Shown here piece by piece: positions 1 through 64,000 of a stretch of DNA of 64,000 nt. The notes below the pieces were generated by a model. That model was not told where the DNA came from. It searched no databases and was given only the letters and a program-made list of their open reading frames with translations. This DNA is from Symbiodinium sp. CCMP2592 (lineage: Eukaryota; Sar; Dinophyceae; Suessiales; Symbiodiniaceae). How positions within the stretch are numbered: position 1 is the stretch's first letter; the number at the start of each line of letters is the position of its first letter. The position numbers and the translations under genes are program-made. The stretch lies in contig CAJNDT010005832.1 of assembly GCA_905221615.1 (NCBI GenBank), positions 434,001-498,000 of the forward strand, given 5' to 3'.

Positions 1-201
1 ATATCTATATATCTATATATCTATATATCTATATATCTATATATCTATATATCTATATATCTAAATATCTATATATCTACATATTCATATATCTATATAT
101 CTATATATCTATATATCTATATATCTATATATCTATATATCTATATATCTATATATCTATATATCTATATATCTATATATCTATATATCTATACATCTAT
201 A
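1..201. repeat. (ATATCT)n microsatellite, left flank of the LTR element
   Basis: Almost pure hexamer array of ATATCT with few interruptions (near 62-86 and 190-200). It runs up to the first base of the 5' LTR. The same hexamer array resumes immediately after the 3' LTR at 37589, so the LTR locus sits inside, or is joined at both ends to, the same type of microsatellite. Confidence 0.95.
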
Positions 202-632
202 TGCGAACGGACTGCGATGCCTTGTCATGTTCTAAGGTGTCACTATAAGAGCTGTGAGCAAGACCGTGTAAAGTGCAAGAGAAGGGGGCACGCTACGCGT
301 CCCTCGACTCTAGGGGCACGCTACGCGTCCCTCATCTTCACCATTCTATGTGACCGCCAACGCAACGTTTGGCTCAAGTCAATGCCCATAGCTAAGTGCT
401 ATATGTGTCTTCTATCCTGAGCAATCAGAGCTATCCCGTTTCACAGACGAACCGCCGCCGGCAGTGAGTGCAAAAGGAACGGCCGCCGGTTCTGCCTGCA
501 TAGGATTGCACGTGTGGAAGTAAGAGGGAGAGACAGGGTCCAGTCTGTGGAGAGTGCTAGCCAGCCACACCTACATTCATTACAGCTCTGGTGGGGAGAG
601 CAGCAACCAAGTCGAGATCAATCCCCCACGCA
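202..632 (+). repeat. 5' LTR (431 bp)
   Basis: Starts TGCGAACGG and ends CCCCCACGCA. It is nearly identical to 37157-37588: I count about seven substitutions and one indel, under 2% divergence. It contains an internal 21-bp direct repeat (285-305 and 313-333, core CACGCTACGCGTCCCTC) and the 11-mer TTTGGCTCAAG at 368-378. No TATA box is recognised. Confidence 0.93.
368..378 (+). other. Spliced-leader-like 11-mer inside the LTR
   Basis: TTTGGCTCAAG equals the last 11 bases of the dinoflagellate trans-spliced leader (established knowledge). The identical 11-mer is in the 3' LTR at 37324-37334. It could be a relict of a spliced-leader-bearing transcript copied into the LTR, or chance; the bases upstream (CAACG) do not extend the match. 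Confidence 0.4.
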
Positions 633-650
633 GGTTATCAGCCGTAGCGC
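633..650 (+). other. Putative primer-binding site, half-tRNA type
   Basis: The bases right after the LTR read GGTTATCAGCCGTAGCGC. The reverse complement ends CTGATAACC and looks like a tRNA anticodon arm: 5' stem TACGG, seven-base loop CTGATAA, then CC. Drosophila copia also primes from an internally cut tRNA, and its site begins GGTTATGGG (known). Here the loop would carry anticodon GAU (Ile), or CAU (Met) with one mismatch. The tRNA identity is inference. Confidence 0.6.
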
Positions 651-697
651 GGCTCTGCCTTTCTACAGCAACGACTACTTGATCTACTACGACCACA

Positions 698-1676
698 ATG
701 AACTCAGGATCAAGCCAAGATACGACAATGACTTTCGGTGCCGATGTGGCAGCGCCAGCCGTTGGTGAGTCAACAGCTGACGACACAGTGGTGCAATCCG
801 TTGATAGCTCCACGGAAGATGACAAAGGTCAATCTTCTGCGCTTGCCATTGCAAAGGCAGTTCCCAAGGGGAAAGCAAAGAGTCTACCACGAGCATCTAC
901 GCCTTCGCGTCCGACATCCACAGGTTCGAGGACGGGCAAGGCTTCAGAACGACGGGCCGAAGCGTCTGGTTTTCAGGCACCTCGGACTACGTCCAGGGCC
1001 AAGGACAAAGGAGTCAAGACCTTGGAAAAGAAGTCAAGACCATCATCTTCGAGAAGCTCTTCAGCACGATCGAGGACTTCGGCTACTCGTTGGCGTGACA
1101 AGTCCATGACTTGGAATCGGATGGTTACCAATCAACCACGCGATACTGACGATCTGGACATGACTCTGGATACGATTCCTGCGCGTGGTGATGCGTCATC
1201 CGTGGCCACGCCTGCAATAGCTGATGGTCCGAATGCCTACCAGGAACTGACGATTTCGCAACAATTCGAAGCATCGAACCTTGCACAGCAGATGTACTAT
1301 CGCAGTCAGATGCAAGAGTACGAAGGAGTGGTCCAGACCCTGATGGACAAGATCAAGGAGATGCAACAAGAAGATGAAGGAGCTGGAATTCGCATTGAAG
1401 AATTGGAACGACAACGTGACCATGCATGCTTAGCCATGAGGCACATCAACAATGTCAATCAGGAGATGAAGCGAGACTATGAAACAGCTTTGTTTCGCAT
1501 GGATGAACAGAACTCTGCTCAACAACGTCAAGCACATGCCGTTGCCGAGGAGTTAGCTCAACAGCTACACGTGTTCCGCACGGAGGCAGCCACCACCTTT
1601 GTGCAGTTGGAGCAAAAAAAAAAAACACAAAATAAAAAAAAAAAAAACAAAAAAAAAAAAAAAAACAAAAAAAAAC

Positions 1677-1707
<31 letters not shown>

Positions 1708-3271
1708 AAAAACAAAAAAAAAAAAAAAAGAAAAGCGCAAGTCTTGGTGAGCTTCTTGGCACTGGTAGAAGCGTCCTGCCCATGAACTTCATGAACACGC
1801 CAGAGAGAACTTGGTCCTCCGGTCAAACACAGCAAGTTCGGAACAAGCCTTACAAGCAATGCAGGAACGATCCCACTTGGTCAAGAACCAGGAGTTGCGG
1901 GCTGTGAACGAGATCCAAGGGCTAGCTGGAAACAGCGCAGCCATTGAACAAGAACGATTTCGGCTTCGCGAACGTCTTGGTGAAGAGGAAGAGTACCGCA
2001 AAATGGCTGTGAAGAGGATGCAAGAGGCAGAGGATCGACTCCATCATAATGAAGATCATGCAAGGCGATCATTGCCTACCTTGCACGACGAGCTGAGTGA
2101 ACTCAGGAAAACGCTCAAAGCACAAGAAGATCTTCAAGCGAGGACACGCAGCGAATTCGAGGCAGCGCGAAACTCCAATCAAGGAGGAGCGACGCGACCT
2201 TCGAGCATGCCCATGTCTTCGAGGACTACTGAGTCTGGCTGGGAGCACGTAGGAAAGGAAGTAATGCCTGCCTTTTCCGTAGGAGATGAGGTACGATCCC
2301 CTGAAATACGGTCCCCAAGTCAAGTTAGTCCAGTCGCCAAAGAGAAGTTCGCATTCTCGGAATCGGACAAGGACAAGAACCTTGTGATGGATGGAATTCC
2401 ATTCACCGGTGGAAACTTCTTCACTGGCCGCAGTTCGATGCCAATCGTGGCGGATGCAATGCCCGAGCACTACGTGCCAGGTATTAGCAGCCCAGCACTT
2501 GCGCGTTCCACGCCTAGTGCAGCCACTTTGTTCGGCATACCCAGCGGATTTCATGGGAAAAGTGATGCGGCAGCCGTGCGTGATCGACAGCTACGCGAAC
2601 TCTTGGGGGATCGCGGGATGTTGGGATCGAAGTCCACAGCATCAGCCAGCTCCTCAAGACCTGTTGGCATCGACGGTGTTACCGCATCTACGAAGGGCAA
2701 CGACCTCGTTGGTCCCCCTGTCGCCTATGACGATTCTATCCATGAGGCAAGGAGGCGTCAGATCGAGAAAGAGATCGCGGAGCAGTACGAAGAGAAGATT
2801 GCTGACCTGCGAAGTGAAGTACTCAAGGCCCAGAAAGCCGAACAACGTCTCAGAGCTGATCGTGATGAGTGGAGATTATTCGCTGAAACGATTCAGGAAA
2901 ACCATGGAGACGATGACGGTGATGAAGCTGGCGACGAGAACGGAGAGGACGAGCATGATGAAGGAACCGGCACGGGGTATGATCCTCCAGATCCGCCTGA
3001 TGATGATGATGACAAGAAGAAGGGCGGAGGGGGTAAACCTGAATCGGATCCTGGTTCGCATGCACGTGACCCTGACGGAGATGCGGATCCTGAAGTCACA
3101 GAGGTGAGAATTTCCAGGAGGGAAGCCGACAAAGTGACCGTTCCCCCATGGCCTACTCTTACTCATCTCAACAACTGGCGATCCGTGTGCACGGCGCCGA
3201 TCCACATCATGAGGACTGGATGTTATGGCTGGCACCAGCGTTCAACCCATTCCCTGATGTCGAAGCATTGA
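698..3271 (+). pseudogene. Gag N-terminal region, coiled-coil rich (copy 1)
   Basis: ATG at 698 opens a frame that, apart from an A-rich tract at 1614-1734 and stops just after it (1748-1768), continues in the same frame to 3271. The first ~150 residues are Ser/Thr/Arg-rich and probably disordered. From about 1240 to 2170 there is a long Gln/Glu/Arg heptad-like stretch, a likely coiled coil for particle assembly. The part after 2880 is Asp/Glu/Gly-rich (DDDDD near 3000). The frame reaches VTVPPWPTLTHLNNW at about 3135-3180 and then runs out, while the capsid-like continuation appears one frame back from about 3200. This looks like an inactivating shift rather than a programmed site, as I see no standard slippery heptamer. 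Copy 2 lacks this region because of the gap. Confidence 0.7.
1614..1734. repeat. A-rich tract interrupting gag
   Basis: About 120 nt of nearly pure A with scattered single C, T and G residues, placed inside the coiled-coil coding region. The coding sequence before it (ending ...VQLEQ) and after it (from about 1769) is in the same frame, but stops lie at the right junction. It may be a microsatellite-like expansion of a Lys-codon stretch or a sequencing/assembly artefact. Confidence 0.9.
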
Positions 3272-6200
3272 ATGATTCAGGACACAAGAAGTTCAAGAGC
3301 ATAGACGTCAAATTGGGGATCGCCATGGTCGCAATGCTACGCGCCGGTGGTGACAAATCAGCTGACCTGTACCTCGAGGTGAACCGGAAGGCCAATGATT
3401 ACATCAGCAGGCCTGACGTGAAGATCATCAAGGGACGACAAGTCATCGCGATGATGTATGAAAGTTTTCGAACGCATGATCGTCTTGACATGATCATCAC
3501 TCTTGAGTATTTGGTGAAGCTCCAGTACCAAGGCGACAACAAGCTTCATACGTTCAAGCAGACGTGGTTGGAAGTTCTGGGACGGATGAGACCAGAAGAT
3601 ATTCCATCCAAAACGGCTCTCCGTGATTGCTTGTACAGCAAGATCAAGGACTCGCCCGCAATGAAGATGGAGTTGGGCATGCATTACGAACACTTGCCCT
3701 ACAATCATGAAGACCGATCGTACGACAACCTGATGAAGATCATTGATCGTACTATCATGCGGAGACGAGAACAGTCAAATCTCACTCAGACCCAAATTGG
3801 CTTGCGCCAGATGCTTGAGGGCAAGGATTTGCTTGCTGCACCGCCCAAGGTACCCGAGAAACCTACGCCTAACGCAGCTCCATCCGCAAAGGTCAAGGCT
3901 TCGCCGACCAAGCCGGATAAAGCAACACCTGTACTACCTCAAAGCAAAGCGAAGAGTCATGCGAAGACCAAGCCAAAACCCAAGAAGAAGACGAGGAGTG
4001 AGTCAGCGGACAACAGAGGTGACAAAAGCAAGAAGCAAATCCGCTGCAAGTTCCATTTCACAGATGCAGGGTGTCGAAATGGCGATAAGTGTCCATTCAG
4101 TCACTGGAAGAAGACTCCAGAGCGACCCTTCACGCCGAGGACGAGAACTCCAAGTCCATCCGGAGGAGGAGGAAACAGGATATGCTACTCGTTCAAGAAC
4201 ACAGGCTCGTGCTCAAGAGAGAATTGTCCTTTTAAGCATGAGGCAGCGGCTACCCCAGCTCCGGAACCAAAGGCAAAAGCTAAAGCTAAATCCGAAGCAA
4301 AGGCAGCTCCAGCGAAGCCGAATGCCAAGGCCAAGGCACTCCCTGCTGCACCCGCCATCAGATTGTGTCGAAGGTGGAATCCATCAGCTCCGGCTATATG
4401 GAAGCGATCTTCAAAACAAGATGAGGAGGAGTCAGATTGGCCATCCGTTGACAGCGACGCTGATTCGGATTGTTCAACAGATGACGAATCCTCGGGAACG
4501 ACTACGTCGACCCGAAAAGTGACAAAGCGCAATGTGACATTTGCCAACGACGTGAAGTTCATTTCTTCGTGTCCTAGACGATCGAAGAAAGACAAAGAGC
4601 GGAAGGTGAAGTACGTCGACATGGAAGCGTTTATCAATGATGAGGAGCGCGCCGTGAGCTTGGAATTCGCCAAGCACAAAGCGAGATTGAGGGCACAGAT
4701 CATGAGAGACATGGTTGACGACGATGATGATCAATGCGGAGATCGAGTTTCATTCGTACGAATCCCAGGAACGTCTCGAGTGGAAGAAGTTTCGTTCTAC
4801 GACGGTGAGGATTCCATCGTTGAGCGCGAACTCGATGCTGCAAACAGCAAACGGATCATCAATCAAGGCTTATTCAAATGCATGGTTCAACCAGTCATCC
4901 TTAAGAAGAAGATCAAGTTTCTCATGGACACTGGGTGTGGTCATGACCTCATATCTCAGAAGAAGATCGAGAAGCACAGTCTCGAGACACTCGTGACTCC
5001 AGAGCCCATATCATTTCAGACAGCCAATGGAATCACCGATACCGATCTCGTGTCGAATTTCCAGACTGAGTCGTTCGAGGAACCGATCAACGCTTATGTG
5101 TTGGACGACACGCCGTCGGTGCTTTCCATAGGCAAGAGATGTATGAACTTCAACTACGGGTTTGTGTGGCCTCCCGGAAGGGAACCATTCATGATCAACC
5201 CGCAGGGCAAGAGAATATCTCTGTTCGTGAACGGTGACATCCCGTACGTTCGTGCCGGGAGTTCCAAGTCATTGGTTCATGATGATCCGGAGGCCAAGGC
5301 TATCACCGAAATCTTCAAGGGTGCGTTGACAGCGGGCAATGTTGACGTTAGCGTCGCAGCTGCCGCTGAAGCTGCACCGGGCGAGATTGAAGCAGAAGAA
5401 GAAGGTGATGATCACGAACGACCTCCTGATCCTGAACCCCAAGAACCTCCTATAGAAGAAGTACCAGAGTCCGAGGCCGGACGACCTCCGGACGACGACG
5501 AAGGAAAAGGAGTGGGTGAGATTCCATTGGATGGTGATGATGAGGTGATCATTGATGTGGAAGGCGACGGTGCGCCGAGCCGCAAGGCCAGAGTCGGAAC
5601 ACTGAAAGCCGAAGCTAAGACGTTGGCACATCTGTGTACTCATCGCTACCGCAACCCATATTGCGAATCGTGCATACGCGCGCAGATGAAGCACTTGCGA
5701 ACACAACGAGGTGCGTTTCAACGTGTGATCAAACACTGGGGAGATCTTGTGACGTTCGACTTCCTTGACATGCGCAAGGCCGCCGAAGCAGGCATTGGAC
5801 TCGATGACGGGGCACGTGAAGTTCTAGTCATCAGGGACATCGCCACCAAAATGATTGCAGCGATTCCCACGGCTTCAAGGAGCACTGACGAAGTCGTCAT
5901 GGCCATCAGACGCCTTATGGGAAGGCGCAAGATTCATATGGCGTATAGTGATGAAGCACCAGAGTTCGATTCAGCTATGGCACAGTTGAAGATCGTGATT
6001 GATCATTCCCTTCCAGGGAAACCCAGTAACAATTCACTCGCTGAACGATCAAATCAAGAAGTGATCAACACAGTCGCAGCATCCATGCTACACGCCGGAT
6101 TGCCCGCTCAATACTGGTCCTTTGCGCTTAATTGCGTGATGCAGAACCTCAACATTGAGGACGTGGAGGGCGATGGTGATTCAGCATGGAAGCGAATGAC

Positions 6201-7212
6201 TGGAAAGGACTTCGAGGGAAAAGCCATACCCTTTGGAGCCAAGGTCTTCTTCAAGCCAACGGACACGAGGCCGAAGACATATGGCAACAAATTCGATCCA
6301 AAGGGGATTCCAGGCATTTTTGCCGGATACATCATCACTGCTGGTCAAGGGTGGTCCAAGAAGTATCGTGTTTGGGATATGAAGGAATTTGCCAACGCGA
6401 ACTTGTCGATGGACGCATCTGTTCCCAGGAAGTTGATGAGACCGTACGAGACAGAAGTTATCTACTTCCCAGAGGAAATAACGTTTCCCCTGAAAGCTGA
6501 GTACGAAAGGATGAATTCAACCATTGAGGGACTCAGGGACAACGTTGACCTCGCTGGCAAGGAGATAAAAGACGTCGATGACGGTGGTGACGGTCCGCCT
6601 GGAGGAGATGGTGGCGACGGGGACGACGATGATCCAAGTGGACTTCTTCCTCCACCGGATCCCGGAGAAGATCCTGATTTACAGGACATAGATCCATCTG
6701 ACATTGAGACAGAGCCGCTCGGCGAAGTCTTCAAGTCAGCGGAACATGAAGCTATTGATGCCATAGGAGACAAAAGACTCGAAGAACTAGACGAAGAGCT
6801 GGGTCTACGTGCAGCACCGCCTCCTTCTGAACCAAAGGTCACTGGGAAAGATCGACGATCGCACCGCGAAGTCGGTCCAACCGGTAGACTCATCCCCGAA
6901 GGAGACATCGAAGAACCTGGAGAGATTATCAAGATCTTGAAAGAAAAGAAGTTGGCTCCCGAGGAGATTGAACATTGGAGTACGGGGAAGAAAGGGGACG
7001 GCATTGTATATCTCACTGATGACGGTGAAGCTTGTAAGATCGACAAAAGGGGAGTTCCGTACAAGATCCGAAGTGACGGTCGACGAACTCTTCCTACACG
7101 GCGACCTATCCATTCTTATTCTCCGGAAGCATGGAAGAAGATGAGCGAAGCGGAGAAGAAGGCAGCATACAAGAAAGAAAAGCGAGACAAAGCTCGAGTT
7201 CAGAGCCAATAA
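3148..7212 (+). CDS. Copia-type polyprotein: capsid region, CCCH zinc fingers, protease, integrase (copy 1)
   Basis: 1,354 codons from the first ATG after the stop at 3091; the true protein probably continues from the upstream gag frame. Residues about 20-230 look like a retrotransposon capsid region. Two CCCH zinc fingers start at Cys300 (4045) and Cys346 (4183), replacing the usual CCHC knuckle. A Lys/Ala-rich linker and an acidic stretch follow. The retropepsin active site is D594-T-G596 in FLMDTGCG (4927-4935). The integrase has an HHCC zinc site (HLCTHRY..YCESC, about 5629-5673) and a DDE core: D in TFDFLDM, D in AYSDEAPEF (usually SDNG), and E in NSLAERSNQE. A Glu/Lys-rich connector then leads toward RT. 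The frame ends with TAA at 7210, where an A-rich tract begins; the downstream RT frame is the same one. All other parts look intact. Confidence 0.88.
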   Translation: MAYSYSSQQLAIRVHGADPHHEDWMLWLAPAFNPFPDVEALNDSGHKKFKSIDVKLGIAMVAMLRAGGDKSADLYLEVNRKANDYISRPDVKIIKGRQVIAMMYESFRTHDRLDMIITLEYLVKLQYQGDNKLHTFKQTWLEVLGRMRPEDIPSKTALRDCLYSKIKDSPAMKMELGMHYEHLPYNHEDRSYDNLMKIIDRTIMRRREQSNLTQTQIGLRQMLEGKDLLAAPPKVPEKPTPNAAPSAKVKASPTKPDKATPVLPQSKAKSHAKTKPKPKKKTRSESADNRGDKSKKQIRCKFHFTDAGCRNGDKCPFSHWKKTPERPFTPRTRTPSPSGGGGNRICYSFKNTGSCSRENCPFKHEAAATPAPEPKAKAKAKSEAKAAPAKPNAKAKALPAAPAIRLCRRWNPSAPAIWKRSSKQDEEESDWPSVDSDADSDCSTDDESSGTTTSTRKVTKRNVTFANDVKFISSCPRRSKKDKERKVKYVDMEAFINDEERAVSLEFAKHKARLRAQIMRDMVDDDDDQCGDRVSFVRIPGTSRVEEVSFYDGEDSIVERELDAANSKRIINQGLFKCMVQPVILKKKIKFLMDTGCGHDLISQKKIEKHSLETLVTPEPISFQTANGITDTDLVSNFQTESFEEPINAYVLDDTPSVLSIGKRCMNFNYGFVWPPGREPFMINPQGKRISLFVNGDIPYVRAGSSKSLVHDDPEAKAITEIFKGALTAGNVDVSVAAAAEAAPGEIEAEEEGDDHERPPDPEPQEPPIEEVPESEAGRPPDDDEGKGVGEIPLDGDDEVIIDVEGDGAPSRKARVGTLKAEAKTLAHLCTHRYRNPYCESCIRAQMKHLRTQRGAFQRVIKHWGDLVTFDFLDMRKAAEAGIGLDDGAREVLVIRDIATKMIAAIPTASRSTDEVVMAIRRLMGRRKIHMAYSDEAPEFDSAMAQLKIVIDHSLPGKPSNNSLAERSNQEVINTVAASMLHAGLPAQYWSFALNCVMQNLNIEDVEGDGDSAWKRMTGKDFEGKAIPFGAKVFFKPTDTRPKTYGNKFDPKGIPGIFAGYIITAGQGWSKKYRVWDMKEFANANLSMDASVPRKLMRPYETEVIYFPEEITFPLKAEYERMNSTIEGLRDNVDLAGKEIKDVDDGGDGPPGGDGGDGDDDDPSGLLPPPDPGEDPDLQDIDPSDIETEPLGEVFKSAEHEAIDAIGDKRLEELDEELGLRAAPPPSEPKVTGKDRRSHREVGPTGRLIPEGDIEEPGEIIKILKEKKLAPEEIEHWSTGKKGDGIVYLTDDGEACKIDKRGVPYKIRSDGRRTLPTRRPIHSYSPEAWKKMSEAEKKAAYKKEKRDKARVQSQ

Positions 7213-7226
7213 AAAAAAAAAAAAAA

Positions 7227-7304
<78 letters not shown>

Positions 7305-7328
7305 AAAAAAAAAAAAGATAAAAAAAAG

Positions 7329-7375
<47 letters not shown>

Positions 7376-7548
7376 AAAAAAAAAAAAAAAAAAAAGTAAA
7401 ACAGAGAACAAAAAGAAAACGAAACACAAAAAAACAAAAGAACACAAAAAAAAAACAGCAAGGAAAAATGAAAAAAGAAGAAAAAAACAGAAATAAAAAA
7501 AAAAAAAAAAAAAAAAAAAGATAAAAAAAAAATAAAAAAAAAAAAAAA
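7211..7548. repeat. 338-nt A-rich tract separating integrase and RT frames (copy 1)
   Basis: Nearly uninterrupted A with scattered C, G and T. At the equivalent place copy 2 (about 24797-24820) has only a short purine-rich Lys/Arg-coding stretch (GCCAAGAAAGACCGGAAG) and no A tract. Flanking frames match (both positions 1 mod 3), but TAA codons in the tract close the reading frame. Confidence 0.92.
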
Positions 7549-7560
7549 CGAGAAAAGGCT

Positions 7561-10146
7561 GTGATAGGGAAGAAGATAGTCACCAAGATTTTGGACAACA
7601 TGATCTTTCCCAAGATTGTCCCGTGTGAAGAAATTGATCTGCAACTCAACGTGTCCGTTGATGACGACGATGGTTGGTCATGGGCACAGTCCTATGTGGA
7701 TCAATATACACAGGAACAATTCTTGGCAGATGTCGTGCCGGCCGTTCCGGCGCATATGGTCATGGACGATAACTGGATTCCTTCTATGCCGTGTACGACT
7801 TCTCACAGAAACGTACATCGGGAAAAGAATCATGCAGGAGGATCGTGCTTCAATGCCATGGTCACTCGACCCGTCACACGCAAAGAGATGATCAACAATC
7901 CCAAGGCAATGGAAGCTTTCATGAAAGAATGGAAGGGATTGTGGGACCAAGAAGTGTTTGACTTCTCAACTACGCGTGAATATGACGACGTCGTCGCTGA
8001 GGCAAAGAAGAAAGGTGAGAAAGTACATATGGCGCGAGTACATGGACTGATATATGAGAAAAACTATCAGCTCAAAGAGGACGATCCTGCCAGGAAGTTC
8101 AAAGGGCGAGGCGTACTACTCGGTGACCAGGTCAAAGATCAGAATATGGAAGCCGCGTTGTTTCAGGATTTGGGGAATTCCCCGGCCACGTTTGATGCCT
8201 CACGGTGGGCAGATTACTATGGATGTCTCCCTGGCAACGATGTTCAGATGGCGGATGCTATCCAAGCATACATTCAGGCGAGGTTATCGGGCACTCCCTG
8301 TTGGGTTGAACTGCCTGATGAAGCCTGGCATCCATCTGCGAAACGGCACAAATTCCGTAGGCCGGTATGTCGCCTGATCAAAGCTCTATATGGACATCCT
8401 GACGCAGGAACCATGTGGGAACAACATTGCCACACCGCGGTACAGAGAGTAGGGTTCAAGCCGATTGGTGATGAATGGCCATCATTGTATTTTCACCCGC
8501 AAATGAAGCTCTTACTTGTCATCTACGTGGATGATCTCAAGATGGCAGTACCCAAAGAGAATCTACCCAAGGGTTGGGACATGCTGCGCCAAGAACTTCG
8601 ATTGGAAGAAGAAACGCCGCTGGGCTTGTATCTGGGTTGTCGCATCTCCAAGGCCGAGGCAACGTTGCATGACAAAACGAAGGTGCAGACCGTTACCTAC
8701 GACATGGAGACGTACCTGGACATGACAGTCAAGAAGTACTGCGACGTGACTGGGTTCGATCCGACAAAATTCAAAACGGTACCATCGCCGAGTCCGGCTG
8801 AGGAGACTAAGAATCACCCAGCTCGCGCTCCGGCACAGTCAGGTAAAAGCCATCGATGCACGTGGTGTGGACACACCATGCCTGTTGATAAGCATGGTCG
8901 GCTCGTTCCGCCTCCACCTATTCCCAAGGCGCCCGAGGAAGAGGAAATCAACGAGGCTAATCGCGGTGCACTTGCTCCGCAGGCAGCCAGCATCCTCATG
9001 AAATTGCTTTATGCCGCGCGCATTTGCCGCTTTGATCTTCTGCGCAGTATCAACAATCTCGCACGCAAGATCACGAAATGGACCAAGAAGGAGGATGCTC
9101 TTCTTCATCATCTCATGGCCTATGTGCACCAGTCCAAACCTCACATGATGATTGGATGGGTCGGGAACTCCTTGGAGGACTCGTCCATCGGGCTGTTTGC
9201 AGATGCGGACTATGCAGGTTGTGGAGAAAGTTTGAAATCTACCTCCGGTGCTCATTTGCACATTCAAGGTTCTCACACACGATTTCCCTTGGCGGGACTT
9301 AGCAAAAGGCATGGATGCTTGAGTCATTCCACACCTGAGGCCGAGATTGTCGCGGCCGACTTTGCCATGTCACGTCTTGGATTGCCTGCTATCACGTTGT
9401 GGCAGCAGCTTGGGGGGCAAGACCCCAACTTCGTCTTCTACGACGACAACCAGACCATGATCGGGGTGATTCGCACGGGCAAGACTCCGACTATGCGTCA
9501 CTTGGAACGTACCCACGGTATCTGCATTGGATGGATGCATTCTATCTTTCAGGAAGGTTACGTTTCTCTTGCCTATGAGGTCACTGCCAAGATGTCAGCG
9601 GACATACACACCAAGTCGTTCAAGGATTCCGTGTCCTGGACACAGGCGTGTCAGCTCATCAACATCTTTCCGCCGGATCTCATCGGCTCCCAAGAGATTA
9701 TGGATCTGATGCGGCCTACTCATACCCAAAGCACGGATGAGAAGGGTCAGCAGCACTACTCGTTCAAGAGCGAGGTGCCTTGTTTTCCTTACACGCAGAC
9801 GCCGATCCTCCCTCCGGTGTTGTATCGCGCTGGATTGTCGAGTAAGGAAGGCTTGCAAGAACATGACAGTGTGGACCCCATCCTGGTTGTCAAGTTCCCG
9901 CGCATGTTGCGGGGCCGCCTTCTGCGTTGCCGCCTGGTCGTTACCTTCGGTCGACTTGGATTCTTCGTGAAGGGCAGTGGCACCAGATGGAGGATCGTGC
10001 TGCTATCCTTGATACACCGGGCAAGTTCGACCGCTACGTGGAACGTGCTGTGTTTCAGTACCATCCCGTGCGGGGGCATTTGCGCCCCGCTGCCATTGCG
10101 GACGTCCTTGCGCCGCCGTTTTTGCCTCCTCCTGAACCGCCTCTAG
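7561..10146 (+). CDS. Copia-type reverse transcriptase and RNase H (copy 1)
   Basis: Same frame as the upstream polyprotein, so the ATG-less start at 7561 only reflects the A tract. RT shows the copia pattern: ARVHGLIYEKNY region, CRLIKALYGHPDAGTMWE, and the catalytic Y322-V-D-D325 box at 8524-8535. A CxxC/H-type insertion (CTWCGH, about 8860) lies before the connection. RNase H has D in LFADADYAG, E in STPEAEIVAADFA and D in YDDNQTM, followed by a conserved SADIHTKSF motif before the end of the usual copia pol. The last ~75 codons (after about 9910) are out of frame: copy 1 lacks one G that copy 2 has in the run near 27172-27178, and an extra C near 10226 restores the frame. RT and RNase H themselves look catalytically complete. 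Confidence 0.9.
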   Translation: MIGKKIVTKILDNMIFPKIVPCEEIDLQLNVSVDDDDGWSWAQSYVDQYTQEQFLADVVPAVPAHMVMDDNWIPSMPCTTSHRNVHREKNHAGGSCFNAMVTRPVTRKEMINNPKAMEAFMKEWKGLWDQEVFDFSTTREYDDVVAEAKKKGEKVHMARVHGLIYEKNYQLKEDDPARKFKGRGVLLGDQVKDQNMEAALFQDLGNSPATFDASRWADYYGCLPGNDVQMADAIQAYIQARLSGTPCWVELPDEAWHPSAKRHKFRRPVCRLIKALYGHPDAGTMWEQHCHTAVQRVGFKPIGDEWPSLYFHPQMKLLLVIYVDDLKMAVPKENLPKGWDMLRQELRLEEETPLGLYLGCRISKAEATLHDKTKVQTVTYDMETYLDMTVKKYCDVTGFDPTKFKTVPSPSPAEETKNHPARAPAQSGKSHRCTWCGHTMPVDKHGRLVPPPPIPKAPEEEEINEANRGALAPQAASILMKLLYAARICRFDLLRSINNLARKITKWTKKEDALLHHLMAYVHQSKPHMMIGWVGNSLEDSSIGLFADADYAGCGESLKSTSGAHLHIQGSHTRFPLAGLSKRHGCLSHSTPEAEIVAADFAMSRLGLPAITLWQQLGGQDPNFVFYDDNQTMIGVIRTGKTPTMRHLERTHGICIGWMHSIFQEGYVSLAYEVTAKMSADIHTKSFKDSVSWTQACQLINIFPPDLIGSQEIMDLMRPTHTQSTDEKGQQHYSFKSEVPCFPYTQTPILPPVLYRAGLSSKEGLQEHDSVDPILVVKFPRMLRGRLLRCRLVVTFGRLGFFVKGSGTRWRIVLLSLIHRASSTATWNVLCFSTIPCGGICAPLPLRTSLRRRFCLLLNRL

Positions 10147-10155
10147 GCCAGTCTT

Positions 10156-12027
10156 ATGTGCGCGCCCTGCCCGCCAAATGGCGAGCGGTGGTTGTCACAC
10201 TGGCGCGTGCCATCCATGGGGGGTACCCAGGGCTTTACATTGCACCAGGGATTTTGTTTCAACGGCCAGTCCAAAAGTCAAGCCTCTCAATTTGGTTATG
10301 ACCAATGGTCGTCGGTGTACGAAGATGTATGGCATGATGCGGCGGAACAGAAAAGGGAATATCAAGGATATGATGGAGCAATTGTGCCTCACGTGGTCAA
10401 TTTCGCCGAAAACAAGCCCAAGGAGGGTCTGGTGATCCAATCCCTCGACCACGATGGAAGGTTGGTCCATGCTTACAAGAATCCTTACAGCCGGTGGAAG
10501 TACCGTATCACTATCAAAGATGCTCCAAAGGCAGTGACGGTATGGACAGTGATAGGAGTCGATGAGGAGAACTGGTGGAATGAGTATGCTCCAGGCAAGG
10601 ATTGCATCGCCCAGCATGCTCCCGATTCTCACTACGACCCCGGGCTGCAAGTAAATGTTCTGAGTATGGGGCGAGAAGTTGACGACGCCATGTGCGCCTA
10701 CATCTTTGATGTGGTGCAAGCAAGGAAAGACAACCCTAACTCCGTGATCTTCATTGGTGCAGGGGTGTTGGGCAAGAATTCGTGGCTGAGTCGGAAAATC
10801 GCTGACAACCCTGAAAGGGCCAAATTGCGGACAGACTACCCATGGGGGGAGGTCGTTCAAAGAATTGCGCGCAGAGCGGCATCATGGGGGTTCCAAATCA
10901 TCATCGAAGTGCCTCCTCGAGTACCAGTCCAGGAAACCAAGCAGTACAAGGGACTTCAGGAAGATGCCATGTGGAAGAGGATCAAGATCCAAGGATGCAC
11001 TCACGGGCAACGTTATACCTTTCGGGATCCTGTATCTCCCGGAACCGCCGTTGAGCTCGGCTACTGCAAGGATGAATGGGAGTACATTGCCGCAAACGTC
11101 GCGTTGCATCCTAAGTCGTCTGATTTGTGCTCGTCCAAACATTTGCACATGACTGATTCGGACGCTAAGGATCGATCTGATAAATGCGAGTTGACTAGCC
11201 AAATCTCCAGAAGATTGCTTAAAGCCTTGAAATTTCAGGCAACTGGCGATGGGCGATTGGTAGCCATGCCGTCGAAGGCTGGTGGACGGAAGCCAGACCG
11301 CATGATTGTTGACCTCTGTGGCTTGGGTAACGGCTACGCCGTACCTAAGTCCACTAAGGGTTGCTCTCGCATAACTTGCAAGGAGATGATCAGCTCCAAA
11401 GCCGATGAGGACAACCTTATCGGTATGATGAAGGATGCGTGCCGGAGCGACCTGCGCACACCTGTGCTATTCGTGGCATCGCTTTTGCGATCAGGTGCTG
11501 GTCCTGGAAGTAGTGAAGGGGCTTGCGTGGGGGGTGAGAAACGTTCCGGTGGGAAGTACAAGGTTTTCAGAAGTGGCTTGAAATCTCTCAAACGCCTGCT
11601 GAAGAAGTGTGCGGAATTTTCCGACGTCTATTTTTCGCTTGACATGCCTTCTTCATGCTCATGTTGGTCTTGGCCAGAGTTGCATGCTCTTGTTTCAAGT
11701 GGCAAGGTGACGAAGGTTAAGGTTGGTGATCATGTTGGTGCTGATGGCGATGGTGGTGGACGCAGGATCATGTTCTCTAACATGCCTGAAGCGGATCGTT
11801 TGATGGTGAGACCGGATGATTGCTTGGACCATGATTCGAAGAGCAGTTTGTCGCAGCGCATTGATGTCTCATGGCGGTCAATTGCGAGTAATGTTCGCAG
11901 CCTTGTTCGAGCTCATGTCAGTGTCAGTCATGTTGCACATGAATCTGAGGACATTGCATGGCAGCAACGTCAGTGTGTAGACGCTGATGAAGGGGCTATT
12001 AGACAGCCCCAACTAAGGAACAACTAA
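10156..12027 (+). CDS. Pol C-terminal extension of unknown function (copy 1)
   Basis: In copy 2 the same sequence is continuous with RT/RNase H in a single frame, so this is the rest of the pol protein, split in copy 1 by two single-base indels (about 9910 and 10226). It adds about 700 residues after RNase H, where most copia elements end. No family is recognised. There may be two related modules, the first near GFQIIIEVPP...GCTHGQRY (about 10890-11020) and the second near FSDVYFSLDMPSSCSCW (about 11620-11670); each has a strand-rich start, a Cys/Trp patch and a His-containing tail. That duplication is inference from pattern only. It ends at TAA/TAAGG near 12025, 112 bases before ORF2. Confidence 0.7.
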   Translation: MCAPCPPNGERWLSHWRVPSMGGTQGFTLHQGFCFNGQSKSQASQFGYDQWSSVYEDVWHDAAEQKREYQGYDGAIVPHVVNFAENKPKEGLVIQSLDHDGRLVHAYKNPYSRWKYRITIKDAPKAVTVWTVIGVDEENWWNEYAPGKDCIAQHAPDSHYDPGLQVNVLSMGREVDDAMCAYIFDVVQARKDNPNSVIFIGAGVLGKNSWLSRKIADNPERAKLRTDYPWGEVVQRIARRAASWGFQIIIEVPPRVPVQETKQYKGLQEDAMWKRIKIQGCTHGQRYTFRDPVSPGTAVELGYCKDEWEYIAANVALHPKSSDLCSSKHLHMTDSDAKDRSDKCELTSQISRRLLKALKFQATGDGRLVAMPSKAGGRKPDRMIVDLCGLGNGYAVPKSTKGCSRITCKEMISSKADEDNLIGMMKDACRSDLRTPVLFVASLLRSGAGPGSSEGACVGGEKRSGGKYKVFRSGLKSLKRLLKKCAEFSDVYFSLDMPSSCSCWSWPELHALVSSGKVTKVKVGDHVGADGDGGGRRIMFSNMPEADRLMVRPDDCLDHDSKSSLSQRIDVSWRSIASNVRSLVRAHVSVSHVAHESEDIAWQQRQCVDADEGAIRQPQLRNN

Positions 12028-12103
12028 GGTCTGACCAGACGGATCGGGGGAGGGTGCCTCTTACGGAGAACCCGGAACCGTGAAGTCGAGTAGGGTGTAG
12101 GGA

Positions 12104-12123
12104 CTTCCCTCCTACGGAGGAAG
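12104..12123 (+). promoter_or_regulatory. Hairpin just upstream of ORF2 (copy 1)
   Basis: In the 112-bp gap between ORF1 and ORF2, CTTCCCTCC-TAC-GGAGGAAG forms a stem with one bulged C and a 3-base loop, ending 16 bases before the ORF2 ATG. The identical structure is at 29367-29386 in copy 2. It might act in ORF2 translation or RNA processing, or reflect low divergence of the copies. Confidence 0.55.
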
Positions 12124-12139
12124 GACCGAAACCCGAGCC

Positions 12140-13552
12140 ATGGCTGAAAGCTACAATGCCTACGAGCTGGCCTTCGAAGGAGTGGACCACGAAGAAGTTT
12201 TCCCGTCTGGTGGGATGATGCGAACGTTTCTGAAGTTCCACAAGTTCCTGGAGATGTATTCTGGGGATCCGGCGCAGAGCGTCTCGCTCCCGCCGAAGAT
12301 TACGAAAGACAAAGTGGTCGACAATGATCTCATTCGCACATGGGCAGCGTTCAAAGCACCTCCGTTGGTCTTGCTGTTCACGTGTGCAAATCTGTCGCCA
12401 GGAGGGGATCTTTCCATTCGAGTCCGAGAAATCCTCAAAGCTTGCTTATTTGCTGCCCCTGAGGAGTACATGGACAAACCCTATGGGGAGATACTCGCAA
12501 TGGTCATCAAGTTTGGTGGAGGTCTCAAACACATTGTTGCTGACTACGAGGGGAAGTTCAATGCCATCACCAGGTTTATGGTGGATGAAGAAGTGATCCG
12601 CGATGATGCAAAATTGGCTGTGGTTGAACTGGAACAAGAACGAAAACAAGTTCGGTTCGACTTGAACACTGCAACAAGGAACATCGTCAGTGCGGACGGG
12701 TACTACAACCTCGCCGTTCTCATCAACTCCGTGGAGACGCCCTACCAGACTGTGACAGACATGAGAATTCAACAATGGTATACGGTGAATCAGGACTACT
12801 ACCACAAGTTGCCTATGTCGGGTAGAGCACCTGACCAATCAGACCTGTTGGCGGAGCCTACGTTATGTAGGGTGTGCAAGCTGATGTACATGTTCGCAAA
12901 ACACACTGGGTATGGACTACGGACCTACAACCAAGAATGTGCAGCGAACAACGATGGCGCTACGCCGCTCAACGTTCACCAGCTGGCTTTGATGATGCGC
13001 ACAATGCCTCAAGGCATGGGACATCCGCTCGCCTTTGCGATGAACTCGCTCCAGGCGTTCAGTGTCTGTCTCCACGTGCTTCACTCCTACGTATCATGGG
13101 TTGATCCCGAAACTGGACACCCGCATTACAGATGGTCCAACGATGTGCTCCCTGATTCCGACTACACCACGTATTCTTTCCTCAAGCACCATGTGGATGC
13201 TGTATGTGCAGATCAGGACAGGAACGGCTTCCAATTGCCGGATGCGTTCCGTAGCTACACCTGGAATCAGTGCGGAGTTGAATCTGGGTATGTGGTCGAC
13301 TGCTCTACCAAACGCGCCACGTTGAGCATATGGGAAGCAGAATTCCAACAGATGGGGGCACCAAGTCCGCTTATGCAAGATGATGGCCTATTTCCGCCCA
13401 ACCTTCAACGGCATCCTAGCTGGGTGTACTCAACGGGGAGGGTGGCGATGCCTACGGCAAGCAACCTCGAACCGGAAGGAATCGTGCACCCTGAGCATGG
13501 AAGAACGCCGGGACAACCACAAGGATCCTACCGAGCCTCGAGCCACCCCTAG
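12140..13552 (+). CDS. ORF2 N-terminal part, unknown function (copy 1)
   Basis: ATG at 12140 (context GAGCCATGG) is shared with copy 2 at 29403. The encoded part, beginning MAESYNAYELAF, has no family I recognise. It is globular-looking, with a helical Glu/Lys-rich stretch (about 12590-12680) and a CxxCK motif (TLCRVCKLM, about 12862-12885). In copy 1 the frame is lost at about 13529 because GC is missing compared with copy 2 (GGATCC-TACC against GGATCCGCTACC). It continues in another frame (13380-14612) and returns to this frame after a second deletion near 14516. Confidence 0.75.
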   Translation: MAESYNAYELAFEGVDHEEVFPSGGMMRTFLKFHKFLEMYSGDPAQSVSLPPKITKDKVVDNDLIRTWAAFKAPPLVLLFTCANLSPGGDLSIRVREILKACLFAAPEEYMDKPYGEILAMVIKFGGGLKHIVADYEGKFNAITRFMVDEEVIRDDAKLAVVELEQERKQVRFDLNTATRNIVSADGYYNLAVLINSVETPYQTVTDMRIQQWYTVNQDYYHKLPMSGRAPDQSDLLAEPTLCRVCKLMYMFAKHTGYGLRTYNQECAANNDGATPLNVHQLALMMRTMPQGMGHPLAFAMNSLQAFSVCLHVLHSYVSWVDPETGHPHYRWSNDVLPDSDYTTYSFLKHHVDAVCADQDRNGFQLPDAFRSYTWNQCGVESGYVVDCSTKRATLSIWEAEFQQMGAPSPLMQDDGLFPPNLQRHPSWVYSTGRVAMPTASNLEPEGIVHPEHGRTPGQPQGSYRASSHP

Positions 13553-14612
13553 CCACGGACCAAAGAGGGCAAGGACGGACGAGGCAACGGCATCGGCGTC
13601 ATCATCTTCTGCGGCACCTCCTCCACAACCACCGACTTCGCAACCGGAAGAGGAACCATCGCAACCGACATGGGAGGAAGCTCCAATCCCCGCTGGCGCT
13701 CAGGAAAGTTGGTACCATTATGTCAACATCGATGAACAGGGCTGTCGCTCGAGCTTGCTGGCGACGACCCGTGATCAAGACGAGTACCCACCTACCATTG
13801 ATGAGACGCCAAAGTTCGTGGCCAACCACGACGTGGGGGCCACACCGATTCAGCATTACGTCAGAAGACTGGTGACCTACTTGGCAAGGATTCGTTCCGT
13901 CTCTCAAAGTGACGACAAGGGTCTCAAGCTGAAGGTCTACGTGAAGCTGAGCACGAAGATGTGGTTACGGATGTATTCGCGGCTGTACCATGCATTGGCA
14001 TTGGTGTCGTGCGTGCATCTTCCTTCTCCTCCAATGCTTACCTCGGCAGTGATGCTCGAGGCAGACAACGATCTTGTCGACAACGATGAAATTCCGGCAG
14101 AAGCAAGGATCAACACCATGAACACGCTGAACGGATTTCGCAATAGTTTGGGTATGGGTGGCAAGCCTGATGCCGCGACTATGCGCTCTCAATGCACAAT
14201 CCTCGTCCAAGACTTTGACATGGTCGCAAGGACCAGAGGGTCGTCGCATACAGTGAGGGAAAATCTCGTCATGCATGGATGGAGTGAGATCTACATTGTG
14301 AGCCCGTCGATCACCGCAGGTGCCAACTACAACTTCCAAGTCACAAAGGGATCGTTGGAATCTGTGAATGAGACATTGGATGGCTTGACTGAAGAGCAGC
14401 TTGCAACCGTCACGTTGCATTACCATCTGTCTCTCCAGGCGATCCTCATCGAGAACATATCATTTCCGATGAGTGAGGTCGGAGACGGAGCAGCGATTCG
14501 TGCTGACTTGCAGCGAAGCTCAAGGTCACGTACGTTGACCCTATCATTGCGGCAGGGAAGCGTACCACGCGCCCTCCAATTGTCAACATCAATCATGACT
14601 TACGGTTCGTAG
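13380..14612 (+). CDS. ORF2 middle part, frame-shifted segment (copy 1)
   Basis: Authentic ORF2 sequence from about 13530 to 14516; the part before 13530 is a shadow of the upstream frame. It starts with a Pro/Glu/Ser-rich linker (about 13600-13700) and continues as unknown globular sequence. It ends where copy 1 lacks a C compared with copy 2 (GCGAAGCTC against GCGACAGCTC). The two deletions total 3 bases, so the ancestral frame is regained. In copy 2 the same region is uninterrupted within 29403-34076. Confidence 0.7.
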   Translation: MMAYFRPTFNGILAGCTQRGGWRCLRQATSNRKESCTLSMEERRDNHKDPTEPRATPSHGPKRARTDEATASASSSSAAPPPQPPTSQPEEEPSQPTWEEAPIPAGAQESWYHYVNIDEQGCRSSLLATTRDQDEYPPTIDETPKFVANHDVGATPIQHYVRRLVTYLARIRSVSQSDDKGLKLKVYVKLSTKMWLRMYSRLYHALALVSCVHLPSPPMLTSAVMLEADNDLVDNDEIPAEARINTMNTLNGFRNSLGMGGKPDAATMRSQCTILVQDFDMVARTRGSSHTVRENLVMHGWSEIYIVSPSITAGANYNFQVTKGSLESVNETLDGLTEEQLATVTLHYHLSLQAILIENISFPMSEVGDGAAIRADLQRSSRSRTLTLSLRQGSVPRALQLSTSIMTYGS

Positions 14613-14647
14613 GAGCAGCCAGCAATTACCTTCGACAGAAAGCTTCT

Positions 14648-17600
14648 ATGTTCAACGGTTTCCACGCGTTGGGAATGTATATTGAACTTGAGTTGCGGGC
14701 CCGAGCATGCGTGGTGATTCATGGATCTTCGTTTTGGTCAAGAATGTACAGCCAGGCGAAACATGCGTCGTCAGGCGTGCATACACTGTCAGTCGAAAAG
14801 GTGCCACCACCGGACAATCGGGTCAGGTTCAAATTGGGCCTAGCTATCTATGAGAAGCAGCTGTTCTGCGAGAAGATGGTATCCACGTGCTTTGTTGAGG
14901 CATCAAAAGTTCGCTCATGGGACGAGACAGTCAGAACCGACTTAGTCGCTCACCCGTCGCTTGTCGAGATTTGGGAGGACAAGAGTGAAGTCAAGACGAC
15001 CACCAAGATCTCGCAGACATGGTTTACGGGGGAACAGCAGCAACAGATCAGGTCGGGTGCCCAGGGTGAAACGGTCGCTGAGTCGTCCACAGTCACCTGG
15101 CAGGATTTTGACATCGCCATGACCGTTCCCGAAGCCTACTACGACAACAGGCACTACTGGTTCAGGATCGACACCTATGCGACCCCGAACACTGGTTATG
15201 TCAAAGGGAGAACGTTCTATTGCTCTGGATGTGAAGCAATGAAGTTGGCTGAGTGCTACGCACAAGCCTTCTTCAAGCCGACCGGAAACGGGTATCCTGG
15301 GCACTGCATTGGGTGCGCGCATACTTCAGCTTTGAAGATGCAGCATCAAATCAGCTCCTTCCATGACTTGATCGCGTCCCAGAAGTACACCTTGGCTTGC
15401 GCAAAGCACCTTTATGACCTGAGGCTTCAATTCGTGGATCCTCGTGTGGACATCAAGGAGTTCCTCAAAGTTTGTGCAGAAATGGTCTATGAAGACATCG
15501 GCAAGACGGTTTCTCACTACGGTGGTCTCCGAATCACAGCCAGTCAGGCCATCGAGTACGCGGCATGGGGAAAGGCCAAACAGTTGGCGTGGGACAGAGG
15601 GTACGCCTCCGAAGGCAAGACATGCTACATCTGCTACTACGATGCCGGGAACTGCGCTTATGCTGGTTTCATGAGGATGCTTTTGACTCCAGAAGAGCGC
15701 CAAGAATGCTACAGAGGGTCAGTCTTGCCCAAGGAAGAGCTCCTGGGTGACACAGTGGAGCTGGCGCTCGGGCTTCTTACCATTGCAATGAGACACCCAA
15801 GTCATTTTATGAATTGGGGTGGCCTTGAGGGAGCAAATGCGTGCGCGAGAGGAATCGAAAGGTCATTCTTCCGCTACGCGTCGGCCGAAGCCATCGAGCT
15901 GATCACGGTTGACTCCCCGCGCAAAAGGACACCGCCCCAGAAGAATGAAGCAGTCGCTGAGATCGTCAACAACATGTCCGCTGACCTCGTGATTGATTTC
16001 ACAGTGATCGTCGATGGTGATATCTACCCTGTAGAGATTGCGAGAACCGACGAGACACCGGCCGCTGACAACGTCACGGACGATCCAGGGTTCTCAGTTG
16101 CTCCACCAATACCTGCACAGGATGTGGATGTGGATGCGCAACCCGAAGAAGAGCAAGGTGCAGAAGGCCCTGATCCTAGGCATGCAATTCGTGAAGGATT
16201 TGTCACGCAGCTTCAGGACTATGTTGGCGTACTCGCTCAGGGCGAAATGTCAGTCGGAAGCGACCGCATCACGTTCTGTGTCGCTTGTGGCAGTGATCTA
16301 CACACTCTGTCCAATTGCACGGAAAATGCTGCAACCCGGGACCTGGTACTTCGAGGCGTCCAGATCATCAAAGAAAGTCTTCTTCGATATCCACGTCGAG
16401 TACCTACACAAGAGGCTGAGCCAATGGACGTTGACACCACAGATCATGTGAGTGTTGCATCCTCGGACCGACGACCCAAGGCCAAAGCCAGACCGCGACG
16501 CGGAGGCGAAGCCGTACGGGGTGATGTGGTCTTGATCCGTTATGAGAACAAACACAATCTCTGCACGGATGTGGAGAATCGTCGGGGCCTAAATGATGCT
16601 TGTGGCGTACCACTGCAGGAATCGGGACCAGAGAATAGCCAGCGAGTGGTGGACATCATTGAGCAGCTCTCGGACCATCGCGACCGACGCCTACCTCAAC
16701 GAGGAGACCGTCCTAGCTTTGCTTACGATGAAAACACTCATAGCTACACCAATCCAGGCTATGAATCCATCGGCGGCGGAAGGCCAATCCGGTGCGGGAT
16801 TCTCGACCTGATCCCAACCAAGGGTGCAAGCTTCATCAACAATCGGTGGGACATCGTGAACGAAGTTGTCCTTCGCAACATCACCCGTCAGCGCAGATTG
16901 AACGCGGATTGGGCGCTATCATGCATCCAGTCTGACTTGCGCCGCAGAATCGCCAGGCGCCCAGGCTCGGAATGGCTTGACAACAGGTGCCAGGTGGCAT
17001 TCAACAGTGTCATCAAATGTGATGAAGGAGGATGGGTGATGATCGAAGACTTGGTGAGGCATGAGCCACTATGGACCCACGAAAGCAGACGCATCACCGA
17101 AGGGGTCTCAAGGACCGATGATCAACAGAAGAAGAGAGTGTACAATGAAAGACTTCAGCTATTGTTCCAAGGGAACATGATTGCAGCCACGAAACGCAAC
17201 AAGGCCAAGATTCGGTTGCAGTTCCTGGGTGTGAGAGTGAAGGACCCCGGCACGGAAGTTCTCGGATCAGCAGGTTCGAACAGGTTGGTATCGGTTCAGG
17301 ACCAGATCACGGAGATCCAGAACAACGATCACTGCCGTCATGGCCAGAGGTACCTGAACATATGCAACGGCTGGGTGAAGCCATGGGCAGTTCGGGCTAC
17401 GAGTGGTCACTCTGCGCACTCAGATCCCCAGAACAACTTGCTTCAGTTGGACAAGAACAGGTTCGCAATATCTCCATCTATGACCCTCTTGCAACGTCTT
17501 GTAGGTGCGTTCCACGCTACGGCATGCCGCAACTTGGATTCCATTGTCACGCAAGGCATCATGCCTGGTTCGGAGGACCCCGACGGGGACTTCGCCCATA

Positions 17601-18586
17601 GGCGCCAATTCCGAGGCAACCAAGGTGGCAGACTCCACAGCTATTGGGGGGTGTTTGCGCCGTTCGATCACCGGAACGCAACGACCAAGATGCGAGTACA
17701 TGGACGAGACGCCAAGCACATGCCATTGGCGGTCCTTCATGTCCCGTCGCAGGACCTTGCACGAGAGGATGGACGTATCACAGACAGCGGCATCATGATC
17801 GTTGGTCGAACGATACCTTTCCATTTCGTCAAGGAGGTATGGTTTTGCGTCCCTGATCCCCGAGATACACACTCTTTCGCTCTGGTGCAAAAGATCTACG
17901 ATGAAAGGTTGGAGAAAGAGCTGGTGTTGGACTACAATGCATCACCGTTGCTTCCTGAGTTCGAGAGATACCGAACGCCAAGCAAGATCATGGAATTGCT
18001 TTGCGAGATGCCTCCTGGACCCCACGACACAAGCAAGGAGCAGATCATTCGTGACCTCACGACTGTCCTGGAGTCCCACAGGGAGAACACGGTTCGTCAT
18101 CACTACATGGACAAAGGAATCAAGTTTGTCATCAAGAATTGGCGACCCGAAGACCTACGCAGAGACGAGGATGGACGGAGAATGAGGGTATGCCCGGCAT
18201 GCTACAATATTGTTCCAGCATGTTTCTCCCGATGCACGTCTTGCTGGTCACAGTTCATTTCGAGCGGATATTACCAAGGTTCTCCACAACGGGAGACTCC
18301 TACGGAGATCCCCAGTGACTTCATTGCTCAGACAATGGAAGCCGCAGCAGCCGCAGTGCCTGAGGCGCCCGAAGAGGAGCAGGAAGCCATGGAGGTAGAA
18401 ACCGTTGCGGAACCTGAAGAAATCCCAGAACCGTCTGTCATCGCGGAAGACGATCCAGAACAGGAACCTGATGAAGAAATGGACATCGAGCCTGGAGAGG
18501 ACTTTGATGACGCAGTTCCAGAAGCATTCTTTGTTTGGGGGTTTTCCAAAAGGAAAGACCTAGGGGCCAGCGAAGTAGCGCGTTAA
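14648..18586 (+). CDS. ORF2 C-terminal part with zinc clusters and Tpt1/KptA-like domain (copy 1, truncated)
   Basis: The frame follows the repaired ORF2 frame. Cys clusters include FYCSGCEAMKLAEC...HCIGCAH (about 15220-15320), TCYICYYDAGNC (about 15628-15660), FCVACGSDLHTLSNC (about 16273-16320) and CPACYN...CTSCW (about 18190-18245). From about 16997 to 17865 the sequence follows Tpt1/KptA order: GGWVMIEDLV; R916-A-T-S-G-H-S (His codon 17408); FHATACRNLDSIVTQGIMPG; GGRLHSYW; and a final strand DSGIMIVGR. Known Tpt1 enzymes transfer an internal RNA 2'-phosphate to NAD+ using an Arg-His-Arg-Arg set. The motif spacing fits, but the last NG motif is altered, so activity is uncertain. An acidic Glu/Pro tail follows. 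The true protein is cut at 18526; the last 20 codons (after about 18527) come from unrelated inserted sequence. Confidence 0.78.
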   Translation: MFNGFHALGMYIELELRARACVVIHGSSFWSRMYSQAKHASSGVHTLSVEKVPPPDNRVRFKLGLAIYEKQLFCEKMVSTCFVEASKVRSWDETVRTDLVAHPSLVEIWEDKSEVKTTTKISQTWFTGEQQQQIRSGAQGETVAESSTVTWQDFDIAMTVPEAYYDNRHYWFRIDTYATPNTGYVKGRTFYCSGCEAMKLAECYAQAFFKPTGNGYPGHCIGCAHTSALKMQHQISSFHDLIASQKYTLACAKHLYDLRLQFVDPRVDIKEFLKVCAEMVYEDIGKTVSHYGGLRITASQAIEYAAWGKAKQLAWDRGYASEGKTCYICYYDAGNCAYAGFMRMLLTPEERQECYRGSVLPKEELLGDTVELALGLLTIAMRHPSHFMNWGGLEGANACARGIERSFFRYASAEAIELITVDSPRKRTPPQKNEAVAEIVNNMSADLVIDFTVIVDGDIYPVEIARTDETPAADNVTDDPGFSVAPPIPAQDVDVDAQPEEEQGAEGPDPRHAIREGFVTQLQDYVGVLAQGEMSVGSDRITFCVACGSDLHTLSNCTENAATRDLVLRGVQIIKESLLRYPRRVPTQEAEPMDVDTTDHVSVASSDRRPKAKARPRRGGEAVRGDVVLIRYENKHNLCTDVENRRGLNDACGVPLQESGPENSQRVVDIIEQLSDHRDRRLPQRGDRPSFAYDENTHSYTNPGYESIGGGRPIRCGILDLIPTKGASFINNRWDIVNEVVLRNITRQRRLNADWALSCIQSDLRRRIARRPGSEWLDNRCQVAFNSVIKCDEGGWVMIEDLVRHEPLWTHESRRITEGVSRTDDQQKKRVYNERLQLLFQGNMIAATKRNKAKIRLQFLGVRVKDPGTEVLGSAGSNRLVSVQDQITEIQNNDHCRHGQRYLNICNGWVKPWAVRATSGHSAHSDPQNNLLQLDKNRFAISPSMTLLQRLVGAFHATACRNLDSIVTQGIMPGSEDPDGDFAHRRQFRGNQGGRLHSYWGVFAPFDHRNATTKMRVHGRDAKHMPLAVLHVPSQDLAREDGRITDSGIMIVGRTIPFHFVKEVWFCVPDPRDTHSFALVQKIYDERLEKELVLDYNASPLLPEFERYRTPSKIMELLCEMPPGPHDTSKEQIIRDLTTVLESHRENTVRHHYMDKGIKFVIKNWRPEDLRRDEDGRRMRVCPACYNIVPACFSRCTSCWSQFISSGYYQGSPQRETPTEIPSDFIAQTMEAAAAAVPEAPEEEQEAMEVETVAEPEEIPEPSVIAEDDPEQEPDEEMDIEPGEDFDDAVPEAFFVWGFSKRKDLGASEVAR
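18527..18561 (+). repeat. 35-bp direct repeat, first copy, at the break in copy 1
   Basis: Begins TTCTTTGTTTGGGGG exactly where copy 1 stops matching copy 2 (after CCAGAAGCA). The same 35 bases recur at 19137-19171. Both encode FFVWGFSKRKD in one frame, which is a coincidence of the repeat. It may mark the end of an inserted element or a recombination point. Confidence 0.85.
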
Positions 18587-19912
18587 GGGCGAAGCCCATT
18601 AAACTTGACATACAAACATGTCTTAACGAATGCACAGCTCAAGTCGGCACAACATGAGAGTGGATGCAAAGGCGGCTAACATCTTTTTCAACGGTCGGGG
18701 CATGCATCGAGTTCGTTTGGAGTTCTATGCATCAGGCACTGAAGGACACGGTGTGCAGCCCCCCGTGGGGGCACGAATGCACAAGACGAAGTGTCCGACC
18801 GAAAGCACCTCCCTTCCATTATTCAAGGGAGAGGAGGGCGGGAAGAAAAAGTTCACAATGCGATTGCCCGAGCTTGATGTGAAAGCGGTGCGCGGGCACT
18901 CTTCAAAGCATGTACAAGTTTACAAGTGTAATCATGTCGACATGAAGGAACGGACGTTGTTCCATAAAAAGGTACAAAAGTCATCATGTAAATTCCATGA
19001 CGATTTCATACAAAAGATTCTGAACTGTTGTTGTTGGTTTGGAATGTCAGCAACCAAAGCTTGGACAAATGGAAAACCGCTCGTTACCTCGCTGCCCCAC
19101 CCAAAGAAAGGTATATCAACTTCGTTGACGCTGACCTTCTTTGTTTGGGGGTTTTCCAAAAGGAAAGACCTACCTACGAAACCATAGGCGCCAAATAAAA
19201 GGCATCTTGGCAAATGTCAATAATTAACGCAGTCCCAAACAAGAAACGCAATCGCAAGTGGGAAACTTCAATGAGGCATTTCGTCTCAATTTCAAGAAAC
19301 GCCTTCGATTCTGGAAGGAAACGCAGTCGATTGCACACAGAAACGCACTCTTTTTGGCTTGCTCGCACAGTGCCACCTGGTGCCTCAGGAAGATAGCCTC
19401 GATCGGAGCTGCTGTATACAGTAGAACACCATTCTATCTGAAGTGCTTTCTGGGAACCGAATAGACTACCCTCGCAGCTCACCGAAGCCCTGAAAACAGC
19501 TCTAGCAGGCCTTTAAGATAGCTGATTTTCAACCTTAGCGGGCTTTGTTGAGGGACGGGAACCGGGATGCAGGGATGACAGCAGTGTTAAGGATTCAACC
19601 ATAGGAAGCTTTTTGGGGGACAGGAATGGGGTTGATGGCGCTTTCGGCGGGCCTCTCGGCTCCACACGTCCTTATATGACAAAACACAACCTGCCATGGA
19701 CATCTTCTAAAAAATTAGCTGCCCCACAGGGCTACATACTGTCTTGCAAAGGGAATCGTGGCTACAACCGCCCATGTCGATTTGCTCCTGCAGACCATGC
19801 TCGCATCAGCCGGAGCCTTATATACACTGAAGGGATCAGGATAACGGGCTTGAAAAAAATTCTGTAGTGGGATTGCGGGCTTATATAAGGTCGGGAATTA
19901 TAGGAGCAGATC
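18562..19912. other. Inserted block without a supportable gene
   Basis: Sequence between the two 35-bp repeats (18562-19136) and from 19172 to the minus-strand ORF shows only short frames with no recognisable domain or conserved motif. It interrupts ORF2 of copy 1. The string ending TTCTGTAGTG at 19860-19869 resembles a CACTA transposon terminus, but I see no partner. Confidence 0.5.
19137..19171 (+). repeat. 35-bp direct repeat, second copy
   Basis: Identical to 18527-18561 over 35 bases; the sequences diverge immediately afterwards (TAGGGG against TACCTA). Together the repeats bracket 575 bp. Confidence 0.85.
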
Positions 19913-21781
19913 TCAAAGGCCATGCTTTCGGAACAACAGCTTAACCGCCAACAAATAGCGATCAATCGTTCGCCGGCTTGCAATCTTAGGGCTCACTTTT
20001 CGGGATATCCTTGATACTCGGCCGATGTAATCTTCGTTACTTTCGCACCCGAAAATGGCCGGATTCAAGCACCATTCATGTCCTTGTCGAATTTGGCTTT
20101 CCAAGTCCATCAGTACGTGGTGATAGTAGTGGAGTTTTGGCCGTAGACTATACAGCCTCTTGCCTTCTCGGATAGCCCTGTTTGCAAGGTATGCGTAGCC
20201 TCTCAGAAGCTTCATCCCTGACACATGGATAAACTTTGCACAATATGGCTTCAAAAATGCTGGGTGTGAATGATGCACCCCCACGAAATCCAGTGCGCCA
20301 GCGATGGTCTCTTCCATTGCTTTCAGCAATCTCTTCAGATCAGCAGACTGAACCTCTGGGAGGTTCAGTCTCAGGAAAAATTGCAGGAACATGCAGCACA
20401 GCACAGCATCAGCACCTTTGCCACCAAGAACTGGGAATCCAATCTTTTTCTTCGTGACATGCAATGTTCCCTTCGTGAACTTGCGGATGTTCGGGGTGCG
20501 GTTTTCGGCAACACACCACATCTTGAAGAGCATGTGGGCTCTTTCTAGGCGTGCTGGCAACCCCTTACTTGCCCCTCGAGCTTCAAAATCAAACATGCCA
20601 TGCCCTGCCAGTTCGATGAGCACACATGCCACCAAGTCCTTTAAAATTCCGAACTTCAAACAATGGAAAACGTCGCATCGGTAAAAGGCCGCTGGCCTTG
20701 AGCTGCTAAAAGGAATGCGACTAAGTCTTGGAAGTTCGGTCCATGGCAAGGAAGCAAAGTTTGTCGAGGCCCATGCAGGGGAATCTGAAACATCCGTGTA
20801 TGGGCACTGATCCGTGCCGGCGTGGCACTGCGGGCACATCAGCAGATTGTTTTTTGTTCCGGCAGTATTATAACAGCGGTCATACGAGCAGGCTTCATGA
20901 TGAAACTCCAGATCACCTTTGATCCCACATACGGCTGCTCGGAAGCACAGCCCATTGTGCTGTACCCCGGTGGTGAAAAGCTCAAGCATGCCGTCGGCCA
21001 GAGCATCCAGCAAGGCCGGAACTACGTCCTCGTTATCTTTGAAGACTTTATGCGGAATTGCAGTAAACAAGAATTTGCTCAAGAAGGAATGGCCCTTCGA
21101 ATTGTGCGGGATGCTGGCATGCTCGGGGTCGGCGCGATGCTCGTGATGCAGTGGGCACGATTCACATGCACCCGGAAGTTCATCGCGATCGAGGTCCGGA
21201 CACTGCTCTCGCTTTCTTTTCTTGCAAGACCATGATAGTTTGTTGCCGTGAACACCGGGGCTTCGCCAACCAGGACCCTTCCGCCGAACATCCTCCGAAA
21301 TACCTATACAAGGCTCCCATGAAAAGACATAGCAAGGAAGTTTGGACCTCCCTCTCCCCTTATCTCCGTGAATGCATAAGGGTACAATCGTTTTCCAGTC
21401 CTCAGGGGATGGGTAGGCTTCGAAGACTGCGTGGTCCGGCTGTGCAAGCTTGAACCTCTCCCAGAATTGTTGACACTGCTTTTGGCTGCTTTCTCCGATA
21501 GGCATGCCTCCAAACAAGACCTTTGGATGATTCTTTAGAAGGCATGTAAAGAAGTCAACAACCTTGAGGTAAGGAATGATCGCGGGGTCTCCCTCAGCAG
21601 GTACTGTAAGCTCTGATACAGGAACCTTTAGCGTGAGACCGAACCGTTTAAAAGCCCTATGAGCATCCCTCTCTCCATGGTTTGTATGAACCTGAGCCGC
21701 CGCAGCAACACCTGCTGAGGTTTGACCCAACGACTGCAAATTATGCTCATCTCTGAAAGCTCGGGCGATTTGCCCAATCAT
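19913..21781 (-). CDS. 622-aa protein of unknown function, possibly transposon-derived
   Basis: A long uninterrupted frame on the minus strand, opposite to the flanking retroelements, with ATG at 21781-21779 and TGA at 19913. It has a Cys/His-rich centre (CPDLDRDELPGACESCPLHH, then CSYDRCYNTAGTKNNLLMCPQCHAG) and repeated Asp/His motifs (HGDKGRG, CDVFHCLKFG, RPKLHYYHHVLMDL). Such a layout, with HGD- and D..H motifs around a zinc-type insertion, is reminiscent of large eukaryotic DNA-transposon transposases, but I cannot name the family or assign a DDE triad. It sits in the block that breaks copy 1, so it may belong to the inserting element. Intactness over 622 codons suggests recent activity. 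A minisatellite starts 40 bp upstream of its ATG, so 5' sequence may be missing. Confidence 0.6.
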   Translation of the reverse strand: MIGQIARAFRDEHNLQSLGQTSAGVAAAAQVHTNHGERDAHRAFKRFGLTLKVPVSELTVPAEGDPAIIPYLKVVDFFTCLLKNHPKVLFGGMPIGESSQKQCQQFWERFKLAQPDHAVFEAYPSPEDWKTIVPLCIHGDKGRGRSKLPCYVFSWEPCIGISEDVRRKGPGWRSPGVHGNKLSWSCKKRKREQCPDLDRDELPGACESCPLHHEHRADPEHASIPHNSKGHSFLSKFLFTAIPHKVFKDNEDVVPALLDALADGMLELFTTGVQHNGLCFRAAVCGIKGDLEFHHEACSYDRCYNTAGTKNNLLMCPQCHAGTDQCPYTDVSDSPAWASTNFASLPWTELPRLSRIPFSSSRPAAFYRCDVFHCLKFGILKDLVACVLIELAGHGMFDFEARGASKGLPARLERAHMLFKMWCVAENRTPNIRKFTKGTLHVTKKKIGFPVLGGKGADAVLCCMFLQFFLRLNLPEVQSADLKRLLKAMEETIAGALDFVGVHHSHPAFLKPYCAKFIHVSGMKLLRGYAYLANRAIREGKRLYSLRPKLHYYHHVLMDLESQIRQGHEWCLNPAIFGCESNEDYIGRVSRISRKVSPKIASRRTIDRYLLAVKLLFRKHGL

Positions 21782-21820
21782 CTTCGCTGGAGCCTGAGAT
21801 CGGCCGGGGGCTATAGTTTA

Positions 21821-22229
21821 CGAGTTGGGGATATATTTACAGGGTTCATGGAAGGGTGTATTCGTTTTGGGGTACGAGGGTTCAGGGTTTTGGGCTCGGG
21901 GTTTGGGGTGGAGGGCTTTGTTGTTACGAGGAAAGTTGCCCATATCAAGGGTGGTGCTAATGAAGGATAGATTTACATGGTTCAGGGGGTACACGGTTTG
22001 GGATACGAGGGTTCAGGGTTTTGAAATCGGGGTGGAGGGCTTTGTTGTTTCGAGGAACAATTATACGAGTTGGGGATATATTTACAGGGTTCATGGAAGG
22101 GTGTATTCGTTTTGGGGTACGAGGGTTCAGGGTTTTGGGCTCGGGGTTTGGGGTGGAGGGCTTTGTTGTTACGAGGAAAGTTGCCCATATCAAGGGTGGT
22201 GCTAATGAAGGATAGATTTACATGGTTCA
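21821..22229 (+). repeat. 245-bp-unit minisatellite running into the gap
   Basis: CGAGTTGGGGATATATTTAC begins at 21821 and again at 22066, giving a 245-bp period; the second unit is cut by the N run. Each unit holds two related halves, each with ACGAGGGTTCAGGGTTTTG and GGTGGAGGGCTTTGTTGTT. Telomere-like GGGTTCAGGGTTTTGGG strings occur but no true telomeric array. It gives several overlapping frames that I do not regard as genes. Confidence 0.9.
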
Positions 22230-22329
22230 NNNNNNNNNNNNNNNNNNNNNNNNNNNNNNNNNNNNNNNNNNNNNNNNNNNNNNNNNNNNNNNNNNNNNNN
22301 NNNNNNNNNNNNNNNNNNNNNNNNNNNNN
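22230..22329. other. Assembly gap, exactly 100 N
   Basis: One hundred N bases, a conventional placeholder for a gap of unknown length. The left side is minisatellite, the right side starts in the middle of a copia protease. The real distance and even adjacency of the two sides are not shown by the sequence. Confidence 0.99.
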
Positions 22330-24116
22330 AGTTTCATTCGTACGAATCCCAGGAACGTCTCGAGTGGAAGAAGTTTCGTTCTACGACGGTGAGGATTCCA
22401 TCGTTGAGCGCGAACTCGATGCTGCACACAGCAAACGGATCATCAATCAAGGCTTATTCAAATGCATGGTTCAACCAGTCATCCTTAAGAAGAAGATCAA
22501 GTTTCTCATGGACACTTCTCATGGACAATGGGTGTGGTCATGACCTCATATCTCAGAAGAAGATCGAGAAGCACAGTCTCGAAACACTCGTGACTCCAGA
22601 GCCCATATCATTTCAGACAGCCAATGGAATCACCGATACCGATCTCGTGTCGAATTTCCAGACTGAGTCGTTCGATGAACCGATCAACGCTTATGTGTTG
22701 GACGACACGCCGTCGGTGCTTTCCATAGGCAAGAGATGTATGAACTTCAACTACGGGTTTGTGTGGCCTCCCGGAAGGGAACCATTCATGATCAACCCGC
22801 AGGGCAAGAGAATATCTCTGTTCGTGAACGGTGACATCCCGTACGGTCGTGCCGGGAGTTCCAAGTCATTGGTTCATGATGATCCGGAGGCCAAAGCGAT
22901 CACCGAAATCTTCAAGGGTGCGTTGACAGCGGGCAATGTTGACGTCAGCGTCGCAGCTGCCGCTGAAGCTGCACCGGGCGAGATTGAAGCAGAAGAAGAA
23001 GGTGATGATCATGAACGACCTCCTGATCCTGAACCCCAAGAACCTCCTATAGAAGAAGTACCAGAGTCCGAGGCCGGACGCCCTCCGGACGACGACGAAG
23101 GAAAAGGAGGGGGTGAAATTCCATTGGATGGTGACGATGAGGTGATCATTGATGTGGAAGGCGACGGTGCACCGAGCCGCAAGGCCAGAGTCGGAACACT
23201 GAAAGCCGAAGCGAAGACATTGGCACATCTGTGTACCCATCGCTACCGCAATCCATATTGCGAACCGTGCATACGCGCGAAGATGAAGCACTTACGAACA
23301 CAACGAGGTGCATTTCAACGTGTGATCAAACACTGGGGAGATCTTGTGACGTTCGACTTCCTTGATATGCGCAAGGCCGCCGAAGCAGGCATTGGACTCG
23401 ATGACGGGGCACGTGAAGTTCTAGTCATCAGGGACATCGCCACCAAAATGATTGCAGCGATTCCCACGGCTTCAAGGAGCACTGACGAGGTCGTCATGGC
23501 CATCAGACGCCTTATGGGAAGGCGCAAGATTCATATGGCGTACAGTGATGAAGCACCAGAGTTCGATTCAGCTATGGCACAGTTGAAGATCGTGATTGAT
23601 CATTCCCTTCCAGGGAAACCCAGTAACAATTCACTCGCTGAACGATCAAATCAAGAAGTGATCAACACAGTCGCAGCATCCATGCTACACGCCGGATTGC
23701 CCGCTCAATACTGGTCCTTTGCGCTAAATTGCGTGATGCAGAACCTCAACATTGAAGACGTGGAGGGCGATGGTGATTCAGCATGGAAGCGAATGACTGG
23801 AAAGGACTTCGAGGGAAAAGCCATACCCTTTGGTGCCAAAGTCTTCTTCAAGCCGACGGATACAAGGCCGAAGACATATGGCAACAAATTCGACCCAAAG
23901 GGGATTCCAGGCATTTTTGCCGGATACATCATCACTGCTGGTCAAGGATGGTCCAAGAAGTATCGCGTTTGGGATATGAAGGAATGTGCCAACGCGAACT
24001 TGTCGATGGACGCATCTGTTCCCAGGAAGTTGATGAGACCGTACGAGACAGAAGTTATCTACTTCCCAGAGGAGATAACGTTTCCCCTGAAAGCCGAGTA
24101 CGAGAGGATGAACTAA
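22330..24116 (+). pseudogene. Copia protease-integrase fragment (copy 2), disrupted
   Basis: Matches copy 1 from 4748 onward. At 22503-22532 a 13-bp duplication of the protease active-site region inserts a second LMD and shifts the frame; the second motif reads MDNGCG instead of MDTGCG, so the retropepsin is dead twice over. The main open frame runs 22389-24116. It retains the HHCC zinc site (now YCEPC) and the integrase D, D and E motifs. It ends at a nonsense change at 24114 (TCA in copy 1, TAA here). Other substitutions are mostly silent or conservative. Confidence 0.88.
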
Positions 24117-24958
24117 ACCATTGAGGGACTCAGGGACAACGTTGACCTCGCTGGCAAGGAGATAAAAGACGTCGATGACGGTGGTGACGGTCCGCCCGGA
24201 GGAGATGGTGGCGACGGTGATGACGATGATCCAAGTGGACTTCTTCCTCCACCGGATCCCGGAGAAGATCCTGACTTACAGGACATAGATCCATCTGACA
24301 TTGAGACGGAGCCGCTCCGGCGAAGTCTTCAAGTCAGCAGAACATGAAGCTATTGATGCCATAGGAGACAAAAGACTCGAAGAACTAGACGAAGAGCTGG
24401 GTCTACGTGCAGCACCGCCTCCTTCTGAACCAAAGGTCACTGGGAAAGATCGACGATCGCCCCGCGAAGTCGGTCCAACCGGTAGACTCATCCCCGAAGG
24501 AGACATCGAAGAACCTGGAGAGATTATCAAGATCTTGAAAGAAAAGAAGTTGGCTCCCGAGGAGATTGAACATTGGAGTACGGGGAAGAAAGGAGACGGC
24601 ATTGTATATCTTACCGATGACGGTGAAGCTTGCAAGATCGACAAAAGGGGAGTTCCGTACAAGATCCGAAGTGATGGTCGACGAACTCTTCCTACACGGC
24701 GACCTATCCAATTCTTATTCTCCGGAAGCATGGAAGAAGATGAGCGAAGCGGAGAAGAAGGCAGCATACAAGAAAGAAAAGCGAGACAAAGCTCGAGTTG
24801 CCAAGAAAGACCGGAAGAAGGCTGTGATAGGAAAGAAGATAGTCACCAAGACTTTGGACAACATGATCTTTCCCAAGATTGTTCCCGTGTGAAGAAATTG
24901 ATCTGCAACTCAACGTGTCCGTTGAGACGACGATGGTTGGTCATGGGCACAGTCCTAT
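24117..24958 (+). pseudogene. Pol connector between integrase and RT (copy 2), multiply frameshifted
   Basis: Aligned by eye with copy 1, this stretch has an extra C near 24317 (GCTCCGGCG), an extra A near 24711, an extra T near 24885 and a missing T near 24925. Translation therefore hops between all three frames (open pieces 24301-24711 and 24566-24892). The equivalent of the copy 1 A-rich tract is absent; a short Lys/Arg-rich coding stretch is there instead, giving the likely ancestral state. Confidence 0.82.
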
Positions 24959-27900
24959 GTGGATCAATATACACAGGAACAATTCTTGGCAGATGTCGTG
25001 CCGGCCGTTCCGGCGCATATGGTCATGGATGATAACTGGATTCCTTCTATGCCGTGTACGACTTCTCACAGAAACGTACATCGGGAAAAGAATCATGCAG
25101 GAGGATCGTGCTTCAATGCCATGGTCACTCGACCCGTCACACGCAAAGAGATGATCAACAATCCCAAGGCCATGGAAGCTTTCATGAAAGAATGGAAGGG
25201 ATTGTGGGACCAAGAAGCGTTTGACTTCTCAACTACGCGTGAATATGACGACGTCGTCGCTGAGGCAAAGAAGAAAGGTGAGAAAGTACATATGGCGCGA
25301 GTACACGGACTGATATACGAGAAGAACTATCAGCTCAAAGAGGACGATCCTGCCAGGAAGTTCAAGGGGCGAGGTGTACTACTCGGTGATCAGGTCAAAG
25401 ACCAGAATATGGAAGCCGCATTGTTTCAGGATTTGGGGAATTCCCCGGCTACGTTTGACGCCTCACGATGGGCAGATTATTACGGATGTCTTCCTGGCAA
25501 CGATGTCCAGATGGCGGATGCTATCCAAGCATACATTCAGGCTAGATTATCGGGCACTCCATGTTGGGTTGAACTGCCTGATGAAGCCTGGCATCCATCT
25601 GCGAAACGGCACAAATTCCGTAGGCCGGTATGTCGCCTGATCAAAGCTCTATATGGACATCCTGACGCAGGAACCATGTGGGAACAACATTGCCACACCG
25701 CGGTACAGAAAGTAGGGTTCAAGCCGATTGGTGATGAATGGCCATCATTGTATTTTCACCCGCAAATGAAGCTCTTACTTGTCATCTACGTGGATGATCT
25801 CAAGATGGCAGGACCCAAAGAGAATCTACCCAAGGGTTGGGACATGCTGCGCCAAGAACTTCGATTGGAAGAAGAAACGCCGCTGGGCTTGTATCTGGGT
25901 TGTCGCATCTCCAAGGGCGAGGCAACGTTGCATGACAAAACGAAGGTGCAGACCGTTACCTACGACATGGAGACGTACCTGGACATGACAGTCAAGAAGT
26001 ACTGCGACGTGACTGGGTTCGATCCGACAAAATTCAAGACGGTACCATCGCCGAGTCCGGCTGAGGAGACTAAGAATCACCCAGCTCGCGCTCCGGCACA
26101 GTCAGGTAAAAGCCATCGATGCACGTGGTGTGGACACACCATGCCTGTTGATAAGGATGGTCGGCTCGTTCCGCCTCCACCTATTCCCAAGGCGCCCGAG
26201 GAAGAGGAAATCAACGAGGCTAATCGCGGCGCACTTGCTCCGCAGGCAGCCAGCATTCTCATGAAATTGCTTTATGCCGCGCGCATTTGCCGCTTTGATC
26301 TTCTGCGCAGTATCAACAATCTCGCACGCAAGATCACGAAATGGACCAAGAAGGAGGATGCTCTTCTTCATCATCTCATGGCCTATGTGCACCAGTCCAA
26401 ACATCACATGATGATTGGATGGGTCGGGAACTCCTTGGAGGACTCGTCCATCGGGCTGTTTGCAGATGCGGACTATGCAGGTTGTGGAGAAAGTTTGAAA
26501 TCTACCTCCGGTGCTCATTTGCACATTCAAGGTTCTCATACAAGATTTCCCTTGGCGGGACTTAGCAAAAGGCAGGGATGCTTGAGTCATTCCACACCTG
26601 AGGCCGAGATTGTCGCGGACGACTTTGCCATGTCACGTCTTGGATTGCCTGCTATCACGTTGTGGCAGCAGCTTGGGGGGCAAGACCCCAACTTCGTCTT
26701 CTACGACGACAACCAGACCATGATCGGGGTGATTCGCACGGGCAAGAATCCGACTATGCGTCACTTGGAACGTACCCACGGTATCTGCATTGGATGGATG
26801 CATTCTATCTTTCAGGAAGGTTACGTTTCTCTTGCCTACGAGGTCACTGCCAAGATGTCCGCGGACATACACACCAAGTCGTTCAAGGATTCCGTGTCCT
26901 GGACGCATGCGTGTCAGCTCATCAACATTTTTCCGCCGGATCTCATCGGCTCCCAAGAGATTATGGATCTGATGCGGCCTACTCATACCCAAAGCACGGA
27001 TGAGAAGGGTCAGCAGCACTACTCGTTCAAGAGCGAGGTGCCTTGTTTTCCTTACACGCAGACGCCGATCCTCCCTCAGGTGTTGTATCGCGCTGGATTG
27101 TCGAGTAAGGAAGGCTTGCAAGAACATGACAGTGTGGACCCCATCCTGGTTGTCAAGTTCCCGCGCATGTTGCGGGGGCCGCCTTCTGCGTTGCCGCCTG
27201 GTCGTTACCTTCGGTCGACTTGGATTCTTCGTGAAGGGCAGTGGCACCAGATGGAGGATCGTGCTGCTATCCTTGACACACCGGGCAAGTTCGACCGCTA
27301 CGTGGAGCGTGCTGTGTTTCAGTACCATCCGGTGCGGGGGCATTTGCGCCCCGCTGCCATTGCGGACGTCCTTGCGCCGCCGTTTTTGCCTCCTCCTGAA
27401 CCGCCTCTGGGCCAGTCTTATGTGCGCGCCCTGCCCGCCAAATGGCGAGCGGTGGTTGTCACACTGGCGCGTGCCATCCATGGGGGGTACCAGGGCTTTA
27501 CATTGCACCAGGGATTTTGTTTCAACGGCCAGTCCAAAAGTCAAGCCTCGCAATTTGGTTATGACCAATGGTCGTCGGTGTACGAAGATGTATGGCATGA
27601 TGCGGCGGAACAGAAAAGGGAATATCAAGGATATGATGGAGCAATTGTGCCTCACGTGGTCAATTTCGCCGAAAACAAGCCCAAGGAGGGTCTGGTGATC
27701 CAATTCCTCGACCACGATGGAAGGTTGGTCCATGCTTACAAGAATCCTTACAGCCGGTGGAAGTACCGTATCACTATCAAAGATGCTCCAAAGGCAGTGA
27801 CGGTATGGACATTGATAGGAGTCGATGAGGAGAACTGGTGGAATGAGTATGCTCCAGGCAAGGATTGCATCGCCCAGCATGCTCCCGATTCTCACTACGA

Positions 27901-29290
27901 CCCTGGGCTGCAAGTAAATGTTCTGAGTATGGGGCGAGAAGTTGACGACGCCATGTGCGCCTACCTCTTTGATGTGGTGGAAGCAAGGAAAGACAACCCT
28001 AACTCCGTAATCTTCATTGGTGCAGGGGTGTTGGGCAAGAATTCGTGGCTGAGTCGGAAAATCGCTGACAACCCTGAAAAGGGCAAATTGCGGACAGACT
28101 ACCCATGGGGGGAGGTCGTCCAAAGAATTGCGCGCAGAGCGGCATCATGGGGGTTCCAAATCATCATCGAAGTGCCTCCTCGAGTACCAGTCCAGGAAAC
28201 CAAGCAGTACAAGGGACTTCAGGAAGATGCCATGTGGAAGAGCATCAAGATCCAAGGATGCACTCACGGGCAGCGTTATACCTTTCGGGATCCTGTATCT
28301 CCTGGAACCGCCGTTGAGCTCGGCTACTGCAAGGATGAATGGGAGTACATTGCCGCAAACGTCGCGCTGCATCCTAAGTCGTCTGACGTGTGCTCGTCCA
28401 AACATTTGCACATGACTGATTCGGACGCTAAGGATCGATCTGATAAATGCGAGTTGACTAGCCAAATCTCCAGAAGATTGCTTAAAGCCTTGAAATTTCA
28501 GGCAACTGGCGATGGGAGATGGGTAGCCATGCCGTCGAAGGCTGGTGGACGGAAGCCAGACCGCATGATTGTTGACCTCTGTGGCTTGGGTAACGGCTAC
28601 GCCGTACCTAAGTCCACTAAAGGTTGCTCTCGCATAACTTGCAAGGAGCTGATCAGCTCCAAAGCCGATGAGGACAAACTTATCGGTATGATGAAGGATG
28701 CGTGCCGGAACGACCTGCGCACACCTGTGCTATTCGTGGCATCGCTTTTGCGGTCAGGTGCTGGTCCTGGAAGTAGTGAAGGGGCTTGCGTGGGGGGTGA
28801 AAAACGTTCTGGTGGGAAGTACAAGGTTTTCAGAAGTGTCTTGAAATCTCTCAAACGCCTGCTGAAGAAGTGTGCGGAATTTTCCGACGTCTATTTTTCG
28901 CTTGACATGCCTTCTTCATGTTCATGTTGGTCTTGCCCAGAGTTGCATGCTCTTGTTTCAAGTGGCAAGGTGACGAAGGTTAAGGTTGATGATCATGTTG
29001 GTGCTGATGGCGATGGTGGTGGACGCAGGATCATGTTCTCTAACATGCCTGAGGCGGACCGTTTGGTGATGAGACTGAATGATCACTTGGACCATGATTC
29101 GAAGAACAGTTTGTCGCAGCGCATTGATGTCTCATGGCGGTCAATTGCGAGGAATGTTCGCAGCCTTGTTCGAGCTCATGTCAATGCCAGTCATGTTGCA
29201 CATGAATCTGAGGACATTGCATGGCAGCAACATCAGTGTGTAGACGCTGATGAAGGGGCTATTAGACAGCCCCAACTAAGGAACAACTAA
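24959..29290 (+). CDS. Copia RT-RNase H with long C-terminal extension in one frame (copy 2)
   Basis: 1,443 codons without interruption. RT catalytic YVDD is at residues 277-280 (25787-25798); RNase H residues are in FADADYAG, STPEAEIVADD and YDDNQTM. The frame passes straight through the RNase H end and continues for about 740 residues. This shows that the extension, split in copy 1, belongs to the pol protein. The extension contains VIFIGAGVLGKNSW, IIIEVPPRVP, GCTHGQRYTF and MPSSCSCWSCPEL, none of which I can assign to a family. The frame's apparent start is not a true start; sequence upstream is the frameshifted connector. RT and RNase H look intact, but without integrase and protease this copy cannot be autonomous. 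Confidence 0.9.
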   Translation: MDQYTQEQFLADVVPAVPAHMVMDDNWIPSMPCTTSHRNVHREKNHAGGSCFNAMVTRPVTRKEMINNPKAMEAFMKEWKGLWDQEAFDFSTTREYDDVVAEAKKKGEKVHMARVHGLIYEKNYQLKEDDPARKFKGRGVLLGDQVKDQNMEAALFQDLGNSPATFDASRWADYYGCLPGNDVQMADAIQAYIQARLSGTPCWVELPDEAWHPSAKRHKFRRPVCRLIKALYGHPDAGTMWEQHCHTAVQKVGFKPIGDEWPSLYFHPQMKLLLVIYVDDLKMAGPKENLPKGWDMLRQELRLEEETPLGLYLGCRISKGEATLHDKTKVQTVTYDMETYLDMTVKKYCDVTGFDPTKFKTVPSPSPAEETKNHPARAPAQSGKSHRCTWCGHTMPVDKDGRLVPPPPIPKAPEEEEINEANRGALAPQAASILMKLLYAARICRFDLLRSINNLARKITKWTKKEDALLHHLMAYVHQSKHHMMIGWVGNSLEDSSIGLFADADYAGCGESLKSTSGAHLHIQGSHTRFPLAGLSKRQGCLSHSTPEAEIVADDFAMSRLGLPAITLWQQLGGQDPNFVFYDDNQTMIGVIRTGKNPTMRHLERTHGICIGWMHSIFQEGYVSLAYEVTAKMSADIHTKSFKDSVSWTHACQLINIFPPDLIGSQEIMDLMRPTHTQSTDEKGQQHYSFKSEVPCFPYTQTPILPQVLYRAGLSSKEGLQEHDSVDPILVVKFPRMLRGPPSALPPGRYLRSTWILREGQWHQMEDRAAILDTPGKFDRYVERAVFQYHPVRGHLRPAAIADVLAPPFLPPPEPPLGQSYVRALPAKWRAVVVTLARAIHGGYQGFTLHQGFCFNGQSKSQASQFGYDQWSSVYEDVWHDAAEQKREYQGYDGAIVPHVVNFAENKPKEGLVIQFLDHDGRLVHAYKNPYSRWKYRITIKDAPKAVTVWTLIGVDEENWWNEYAPGKDCIAQHAPDSHYDPGLQVNVLSMGREVDDAMCAYLFDVVEARKDNPNSVIFIGAGVLGKNSWLSRKIADNPEKGKLRTDYPWGEVVQRIARRAASWGFQIIIEVPPRVPVQETKQYKGLQEDAMWKSIKIQGCTHGQRYTFRDPVSPGTAVELGYCKDEWEYIAANVALHPKSSDVCSSKHLHMTDSDAKDRSDKCELTSQISRRLLKALKFQATGDGRWVAMPSKAGGRKPDRMIVDLCGLGNGYAVPKSTKGCSRITCKELISSKADEDKLIGMMKDACRNDLRTPVLFVASLLRSGAGPGSSEGACVGGEKRSGGKYKVFRSVLKSLKRLLKKCAEFSDVYFSLDMPSSCSCWSCPELHALVSSGKVTKVKVDDHVGADGDGGGRRIMFSNMPEADRLVMRLNDHLDHDSKNSLSQRIDVSWRSIARNVRSLVRAHVNASHVAHESEDIAWQQHQCVDADEGAIRQPQLRNN

Positions 29291-29366
29291 GGTCTGACCA
29301 GACGGATCGGGGAAGGGTGCCTCTTACGGAGAACCCGGAACCGTGAAGTCGAGTAGGGTGTAGGGA

Positions 29367-29386
29367 CTTCCCTCCTACGGAGGAAG
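29367..29386 (+). promoter_or_regulatory. Hairpin upstream of ORF2 (copy 2)
   Basis: Same stem-loop as at 12104-12123, ending 16 bases before the ORF2 ATG at 29403. The whole 112-bp ORF1-ORF2 spacer is nearly identical in both copies (one G/A difference near 29313). Confidence 0.55.
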
Positions 29387-29402
29387 GACCGAAACCCGAG
29401 CC

Positions 29403-32400
29403 ATGGCTGAAAGCTACAATGCCTACGAGCTGGCCTTCGATGGAGTGGACCACGAAGAAGTTTTCCCGTCTGGTGGGATGATGCGAACGTTTCTGAAGTT
29501 CCACAAGTTCCTGGAGATGTATTCTGGGGATTCGTCGCAGAGCGTCTCGCTCCCGCCGAAGATTACGAAAGACAAAGTGGTCGACAATGATCTCATTCGC
29601 ACATGGGCAGCTTTCAAAGCACCTCCGTTGGTCTTGCTGTTCACGTGTGCAAATCTGTCGTCAGGAGGAGATCTTTCCATTCGAGTCCGAGAAATCCTCA
29701 AAGCTTGCTTGCTTGCCGCTCCTGAGGAGTACATGGACAAACCCTATGGGGAGATACTCGCCATGGTCACTAAGTTTGGTGGAGGTCTCAAACACATTGT
29801 TGCTGACTACGAGGGGAAGTTCAATGCCATCACCAGGTTCATGGTGGATGAGGAAGTGATCCGCGATGATGCAAAATTGGCTGTGGTTGAACTGGAACAA
29901 GAACGAAAGCAAGTTCGGTTCGACTTGAACACTGCAACAAGGAACATCGTCAGTGCGGACGGGTACTACAACCTCGCCGTTCTCATCAACTCCGTTGAGA
30001 CGCCCTACCAGACTGTGACAGACACGAGAATTCAACAATGGTATACGGTGAATCAGGACTACTACCACAAGTTGCCTATGTCGGGTAGAGCACCTGACCA
30101 ATCAGACCTGTTGGCGGAGCCTACGTTATGTAGGGTGTGCAAGCTGATGTACATGTTCGCGAAACACACTGGATATGGACTACGGACCTACAACCAGGAA
30201 TGTGCTGCGAACAACGATGGCGCTACGCCACTCAACGTTCACCAGCTGGCCCTGATGATGCGCACAATGCCTCAAGGCATGGGACACCCGCTCGCCTTTG
30301 CGATGAACTCGCTCCAGGCGTTCAGTGTCTGTCTCCACGTGCTTCATTCCTACGTATCATGGGTTGATCCAGACACTGGACACCCGCATTACAGATGGTC
30401 CAATGATGTGCTCCCTGATTCCGACTACACCACGTACTCTTTCCTCAAGCACCACGTGGATGCTGTATGTGCAGATCAAGACAGGAACGGCTTCCAATTG
30501 CCGGATGCGTTCCGTAGCTACACCTGGAATCAATGCGGAGTTGAATCTGGATATGTGGTCGACTGCTCTACCAAACGCGCCACGTTGAGCATATGGGAAG
30601 CAGAATTCCAACAGATGGGGGCACCAAGACCGCTTATGCAAGATGATGGCCTATTTCCGCCCAATCTTCAACGGCATCCTAGCTGGGTGTACTCAACGGG
30701 GAGGGTGGCGATGCCTACGGCAAGCAACCTCGAACCGGAAGGAATCGTGCACCCTGAGCATGGGAGAACGCCGGGACAACCACAAGGATCCGCTACCGAG
30801 CCTCGAGCCACCCCTAGCCACGGACCAAAGAGGGCAAGGACGGACGAGGCAACGGCATCGGCGTCATCATCTTCTGCGGCACCTCCTCCACAACCACCGA
30901 CTTCGCAACCGGAAGAGGAACCATCGCAACCGACATGGGAGGAAGCTCCAATCCCCGCTGGCGCTCAGGAAAGTTGGTACCATTATGTCAACATCGATGA
31001 AAAGGGCTGTCGCTCGAGCTTGCTGGCGACGACCCGTGATCAAGACGAGTATCCACCTACCATTGATGAGACGCCAAAGTTCGTGGCCAACCACGACGTG
31101 GGGACCACACCGATTCAGCATTACGTCAGAAGACTGGTGACCTACTTGGCAAGGATTCGTTCCGTCTCTCAAAGTGACGACAAGGGTCTCAACCTGAAGG
31201 TCTACGTGAAGCTGAGCACGAAGATGTGGTTACGGATGTATTCGCGGCTGTACCATGCATTGGCATTGGTGTCGTGCGTGCATCTTCCTTCTCCTCCAAT
31301 GCTTACCTCGGCAGTGATGATCGAGGCAGACAGCGATCTTGTCGACAACGATGAAATTCCGGCAGAAGCAAGGATCAATACCATGAACACGCTGAACGGA
31401 TTTCGCAATAGTTTGGGTATGGGTGGCAAGCCTGATGCCGCGACTATGCGCTCTCAATGCACAATCCTCGTCCAAGACTTTGACATGGTCGCAAGGACCA
31501 GAGGGTCATCGCATACAGTGAGAGAGAATCTCGTCATGCATGGATGGAGTGAGATCTACATTGTGAGCCCGTCGATCACCGCAGGTGCCAACTACAACTT
31601 CCAAGTCACAAAGGGATCGTTGGAATCTGTGAATGAGACATTGGATGGCTTGACTGAAGAGCAGCTTGCAACCGTCACGTTGCACTACCATCTGTCTCTC
31701 CAAGCGATCCTCATCGAGAACATATCATTTCCGATGAGTGAGGTCGGAGACGGAGCAGCGATTCGTGCTGATTTGCAGCGACAGCTCAAAGCCACGTACG
31801 TTGACCCCATCATTGCGGCAGGGAAGCGTACCACGCGCCCTCCAATTGTCAACATCAACCACGACTTACGGTTCGTAGGAGCAGCCAGCAATTACCTTCG
31901 ACAGAAAGCTTCTTTGTTCAACGGCTTCCACGCGCTGGGAATGTATATCGAACTGGAGTTGCGAGCCCGAGCATGTGTGGTGATTCATGGATCTTCGTTT
32001 TGGTCAAGAATGTACAGTCAGGCGAAACATGCGTCGTCGGGCGTGCATACACTGTCAGTCGAAAAGGTACCACCACCGGACAATCGGGTCAGGTTCAAAT
32101 TGGGCCTAGCTATCTATGAGAAGCAGCTGTTCTGCGAGAAGATGGTATCCACGTGCTTTGTTGAGGCATCGAAAGTTCGCTCATGGGACGAGACAGTCCG
32201 AACCGACTCAGTCGCTCACCCGTCGCTTGTCGAGATTTGGGAGGACAAGAGTGAAGTCAAGACGTCCACCAAGATTTCGCAGACATGGTTTACGGGGGAA
32301 CAGCAGCAACAGATCAGGTCGGGTGCCCAGGGTGACACGGTCGCTGAATCGTCCACAGTCACCTGGCAGGATTTTGACATCGCCATGACCGTTCCCGAGG

Positions 32401-34076
32401 CCTACTACGACAACAGGCACTACTGGTTCAGGATCGACACCTATGCGACCCCGAACACTGGTTATGTCAAAGGGAGAACGTTCTATTGCTCTGGATGTGA
32501 AGCAATGAAGTTGGCTGAGTGCTACGCGCAAGCCTTCTTCAAGCCGACCGGAAACGGGTATCCTGGACACTGCATTGGGTGCGCGCATACTTCAGCTTTG
32601 AAGATGCAGCATCAAATCAGCTCCTTCAATGACTTGATCGCGTCCCAGAAGTACACCTTGGCTTGCGCAAAGCACCTTTATGACCTGAGGCTTCAATTCG
32701 TGGATCCTCGTGTGGACATCAAGGAGTTCCTCAAAGTCTGTGCAGAGATGGTCTATGAAGACATCGGCAAGACGGTTTCTCACTACGGTGGTCTCCGAAT
32801 CACAGCCAGTCAGGCCATCGAGTACGCGGCATGGGGAAAGGCCAAGCAGTTGGCGTGGGACAGAGGGTACGACTCCGAAGGCAAGACATGCTACATCTGC
32901 TACTACGACGCCGGGAACTGCGCTTATGCTGGTTTCATGAGGATGCTTTTGACTCCAGAAGAGCGCCAAGAATGCTACCGAGGGTCAGTCTTGCCCAAGG
33001 AAGAGCTCCTGGGTGACACGGTGGAGCTGGCGCTCGGGCTTCTTACGATTGCAATGAGACACCCAAGTCATTTCATGAATTGGGGTGGCCTTGAGGGAGC
33101 AAATGCGTGCGCGAGAGGAATCGAAAGATCATTCTTCCGCTACGCGTCGGCCGAAGCCATCGAGCTGATCACGGTTGACTCCCCGCGCAAAAGGACACCG
33201 CCCAAGAAGAATGAAGCAGTCGCTGAGATCGTCAACAACATGTCCGCTGACCTCGTGATTGATTTCACAGTGATCGTCGATGGTGATATCTACCCTGTAG
33301 AGATCGCGAGAACCGACGAGACACAGGCCGCTGACAACGTCACGGACGATCCAGGGTTCTCAGTTGCTCCACCAATACCTGCACAGGATGTGGATGTGGA
33401 TGCGCAACCCGAAGAAGAGCAAGGTGCAGAAGGCCCTGATCCCAGGCATGCAATTCGTGAAGGATTTGTCACGCAGCTTCAGGACTATGTTGGCGTACTC
33501 GCTCAGGGCGAGATGTCAGTCGGAAGCGATCGCATCACATTCTGTGTTGCTTGTGGCAGTGACCTACACACTCTGTCAAATTGCACAGAGAATGCTGCAA
33601 CCCGGGACCTGGTACTTCGAGGCGTCCAGATTATCAAAGAAAGTCTTCTTCGATATCCACGTCGAGTACCTACACAAGAGGCTGAGCCAATGGACGTTGA
33701 CACCACAGATCATGTGAGTGTTGCATCCTCGGACCGACGACCCAAGGCCAAAGCCCGACCGCGACGCGGAGGCGAAGCCGTACGGGGTGATGTGGTCTTG
33801 ATCCGTTATGAGAACAAACACAATCTCTGCACGGATGTGGAGAACCGTCGGGGCCTAAATGATGCTTGTGGCGTACCACTGCAGGAATCGGGACCAGAGA
33901 ATAGCCAGCGAGTGGTGGACATCATTGAGCAGCTTTCGGACCATCGCGACCGACGCCTACCTCAACGAGGAGACCGTCCTAGCTTTGTTACGATGAGAAC
34001 ACTCATAGCTACACCAATCCAGGCTATGAATCCATCGGCGGCGGAAGGCCAATCCGGTGCGGGATTCTCGACCTGA
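29403..34076 (+). CDS. ORF2, first 1,557 codons, unknown function with zinc clusters (copy 2)
   Basis: ATG at 29403 in GAGCCATGG. Uninterrupted through regions that copy 1 breaks, so it gives the best view of the ORF2 N-terminal two thirds. N-terminal unknown globular part (about 440 residues), Pro/Ser/Glu linker (about 30800-30960), second globular part, then Cys/His clusters YCSGC...HCIGCAH, CYICYYDAGNC and CVACGSDLHTLSNC. These could bind zinc and RNA, but that is inference. It is not an envelope: I see no signal peptide or membrane segment. A single missing base near 33990 (TTTG-TTACG against TTTGCTTACG in copy 1) shifts the last ~30 codons; the genuine continuation is the frame at 34121-36904. 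Joined, ORF2 would be about 2,500 residues. Confidence 0.82.
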   Translation: MAESYNAYELAFDGVDHEEVFPSGGMMRTFLKFHKFLEMYSGDSSQSVSLPPKITKDKVVDNDLIRTWAAFKAPPLVLLFTCANLSSGGDLSIRVREILKACLLAAPEEYMDKPYGEILAMVTKFGGGLKHIVADYEGKFNAITRFMVDEEVIRDDAKLAVVELEQERKQVRFDLNTATRNIVSADGYYNLAVLINSVETPYQTVTDTRIQQWYTVNQDYYHKLPMSGRAPDQSDLLAEPTLCRVCKLMYMFAKHTGYGLRTYNQECAANNDGATPLNVHQLALMMRTMPQGMGHPLAFAMNSLQAFSVCLHVLHSYVSWVDPDTGHPHYRWSNDVLPDSDYTTYSFLKHHVDAVCADQDRNGFQLPDAFRSYTWNQCGVESGYVVDCSTKRATLSIWEAEFQQMGAPRPLMQDDGLFPPNLQRHPSWVYSTGRVAMPTASNLEPEGIVHPEHGRTPGQPQGSATEPRATPSHGPKRARTDEATASASSSSAAPPPQPPTSQPEEEPSQPTWEEAPIPAGAQESWYHYVNIDEKGCRSSLLATTRDQDEYPPTIDETPKFVANHDVGTTPIQHYVRRLVTYLARIRSVSQSDDKGLNLKVYVKLSTKMWLRMYSRLYHALALVSCVHLPSPPMLTSAVMIEADSDLVDNDEIPAEARINTMNTLNGFRNSLGMGGKPDAATMRSQCTILVQDFDMVARTRGSSHTVRENLVMHGWSEIYIVSPSITAGANYNFQVTKGSLESVNETLDGLTEEQLATVTLHYHLSLQAILIENISFPMSEVGDGAAIRADLQRQLKATYVDPIIAAGKRTTRPPIVNINHDLRFVGAASNYLRQKASLFNGFHALGMYIELELRARACVVIHGSSFWSRMYSQAKHASSGVHTLSVEKVPPPDNRVRFKLGLAIYEKQLFCEKMVSTCFVEASKVRSWDETVRTDSVAHPSLVEIWEDKSEVKTSTKISQTWFTGEQQQQIRSGAQGDTVAESSTVTWQDFDIAMTVPEAYYDNRHYWFRIDTYATPNTGYVKGRTFYCSGCEAMKLAECYAQAFFKPTGNGYPGHCIGCAHTSALKMQHQISSFNDLIASQKYTLACAKHLYDLRLQFVDPRVDIKEFLKVCAEMVYEDIGKTVSHYGGLRITASQAIEYAAWGKAKQLAWDRGYDSEGKTCYICYYDAGNCAYAGFMRMLLTPEERQECYRGSVLPKEELLGDTVELALGLLTIAMRHPSHFMNWGGLEGANACARGIERSFFRYASAEAIELITVDSPRKRTPPKKNEAVAEIVNNMSADLVIDFTVIVDGDIYPVEIARTDETQAADNVTDDPGFSVAPPIPAQDVDVDAQPEEEQGAEGPDPRHAIREGFVTQLQDYVGVLAQGEMSVGSDRITFCVACGSDLHTLSNCTENAATRDLVLRGVQIIKESLLRYPRRVPTQEAEPMDVDTTDHVSVASSDRRPKAKARPRRGGEAVRGDVVLIRYENKHNLCTDVENRRGLNDACGVPLQESGPENSQRVVDIIEQLSDHRDRRLPQRGDRPSFVTMRTLIATPIQAMNPSAAEGQSGAGFST

Positions 34077-34120
34077 TCCCAACCAAGGGTGCAAGCTTCA
34101 TCAACAATCGGTGGGACATC

Positions 34121-36904
34121 GTGAACGAAGTTGTCCTTCGCAACATCACCCGTCAGCGCAGGTTGAACGCGGATTGGGCGCTATCATGCATCCAGTCTGA
34201 CTTGCGCCACAGAATCGCCAGGCGCCCAGGCTCGGAATGGCTTGACAATAGGTGCCAGGTGGCATTCAACAGTGTCATCAAATGTGATGAAGGAGGATGG
34301 GTGATGATCGAAGACTTGGTGAGGCATGAGCCACTATGGACCCATGAAAGCAGACGCATCACCGAAGGGGTCTCAAGGACCGATGATCAACAGAAGAAGA
34401 GAGTGTACAATGAAAGACTTCAGCTATTGTTCCAGGGGAACATGATTGCAGCCACGAAACGCAACAAGGCCAAGATTCGGTTGCAGTTCCTGGGTGTGAG
34501 AGTGAAGGACCCCGGCACGGAAGTTCTTGGATCAGCAGGTTCGAACATGTTGGTATCAGTTCGGGACCAGATCACGGAGATCCAGAACAACGACCATTGC
34601 CGGCATGGCCAGAGGTACCTGAACCTATGCAACGGCTGGGTGAAGCCATGGGCAGTTCGGGCTACGAGTGGTCACTCTGCGCATTCAGATCCCCAGAACA
34701 ACTTGCTTCAGTTGGACAAGAACAGGTTCGCAATATCTCCATCTATGACCCTCTTGCAACGTCTTGGAGGTGCGTTCCACGCTACGGCATGCCGCAACTT
34801 GGATTCCATTGTCACGCAAGGCATCATGCCTGGTTCGGAGGACCCCGACGGGGACTTCGACCATAGGCGCCAATTCCGAGGCAACCAAGGCGGCAGACTC
34901 CACAGCTATTGGGGGGTGTTTGCGCCGTTCGATCACCGGAATGCAACGACCAAGATGCGAGTACACGGACGAGACGCCAAGCACATGCCATTGGCGGTCC
35001 TTCATGTCCCATCGCAAGATCTTGCACGAGAGGATGGACGTATCACAGACAGCGGCATCATGATCGTTGGTCGAACGATACCTTTCCATTTCGTCAAGGA
35101 GGTATGGTTTTGCGTCCCTGATCCTCGAGATACACACTCTTTCGCTCTGGTGGAAAAGATCTACGATGAAAGGTTGGAGAAAGAGCTGGTGTTGGACTAC
35201 AATGCGTCACCGTTGCTTCCCGAGTTCGAGAGATACCGAACGCCAAGCAAGATCATGGAATTGCTTTGCGAGATGCCTCCTGGACCCCACGACACAAGCA
35301 AGGAGCAGATCATTCGTGACCTCACGACTGTCCTGGAGTCCCACAGGGAGAACACGGTTCGGCATCACTACATGGACAAAGGAATCAAGTTTGTCATCAA
35401 GAATTGGCGACCCGAAGACCTACGCAGAGACGAGGATGGACGGAGAATGAGGGTATGCCCGGCATGCTACAACATCGTTCCAGCATGTTTCTCCCGATGC
35501 ACGTCTTGCTGGTCACAGTTCGTTTCGAGCGGATATTACCAAGGTTCTCCACAACGGGAGACTCCTACGGAGATCCCCAGTGACTTCATTGCTCAGACAA
35601 TGGAAGCCGCAGCAGCCGCAGTGCCTGAGGCGCCCGAAGAGGAGCAGGAAGCCATGGAGGTAGAGACCGTTGCGGAACCTGAAGAAATCCCAGAACCGTC
35701 TGTCATCGCGGAAGACGATCCAGAACAGGAACCTGATGAAGAAATGGACGTCGAGCCTGGAGAGGACTTTGATGACGCAGTTCCAGAAGCAATCGCACAG
35801 GAACGTCGTCCCGTCTTCATTACCGGCCAGTCTTTGAACATCGATCCTGAGCTACAACTTGCACGTACCGCCATGCAGCCATCTTACTATTCTGGAAAGC
35901 GAAATGCCCATTGCATTGACGCGAACATGACCGCTCTTTCGTACATGGCATACGTGGTATGCAGATCCATCTACAAAGCTTGGTCAGGATTCGCAAAGTG
36001 GGCGACTATGCCGTTGTTTCAGATGAGGGAAAGTTTCGCACTTGGCCAACGCTATGATGTGCTTGGAAAGTGGGGATCTTTGGCGGCAGTGGATAGGGAA
36101 ACGGGTGTGAGCAGGGACGTGACTGATGAGGAGATCATTCGCTTTGCAAAGGAACCTGAGAACCTCAAACAGTATGATCCCAACGGGACTTACACCTTGA
36201 AGCGCTTCCGGACGAACCAGATGCTTTCTTTACTTGTACGGGGAGCCAACATGATGGGAATTGGCAGGGACAACTTCAACCCTACTACTTACTTGAAGAG
36301 CGACAGGGATGAAGATGTAAAGGCTATGCACTTTTGTTGCCTGAACGTCCTATGCGAGGTGATCCCAATGGTGACGGGACACCAACAATTCTCAGTGCTA
36401 CGACCAACGCCAACTGGACCAGTGGACTTCTTGTACATCGACCCCGTCGGTATTCTGCTGACTCATTCTGATCAGTCAGTCCAGACCATCGCCTTGCTGG
36501 TGGACCACAGTGTGCAAATGCCTGCGCATTTCATGGACAGATTGAACAGATCCAAGACTGAGAGACAGCAAAACCCGACGACAAAGCGTACGGAAGCCCT
36601 ACACCACATTTCGGCCGCTGACTATCTTCCTCCAGGTGGTACTTCCATCCTGGACACGCCTGTCACTACGGAGGAACGTGAAAGCGCTTCTTCATCCAAG
36701 GGACCTTCAAAAGGGCGTGGAAGAACCGGAGGCGAGCAACATGGTGGCTGGAACACCAATTCCTACCACGACTACATCGCCGCCAAAGGCCGAAACAAAG
36801 GCAAGGACAAGGGAAAGCCAAGGAACCAGTATCCAGAGGAGAACCTCCGGCCCTGGGACCGCGATCCTACGTCAACGCGAAGATGGTGGCGAGACAACGC
36901 CTGA
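34121..36904 (+). CDS. ORF2 C-terminal part with Tpt1/KptA-like domain and unique C-terminus (copy 2)
   Basis: Continuation of ORF2 after a one-base deletion. Tpt1/KptA-like motifs in order: GGWVMIEDLV (about residue 57), R180-A-T-S-G-H-S, H220 in FHATACRNLDSIVTQGIMPG, R259-L-H in GGRLHSYW, and S311-G-I-M-I-V-G-R318. In Tpt1 enzymes these positions correspond to the DGWV helix, RAxQGHS, the NAD-binding HGT, RxHxH and the SxNG strand (known family features). A CPAC...CTSC ribbon and an acidic Pro/Glu spacer follow. The C-terminal ~370 residues (35790-36904), missing from copy 1, end in a Gly/Lys/Arg-rich tail (GKGRNKGKDKGKPRN type) that could bind RNA. It stops at TGA 36902, 252 bases before the 3' LTR. 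Enzymatic activity is not shown by sequence; the last catalytic motif is divergent. Confidence 0.8.
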   Translation: MNEVVLRNITRQRRLNADWALSCIQSDLRHRIARRPGSEWLDNRCQVAFNSVIKCDEGGWVMIEDLVRHEPLWTHESRRITEGVSRTDDQQKKRVYNERLQLLFQGNMIAATKRNKAKIRLQFLGVRVKDPGTEVLGSAGSNMLVSVRDQITEIQNNDHCRHGQRYLNLCNGWVKPWAVRATSGHSAHSDPQNNLLQLDKNRFAISPSMTLLQRLGGAFHATACRNLDSIVTQGIMPGSEDPDGDFDHRRQFRGNQGGRLHSYWGVFAPFDHRNATTKMRVHGRDAKHMPLAVLHVPSQDLAREDGRITDSGIMIVGRTIPFHFVKEVWFCVPDPRDTHSFALVEKIYDERLEKELVLDYNASPLLPEFERYRTPSKIMELLCEMPPGPHDTSKEQIIRDLTTVLESHRENTVRHHYMDKGIKFVIKNWRPEDLRRDEDGRRMRVCPACYNIVPACFSRCTSCWSQFVSSGYYQGSPQRETPTEIPSDFIAQTMEAAAAAVPEAPEEEQEAMEVETVAEPEEIPEPSVIAEDDPEQEPDEEMDVEPGEDFDDAVPEAIAQERRPVFITGQSLNIDPELQLARTAMQPSYYSGKRNAHCIDANMTALSYMAYVVCRSIYKAWSGFAKWATMPLFQMRESFALGQRYDVLGKWGSLAAVDRETGVSRDVTDEEIIRFAKEPENLKQYDPNGTYTLKRFRTNQMLSLLVRGANMMGIGRDNFNPTTYLKSDRDEDVKAMHFCCLNVLCEVIPMVTGHQQFSVLRPTPTGPVDFLYIDPVGILLTHSDQSVQTIALLVDHSVQMPAHFMDRLNRSKTERQQNPTTKRTEALHHISAADYLPPGGTSILDTPVTTEERESASSSKGPSKGRGRTGGEQHGGWNTNSYHDYIAAKGRNKGKDKGKPRNQYPEENLRPWDRDPTSTRRWWRDNA

Positions 36905-37156
36905 TCTTCCTCGCCTATCAGTTCGTGACCTCTGAGCTTCGCCCGTGGAATGCCATCGCGAATGCTTCTTTCTTCGGTGACGCCTGATTCGTTTGTCATT
37001 TCAGGGGATCGTTACCGACGTAGATGAGTGTCACAACGTTTATAATTGGGATACAAAGCTCTGATTTTCCAAAAGTCAACGTTGCGGCGGAATTTTCTTC
37101 TGTCCTATCGTGCCATCTTCCGGGTGAGCAGCGTCAGAGACGCAACTCATGGGGGG
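36905..37156 (+). other. 3' untranslated region of the LTR element with polypurine tract
   Basis: Non-coding stretch between ORF2 and the 3' LTR. It ends in six G residues (37151-37156) directly abutting the LTR TG, the expected place for the plus-strand polypurine primer, although the run is short. A pyrimidine-rich stretch ending TTTCAG (about 36989-37004) could serve as a splice acceptor; this is speculative. Confidence 0.65.
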
Positions 37157-37588
37157 TGCGAACGGACTGCGATGCCTTGTCATGTTCTAAGGTGTCACTA
37201 TAAGAGCTGTGAGCAAGACCGTGTAAAGTGCAAGAGAAGGGGGCACGCTACGCGTCCCTCGACTCTAGGGGGCATGCTACGCATCCCTCATCTTTACCTT
37301 TCTATGTGACCGCCAACGCAACGTTTGGCTCAAGTCAATGCCCATAGCTAAGTGCTATATGTGTCTTCTATCCTGAGCAATCAGAGCTATCCCGTTGCAC
37401 AGACGAACCGCCGCCGGCAGTGAGTGCAAAAGGAACGGCCGCCGGTTCTGCCTGCATAGGATTGCACGTGTGGGAGTAAGAGGGAGAGACAGGGTCCAGT
37501 CTGTGGAGAGTGCTAGCCAGCCACACCTATATTCATTACAGCTCTGGTGGGGAGAGCAGCAACCAAGTCGAGATCAATCCCCCACGCA
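37157..37588 (+). repeat. 3' LTR (432 bp)
   Basis: Same TG...CA ends as the 5' LTR, one base longer. Differences I see: an extra G, C to T and G to A in the second internal repeat, two changes in CTTTACC, T to G near 37397, A to G in GTGGGAG and C to T in CCTATATTC. Followed directly by CTATA and the ATATCT microsatellite. Confidence 0.93.
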
Positions 37589-38190
37589 CTATACATCTAA
37601 ACATCTATACATCTATATATCTATACATCTATATATCTATATTTCTATATATCTATATATCTATACATCTATATATCTATATATCTATATATCTATATAT
37701 CTATATATCTATATATCTATATACCTATATATCTATATATCTATATATCTATATACCTATATATCTATATATCTATATATCTATATATCTATATATCTAT
37801 ATATCCATATATCTATACATCTTTATATCTTTGTATCTATATATCTATATATCCATACATCTATACATCTATATATCTATATATCTATTTATCTATATAT
37901 CTATATATCTACATATCTATATATCTATATATCTATATACCCATATATCTATAGATCTATAGATCTATAGATCTATATATCTATCTATACATCTTTATAT
38001 CTATATATCTATATATACATCTATATATCTTTACATCTATACATCTGCATTTTCATATACCTATATACTTATGTATCTTTTTTTTATATGTCTACCTTCA
38101 TGCATTTATACCTATTTCTCTATCTATCTTTCTATGTATATATATAGATATGTCATCATAGTACATATATGTATATATATATAGACACAT
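37589..38190. repeat. (ATATCT)n microsatellite, right flank
   Basis: Hexamer array like 1-201 but longer and more degenerate, with ATACAT, ATAGAT and TTTATAT variants, grading into TA/TATG-rich sequence near 38090-38190. The ORFs rich in Tyr-Ile-Ser here are repeat translations. Confidence 0.95.
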
Positions 38191-38195
38191 GTGAC

Positions 38196-39956
38196 AAGAG
38201 TTCAGCAAGGTTGCGTGCTTGCAGTGTAGTTGGAGGACATTCAAAGTGCAGCCCGCCGTCTCGACATTACCGTGAGGGCGTCTTGGCATCTTGCAACTCT
38301 GAACTCATGAGCCTTGCTTGCTGCCAGTAACTCCGTTCTCCGTTCTCCTTCGGAGAGGTTGTGGCGGACACTGCAGCGCGGAGAGAGCGTCTTGACAAGC
38401 TTTGCGAGCCGATCATGCGGCCCTTCAAACGACTCTTTCCCGCAACAAACGCTTTATCTGTCGTTCTCCCTCCCGACGTTTCTTCACGATATATTCGTGC
38501 TGCCAAGGAAAGCGTGATCAAGAAGATGCAGATCCACCGCAGAGCGAAGCGGAAACAAAGCTTTTGGGTGCTGAGCGTCATGAAAGAGGGCCACGGCCAG
38601 TTTCGTAAATCTCTCAGAAGAGCCCGGAGTCCTGGATGCGTGTCGCAGGTGCCGCCGCCTCGCCCTGCGAAAAAGCTGCAGGCCAGGCTTCCGGAGGAGC
38701 GCAGCCGCCCGTCCGTGGCAGCCGTCCGTGAGGGGCTGCATCTCTGCTGTTTTTTCAACTCTCTGCTTCCGTTACTGTGCCTGCGCAGTTGTAGGAGCTG
38801 GGATTCAGCGTTGGCTCCGGCGTCCGAAACAAGGCAGGAAAAGCGGCCTGGACCCACCACTGAAAGAGTAGAGATCGCTGCGTCGCGCTGTGCCAGGGTT
38901 GGGAGATCGGACAGATGGAGGTTCCACCTGTTGACTGTTGTGCTGTTTGCACGGTTGACCGGTTGAAGAGCCCGGTACAGGACGGTGTGCGGCCGGCGGA
39001 TGATGGTGAGCCGGCCAGCTTCTAAGCATCCTTCAGCACCTCGTTTTATAATATAAGGAAGAGTCTCTGAGCAGCTTTCTGGCCTTCAGGATGTCTTCTT
39101 CTCACACTCCTACAGCGATAACTGCCCCTGACTCAGCGAGAACCGCCGCCAGCCGAGAAGAGAGGAGGAGATAATTGTCAGATAACTGGATTCGACCAGA
39201 GGTCGGCGTGTGGACATGGGGCTCTTCGAGTGCAACTGTCCAAACAGTCCGGAACCTCACTTTTGCGGCCCTTTCGGCGTTCTCCGTCGAAGCGATCTCC
39301 TTGCCTCCGAGGTCTCAGTTGCTGCTCGCACTTGTACGCCGCCTGCGTGGCGCTTCCCCAGCAGCTTGGATCAAAGCTCTCGGCTGCCTTTGCTTTTCTG
39401 CTGTGAGGGCAGCTTTGCGAACTTTCCCAGGTATCGACATCGTGCTGCCTTTCTGTGGGCCCTGCGGCAGGCCAACGCAGCCTCAAGTTTTTTGCGGAGG
39501 AACAGAAATTCTAGGTATGTCTGCTTTCCTCGAGGACCTCGGTGCTGCAGCTGGCAGTGAGGAGAATCCAAGCAAGCAAAGTTGGTCCAGCCGAGCACCG
39601 AGGCCAAGCTCGACTGCCATGAGAGAAGGGCTTGGAAGAACCTGTGCTCCCTTTTTGCGCGAGTTTGTACGAAGGGGTGGCTTCGAAGGCTGCCGGCGAC
39701 GGGTGAAGGCTGCATGTCTGATGTCCGAAGCCTGACACGAACTTAGGCTTCGTTGTGCTGTGGCGCTGTCCTGACAGGCTGCGTTGCTTCGGCACCTGCC
39801 CCTTGAGGAGCTGTGTCCACATTCTTCATTGTTAACGTCACGATATGTTAAGTAAGTCGGCCCTATCGTGCCATCCTCTATAAATTTTGCCCTGTCTCGG
39901 GGCACATGGCAGCAGCTGTTGCTGGACCAGGTCGTGCAAGACATTCGGTGCTCGTA
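38196..39956. other. Unique sequence with no supportable gene
   Basis: About 1.75 kb of complex sequence between microsatellites. Short frames occur on both strands (up to about 200 codons, such as 38361-38966) but none shows a recognisable motif, membrane pattern or repeat family. Exons of a split gene cannot be excluded. Confidence 0.5.
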
Positions 39957-39993
<37 letters not shown>

Positions 39994-39994
39994 G
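39957..39994. repeat. (TGTC)n microsatellite
   Basis: Nine-plus perfect tandem copies of TGTC. Confidence 0.95.
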
Positions 39995-40149
39995 CAAGAC
40001 TTGCACATCTTGCTTTCTTGCCTTCGTGTTTGCGTTCACGCAACTCATTGGTGGCACGGGTATATGGACTCTACATGTTTGAACTCATAGATGTCATTGG
40101 AAAAATGCACATGCAGACATGCGGACCTAAATAAATGCATGCTAAGTAG

Positions 40150-40450
40150 GTTATCCAAGCAAGCGAGCGAGCAAGCAAGCAAGGGAGTAAATACGTAATC
40201 AGCAAGCAAGTAAGTAAGCAAGCACATAGGTAGGTAAGGAAGCAGGAAAGCAAGCAAGCAAGTAAGCCTTTGAGCAGTAGGCAAGCACACAAGCAAGCAA
40301 GGAAGGAGGTACGTAGGTAGGTACGGTAGGTAGGTAGACAGGTAGGCAAGTAGGTAGGTAGGCAGGAAGGTTGGGTAAGCAAGCAAGCCAGCAAGGAAGT
40401 AAGTAAGTGAGTAAGTTGGTAGGTAGATAGGTAAGTAATTACGAAGGTAA
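40150..40450. repeat. (AAGC)/(AGGT) purine-rich tetranucleotide tract
   Basis: About 300 bp of AAGCAAGC, AAGTAAGT and AGGTAGGT variants. Minus-strand frames rich in Leu-Pro-Tyr are translations of this repeat. Confidence 0.9.
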
Positions 40451-40559
40451 GTATTCACCTGTACTTATGTACCTATGTGACTGCGCATGAACTCGTATGT
40501 GCAGGTGTGCACATGTACGCTGTGATACGTGAGTGTACCTAATTTTACTTAATTTGTAA

Positions 40560-40746
40560 ATGTCGGTGTATATATAAATATATTTCATATGTAGAAATAT
40601 ATATGTATATATATACACACACACATATAGTATAAATATAGAGACAGAGATAGATAGCGAGAGATAGAGAGAGAGGTAATTTTAGATGTATGCTGGTGCA
40701 TGTGCGCACATGTGCATGTGTGTCTCTTTGCCTGCTCGTGTGTGTG

Positions 40747-40786
<40 letters not shown>

Positions 40787-40800
40787 CATGTGTGTGTCAA
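40560..40800. repeat. TA/TG dinucleotide-rich microsatellite cluster
   Basis: TATATA, ACACAC, GATAGAGA and TGTGTG runs; the longest are near 40745-40795. Confidence 0.9.
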
Positions 40801-42805
40801 GGCCTGTGTATATGTATTGTTGGACAGGTGAAGCCCGAGTAGATAGTTCGAGAAGAAGATTGTGCATGTACGTAGACAGGTAGGCAGGCAGATAGATTAA
40901 CAGATAGCCAGGCAGACTAGTGCTACAGACGCACAGACAAAGAGGCAGGCATACAGCCAGGCAGGCGGGCAGAAAGATGGACACACATACAGACGGACAA
41001 GCAGAACGAGACACAGTCACCAGCCCGCAAAGCACACTCTCCCACAAGTTGATGCCTCTGACTACTGCAGCAGACAGGCAGGCCATTCGAGAGACACCGT
41101 TGCGAAGTCATCAGACTAGACGCTGTAATGGAAGCGGATGTTGCGAGGATGTGGCGGATGCGGCAGTGGATGCTGCGGTGGGGATGTGGGTGTCGGCCTT
41201 AAGTGAATACTGCGCTGTGTTTTCTGCTCGAGGAGGAGACGTGTGTGCAAGCGTTTCTACGGTAGCTGAAGTATACGGTTGCAGGCAGTAGGAGACACTG
41301 GGATCCGCTGGGTGCCGGGCGTCTGAGGTTCGGGTTGAATGGCTGCGGCAAGGCTGAGCCAGAGAGTTCTCTCCGAGTCTCTACGCGTCTCCGGCTTTGC
41401 CATGCTGGCGCTTGACACAGGCCGCGTGCCGAAGCTCGGCGCCTACTGGGCCGATGCCGTGGAGCGGAGCCTGGGAGGTCGAAACACCAGAAGCGAAGGT
41501 TTCGGGGACCGCCGAGGGGAGAAGGAGAAATATGGAGATAGTGACAGATGGGTCACAGGACGGCAGGGAGTATTTCCATTGCATCGCTTGTTGTTCCTTT
41601 CAGATGCCGCTGCCTCCACCGACATCGACCTGGGCACGGCAGCACAGGTGGCAAGAGTCTGGAGTATTAAAGATGATTGTCTTGACGGAGACCAGCTGCC
41701 GAATTCCCGATACCATTTTCTCATCACCTCTCAGAAAGCATGCTAGTTGCCGGAGGACCGCATCAGGAATCTCCTCGGAAAGCTTCGCATGAAGCCAGCA
41801 GAACTGGTACCGTCCTCGGAACCTTCGCATTAGAGGTTCTGGAACCCTCCAGGTTTCACCTGGGTTGGGGTGTCGGGATCAGGGCTTAGATCAGAGCTGT
41901 AGCTGTCGTCAGTCATTGAAGGCTTGTCTTGGCAGTGATGAGATCGAAATAGAAGAAGTAATAGTAGTGGTAGCATGTAGTAGCAGTTAGCAGTAGCAGT
42001 ATTGGTAGGAGTCGGAGGAGAAGGAGGAGGAGCAAGGATCTTCTCAACATGAAAGGCTGGAATAGGACCTGTAGCTGTGGTTCTCGTGACAAGACTTTCT
42101 CACGGCGTTGTGGCGTTGTGCTCAGGCCCCCCTGCTCTTGGCCTTGGCACAGGGCCAACTCCCGGAGTCTGAGAGGTGCTTCTGCCCACGACGGAAGTTT
42201 TAGTCTGATTACAACAGCAGTAATTGTGATAGTGAGGCCCAATAGCAACAGGCACAATGTCAAAGTAGCCTTTGCATTGCAAAGCTGAGTTAATGGCTTC
42301 GTCATTCGGCAATGGTAATGCTAGCAAGACCGAGGCTTGGATGAGCAGTTTGCCAGTTTGCGGCTTGAACCAAGCAGGTCCTTCAGTTCTAAATTCATGG
42401 CAGGTCCTGCCATGACCAGTGCCATGACCTGCTCACTGCATTTGATGCCTGTCTGCGTGGTAACCTTGTGCAGTGTCGATGTGATTTTCTGGACTCCACG
42501 GGTTCTTCCGAACCAACATCGTCTTGCTTGCCGGTGTCCAAGGTGGTTTTGTTATTTAGATGATGGTGATGTTAGTGATGTTGGCAATTGTTTGTGGATT
42601 TTTGACTACTCCTTTTGCACCCTCGACCTGGTAGCCTTGTCGATGCCCAAGCTCTCTGATGGCAGGCTCTCGCAGCGGTGGGAAGGTCTGTGCCGACACT
42701 TCTGGGCGCAGGTCGCGGTCGAGGTGCCACGACGGTTACTTTGCCATTCCCGTCGTTCCTTCTTTCTTGCCTCCCCCCACCAGTGTTTCCGACGGTGTCA
42801 TGATA

Positions 42806-42806
<1 letters not shown>
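40801..42806. other. Non-coding stretch between microsatellites
   Basis: Contains a degenerate CAGACAGG/AGGCAGGC tract (about 40870-41080), and short frames without recognisable domains on both strands (for example 41339-41746). Nothing supports a gene. Confidence 0.5.
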
Positions 42807-42836
<30 letters not shown>

Positions 42837-42894
42837 CAGCAGCAGCAGCAGACGCAGCAGCAGGCAGCCGCAGCAGCAGCAGCAACAGCAGCAG
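42807..42894. repeat. (CAG)n microsatellite
   Basis: About 29 triplets of CAG with a few interruptions (CGG, CAA, GAC). Confidence 0.95.
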
Positions 42895-43080
42895 TGCAAA
42901 CTTATTGAATCCACGGCTATGATGACTATGAATACCATCACGATTACGCCCACCGCTACCATGCCCTGCAGTATCACCACCAGCACCACCGCCACTGTAG
43001 CGAGAAGGAAAGCCTTAAGTAACCACAAAAAAACACCATTGATGGTAGCGTTGCTGACGCCCCTGACGATGCGAGTGACA

Positions 43081-43245
43081 GCCATGATGATGAGAATGAT
43101 GATGATGATGATGGTGATGCTGATAATGATGATGATGATAATGATGCTGATAATATAATGGTGGTGATGATAACGGTGGTGGTGGTGGTGGTGGTGGTGG
43201 TGGTGGTGGTGATGCTGGTGGCGATGATGATGAGGATCACGGCTG
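43081..43245. repeat. (GAT)n/(GGT)n microsatellite
   Basis: GATGATGAT-type tract to about 43160 followed by perfect GGT triplets (about 43174-43210) and more GAT. Confidence 0.92.
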
Positions 43246-43309
43246 ATGGTGTTTGTTGATGGTGCTGCTCACGCTGCAAAAATGATGACCTCCTTGTCGT
43301 CGTTTTGGT

Positions 43310-43347
43310 GGTTGTGCTTGTGCTTGTGCTTGCTTTTGCTGTTGCTG
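43310..43347. repeat. TGCTTG/GCTGTT tract at the 5' edge of LINE copy A
   Basis: TTGTGCTTGTGCTTGTGCTTGC followed by TTTTGCTGTTGCTG, which abuts the first base of LINE copy A. The same GCTGTTGCTG lies between copies A and B (52810-52819) and after copy B (59494 onward). Confidence 0.85.
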
Positions 43348-43534
43348 TAAGCCTCTCGGCTCAGGAAAGGTCAGGCTAGTACAGTGCCTTTTTCCTTTCT
43401 TGCCATGGCATGTGTCAGCGCCTGAGCAGTCCCGGTCCCAAGTCCGGGAGGGAGCATTTAGATTTACAGCTTTCTATCAGCTCCCAGAGGTGAGGGTTGT
43501 CAGTTTTGCGCAGCCGACAGGAGCCGTGCTCAAC

Positions 43535-43711
43535 ATGAGCACTGCGAAACAGCCTAGTGTCTCGACCAAGCATCTCCCGCCCGTTCCTAAAGGGAAAGGT
43601 AAGCGCTCTTATCAAAGGGCGGCACGCAAAGCTCTGATTGAAGGTAGTGCGGTTTACAAAGGGAGGGAGGATGTCGTCATCAGAGCTGGGAGTTACTCCG
43701 GCATTAGATAA
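43535..43711 (+). CDS. LINE copy A leader: short basic N-terminus
   Basis: ATG at 43535 (MSTAKQPSVSTKH) is conserved in copy B at 52995 (MSTAKLPSVSTKY), which supports it as the real start. The peptide is Lys/Arg-rich (PKGKGKRSYQRAARKA), suited to nucleic-acid binding. The frame drifts off after about 43660; the endonuclease continues in a different frame, so a frameshift lies near 43650-43700. Confidence 0.6.
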   Translation: MSTAKQPSVSTKHLPPVPKGKGKRSYQRAARKALIEGSAVYKGREDVVIRAGSYSGIR

Positions 43712-44600
43712 GACCCCAAACCCAAGTAGAAGGGCTAAGCCCTCGAAGTTCTTTGAGGATACGAATGTCAGCTATCTCTCCTGGAATGCAAGCTCTCTCA
43801 CTACAGCAGTGTGGGAAGAGTTACTCTCCGTTCTGAAAAGCAGAGCATTTCAGGAGGTTAAGCTGGTTGCTATCCAAGAAACTCACTGGAGAGGCTCCTG
43901 GCAATTTAGCAAGGAGGGGTGGCACGTGATCAGCTCCGGCACCTCCGGAGAGAAGGGTGCTGGAGTCCTGGTAATGGTGCACTCAACCCTGTGTAAGTCA
44001 CAAGATCTTCGCTTCAATGAAGTTGTCCCTGGTCGAGTTCTTCAAGTCCGTGTGCCTAGCAATGGCATTTCAATAGCTGTCTTCAGTTGCTACCAGTATG
44101 TCTGGCGCTCCAAGGAGACAGTTACTCAGAATAAGCAGTCTCGACAGCAGACCCTCCATGCCCTCAGCAAGTCCATTCGAGTGGTCCCAAATAGAAATAC
44201 TCTTCTAGTGCTCGGAGATTATAATGCCTCTCTCAAAACAGACAACAGGCATGTGGGACCATGCACGATTCAGGCCTGCCGTCTTGGACACCGAGGGTCC
44301 AAGGATCTACAGTCTCTCTTGACAGAACATCAGCTAGTCGCAACCAACACCTGGGGAGTTCACAGACCTGCCACCCATGTTCAGGGCAACTCGGTGTCAC
44401 AGATTGACTTTTCCCTTGTTCGCATATCCCAGTCCCAAGGCCCAGCCCGGTTCAGCCGGCCACTACGGGCTTTTCCAGTAGCAACATGGCGGGAGGGTAG
44501 TAAGCATTTCCCTCTACTAGGCACCATCCGACATAGCAGGAGATGCTCCGCAACAGCCTCTACACTCTACACCTTACGATCAGCAAGCTATGGAAGATAG
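43638..44600 (+). CDS. LINE copy A endonuclease (APE/EEP type)
   Basis: Shows the exonuclease-endonuclease-phosphatase motifs of LINE target-nicking enzymes in order: N in LSWNASS (about 43777), E in AIQETHW (about 43875), GDYNAS (about 44215), ATHVQGNSVSQIDF (about 44373-44410), and SKHFPL where SDHFPL is usual (about 44500). The Lys in place of Asp also occurs in copy B when read in the appropriate frame (SKHFALL), so it is a family feature rather than decay. About 250 residues of domain, normal length. Acts in the nucleus to nick target DNA for reverse transcription. The frame closes at 44598 shortly after the domain; the linker to RT is one frame on. Confidence 0.85.
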   Translation: MKVVRFTKGGRMSSSELGVTPALDKTPNPSRRAKPSKFFEDTNVSYLSWNASSLTTAVWEELLSVLKSRAFQEVKLVAIQETHWRGSWQFSKEGWHVISSGTSGEKGAGVLVMVHSTLCKSQDLRFNEVVPGRVLQVRVPSNGISIAVFSCYQYVWRSKETVTQNKQSRQQTLHALSKSIRVVPNRNTLLVLGDYNASLKTDNRHVGPCTIQACRLGHRGSKDLQSLLTEHQLVATNTWGVHRPATHVQGNSVSQIDFSLVRISQSQGPARFSRPLRAFPVATWREGSKHFPLLGTIRHSRRCSATASTLYTLRSASYGR

Positions 44601-44997
44601 CTATAGGCACCAAGCTCCGCAAGTCAACGAGTTCTCCAAGGAGGTAGATTCACTTCTTCAGGACCAGCCTCAGACCTGGAGCTCTCTCTATCAAGCGATG
44701 AACTCGGCTCTTCAGGTCCACTTCCCCAAGCGAAGGGTGGTGGGAGCGAAAGCAGAGACCAACATCTGGGAGGAGCGCTCTGCTTTGCGCTCCCTTCCGT
44801 TGGCATTGCGGGTAATAGCTGAGTTCCTGCCGACACTCCAAACTCGCATAGTGTTTCGATGCTGGAGCTCTATGTCGAAACAGAGCTCACAAGCCCGAAG
44901 CGCGAAGCGTCTCAAGAAGGAACGTCGACAGCAGGAAATCGATGAACAGTTCCAGCAAGCAGAGTTTAAGTCCAAGCAGGATGGAATCCAGACATAG
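44590..44997 (+). CDS. LINE copy A endonuclease-RT linker
   Basis: Begins MEDSYRHQAPQ and matches copy B 53547-54059 (MEDSYRQCFPA), with conserved FPKR, RSLPL, RIVFRCW and KKLKKERRQQEID-type motifs. It is helical and basic. It ends at 44995 because the sequence switches to an inverted segment; copy B continues for another ~40 codons (YKVIQRFRSGKP) that lie inverted in copy A. Confidence 0.72.
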   Translation: MEDSYRHQAPQVNEFSKEVDSLLQDQPQTWSSLYQAMNSALQVHFPKRRVVGAKAETNIWEERSALRSLPLALRVIAEFLPTLQTRIVFRCWSSMSKQSSQARSAKRLKKERRQQEIDEQFQQAEFKSKQDGIQT

Positions 44998-45495
44998 CTT
45001 GTTGGAGTGTTGCCTTGAGTCGCTTCCTCACCAACCCTGCTAGTACCTTGCCCTCCGGGGCTATCACCCCTATGGGTCGAAGGGAGGCGGGTTTGTCCGG
45101 CTTCTTGGGAGGCTTTGGAAGCCATGAGATCTGCGAGGAGGTTACACCCTCCGAGAGCGAGCCTGCAGAGACCTCTCGGTTGAGAGTGTCCGAGATGAGC
45201 TGGATTGCTTGGGGACCTAAGGAACGCCAGGCGACTACTGGAGGGCTATCTCTCGGAACTGCTTTGCCTAACTTGATGGTGCCGAGCTGTTCCTTAACCT
45301 CGTGCACTGTGATGTTTAGGCTTCCTTGGACGCCGGCTAACGGATAGTCTGCCCCAGCTCCGAAGAGATCTCGAGAGTACTCCTCGAGTTGCTTTCTTTC
45401 CTCGGAGGCGGTCAGAAAGCGTCCCTCCGAATCCCTGAGCTAAACTTTATCTTGTGGCCTCCCTGATCTAAATCGCTTGATGACCTTATAAAGGG
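44985..45495 (-). pseudogene. Inverted segment carrying the RT finger region (LINE copy A)
   Basis: The minus strand here encodes the RT N-terminal part, including ISWLPKPPKKPD, LRPIGVIAPEGK and LVRKRLKATLQ, plus the upstream linker in reversed position. In copy B the same sequence is on the plus strand (about 53950-54290). Both edges join plus-strand sequence homologous to copy B: left of about 44985 is ...KSKQDG, right of about 45496 is QFGFVPGR. It is therefore an in-place inversion of about 510 bp that destroys the RT. Confidence 0.85.
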
Positions 45496-45981
45496 AATGA
45501 CGTCTCCCAGTTTGGCTTTGTTCCAGGAAGGGGCACCGAAGACGCGATCTGCAAAGCGCTAGCACATGTAGACCAGGCAAGATTCAGACAAGCTAATGCC
45601 ACCAGGGCGGCAGGCAAGGGGCAACAAGGCCTCAAACTCCATGGCAGCCTCACCTTGAGCGTTGACATGAGCAAAGCCTTTGACACTGTGGGCAGGCTCC
45701 GATTGAGGGAGGCCCTGGAAGCTGAACAGGCTGATCCCCTACTAGTTGAGGTCGTCGGTCACCTCCACATCAAGGCCTTGCACTGGATGACAGCAAACGA
45801 CCAGAGTTTCGAGATAGCCACTCGAAGGGGCATTAAGCAAGGCTGTAAGCTCGCCCCCTCCCTCTTCGCCTTCGCCTCTGGACTCCTCTTTAGGAAGCTA
45901 GCAGGACACATCAGCCCGGAAGAGCTAGTCAAGCTCCTAACAATGTATGCTGATGACAGTCTGATCCAGTCACATTTTTGA
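45496..45981 (+). CDS. LINE copy A reverse transcriptase palm
   Basis: Open frame after the inverted segment: FGFVPGRGTEDAI (about 45511), SVDMSKAFD (motif A, about 45658), RRGIKQGCKLAPSLF (motif B, about 45823), MYADDS (motif C, catalytic YADD at 45946-45957). Typical of LINE RTs. A small insertion (CACATTTTTGACT against CCCATTCTGACT in copy B) closes the frame at 45979. Confidence 0.85.
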   Translation, partial: NDVSQFGFVPGRGTEDAICKALAHVDQARFRQANATRAAGKGQQGLKLHGSLTLSVDMSKAFDTVGRLRLREALEAEQADPLLVEVVGHLHIKALHWMTANDQSFEIATRRGIKQGCKLAPSLFAFASGLLFRKLAGHISPEELVKLLTMYADDSLIQSHF

Positions 45982-45997
45982 CTCCGAGGCTGGACTC

Positions 45998-46225
45998 ATG
46001 ACGGCGTTGAGCCACTGCGACCTGTTACTGGATCAACTGGTGGAGCTAGGCTTTAAGGTTAATCCTTCCAAGTCCCCTATTTTGCCCCAGCTGCAAGGGG
46101 GCTCTGCCCCGACCATCAGGAAGAAGCTCTTTCGCACGGTTGAGGGTGTCAAGTACATCGAGCTCCCTTCAGGAAGGTTGATCTGTCTTCGGTACCAGGT
46201 TCCGTACCTAGGGGTAATTCTCTAA
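45998..46225 (+). CDS. LINE copy A RT motifs D/E, frameshifted continuation
   Basis: Contains CDLLLDQLVELGFKVNPSKS and YQVPYLGVIL, the post-YADD RT motifs, matching copy B (54770-54980). It ends at TAA where a short duplication (ATTCTC ATTCTC near 46215-46230) disturbs the frame; the next piece starts at 46249. Confidence 0.75.
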   Translation: MTALSHCDLLLDQLVELGFKVNPSKSPILPQLQGGSAPTIRKKLFRTVEGVKYIELPSGRLICLRYQVPYLGVIL

Positions 46226-46248
46226 TTCTCTCCTATCATGATTATGAA

Positions 46249-47670
46249 ATGCGCACTCTCAGGCACCGCTTGTCAGCCAGCAAGCTGGCAATGTCAGAAG
46301 TTGCACATGCGGTTAGAAATCATCGGGTCCTTTGGGACAGACGTCGCCTGTCGATCTGGACTATCACGGCGTGGGCCTCAGCTCTGTACGCTCTGCACGT
46401 GGTGGGGCTTACCCAGCAAGGCCTCCAAAAGCTCCATTCTCACATGATGTATCAGCTCAGATTCGTCCTGCGGAGCTACTCCCAGGAGACGAAAGAATTT
46501 AGGATTCCTCATGTGAAGGAGCTGCAGAAGCGAATGATGCAGTTTCTGAAACGACAGCAACAATCAGATCCCCTTCTTCTCCCGCACTATAAGGTGAGAT
46601 CTGAAGCTGTCAGTCAGGCTTTTGCAAATCTCTCCACCGACTTCTCATCCTCCCAGGTAGAAGATAAACTCATCACCTGTCAGGAATGCGGAGTGTGTCT
46701 GTCTGGCACAGGGGCTCTGCGTCGTCACATGCACAAGGCACATCCAGAGTCGCAGCAGAGTCTAAAGGGGCCCAAGTTTGACCCTATTTTGCACTCGATG
46801 CCAGGGTCAGCAACTTGTACCGCCTGTCGCTCAACCTTTAGATCAGTGTTTTATCTTCGTCGTTATGTCGAAACGTCTACTTGTCCTAGGGTCGAGCTTC
46901 TACTTCGACAGCAAGAGGAGCTTCCCACAGAGGCTCAGACAAGGATAGCACTATCGGAGAGGCTGCAGTCAGAAGCCCAGAAAAATCTTGAAAGCGCAGC
47001 CAGGAGTCCAGAATTTCATGATTATCTCATGGAACGCCAGGTCTTGGTGGGCCAGAAAGGTGCCAAACAACATCTAAACAAACAACACCCTGAAGTAATG
47101 TCCAGACTAGAGAAGACGCTGCCCTCTCGACTCACTCAATTTAAGGTCTTCTTTCGCAAAGGAGACAGCTGCCGCTACTGCAAGCTTTGTGTAGATGCAC
47201 CTGGCAGACATGCGCAGCAATGTGTACCACTCTTGCAGGTACATGTTCTGCAGGAGGTCGTGCGTCTACAGGTTAGGAAGCAACCACGGGACTATGTTCT
47301 GACCAAGACCTCCTCGTCTACTCAAAAGCCTCCACCAGCTCCCAAGCTCCCAGGCTCCGAACTTCCTGTCTTCAAGCTCGAAGGCTTCCTTCTTCTTGCA
47401 AATACCCGGAATCACTGCTATGCGAACTCAGGCCTGCAATGCCCGCACTGGGTCTCAGATCCCGCCGAGGCACCGTTCCGAGAAGCATCAAGGGTGAGCC
47501 AGCTTGCGCGAATCACCCCTGAGCACTCAGTCTTCTCAGAGCTTACTTCGGGCTGGCATTTCGATGGCGGCCAACATGACTTAGCCGAGTTTTTGCAGCA
47601 GGTCTTTCGAAACTCCCCGAACCCAGATTCGGGCAGTGGGAAACCAGAGCCTCGGTGCCAGAGGGAGTAA
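46249..47670 (+). CDS. LINE copy A RT thumb, zinc fingers and N-terminal half of a USP deubiquitinase
   Basis: First ~80 residues are the RT thumb (MSEVAHAVRNH, QLRFVLRSYSQET). Then a C2H2 finger (CQECGVCLSGTGALRRHMHKAH, about residue 144), a second Cys pair (CTACRSTFRS) and a third cluster (CRYCKLCVDAPGRHAQQC). From about residue 375 it turns into a ubiquitin-specific protease: NTRNHC390-YANSGLQC carries the catalytic Cys (codon 47416-47418), and FDGGQHDLAEFLQQVF matches the USP QQDAxEFL box. USP (C19) enzymes remove ubiquitin from proteins. The His/Asp half is one frame on (47655-48179). A USP attached to a LINE ORF is unusual; its sharing with copy B shows it is part of the element, not a chance neighbour. 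Confidence 0.85.
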   Translation: MRTLRHRLSASKLAMSEVAHAVRNHRVLWDRRRLSIWTITAWASALYALHVVGLTQQGLQKLHSHMMYQLRFVLRSYSQETKEFRIPHVKELQKRMMQFLKRQQQSDPLLLPHYKVRSEAVSQAFANLSTDFSSSQVEDKLITCQECGVCLSGTGALRRHMHKAHPESQQSLKGPKFDPILHSMPGSATCTACRSTFRSVFYLRRYVETSTCPRVELLLRQQEELPTEAQTRIALSERLQSEAQKNLESAARSPEFHDYLMERQVLVGQKGAKQHLNKQHPEVMSRLEKTLPSRLTQFKVFFRKGDSCRYCKLCVDAPGRHAQQCVPLLQVHVLQEVVRLQVRKQPRDYVLTKTSSSTQKPPPAPKLPGSELPVFKLEGFLLLANTRNHCYANSGLQCPHWVSDPAEAPFREASRVSQLARITPEHSVFSELTSGWHFDGGQHDLAEFLQQVFRNSPNPDSGSGKPEPRCQRE

Positions 47671-48179
47671 TAGTAGACGAAGAAGGGGGACCCCCAATTC
47701 ACCTTGCCACCGCGACCAGGACGAGCATTCAGGACATGCTTCTTCACTGGTCTTCACAGGAGCCTGCCTGTGCCCTAATAGAAGACACACAGCAAGTCTG
47801 CCTAGTCCTACCTAGATTTACCGGAGCGGCTAAAGACTGCAGTCGCATTCAAATACCACAGAGTCTCAGTCTCCCGGTCTTCCTGGATCACACAGCTCAG
47901 GTTTCCTACATCGGATACTCTGTTCAGGCCATCAAAATTCACTTAGGCACCGAAACCACCAGTGGTCACTACAGAGCAGCAGTGAATAAGGATGGTGGCT
48001 GGTTTATAGGTGATGACTCCCGCCCTCCTACCTCCTGTACCTTAGATGATCCCCTGATTCAGGAAAATAGTTACGTTTTCTTCCTAACTCGCAGTCGCGT
48101 CTCTGAAGAGCTTCAGGGAGTAGCTCCACCCACGGCCGATGTCGCTGCAGGAACTACTTCAGCGAGCATCGATGGATGA
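47655..48179 (+). CDS. LINE copy A C-terminal half of the USP deubiquitinase
   Basis: True sequence begins around 47640 after a frameshift. YSVQAIKIHLGTETTSGH105-YRAAV is the USP His box (His codon 47967-47969), followed by GGWFIGDDS, which supplies the Asp of the triad, and SYVFFLTR, a typical closing strand. With Cys390 of the preceding frame, the catalytic triad is recognisable. The intervening catalytic core is short compared with cellular USPs (about 250 residues between Cys and His boxes). The stop TGA overlaps the next possible ATG (ATGA at 48176-48179). Confidence 0.8.
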   Translation: MPEGVIVDEEGGPPIHLATATRTSIQDMLLHWSSQEPACALIEDTQQVCLVLPRFTGAAKDCSRIQIPQSLSLPVFLDHTAQVSYIGYSVQAIKIHLGTETTSGHYRAAVNKDGGWFIGDDSRPPTSCTLDDPLIQENSYVFFLTRSRVSEELQGVAPPTADVAAGTTSASIDG

Positions 48180-48883
48180 AAGTTTTGCCCCGAAGCGAGG
48201 CGATGCCGGCCCCTCAGGAGGACTCCCCTGAAGCGTCAGCGAGGTGGAGCTCTACTCCCCAGTCACGTGGCAGAGGACAAAACCGAGGTGGTAAGAGTAG
48301 GGGACGAGGCAATGGAGGCAAAGGGAATGGAGCTGGCAAGAACCAGGCTGGGAATAGTGGCGGTCAACTACAGGGACAGGGCAATGTTTCGAAGGAGCTG
48401 ATGAATGCCATGGCTAGGCTGGTTCTTCGGCACGACGAACAAATCTCGGCCCTTGCCGCTGACGTGACCTTTGTGTCTTACGCTCGCACAGATGAACACT
48501 CGATCCTGCCACAGCTCTTTGAAGAAGGGCAAAGGATCAAAGGCACACCCACAGGGATGCCGCCGCGAGCAGCCCTGACTCTCAAGTTCCTCCGCGAGCT
48601 CAAGGACAGATTAGTCACAACCAGCAAGGATAAGGCCATCCAGGAGCGGCTTCAGGACGACGGTCTGATGACGCAGGATGGCGATTGGCCATTCTTTGAG
48701 TGGTCAGTGACAGACCAGAAACTTACCGAATCTCTAGAACTTCTCACGACCGCTCAGGTTGTCTCAGGCCTCGGGGATGCCATTGCCAGGATCTCATCCG
48801 ACCCGGAGCACGTGAAGCCGTTCAAAACATCACGGTCCAGTACGAGTTCAGATTCAGCTCTCTACCAGGGCATCCACTTCTGA
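48176..48883 (+). CDS. LINE copy A RGG-rich protein
   Basis: First ATG overlaps the preceding stop; the homologous start in copy B suggests the codon at 48203 (EAMPAPQ against EAMSPSG) as an alternative. It has an Arg/Gly/Gln-rich segment (SRGRGQNRGGKSRGRGNGG, about residues 30-70), a classic RNA-binding composition, then a conserved region: NAMARLVLRHDEQI, DVTFVSYARTDEH, ILPQLF, LKFLRELKDRL, EWPFFEW-type. Copy B keeps the same motifs at 57484-57800. Function unknown; a nucleoprotein role is plausible. The last ~30 codons lie beyond the conserved part. Confidence 0.72.
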   Translation: MKVLPRSEAMPAPQEDSPEASARWSSTPQSRGRGQNRGGKSRGRGNGGKGNGAGKNQAGNSGGQLQGQGNVSKELMNAMARLVLRHDEQISALAADVTFVSYARTDEHSILPQLFEEGQRIKGTPTGMPPRAALTLKFLRELKDRLVTTSKDKAIQERLQDDGLMTQDGDWPFFEWSVTDQKLTESLELLTTAQVVSGLGDAIARISSDPEHVKPFKTSRSSTSSDSALYQGIHF

Positions 48884-49465
48884 GTTGCTGGACACCCTGC
48901 AATCCCTCGTGGGCAATTCTGCCTTCTCACTCATCAATAGCGACTTTCAGCGACTAGGTACCCAGCCCTCGCCGCTAGTTCGTCAGATTCGTGACATGCT
49001 TTCGTGATCGACTCCCTAAGGATTAGGTCGCATATCGGACAAGCCCCACGAGAGGGCAGGTCTGGTACATCGTGCTCAGCAGCAAAAAGTTTTATGGCTG
49101 CAGAAGAGGAGCTACTCCCTGTCAGCACTCACCTGCGAGGAGTCGTTGGCTCCACATGGCAGTCAGCGAGGAGGCCCTCCCGCGTTGCAGCTTGCAACAT
49201 GCTTAAAAATAGACATGACTAGCTGCGACTGAAGCTGAGCTACCTATATAGCAATCTTGGCTCAGCTGCCTCTCGCTTTCAGTCCGCACATATCTCATCG
49301 CAGCATGATGTACGATCAGTCACCCGCTCATCTGGCACTGATGCTGCTTCCCACCATCGGGGCAGTCCTCTACTTGCACCAGAAGGCCCAAGGTTTGGAG
49401 ATACTCCCCTGGGCGGTTCTCAGTGAGGTGCGTGGTAGAGTCAAGGCTCTGGGATTCATCGCCAA
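48884..49465 (+). pseudogene. Decayed continuation of the RGG ORF (LINE copy A)
   Basis: Short pieces in alternating frames. The piece 49257-49469 (SMMYDQSPAHLALML, LEILPWAVLSEVRGRVKALG) matches copy B near 58340-58470 (MPYDRAS, LGMEVLPGDVMKDLEGRIKQL read in the right frame). Contains mini-palindromes at 49108 and 49397. No domain recognised. Confidence 0.55.
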
Positions 49466-49816
49466 GTGATCAAGCACCTTCAGGCCATAGTCGGCGTAGA
49501 CGAATGGGCTCAAATCCGTTTTCGCCGAAGGAAGGTGCTCTCCGAGATGGGTCTAGAGTTCCTGACAATAGCCCGTACGGGCGAGCTCTTGGCTCCGGAG
49601 AGCCTCGCACTTCACCGGTTTGACTTTGAAGCATGCGAGCGGGAAACGCACATCATTTCCTACGTGTGCAAGTACCTGCCCATTGACATCCGCACGACCT
49701 ATCTACAGAAAGTCGATGCACTACGGGCAACCTTCTTTGAGGAGGACCGGAAGCACAATCTCGCGACGGCTGTTTGGGATGTGTCCTACAACAGGCTTCT
49801 GGCAACGGCGGTCTGA
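49466..49816 (+). CDS. LINE copy A conserved helical domain, unknown
   Basis: Motifs EWAQIRFRRRKVL, ESLALHRFDFEACERET, VCKYL, DALRATFFEEDRKHNLA and YNRLL are conserved in copy B 58535-58898 (EWEQIRRRRRAIL, ESLAMHRMDLEQFERET, VCRYL, YNRLR), which shows it was under constraint. It is probably the C-terminal part of the RGG protein. No family recognised. Confidence 0.7.
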   Translation: MIKHLQAIVGVDEWAQIRFRRRKVLSEMGLEFLTIARTGELLAPESLALHRFDFEACERETHIISYVCKYLPIDIRTTYLQKVDALRATFFEEDRKHNLATAVWDVSYNRLLATAV

Positions 49817-50079
49817 AAGACCAAGATGATCTAGTGGAGTCACTCCCTAAGGTGGAACTTCCTCCCCAAGACAGGGGTGTACAGCTGGCGGAGTTTCTCC
49901 CCAGGGGTTTTTTAATCTCAGTGACATCAGAGCTGCAGCCTGCACAAAATAGGCCCATATCGTTGAGCCTTGCGATTTTTTCGCCTGCAAGAAACTACCT
50001 GATCGCACAGGTCTCCAGAATACACCCTGGAGGCCAGGAGCTCAGGCCTTGCACTTGAATATCAGCCAGAGGATAGTTC

Positions 50080-50523
50080 ATGCTCAACTCTCCGCAGGTC
50101 TTCTCTCAAAGTGAGTCCAGCATCATGTCTCGTCCTGAATCCACCCAAGATCAATCCTTCAGGGTGGAATATGACGAGTTTTGCAGAAACAGGGTCAGAG
50201 ACCAACTGCGAAATTTCTTGCGCCAGTGGAGGCGCTCAGCTCGCGCCCACGGCGAGAATTATCCAGCCCATAATGGCGCCTCCAAGGGATCAGGAGAGGC
50301 AGCAGAATCAGGTAAGGGAAAGGGTGGAGTTACTCCCCCTCCGCCTCCCTCTAAGAAGAGAAGCACTGGAGAGGGCGAGGGCGGAGACACTCCCCCTGTG
50401 GCTAAAGCAAGAGTGGAGATCCTCCCTCCAGTGACCCTTCCCATCAGCAAGCTCTTGAAGCTCACAATGAGGAGGCGGCCAAAGTTCTTCAAGCTGCAGG
50501 GTATACCCCATTTCCCAACCTGA
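50080..50523 (+). CDS. LINE copy A ORF, Pro/Lys-rich, unknown
   Basis: Starts MLNSPQVFSQSESS. An Arg-rich helical portion (RNRVRDQLRNFLRQWRRS) is followed by Pro/Gly/Lys-rich sequence containing three GGAG-NNN-CTCC palindromes (50326, 50383, 50415). Translation of these differs by frame (GVTPPP, GDTPPV, VEILPP). No homologue in copy B, which lacks this region. Confidence 0.5.
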   Translation: MLNSPQVFSQSESSIMSRPESTQDQSFRVEYDEFCRNRVRDQLRNFLRQWRRSARAHGENYPAHNGASKGSGEAAESGKGKGGVTPPPPPSKKRSTGEGEGGDTPPVAKARVEILPPVTLPISKLLKLTMRRRPKFFKLQGIPHFPT

Positions 50524-50598
50524 TCTCAGATTGTGCCGGCTCAATCACAGATCTGAATAACCACCGCATCACGGTGACGTTAACGAAGCAGCTTCGAG

Positions 50599-51189
50599 AT
50601 GGATTCACTCAGGCAGCAAAACCGACACCTGAGATTGCATCTGCTCTGCCCTGCTAGACTCTTGCCCTCGACGCCGGCCCTCGACGGCACCAGAAACTTT
50701 GAGGACAGACCGGGGGTGTATCTCCACAGGGCCGCGAACCGGCATCTCGCGGCCGGCTACAGCTCTCTGGTCAGGATAGGCCCTAGACACATCTTCGTTC
50801 GGCCGATGATTGAGGTGGAAGCCGCTACTTCTGGGTCGCAAAAACGCGGCAAGAAGACAAACCAACTTATCCACTCCTTTGACTCGGTGAAAATCCGAGC
50901 GGTGCTGCTACAAATCGCAACAAAGGACGCCCTCTCCTTAGGAGAGTACCTCCGCGAGTGGAGCGGTGCGCTCGAGATTCCACTCAAGCAGACTCGAGAC
51001 TCTTTTGCAGCTCTGGGATACGACATCACCATCGACACCCAGAACACTGACAGTCGAAAGGAAGGAGGAGTTCCTCCCCTTCGGAGCCTGCGAGCGGGTC
51101 AAAGGGTGGAGATCCTCCCCCGACAGCTAGCAGCCACGAACTTCAGCCCCAATCAACTTCTTCAACAACGCCAAGGGGGTCACCAATAG
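50599..51189 (+). CDS. LINE copy A ORF of unknown function upstream of Tpt1
   Basis: Contains RPMIEVEAATSGSQKRGKK and KIRAVLLQIATKDALSLGEYLREWSGALEI, the latter a well-formed helical stretch. It is in the same frame as 50080-50523 but separated by a stop at 50521. Two palindromes near its end (51067, 51108). No family recognised; may be an N-terminal part of the Tpt1-bearing protein. Confidence 0.5.
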   Translation: MDSLRQQNRHLRLHLLCPARLLPSTPALDGTRNFEDRPGVYLHRAANRHLAAGYSSLVRIGPRHIFVRPMIEVEAATSGSQKRGKKTNQLIHSFDSVKIRAVLLQIATKDALSLGEYLREWSGALEIPLKQTRDSFAALGYDITIDTQNTDSRKEGGVPPLRSLRAGQRVEILPRQLAATNFSPNQLLQQRQGGHQ

Positions 51190-51277
51190 TGGCTTGGGAA
51201 GGTCAGCCAGGAGAGCTCGGCGAGTACTGCAAGGACTCCACCAATCCAGACACGAAATTCTCCTTCGAGGTGTCAAA

Positions 51278-51910
51278 ATGTCAAAAGCATTGGCGGCGTG
51301 TCTGAGACATGGCCATCGGCCTCATATTTCCGTCTCCAGTGCTGGATGGGCTCGGCTGAAGGATGTTTTGTCATGGCCTCGCATTTACAGCCAGCGAGCG
51401 TCGGCAGGAGACATCATGGAAATAGTCCGCCACAACTCCAAAAGCAGGTATGAGCCGGGGGACAGCCGTGGTACGAAATACATCCGGGCAGTGCAGGGGC
51501 ATTCACGCTCCGACGTCGACTCTACTGAAGTCCTCGAGGCGATGCTCCCCGCAATGTTGTATCATGGTACGTATTAGTCTCTTTATGGCCCGATCCGGCA
51601 CCAAGGTCTACTGCCACAAAGCAAGATCTCCAAAGCCCGCGGTAAAGGCGGCCGCGGCAGAGAGGGACGCCAACACATCCATTTCGTCTCAGACAAAGAC
51701 TATGGGCGACCGGGCATCTCCGGCTTCAGAGAAAGCTCCTCCATGTTAGTTGCGGTCAATCCACTCAAGGCATCTCGAGAAGGGGTGACATTTTTCCGTA
51801 GCAAAAACGGCATGATCCTCACCCCCAATGAAGTGCCTCCTTCCGCCATTGAGTATTTCCAGAGCCTGAAATCCGGCACGAAATACGGAGGGGACAATAG
51901 GCCGCTCTGA
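51278..51910 (+). pseudogene. Tpt1/KptA RNA 2'-phosphotransferase in LINE copy A, one in-frame stop
   Basis: A canonical Tpt1/KptA of 210 codons from the ATG at 51278. Motifs: MSKALAACLR10-HG; SSAGWARLKDVL (the DGWV-type helix); DIMEIVRHNSKSRY; IRAVQGH75-S; LYH96-GT; GREGR131-QHIHF; and FFR174-SKNGMILT followed by PPSAIEYFQS. These include the Arg-His-Arg-Arg catalytic set that removes an internal RNA 2'-phosphate using NAD+ (known for the family, normally finishing tRNA splicing). The only lesion is TAG at 51575-51577 (codon 100), just after HGTY; the frame is otherwise open to TGA 51908. Length is normal. Located between LINE ORFs and the LINE 3' UTR, on the same strand; missing from copy B. 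Confidence 0.88.
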
Positions 51911-52819
51911 ATTCATGGAGTGGAGTTTCTCCCTCTCTCTGGTGGAGAAGCTCCCCAGCCTGGACCTTGCTTGCGAAGCTAGCAGACAAATGAGCGTAAG
52001 AGCTACTTCTCTCGGTCTTAGCTAAATGATCTGCGTCAGAATCTTGCTCCTCTGAGGTCGAGCTATCGGACCATCCCTTGGCTCCGGACTCAAATCGCGC
52101 CAGGGTAGATAGCTTGGAGCTTGGAGCTTGAAGCTTCTGCGTGCAGGCTCAACTCTACAGCTGTCTTTATTCCCCGGAGACTCATTCCCGAACTTTTCCT
52201 CCGGTGAGGCGTCGAGCTCGTCGTTCCAGGTCCCCACCATCAAGCGACGCCATCCGGGAGTCAGACTCAGAGGAAGCAGCAGTGCCGGTGGTCTCTGAGG
52301 CGAAGGGACCGCCACCGCCAGTGCCCGTGAACCTGCCAAGAGCCCACTCTCGTTCTGATGCATGTAACGAGCACTAGCCTGGCAGGAGTCACCAGCGCCG
52401 TAACAACGGATGAGCTGGAGATGGCTCCTGGCCTACCGCTGCTGAGGGTCTCCCTTCCGCACCGACTCCTTTTCAATGTTGAACTGTTGTTCGCACGGAG
52501 CCCTCACAGAGGGGCTAGAGGCCAGACTCGAGACAGCTACAGGGCGCAACAATCTTTAGTGTGTGCACGACCCAGTGCTAGATGTGACTCTGCCATCAAC
52601 CTCTCCAGAGTCCAAACGCAAGAACTGAAGGGTTTGCCAGGGGTTGGTCCAGAGAGTTGCCGGCGCTCTTGCAGCCCTGAGGGCGGAACGTGTGCAAGTG
52701 CAGTGCTCAGGCTCGGCTTGCCGTGAAGCAATGAGCCGCGAATGCAGTCAGCAGAGCTTTAGGCCGAGTTTCACCCAAGACATCTTCTCCCGCTGCGTGT
52801 GAATGAAATGCTGTTGCTG
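51911..52819 (+). other. LINE copy A 3' non-coding region
   Basis: Two mini-palindromes at 51922 and 51944, then sequence without a supportable ORF. From about 52670 it matches the end of copy B: GAGGGCGGAACGTGTGCAAG, TCTCCCGCTGCGTGTGAATGAAA. It ends in GCTGTTGCTG at 52810-52819. Confidence 0.7.
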
Positions 52820-52994
52820 TAAGCCTCTCGGCTCAGGAATACAGTCGCCTTTTCGTTTCTTGCCATGGCATTTGTCAGCGCCTGAGCGGTCCCGGTCCCA
52901 AGTCCGGGAGGGAGCACTTAGAATTACAGCTTTTTATCACCCTTTAGAGGTGAGGGTTGTCGGTCTAGCAAAGCCGACAGGAGCCGTGTTCAAC

Positions 52995-53135
52995 ATGAGC
53001 ACTGCGAAACTGCCTAGTGTTTCGACCAAGTACAATCCGCCTACTCCCAAAGTTTTCAAAGGGAAAGGTAAGCGCTCTTACCAGAAGGCGGTTCGAAAAG
53101 CTGATGCGGAAGCAAACTCTCCAGTCCCTGGATAG
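52995..53135 (+). CDS. LINE copy B leader peptide
   Basis: MSTAKLPSVSTKY followed by KGKGKRSYQKAVRKA, homologous to the copy A leader at 43535. The frame ends just past a deletion junction at about 53105-53115. Confidence 0.6.
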   Translation: MSTAKLPSVSTKYNPPTPKVFKGKGKRSYQKAVRKADAEANSPVPG

Positions 53136-53607
53136 CTCGTTGAAAGCAATTCCCAACCGTAATACTTTGCTTGTGCTGGGGGACTTTAACATGTCCCTTA
53201 AGACAGACATGAAGCAAGTCGGTCCATGTACTGTCCAGACCTGTAGACCGGGGCACAGGGGCACAAAGGACCTACAACGCCTGCTGGTGGACCATCAACT
53301 AGTGTCTGCAAAGACATGGGGGGTTCGCAGACCCGCCACGCATGTTCAGGGCAACTCAGTTTCTCTGATTGACTTTGCCTTTGCTAGAATAACACAGTCC
53401 AAGGGTCAGGCAAGCAGTGCCAGCCGCAACGGAACTTTCCGGTTGCACAATGGCGGGGCGGTAGCAAGCATTTTGCACTTCTCGGCAAAGTTCAACACAG
53501 CAAGAGTTACTGCGCTGCGCAGGTCAAGCCTTACGATCAACAGCAAATGGAGGACAGCTACAGGCAATGCTTTCCGGCATTTAGAGCACAAGTTGAAACT
53601 TCTCTGA
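53115..53607 (+). pseudogene. LINE copy B endonuclease, N-terminal half deleted
   Basis: Frame 1 from about 53107 reads QTLQSLDSSLKAIPNRNTLLVLGDFNMS, LIDFAFARI and then frame-shifts before the final motif. The N (SWNASS) and E (QETHW) motifs seen in copy A are missing, about 450 bp less, so no active nuclease is possible. Confidence 0.8.
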
Positions 53608-54059
53608 CCAGACTTCCCCACTCCTGGGAGTTTCTCCATCAGGCGATGAGTGCTGCCCTGAGGGACCAGTTCCCCAAACGCGGGAGCAGTCACCCTCGTC
53701 CAGACGTCAGTGTGTGGGAAGTCAGAATGGTGCTCCGATCCTTGCCTCTAACTATTAGAGCCATGGCGGACTCTATACCAACATTGCAGCTTCGCATCGT
53801 CTTCAGGTGCTGGCAAACGTTGGCCTCCCAGAGCAACCAAGCTAGAAAAGCCAAGAAGCTGAAGAAGGAACGGCATCAACAGGAAATAGACTCGCAGCTT
53901 CTTCAGTCAGAGTACAAATCCAAGCAAGATGGCAGCCACTCCCTATACAAAGTGATCCAAAGATTCCGGTCGGGTAAGCCTCAAGAAAGGATGCAGCTAA
54001 GAGATGAATCTGGCCGCTTTCTTACCGCAGCCGACGAACGCACAAAATCAGAAAAATAA
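53547..54059 (+). CDS. LINE copy B endonuclease-RT linker
   Basis: MEDSYRQCFPAFRAQ, RDQFPKRG, LRSLPLTIRAM, RIVFRCWQ, KKLKKERHQQEID, then YKVIQRFRSGKPQERMQLRDESGRF. Matches copy A 44590-44995 and, for the last part, the inverted strand of copy A. It is helical and basic. The frame stops at 54057 (AAATAA) ahead of the RT. Confidence 0.72.
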   Translation: MEDSYRQCFPAFRAQVETSLTRLPHSWEFLHQAMSAALRDQFPKRGSSHPRPDVSVWEVRMVLRSLPLTIRAMADSIPTLQLRIVFRCWQTLASQSNQARKAKKLKKERHQQEIDSQLLQSEYKSKQDGSHSLYKVIQRFRSGKPQERMQLRDESGRFLTAADERTKSEK

Positions 54060-54135
54060 TTTCAGGAACTCTTCGGATCGGGCACGGACTTCCGACTAGC
54101 AGGCGTCCCGGAAAGTTTAAATATCACCCACAGAG

Positions 54136-54660
54136 GTGAGAGATCAGCTAATGGCGATCAAAGCGGGCAAGGCCATCCCGAAAGAGAGCCCTCCAGTAGT
54201 GGCTTGGCACTCCTCAGGTCCCCCACCAGAAAGCAAGATTCTAGCTGGCCTGGTACGGAAACGCCTCAAGACAACACTTCAAACAGCCATGACAGGAGTC
54301 TCTCAGTTCGGCTTCGTTCCAGGACGGTACGGAGGAGGCCATTTGCAAGGCGCTCTCCGACGTCGATCAGGCTCGTCTTAGAGCGTCCTGCTCACAGAAG
54401 TCTGCAGGACAGGGTCACAAAGGCCTATAAGGCTCGGGGGAAGCCTCACGCTATGAGCAAAGCCTTCGATAGAGTCGACCGGCTTAGACTGAGAAAGGCC
54501 CTCAAAGAAGCAGGAGATGGCTGACCCATTTGGATAGAGGTTTGGGGGCACCTGCACATTCGTGCCCTGTACCGGATGACGGCCTCAGACCAATCCTTTG
54601 AAATAGCCACGAAAAGAGGGATAAAACCTAGCTCCCTCTCTATTTGCCGTCGTGACAGGG
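54136..54660 (+). pseudogene. LINE copy B RT fingers and palm A/B, degenerate
   Basis: MRDQLMAIKAGKAIPKESPPVVAWHS, then a deletion removes the WLPKP-LRPIG region and rejoins at ESKILAGLVRKRLKTTLQ and QFGFVPGR. Motif A survives as MSKAFDRVDRLRLRKALKEAG (54453-54515) in another frame. Motif B (KRGIK) is followed by a deletion. Confidence 0.72.
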
Positions 54661-55185
54661 AAGCTAGCCCAGTACATCAGCCTAGTCGAACTTGCCAGGA
54701 TCTTAACCATGTATGCTGATGACAGTCTTCTACGATCCCATTCTGACTCAGAGGAGGAAGTTACGGTGGCCCTGAACTTTTGTGACCTCCTGCTCGACCA
54801 GCTAGGAGAGCTAGGCTTCAAGGTTAACCCCACAAAATCTGTTGCTGCAGATTCAGGGTGGCTCTGCACAAATCATTCGGAAAATCTTTTCAGAACAGTT
54901 GATGGAGCCAAGTTCGTAGAACTACCTTCCGGCCGCCTTATCTCACACAAGTACCAGGTGCCTTATTTAGGTATCATTCTCTCTTATCAAGATTATGAGA
55001 TGAGAACACTCAAGCATCGACTTGCGGCGAGCAAACTAACAATGTCGGAGGTCGCACACGCTGTCAAGAACCACAAAGTCCTTTCTGAGAAAAGGCGCCT
55101 TTCTATCTGGACAATCGCAGCCTGGGCCTCTGCTATGTACGCCTCGCATGTGGTATGCGTGACCCAGCAGGGGCTCATCATATGA
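54652..55185 (+). CDS. LINE copy B RT motifs C-E and thumb
   Basis: MYADDSLLRSHSDSEEEV (motif C), CDLLLDQLGELGFKVNPTKS, YQVPYLGIILSYQDYEMRTL, MSEVAHAVKNHK and IWTIAAWASAMYASHVV, all matching copy A 45940-46420. This piece is continuous where copy A is frame-broken, giving the ancestral reading across motif C. Confidence 0.8.
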   Translation: MTGKLAQYISLVELARILTMYADDSLLRSHSDSEEEVTVALNFCDLLLDQLGELGFKVNPTKSVAADSGWLCTNHSENLFRTVDGAKFVELPSGRLISHKYQVPYLGIILSYQDYEMRTLKHRLAASKLTMSEVAHAVKNHKVLSEKRRLSIWTIAAWASAMYASHVVCVTQQGLII

Positions 55186-56390
55186 CGTACCAGCAGCGTT
55201 TTGTCCTGAGGAGTTACTCCCAGGAGACTCGGGAGTCGACCCAGGAGTTGCTCCGGAGGAAAAAACATACCGCCAGTTCAGATTCAGCTGAAGAAGCGGC
55301 TTTCACAGTTTATCAAGCGTCAGCAAAAGGCCGACATCACACTAACGCCCCTGTACCAACCCCGCACGGAAGCCCGAGCAGAGTCATTCTCTTCTCTCTC
55401 CCCGCCAGAGTCTTCCTTCTCAATTGCAGCTGACAAGCTTGTGACCTGCAGGAACTGGAGCACCACGTCGACACCAGACGCGGTCGCATCCTGAGTCGGT
55501 GCTTCGCCTCAAGGGCCCCAAGTTTGACCGTTTGACCCACTCCTTCACTCAATGGCCGGCTCGGCCACGTGCAGTGCATGTCGGACTTCATTCCGGTCTT
55601 TCTTTTACCTTCGCAAGCACGTTGAGACCTCCACGTGCCCGCATGTGGAACTTTCTACATCGCAAGCAAGAAGAACTCTTAGCGGAACTTCAAAGCTAAG
55701 AAAACATCTCAGCTCAGATTCAGGATGAATCTACCAAAAATCCTGAAGCCGCAGCCCGTAACCCTTCCTATCATTCTCATTTCATGGAAAGCTGTATCAC
55801 TGTATCCTGTGCGGGCAACTTTTGGCGGCGCAGAAAGGTGCAACGCAGCATTTAAATCGTCAGCGCCCGGAGGTCGTCAGCTTGAGAAAGTCCTTCCGCA
55901 GCGCCTTCAGCAGTTCAAGGTCTTCTTTCATAAAAGGGATAACTGTCGGTACTGATTGACGCTCCAGGCAGGCACACGCAGCAATGTGTTCCCTTACTGC
56001 AGGCCCACGTTCTCCAAGAGGTCTCAAGGCAGCAGCTCAGCAAACAGCCTAGAGACTATGCACCCAGTAAGCTGTCCAAGCCTCGTTCCAGTAGCACCTC
56101 TACCGTCTCCCCTTCTCCACAGCTAGGCCCCGACATTAAAGCTTGAAGGCTTTTTACTCCCGGCCAACACTAGGAATCATTGCTATGCCAACTCCTTTCT
56201 TCAATGCCTCCACTGGATCTCACAGACCCTGAGAGAAAGCAGCTTCGAGCAAGCCAACAGAGTTCGTAAGCTAGCACGCATCGCACCGGAGCATACGTCA
56301 CTGAGATCACCACAGGCTGGCACTTTGATGGTCTTCAGCACGACGCAGCAGAGTTTCTGATGCGGATCTTTATGAACGTTTTCTGAAATA
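55186..56390 (+). pseudogene. LINE copy B zinc-finger and USP N-terminal region, degenerate
   Basis: Pieces in all three frames match copy A: LRSYSQET (about 55205), CSACRTSFRSFFYLRKHVETSTCP (about 55570-55640), QRLQQFKVFFHKRDNCRY (about 55905), NTRNHCYANSFLQCLHW (about 56165-56215, USP Cys box) and GWHFDG-type residues (about 56315-56360). Two palindromes at 55210 and 55244. Not translatable as one protein. Confidence 0.75.
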
Positions 56391-56699
56391 AACGATCCGC
56401 AATTTCCATCAATTTGGTACATCTGCACCGAAAGACACATGCACTGCCAGTGAAAATGAGGTTCTGGGCTATAACTATCAGTTGAGTCTCAAGTGAGAGT
56501 GATCGCCTCCTATTCATCGGCCCGCCGGTGCTTATGTTGATATGTAAAGAAAAGCCCGGAAATAGAGAGTTTTGGAACTTTGGAACATGTGCAACTATGA
56601 GATGAACTCATATTGTTGTTGTTGACCTCCAAACCCAGAACCTCGTGCCGGAAATTGTGCTTACCCTACAAATGGCCTATATTTGCCCTAACCTCATCG
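56391..56699. other. Insert or decayed stretch inside LINE copy B
   Basis: About 300 bp with no counterpart recognised in copy A between the USP QQDA-like box and the second half of the USP. No ORF or repeat of note. Confidence 0.45.
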
Positions 56700-57281
56700 C
56701 GATTTGGGGTAGGGTTTGGGTAGGTGCGACCGACCCGGGCGCCAGTGCAAACACCATATATGAACCTTCCACCAGTCCCGGATGAGATCATAGTAGATGA
56801 GGAGGGTACTTCCCCAATTTATAAGGCTCCAACGTGCATCCGGAAGCTCAACATATGATACCTTGCGTCTGTTTGGCACTGCCACGCTTTACTGAGCGCT
56901 CAAAAGACCACTCCCCACCGCTCTAGACACCTCCTTAGACCTCACTTCTTCCTTGATCACACTGCAGAAGTCACCATGATCACCTGTTCTCTAAAGGCGG
57001 TGATCCTTCATATCGGGCAGGAGGTCACCTCGGGTCATTTTAGGGCCATGGTTTGAAGCGGGGATCTCTGGTACATGGGAGATGATGCAGCTTCACCCTC
57101 CTCGTGCTCCTTGCATGATCGCACCGTTCAAGAAAATTGCTGCATGCTCTGTCTCGAGCGACAGGGAGCCAGCGAAGGGGAGCTAACTCGTGTAGACGCG
57201 AACACACCCGATGTCGCTCCAGGAGCTATTTCAGAAAACGGCCTGACGAGAGCTCCCCTCCCAAGAGAGGTGAAGCCATGA
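56700..57281 (+). pseudogene. LINE copy B USP C-terminal half, degenerate
   Basis: VPDEIIVDEEGTSPIYKAPTC-type reading (about 56777-56840) matches copy A's PEGVIVDEEGG. VTSGHFRAMV (about 57025-57055) is the His box with Phe for Tyr, then a TGA; LWYMGDDAASPSSCSLHD (57070-57115) carries the Asp, and a frame continues to 57281. The end overlaps the next start as ATGA (57278-57281). Confidence 0.72.
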
Positions 57282-57930
57282 GCCCGAGCGGAGATTTTCC
57301 TTCAAAGAGGCAGAGAGGTGGAGGCGCTCCATTCACCCGAAACCGTGGCAGAACAGGAGGAGGGGGACAAGGAGCAGGCGGAGGAGGAGGCGCGGCGGAG
57401 GCAAAGGTGGCAGAGGTGCTCCCCAAGGTAGCACAGGCAACGATGGATGGCAGAATCAACCCACGGCTGACACGTCTGATCTAGTGAATGCGATGACCAG
57501 ACTGATCATTCGGCATGATGAACAGATCCCGGCGCTAACATCCGATGTCACCTTTATCCCCTACGCTCGCACGGAGGACCACGCAGTCTTGCCTCAACTG
57601 TTTGCAGAGAATAGACGGCTACGCAGCAGCATGTCGTCAACGCCGCCAAGGATCGCCATGACAATCAAGTTCTTCCGCGAGCCCAAAGATCGGCTCGTGT
57701 TGGCCAGCAAAGATAAAGCCATCCAGGATAAGCTTCAGGCCGATGGCTACCTCAACGAGGCCGGCGAATGGCCATTCCATGAATGGTCAGCAGCAGACCA
57801 GACAACCACCGAGACTCTCGAGGAGCCTCTATTTGCCCCTATTTACTGCCCAGGTCGTCTCAGGCCTATACCTCGGACTCGGAACACGTCAAGATGTTCA
57901 GGTCGTCCCGCCCTCTCTCAGAGCACATGA
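57278..57930 (+). pseudogene. LINE copy B RGG-rich protein, broken
   Basis: ATG 57278 (MSPSGDFPSKRQRGGG) opens a Gly/Arg-rich segment (TRNRGRTGGGGQGAGGGGG). The frame closes at 57484, and the conserved region continues as NAMTRLIIRHDEQI, DVTFIPYARTEDH, ILPQLF-like VLPQLF, KFFREPKDRL and EWPFHEW to about 57800. Homologous to copy A 48203-48760. Confidence 0.7.
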
Positions 57931-58457
57931 CGGGCGGCCCTGTCAGGATCCAGCTGCACCTCGGAGCTGATCGAAACGCTTCAGTCTCTAGTATACGGAA
58001 GCTCAGCATTCTCTTTGCTCCGTTGCGATTTCCAGAGGCAGGGCACACAACCGTCCCCACTGGTGAAGCAAATTCGAGACCTCATGTCCTGAAGGACTAG
58101 TAGGCCTCTAACGGCTTTGCCTCGCGAGAAGGCTGCGCTGCCCCCTCTTGCAAGAGACAGTCATCAGTTTGTAAATGAGGCACAGCCGTCTCCTGCTCGG
58201 AGGCGCTCCAGCCCGTCAGCCTTGCATTAAGTCGGCACATGATCGCTCTCACTCAGCACACCTGAGTCGCGTGGCGTCGGAGCATTTTGGCTCTTTAAGC
58301 ACTCCAGCCTACGCTTAGCATCATCCTGGGGCCAACATGCCGTACGACAGAGCCTCTTCCTGGCACAGGTCTTACTGCCAGCCATAGCAGCCAATGCTCT
58401 ACGAGCGCCAGAAGTCGCTCGGAATGGAGGTACTCCCCGGCGACGTGATGAAGGATC
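57931..58457 (+). pseudogene. LINE copy B decayed middle of the RGG ORF
   Basis: Fragments in mixed frames aligned to copy A 48884-49465, with palindromes at 58199 and 58426 (the latter at the same place as 49397 in copy A). Confidence 0.5.
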
Positions 58458-58898
58458 TTGAGGGCCGCATCAAGCAGCTGGCCCTGGTACAAAAGACCAA
58501 GTGCTGAGCCTCGCGGCGGGTTGCTCCCCGCGGAGAAGATGCGGGAGGTCTTCCGTCACTTGGAGGTGATACAGGGGATTTCGGAGTGGGAGCAAATACG
58601 CCGCCGCCGCCGAGCGATTCTGGAATTGGCACTGGCGTATCTGGCTGCAGGTCGCCTTTCCACGAGCACCCTGCTCTCTCCTGAATCGTTGGCCATGCAT
58701 AGGATGGATCTTGAACAGTTCGAGCGCGAGACCTTCCAGGTCTCCTCTGTCTGCAGGTACTTGGGGGAACCGCCTCGTACCAATTTTTTGGCGGGGCTCG
58801 ATGTCCTTCGTGCGCTCTTCTACTCGGAAGACAGGCTCCTCAATCTCGCGTCATCCCAACGGGACCTGACCTACAACCGTCTTCGGACGGCGGAGTGA
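58458..58898 (+). CDS. LINE copy B conserved helical domain, unknown
   Basis: MREVFRHLEVIQGISEWEQIRRRRRAIL, ESLAMHRMDLEQFERET, VCRYLGEPP, LDVLRALFYSEDRLLNLA, YNRLRTAE. Same domain as copy A 49466-49816. The genuine domain starts around 58500; it ends at TGA 58896. No family recognised. Confidence 0.7.
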   Translation: MRAASSSWPWYKRPSAEPRGGLLPAEKMREVFRHLEVIQGISEWEQIRRRRRAILELALAYLAAGRLSTSTLLSPESLAMHRMDLEQFERETFQVSSVCRYLGEPPRTNFLAGLDVLRALFYSEDRLLNLASSQRDLTYNRLRTAE

Positions 58899-59493
58899 GC
58901 ATTGGCCAGCGACGGCGGAGCCACTCCCGACAGGAGTTTCCGGGGTTAAAAAGTTCAAGTAGCTTGCAACAGCGCCGACCTCTCAGTGGAAGCAAAATGC
59001 CAGTTCTGGACCAGTCACATCATCTTGACTCTTATGGGTTTCTCACGTATTTGTGGCAGGCGACGCTGGAGCCACTCCGCATGGCAGGCCCCCAGAGATG
59101 CGGTCAGTGGAACCAACACGCCCCTTCGAGGATCAGTCTCGGTGGGGGAAGCTCCAGTATTTCACCAGTGACAGCCATCTTGACAATCAGTCAAGTAATC
59201 CCGGCTCATAAGCTCTCTCGTTCCCGAGTCACAAGGGCAACGGTTGCCGGAAAAAGATGTCGCACGAAACGCCGAAGCAGCTTATACTCCTTGGCTGATA
59301 GCTACCCTGCGTAGTTTGCAGCCTTGAGAGGCGGAACGCATGCGGGTGCAGCGCTCCGGCACGGCCTGCAGCGCGGGTGAGCTTCGCATCACCGTGCCCA
59401 GCACAATCTGTAGAGCTAATAGGTCGAACACTCGCCAAGCGAGGGACTCAGTGTCACCAAGGACGCCACTCTCCCGCTGCGTGTGAATGAAAC
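58899..59493 (+). other. LINE copy B 3' region and 3' UTR
   Basis: Two palindromes at 58917 and 59068. From about 59315 it matches copy A's 3' UTR (GAGAGGCGGAACGCATGCGG, CTCTCCCGCTGCGTGTGAATGAAA). The ~2.4 kb that holds 50080-51910 (including Tpt1) in copy A is missing. Confidence 0.65.
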
Positions 59494-59660
59494 GCTGTTG
59501 CTGTTGCTGTTATTGTTGCTGTTGCTATTGCTCCTGTTGCTTGTTGTTGTTGTGGCTGTGGTTGTGGATGTGGTTGTGGTTGTGGTTGTCGTCGTGGGTC
59601 GTCAGTCGTCGGCCGTCAGTCGTGGGTTGTCGGTCGTCGTTGTCGTCGTTTGTCTTATTG
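59494..59660. repeat. (GCTGTT)n tail grading into GTTGTG-rich microsatellite
   Basis: GCTGTTGCTGTTGCTG then degenerate GTTGCT, GTTGTTGTG, GTGGTTGTG and GTCGTC repeats. Its start serves as the 3' tail of LINE copy B. The Cys- and Val-rich frames here are repeat translations. Confidence 0.88.
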
Positions 59661-62600
59661 ATCAACGATGCTGGCTGTTGCAGATGGGTTCGTTGATGCC
59701 CATTGTGATGAATGATTGTGCTGCTGCCGGCGATGTTGATTCAACTGCGGTTCAACAATTGATGGTTGATTGTGATGATGATGATGATGTCTCAAGGATT
59801 GCCTTTGATGATCAGATATGATGAGGATGTTGTTGATGCTGTCGGCGACCGTGATGTTACTGTTAATTAGTATGGGAATCATGATGGTGATGTTAATTCT
59901 GATGACCATGGTGGTGATGGTGACGTGGTTGAGTGCATCTGCGATGATCGGGAAGACTAGGCAGGAAAGAGCCGGCTTGGGCCGAGCTGGAGAACAGTTG
60001 TGAGGCGCTTGAAACCCACGGCACCATTGACCTTTATGGCCAAGAAACGGCAGGTTTGCATCAAGCAGTGAACGCATCACAGCAAGCTTGGCTTCAAGTG
60101 CAGGTTCATGTTACGCCTTGCAATAGCAAAGAGTTTCGCTTGTATTCCATGACGCAACTGCACGAGTGGCAAAAGAAAACGCGTAGCCTTGTGAAAGGGG
60201 TGGGCAGTTGTGCAAGAATCGTTTTCGAGCAGCCACATTGATCGCGCATCTGAACCCATTCCTGACACTTGCCCCTTTCCTAAATCTGGTCGCAGGCAGC
60301 TGACGGCAAAGAGGGCCCAGGTACCTTCAAACTTCATTGCACAGCAGGGGGTGGCGATGGGCGGTTCTTGAGGCAAGTCGTCAAGCCGCACTCTCGCCGA
60401 AGTCCGCTTGGCTGCCGTTGCTGCAGCATTGGAGGCTGATTTCAAGTCCTCTCGATGTTTGATACAGGCTATCGAAATCGTTCAGGTCACTCCGGCAAGC
60501 ACGAGCTGCGCTGCAGAACGACTCTGGTGCATAGAGCTCGGAAGCTCAGCTTGTGTGTCCCGGTGCCGATAGACTCGCTTCTGCTTAACTTGCTTCCGGC
60601 CCAGGGAGACATTGTTACGACGTTATGGTGTGCGGGGCCCGGGGTGGAATCACTTAGACAACAGTGAGATGCCTGTGTATGCGCAACTCAAGCTTCCCAG
60701 CTTGTCACCTCGTCTACGCTTCGTGTCTTCTACACATGATTGATGGTGCCGTTGCAGGTGGTTCGGCTTCATGTCTAAGTGGTGAAGCCATCTGTTACTT
60801 GCGAAATGGACTCTCAGACCAGTGCAGCGACTGCCAGGTCAGCTCCTTCTCGCAGCTGCAGGTTCCCAAGGCGAAGGGACTTCGAGGCGAGCACAGCCCT
60901 GGTGGCAGTCGGCCGGTCGAGGACGCCTCCAAGGACAAGGACAAGGACTGCTACCGAAGCTTCGTCAGAGACTCGGCGGCGAAGCGAAGCGAAGCGAAGC
61001 GAAGAGCGTTTCGTTCCTTTTTCCCGGCGGAGCCAAGGCCGAGATGATCTCCGACTGGACCGAGGCCATGTAAACGAAGCCCGCTAAGGGCTGGGGGCTG
61101 GGAGCTGCAGGGGGGGGGGGGGTTTGGGCTCGGCGAGTCCAGGCTCCCAAAGACCTTCGATTTGGATCCGGGGATGGAGGCCGGAGAGGTTTTGTGGCCA
61201 ACATCCAGCCGAATAAATACATGAAGCAAGCAGACGCATGCAGCTAGATGCACTACGAAATTCAGCCAACATGTATGTGCGCAAGCACACATGTACTTGA
61301 CACAGCAGGGCACCAAGTTCAGATGCAACATACAGATAATATATACATATATATATATACACACACATGTACATATAGATACGTGTATGTATGTATGTAC
61401 GTATGTATGTATGCATGTATACACCTACATACCCAAACATATGTACTGACATTTTCCATGAGTATGGCAGTATGCACGCGTTCAGCCTGCACGTTGACAG
61501 AGCAGCGAATCGACCCACAGAGTGGCTTATGGCTGTGTGAAGCACCCCACGAATCTCTTCGGAGGCCCAAGCTGCTTGCTACCGAAAGCTTTCGACACTT
61601 GATGTGCGCGCGATCGCAGGCGCTGCCGACGGTGTTGTGGGTGCCATGGTGGAGCGCGAGGCACGCCTTGGGAAGCACACACCGTCACGCGCAGGTTTAA
61701 CTGGATGAATTTTGTCCAATATTATCCTGCACCTGTTAGCACAAGGTATGCACGTATGCGCCATGCCATCCTTCCTGCTCGGTTCGTGCGTCTTCAAGTT
61801 GCCCTAGAGACCTTGAATGTGCCTTTGCTTCGTTTGGTAGTGCACGTGTGCATCTAGTGACAAAACCCGTTCGACGATGTTACCTCTCGAGTCTGGCCGG
61901 TGCGGCAAAGCTTTTTCAGTTTTCCCGCCTCACCCGCCCTGACGACTTACCAGTCCGAGCAGCGGTTTGTTCGAGCACGCCGTTGAAAACGGTTCTGTTG
62001 CTCCAACCCGCTCGTTCGCAGACAGAACGCCACCACAGTCGTGCAGGTCGAGGCGAGAAAAAGCGAGCCTCGACTGCGTGTGTGCCTGTTAGTACAGAGG
62101 AGTGACGGTTTTGTCTGCAAAGTGGGTCCTTCTCGTACTTCGATGTCGGCGAGGATGTAAGCCACATGCAGACACAGAAGTCAGTGATAGCATTTTCGTA
62201 AATCGCTTTGCTGTAATCCTGGGGCAACATGAGGACATCCTACCGTCGAAGTAACACGGAGGAGAGTGCCTTGTTCTGCTTCCACAGTCAAATTTGAAGT
62301 AAGCTACAGAGCAGTTCGCCAGGAATTATGATAGGGAGCAATCGTATCGTATTATGATTCTGGTTTCCCTTCGTTCCGCAGCATGTGACTCAAATAAAGA
62401 AAGGCACACGCGAGTCTGCACTTCTTATCAAGTAGCGTGGCCCTTTTGGATGTTACAAAAGCTTGTGAGCTTAAGAAGTCACTTCAGATTCTGCTTTGGT
62501 TCAGTTCGATCGTTTTTCTTGCTTGTGTCCCATTACAAAGTGAAGCGTAAGCAGATAAGAGAGCATGAAGCACGCTACCGCTCGTTTCCTACAAAAGCAT

Positions 62601-64000
62601 GAGGGCGAGCGAAGTGTCCCACAGACGGCTCAGCTTATTCTGCTTGGGTTTCCACTCAACTATGTGTCTACCATGAGCCGTGCAGTTATATCAATGCCCA
62701 AGCTTTCCGCATTGCAGATCATAGCATCCAGGAGTCCTCAGTGGCGATCCTGGAAGCGGAATGACTATTGCCATGCTGGTTTCAAGAGCGCCACGATAGT
62801 CTATGTCTGAAGAACAAACTGTTTTGCGGTTCGAGAAACTGCGATATGATTCACGGCATACGGATCTTGGGAGTGCATACTATGCAGCACACGCAGCGAG
62901 ACCGGGCTTATCATTGCATTCGGTGCCGCACGGGTGCGTGGCCCCTGGCAAATTGCACGACTATCACCCTCAGAATCATCGAAGGAGTCGGATGCAGGAA
63001 GAGAGCACAGTGCCCAAGTTGTTTGGCAATGTAGCTACTGCGGTCCAGATCTCGAGATTCCTGCGCGATGGTGGGCATGTCCTCTGAGTCCCAATTTCCC
63101 CTAAGAACTCGGGCACAGAAGCCCGCTGTTGCAGGCATCACAGCTGCTGCAGGAACTGGGGGGACAAGATGCCCTGCCTCTCATCAGCAAGTCTTAGATC
63201 GATTCTTCTGATTGGTCCTGTCACGTCGGACCCCTTCTCCGGGATTCACGAGCTCATGCTGCGGCACAACCGAGGCCACAGGAAGAGGCCGAGGACTTGG
63301 GCTTGTTGGTGCCTGGGTGGAGCCAGCATTGAAGCGATCACATCTGAACCTGATTCTGATTCTGGCACCTTCCGGTGACTGACATTGGAGCAGGACGCCT
63401 TGCGGCTTCTTCTCTTCCGTCGCTTCGGAGCTGTGGGTGAGGTTCGCGTGGACTGGGATCGGTTTTAGACTCTGTCACAAGCAGAGAGGGAGACCACGCA
63501 CTGAAGCTCGTGACCCGTCAATGCACTTCCCGACCCATCGCGTTTGACTCTGAAACATACCAGACTGCTTCAGCAGCAGAGAGCAGGAAAGAGACTGGGC
63601 GGCAGCAGCTGCCAAAGCAGTGGCAGATGCACCGGAGGAGGCTGGAATGCTTCTCAGTTCACTGCGTTATCGCGGCATCCTCCCAGGCAGCACCAGCTCA
63701 CCGCGCCTTACGCTGCGCAGCTGCGGCAGCCTTTGGGTCAGCAGTTGCCACAAAGGAGGACGGAAAGTTGTGTTTGCTGTTCGGCGACTGTGACGAGACG
63801 ACCGCAGGCAGCAAAGGCGCTGGTGGCCTTATCCGAAGAGGGCTGGGAGAAGGCCTTCGGCCTCGAGCAGGAGCTTTGATGTTGCGTTGGCTCACGGCAG
63901 GCAGCTGGGCGGTTGATCCAGGCGGGAAGCGACTGCCAACTGCCCACTGCCCACTGCCGATCTCCAAGGCAGCTCCGGCGCTGGTGGCTTTGGGGGAGTG
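59661..64000. other. No supportable gene; scattered simple repeats
   Basis: GAT-rich tract (about 59700-59930), (GAAGC)n at 60981-61004, a G13 run at 61110-61122, TA/CA and ATGT repeats at 61338-61424. Frames on both strands are below 160 codons and carry no recognisable motif. A split host gene could be present without my being able to see it. Confidence 0.5.

Follow-up and report, generated by a model that had tools for sequence, protein, structure and literature searches.

Nucleic-acid modifying enzymes carried by retroelements have a precedent in dinoflagellates. SymbioLINE-Dnmt encodes a DNA methyltransferase (DNMT) in an ORF upstream of the LINE reverse transcriptase (RT), and SymbioDIRS-Dnmt3 represents a second element class; both are reported to evolve under purifying selection (Ka/Ks < 0.2), and Copia is said to lack DNMT (PMC5890265). 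The main text of that article contains 0 occurrences of "Tpt1" or "phosphotransferase". A more distant parallel is provided by retroelements of bdelloid rotifers, described as sharing ORF3 types that code for GDSL esterase, DEDDy exonuclease and dUTPase, the exonuclease belonging to a type that takes part in 3′-end processing of RNA and ssDNA (PMC5408684). The elements considered here resemble the described SymbioLINE-Dnmt system in host group, in placing a nucleic-acid modifying enzyme in two element classes and in purifying selection, whereas the cargo is Tpt1 rather than a cytosine methyltransferase, accompanied in one family by a PARP-like ADP-ribosyltransferase (ART), and a copia element is among the carriers. 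With the rotifer elements, as described, they have in common the same enzyme ORF across unrelated retroelement classes and differ from them in that those have an animal host and other enzymes. Titles, abstract beginnings and term counts of the open-licence PMC literature yielded no Tpt1 or PARP domains in retrotransposons among the matches listed. Unlike cellular Tpt1/KptA/TRPT1 (PF01885), the domains described below are embedded in multi-domain retroelement ORFs, the copia version being far diverged; the ART differs from the catalytic domain of PARP4, PARP10 and PARP16 by Gln in place of Glu, by a score below the cut-off and by fusion with Tpt1.

Here, we analyse a window, i.e., the whole stretch of 64,000 nucleotides, from the genome of Symbiodinium sp. 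CCMP2592, an alga related to coral symbionts. The first-pass annotation had proposed that two unrelated retrotransposon classes in it carry Tpt1-like domains. Judging by PF01885 scores and the catalytic tetrad, this is the case for a copia element and a LINE, and the four motifs named in the proposal stand where it had placed them (RATSGHS at 17393, GGRLHS at 17624, RAVQGHS at 51485, and GRQHIH at 51665).

Copia and LINE carriers within the window

A Ty1/copia element of ~20 kb is present as two near-copies (202–18526 and 22330–37588, forward strand as all features below) with 97.9% identity over the longest match and an assembly gap (22230–22329) between them. The 5′ LTR (202–632, TG...CA) matches the 3′ LTR (37157–37588) by 98.1%, TTTGGCTCAAG being found at 368 in the first and at 37324 in the second, and CATGGGGGG precedes the 3′ LTR. 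The strandless 5-bp repeat CTATA to the left of the 5′ LTR (197–201) recurs to the right of the 3′ LTR (37589–37593) and is weak as a target-site duplication because it lies inside an 8-bp satellite. The N part of Gag-Pol in copy 1 (3094–7212) contains a CCCH finger just over the Pfam cut-off and aspartyl protease-like, integrase-like and SH3-like stretches, all under it, while RT of copy 2 (RVT_2, 25619–25915) scores 34.4 bits versus a cut-off of 31.6 (E 2.3e-8). Assignment to the Ty1/copia class is thus made by the LTRs and RVT_2, the protease- and integrase-like matches being under cut-off. The post-Pol ORF is represented in copy 1 by its C-terminal part (14507–18586), with the frame broken near 14.5 kb and similarity to copy 2 stopping at 18526, and in copy 2 by a first part without any Pfam family at E ≤ 0.1 (29364–34076) and a second part (33983–36904) that contains the domain of interest.

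This domain, with approximate ends at 16934–17835 in copy 1 and 34199–35100 in copy 2, matches PF01885 with 24.7 bits (E 2.8e-5) and 25.2 bits (E 1.9e-5), respectively; since both values are just below the Pfam cut-off of 26 bits, we call it Tpt1-like. The motifs of copy 1 are repeated in copy 2 (RATSGHS at 34658 and GGRLHS at 34889). Copy 2 possesses all four residues of the Arg-His-Arg-Arg tetrad (DLRH, VRATSGHS, TKMR). In copy 1, Arg stands in place of the catalytic His (DLRRRI versus DLRHRI), a loss counted against the explanation favoured below. Among 18 aligned copia rows, the four residues are conserved in 13/13, 13/13, 16/17 and 15/15 of the rows having letters at these places, the row of copy 1 ending before the RH motif. 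In the copia ORF, the RH motif is separated from RATSGHS by a longer spacing (aa 75 to 226) than in the family A LINE ORF of locus L026 (459 to 519). Profile-profile comparison with cellular Tpt1 gave E 2.2e-4 with a probability of only 45% over a stretch that starts from RATSGHS and lacks the RH motif, and the cellular Tpt1 HMM recovered six of 18 copia sequences (E 6e-5 to 8e-4), missing the other 12. The fold model is poor (pLDDT 57.8); its top two Foldseek matches are Tpt1, weak in both cases (E 0.032 and 0.038), followed by other ADP-ribosyltransferase folds. Among PDB sequences, the copia ORF used as query found no Tpt1. The sub-threshold score, the 12 sequences missed and the low pLDDT were all set on the debit side of the favoured explanation.

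The LINE, termed family A, is represented by a decayed copy 1 (43348–52810) with TAAGCCTCTCGG at its 5′ end and CCGCTGCGTGTGAATGAAATG at its 3′ end. Of the 13 loci of family A, nine share this 3′ end exactly and a tenth differs from it by 2 mismatches; within 3 mismatches, it was not found in L020, L021, and L024. RT (45502–46449; RVT_1 1e-9; tblastn 70% to RT of L021) and the common 3′ end assign the element to LINEs. Pfam detected no endonuclease domain in the frames of the window; in another family A locus, the endonuclease of family B (see below) has a 28% tblastn match (L024:2997–3503) in a region without a Pfam match (L024:2874–4612). RT is followed by a ubiquitin hydrolase-like (UCH) region (46816–48176; 76% and 61% by tblastn to the ORF of L026, which itself matches PF00443 at 9.3e-10) and by the last large ORF, whose N part (50110–51081) includes a PARP-like ART core at about 50626–51081 and which ends in the Tpt1 domain (51275–51907). 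The latter matches PF01885 with 126.3 bits against the cut-off of 26 (E 1.8e-36; profile 3–176 of 177), is 75% identical to L026 and carries the tetrad in LRH, RAVQGHS and SGFR, so that its identity is beyond doubt even though decay has left an in-frame TAG at 51575–51577 and several frame changes. Chance motif matches are ruled out by 126 bits for the LINE and by the conserved tetrad for copia.

Behind copy 1, head to tail, lies LINE copy 2 (52820–59494) with the same 3′ end (1 mismatch), RT (54226–55176), a UCH-like region (55570–57230) and ORF homologues (57196–58089 and 58406–58892). No ART-Tpt1 match was found within 52820–59494, and the existence of this subfamily without the ART-Tpt1 ORF implies that the module is dispensable, which was likewise entered against the favoured explanation.

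Throughout family A (29 rows), the tetrad is retained in 23/24, 23/24, 23/24 and 19/20 of the rows with letters, and the predicted structure combines a Tpt1 fold and a PARP-like fold in one ORF. The large rmsd of the Tpt1 match (8.5) probably reflects, in this model, the relative placing of two lobes. The PARP-like region (about aa 107–344 of member P0001) scores 21.1 bits with PF00644, below its cut-off of 26.7, and seven of 29 members match this profile at E ≤ 0.01; a PDB sequence search with the family A ORF as query gave no PARP match. Of the PARP H-Y-E triad, H is present in 28/28 and Y in 27/28, but Gln occupies in 28/28 the position assigned by eye to the PARP1 catalytic Glu; the triad being incomplete, the domain is filed as PARP-like ART only, and with Gln for Glu, it could be inactive. 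The sub-cut-off PF00644 score, the few members matched, the substitution and the rmsd all weigh on the same debit side.

Spread and selection across the genome

When the genome to which the window belongs (1.1 Gb) was searched with PF01885, 152 matches were obtained, with 150 scored among 1550 first-look candidates that are unconfirmed as copies. Inspection covered 28 of the 152, 20 of them as 10-kb loci taken from a list ordered by score and 8 as pieces of about 3.5 kb. Each of the 20 loci of 10 kb belongs to one of three LINE families (A, B, and C), which ties Tpt1 in this genome strongly to retroelements, and the set of Tpt1-carrying elements is more extensive than the first-pass annotation stated. 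Its search distance of 5 kb from RT would miss the copia case, where the Tpt1-like domain of copy 2 lies ~8.3 kb behind the RT match. The shorter pieces include family B Tpt1 domains with 97–99% identity (L003–L008) and one domain with 78.5% identity (L001), all of them too short for element assignment. One of the 28 loci is the cellular Tpt1 gene (L002, on contig C4512), which shares 98% identity with the jgi record P0041. Since the cellular gene resides elsewhere, a reading of the Tpt1 domains as cellular neighbours of elements is ruled out. The 19 proteins P0041–P0059, which group with the cellular gene and which we treat as a putative dinoflagellate clade, include one named Polarella glacialis, and R3H (PF01424) is present in 7 of the 19, P0041 being without it.

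Family B is defined as LINE by an endonuclease (PF03372 1.3e-8, L016) and RVT_1 (4e-15, L023), and family C by the same pair (L013; 1.2e-5 and 1.3e-18). The tetrad, inspected by eye, is present in both. The domain had been placed near the 3′ end of the elements, which describes the window correctly, with Tpt1 located 3′ of RT in family A and after Pol in copia, but fails for families B and C, where Tpt1 lies 5′ of endonuclease and RT.

Domain dN/dS amounts to 0.04–0.22 in 13 of 14 pairs, the exception being one family B pair (0.471) that was also counted against the favoured explanation; a value for the window LINE copy versus L025 was set aside for its wrong reading frame. The element-borne domain is under purifying selection, and a selected, potentially active Tpt1 borne by more than one element class is very probable. 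These data bear on an alternative in which the domain is a functionless retrogene formed by read-through and amplified as a passenger. Retrogenes are described as numerous in dinoflagellates (PMC12014239; PMC6050394), which lends this alternative some plausibility, but in family A, dN/dS is far below 1 in ART and Tpt1 and higher in the linker between them, and the tetrad is kept among copia relatives with only 29–50% protein identity. A mere passenger is therefore very improbable.

One capture or several

Independent recruitment by the two classes was another part of the initial proposal. What holds is that they do not descend from one recent insertion, since the copia and family A domains fall into separate, fully supported groups in the trees. 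The further step to independence is not borne out by phylogeny. In the 46-row tree, forcing A and copia together gave a topology 5.06 log units above the free search (AU p 0.684), forcing A and B together, 4.99 log units above it (AU p 0.637), and A and C were joined already, unstarred. As the constrained trees score higher, it has to be considered that Tpt1 was captured once, long ago, and later moved from one element class to another by recombination or template switching; this scenario is compatible with any mechanism and finds an analogy in the ORF3 types reported as common to different element classes in rotifers (PMC5408684). On the other side stand the architecture, Tpt1 occupying different positions in A, B/C and copia, and the high divergence of domains (about 30–35% identity between A and those of B and C). 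Cellular sequences also intervene: family B grouped with P0063 and P0084 (96, starred) in a 99-row quick tree, a grouping absent from the 46-row tree, and two cellular rows joined copia in a starred set of 11 in the 84-row tree. The quick tree flagged a meeting of two long branches, those of L013 (family C) and of family A. The profile-profile match of copia to family A was confined to an ART stretch of 39 columns (E 3.6e-4, probability 37%). The differing architecture, alone in favouring independence, argues for several captures, and a single capture appears rather unlikely, though worth serious attention.

Possible roles of the element-borne enzyme

ADP-ribosylation of RNA ends, by Tpt1 as well as by some PARPs, is documented largely in vitro. 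The explanation that we favour assumes that element-encoded Tpt1/KptA is an accessory protein of several retroelement families, kept by selection and supplied in copia by the post-Pol ORF, in family A by the last large ORF, which also encodes a PARP-like ART, and in B and C from a position before endonuclease-RT. Using NAD+, the enzyme would act on phosphorylated ends of element RNA or cDNA, either adding an ADP-ribose cap to 5′-phosphate ends or clearing 2′-phosphates, and the modified template or cDNA would be shielded from nucleases or made usable by reverse transcriptase. Its foundation is formed by the presence of the domain within element boundaries, tetrad conservation, purifying selection and the pairing of PARP-like and Tpt1 folds in family A. 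The data suggest that modifying RNA ends helps such elements to survive or spread, and 2′-phosphate or NAD-linked end chemistry, as the first-pass annotation had supposed, would fit the conserved tetrad and the PARP-like partner. Taken as a whole, this explanation has a little less than an even chance of being right, and the step of RNA/cDNA-end modification by itself, for which we infer activity, substrate, step and benefit alike, is held somewhat more tentatively.

The conserved tetrad of A and copia is also expected if the enzyme plays its classical role and strips internal 2′-phosphates that would block reverse transcription, for example those that an RNA ligase of the yeast/plant type might leave on element RNA or the copia tRNA primer. 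Removal of the junction 2′-phosphate is described as a fungal function (PMC6333775) and would suit LTR elements and LINEs alike, but it leaves the PARP-like partner of family A unexplained and duplicates a job already covered by the cell's own Tpt1 gene (L002), so we consider it unlikely. The UCH domain of family A invites another thought, namely, that ART, Tpt1 and ubiquitin hydrolase target host proteins or RNA, rather than element RNA, and blunt silencing or stress pathways. NAD/ADP-ribose chemistry has been described at virus-host interfaces (PMC9503650); nevertheless, Tpt1 proteins of known function act on nucleic acid phosphates, and neither UCH nor PARP was matched at E ≤ 0.05 in the scanned ORFs of B and C (L016, L023, and L013), so that such counter-defence seems quite improbable.

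Returning to RNA-end modification by the elements themselves, a link of the Tpt1 cargo to trans-splicing would be suggestive only: the spliced leader is matched over 17 nt at the 5′ end of a single copy of family B and over 11 nt in the copia LTRs. Different classes of dinoflagellate retroelements might converge on RNA-end ADP-ribosylation because of trans-splicing if the spliced leader is added to, or imitated by, their RNAs and if Tpt1, aided in family A by its PARP-like partner, caps the phosphate ends arising around this step or repairs them and so protects RNA ends for reverse transcription. We give this extension a low chance; if true, it would add a new layer to the processing of retroelement RNA and show RNA ADP-ribosylation under strong selection in a natural setting.

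Cellular names (tRNA 2′-phosphotransferase, TRPT1, and kptA) are attached to four of 24 relatives of the family A ORF in public Symbiodinium records (P0012, P0013, P0014, and P0018), which by their sequences look like retroelement ORFs; caution is thus due, as such ORFs may bear the names of cellular Tpt1. Selfish elements have amplified these enzymes with the active site kept, in one family as an ART pair within one protein, which makes a role directly testable and adds to the nucleic-acid modifying enzymes that retroelements of dinoflagellates are known to have captured.

The Tpt1-like domain of the copia elements

The first-pass annotation had described Tpt1-like domains in both the copia and the LINE elements of the window, and we find their motifs at the positions reported there. 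With PF01885, the domain in the LINE gives a full match of 126.3 bits, whereas those in the copia copies reach 24.7 and 25.2 bits, slightly below the cut-off of 26. Further evidence on the copia sequences comes from several sources. The Arg-His-Arg-Arg tetrad of Tpt1, described as invariant and essential (PMC6333775), is retained in 13/13, 13/13, 16/17 and 15/15 of the rows having letters at the respective positions of an 18-sequence alignment, in which 15 of the 17 other rows are 29-50% identical to the first. An HMM of cellular Tpt1 built here matched six of 18 copia sequences with E-values from 6e-5 to 8e-4 (both window copies and the protein records P0025, P0028, P0037 and P0038) and missed 12; hhalign of copia against Tpt1 gave E 2.2e-4 at 45% probability, spanning from RATSGHS onward; and Foldseek on a poor model of the copia domain returned Tpt1 as its two best matches (E 0.03 to 0.04). 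Plain PDB sequence search with the copia ORF did not find Tpt1. Each of these lines is weak alone; taken together, we consider them convincing evidence that the copia domain is a Tpt1 relative.

The two Ty1/copia copies (202-18526 and 22330-37588) are separated by an assembly gap (22230-22329) and other sequence, and may represent two insertions, a duplication or, in part, a product of assembly. The LTR pair (202-632 and 37157-37588) is 98.1% identical, starting with TG and ending with CA, and is flanked on both sides by CTATA, which is weak as a target-site duplication because it lies inside satellite. An 8-bp satellite lies between copy 2 and the LINE pair. Outside the Tpt1-like part, the post-Pol region (29364-36904, about 2,500 codons) contains no Pfam match. 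Record P0025, labelled Symbiodinium microadriaticum, aligns with the copia ORF at 98% identity, its best alignment spanning 30% of that ORF; the host is therefore probably a near relative of this dinoflagellate. Between the copies, dN/dS computed with our own Nei-Gojobori script is 0.099 (5 non-synonymous and 14 synonymous changes), the Arg-His part being left out; there copy 2 reads DLRHRI whereas copy 1 reads DLRRRI and is therefore without the catalytic-tetrad His.

LINE families carrying Tpt1

Search of the same genome assembly (1.098 Gb, 5383 contigs) with PF01885 gave 1550 first-look candidates, 150 of them scored, and 152 matches, with the cut-off exceeded by all among the matches listed. 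Of 28 loci read, eight were taken at about 3.5 kb and 20, hand-picked from the score-ordered list and thus non-random, at 10 kb. All 20 of the latter include other LINE parts, and fall into families A (13, the LINE of the window), B (six) and C (one). A reverse transcriptase (RT) stretch lies inside nine of them, with 26 residues only in L024; the remaining 11, all of family A, contain the LINE's ubiquitin carboxyl-terminal hydrolase (UCH) domain as well as its 304-aa ORF, and their RT is expected beyond the flank. At L009:2-3961 (minus strand), a copia-type Pol ORF (RVT_2 2e-21, zinc knuckle) adjoins a family A LINE.

Family A is ordered as RT, a weak C2H2-like match, UCH, the 304-aa ORF, a 199-aa ORF and an ORF of about 665 aa, which unites a PARP-like ADP-ribosyltransferase (ART) and Tpt1 in one protein; a sharp 3′ end follows, often with TTG/CTG-rich sequence next. 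UCH is seen at 46816-48176 and 55570-57230 of the window and at L026:1-1383 (PF00443, 9.3e-10 in L026). In families B and C the Tpt1 domain precedes the endonuclease and RT: in B it shares one ORF with the endonuclease (locus L016), the RT lying behind, and in C a Tpt1 ORF is followed by endonuclease and RT. At the family B locus L023, Tpt1 and endonuclease are inverted relative to the RT part around 8112, as happens in twin priming of LINEs.

The window's LINE copies 1 (43348-52810, family A) and 2 (52820-59494) follow each other in head-to-tail order, CTGTTGCTG being all that separates them; the identical nine bases precede copy 1. In copy 2 the two middle ORFs are matched as well as RT and UCH, and its 3′ end is the same with one mismatch; it yields no ART-Tpt1 ORF match at E 0.1 and no PF01885 match. 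Since its RT is 54% identical to that of the family A locus L021, versus 70% for copy 1, copy 2 belongs to another subfamily; the ART-Tpt1 module may have been gained in one subfamily or lost in the other. For six family A pairs, dN/dS from the same script was 0.042-0.146 in ART, 0.039-0.221 in Tpt1 and 0.307-0.489 in the linker, one further comparison being set aside for its wrong frame. Among seven family B pairs, Tpt1 values ranged over 0.134-0.471 and did not exceed 0.21 in six, the pairs within one family having sequences in common and thus being non-independent.

One capture or several

Independent recruitment by the two element classes had been proposed at first pass. Trees of the domain were built from 99, 84 and 46 rows. 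Copia, family B, family A with its homologues, and the L002 rows are each recovered as a single group with good support, at 98-100 in the careful trees. L002, one of the 28 loci read, is the cellular Tpt1 gene (98% identical to P0041 and grouped with it among 18 rows), and its group contains no element family. The possibility that the copia and family A domains belong to one recent clade is hereby ruled out, as they occupy separate well supported groups. Several captures are counted against by the 46-row tree, where holding A and B as one clade beats the free search by 4.99 log units (p-AU 0.637), holding A and copia together beats it by 5.06 (p-AU 0.684), and A and C are already joined, unstarred. 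In the 84-row tree, two cellular and nine copia rows make a starred set of 11. Given the better scores of the held-together trees, separate captures rest on element architecture, which favours them, and receive no backing from the domain tree.

Possible spliced leader links and role

Of the six family B loci read at 10 kb, four share a 5′ end, AAG|CACCACGGCTCAGACC, not found in the other two (L017 and L028). Directly before it in L016 (2180-2196), 17 bases read AGCCATTTTGGCTCAAG and correspond to the 3′ portion of the spliced leader of dinoflagellates as given in PMC2606063, with CT repeats in front; a trans-spliced template would be expected to leave such a trace. The copia LTRs (368-378 and 37324-37334) contain TTTGGCTCAAG, identical to the final 11 bases of this leader and, with both strands considered, absent from the rest of the window; it may mimic the leader or be a remnant of it. 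Both matches are leads. The LINE copies at 43348 and 52820 start with TAAGCCTCTCGGC, continued in copy 2 by TCAGG, loosely spliced-leader-like.

Tpt1 in LINEs and copia is element-borne, selected and tetrad-bearing. As nearest precedents we count SymbioLINE and SymbioDIRS with DNMT (PMC5890265) and rotifer retroelements with shared ORF3s (PMC5408684); no report of Tpt1 or PARP cargo in retroelements was found in the literature searched. Classical 2′-phosphate removal may be the role of the element Tpt1, or the element enzymes may be directed at the host as a counter-defence. We favour a reading in which the element Tpt1 would be enzymatically active and would modify phosphate ends of the element's own RNA or cDNA.
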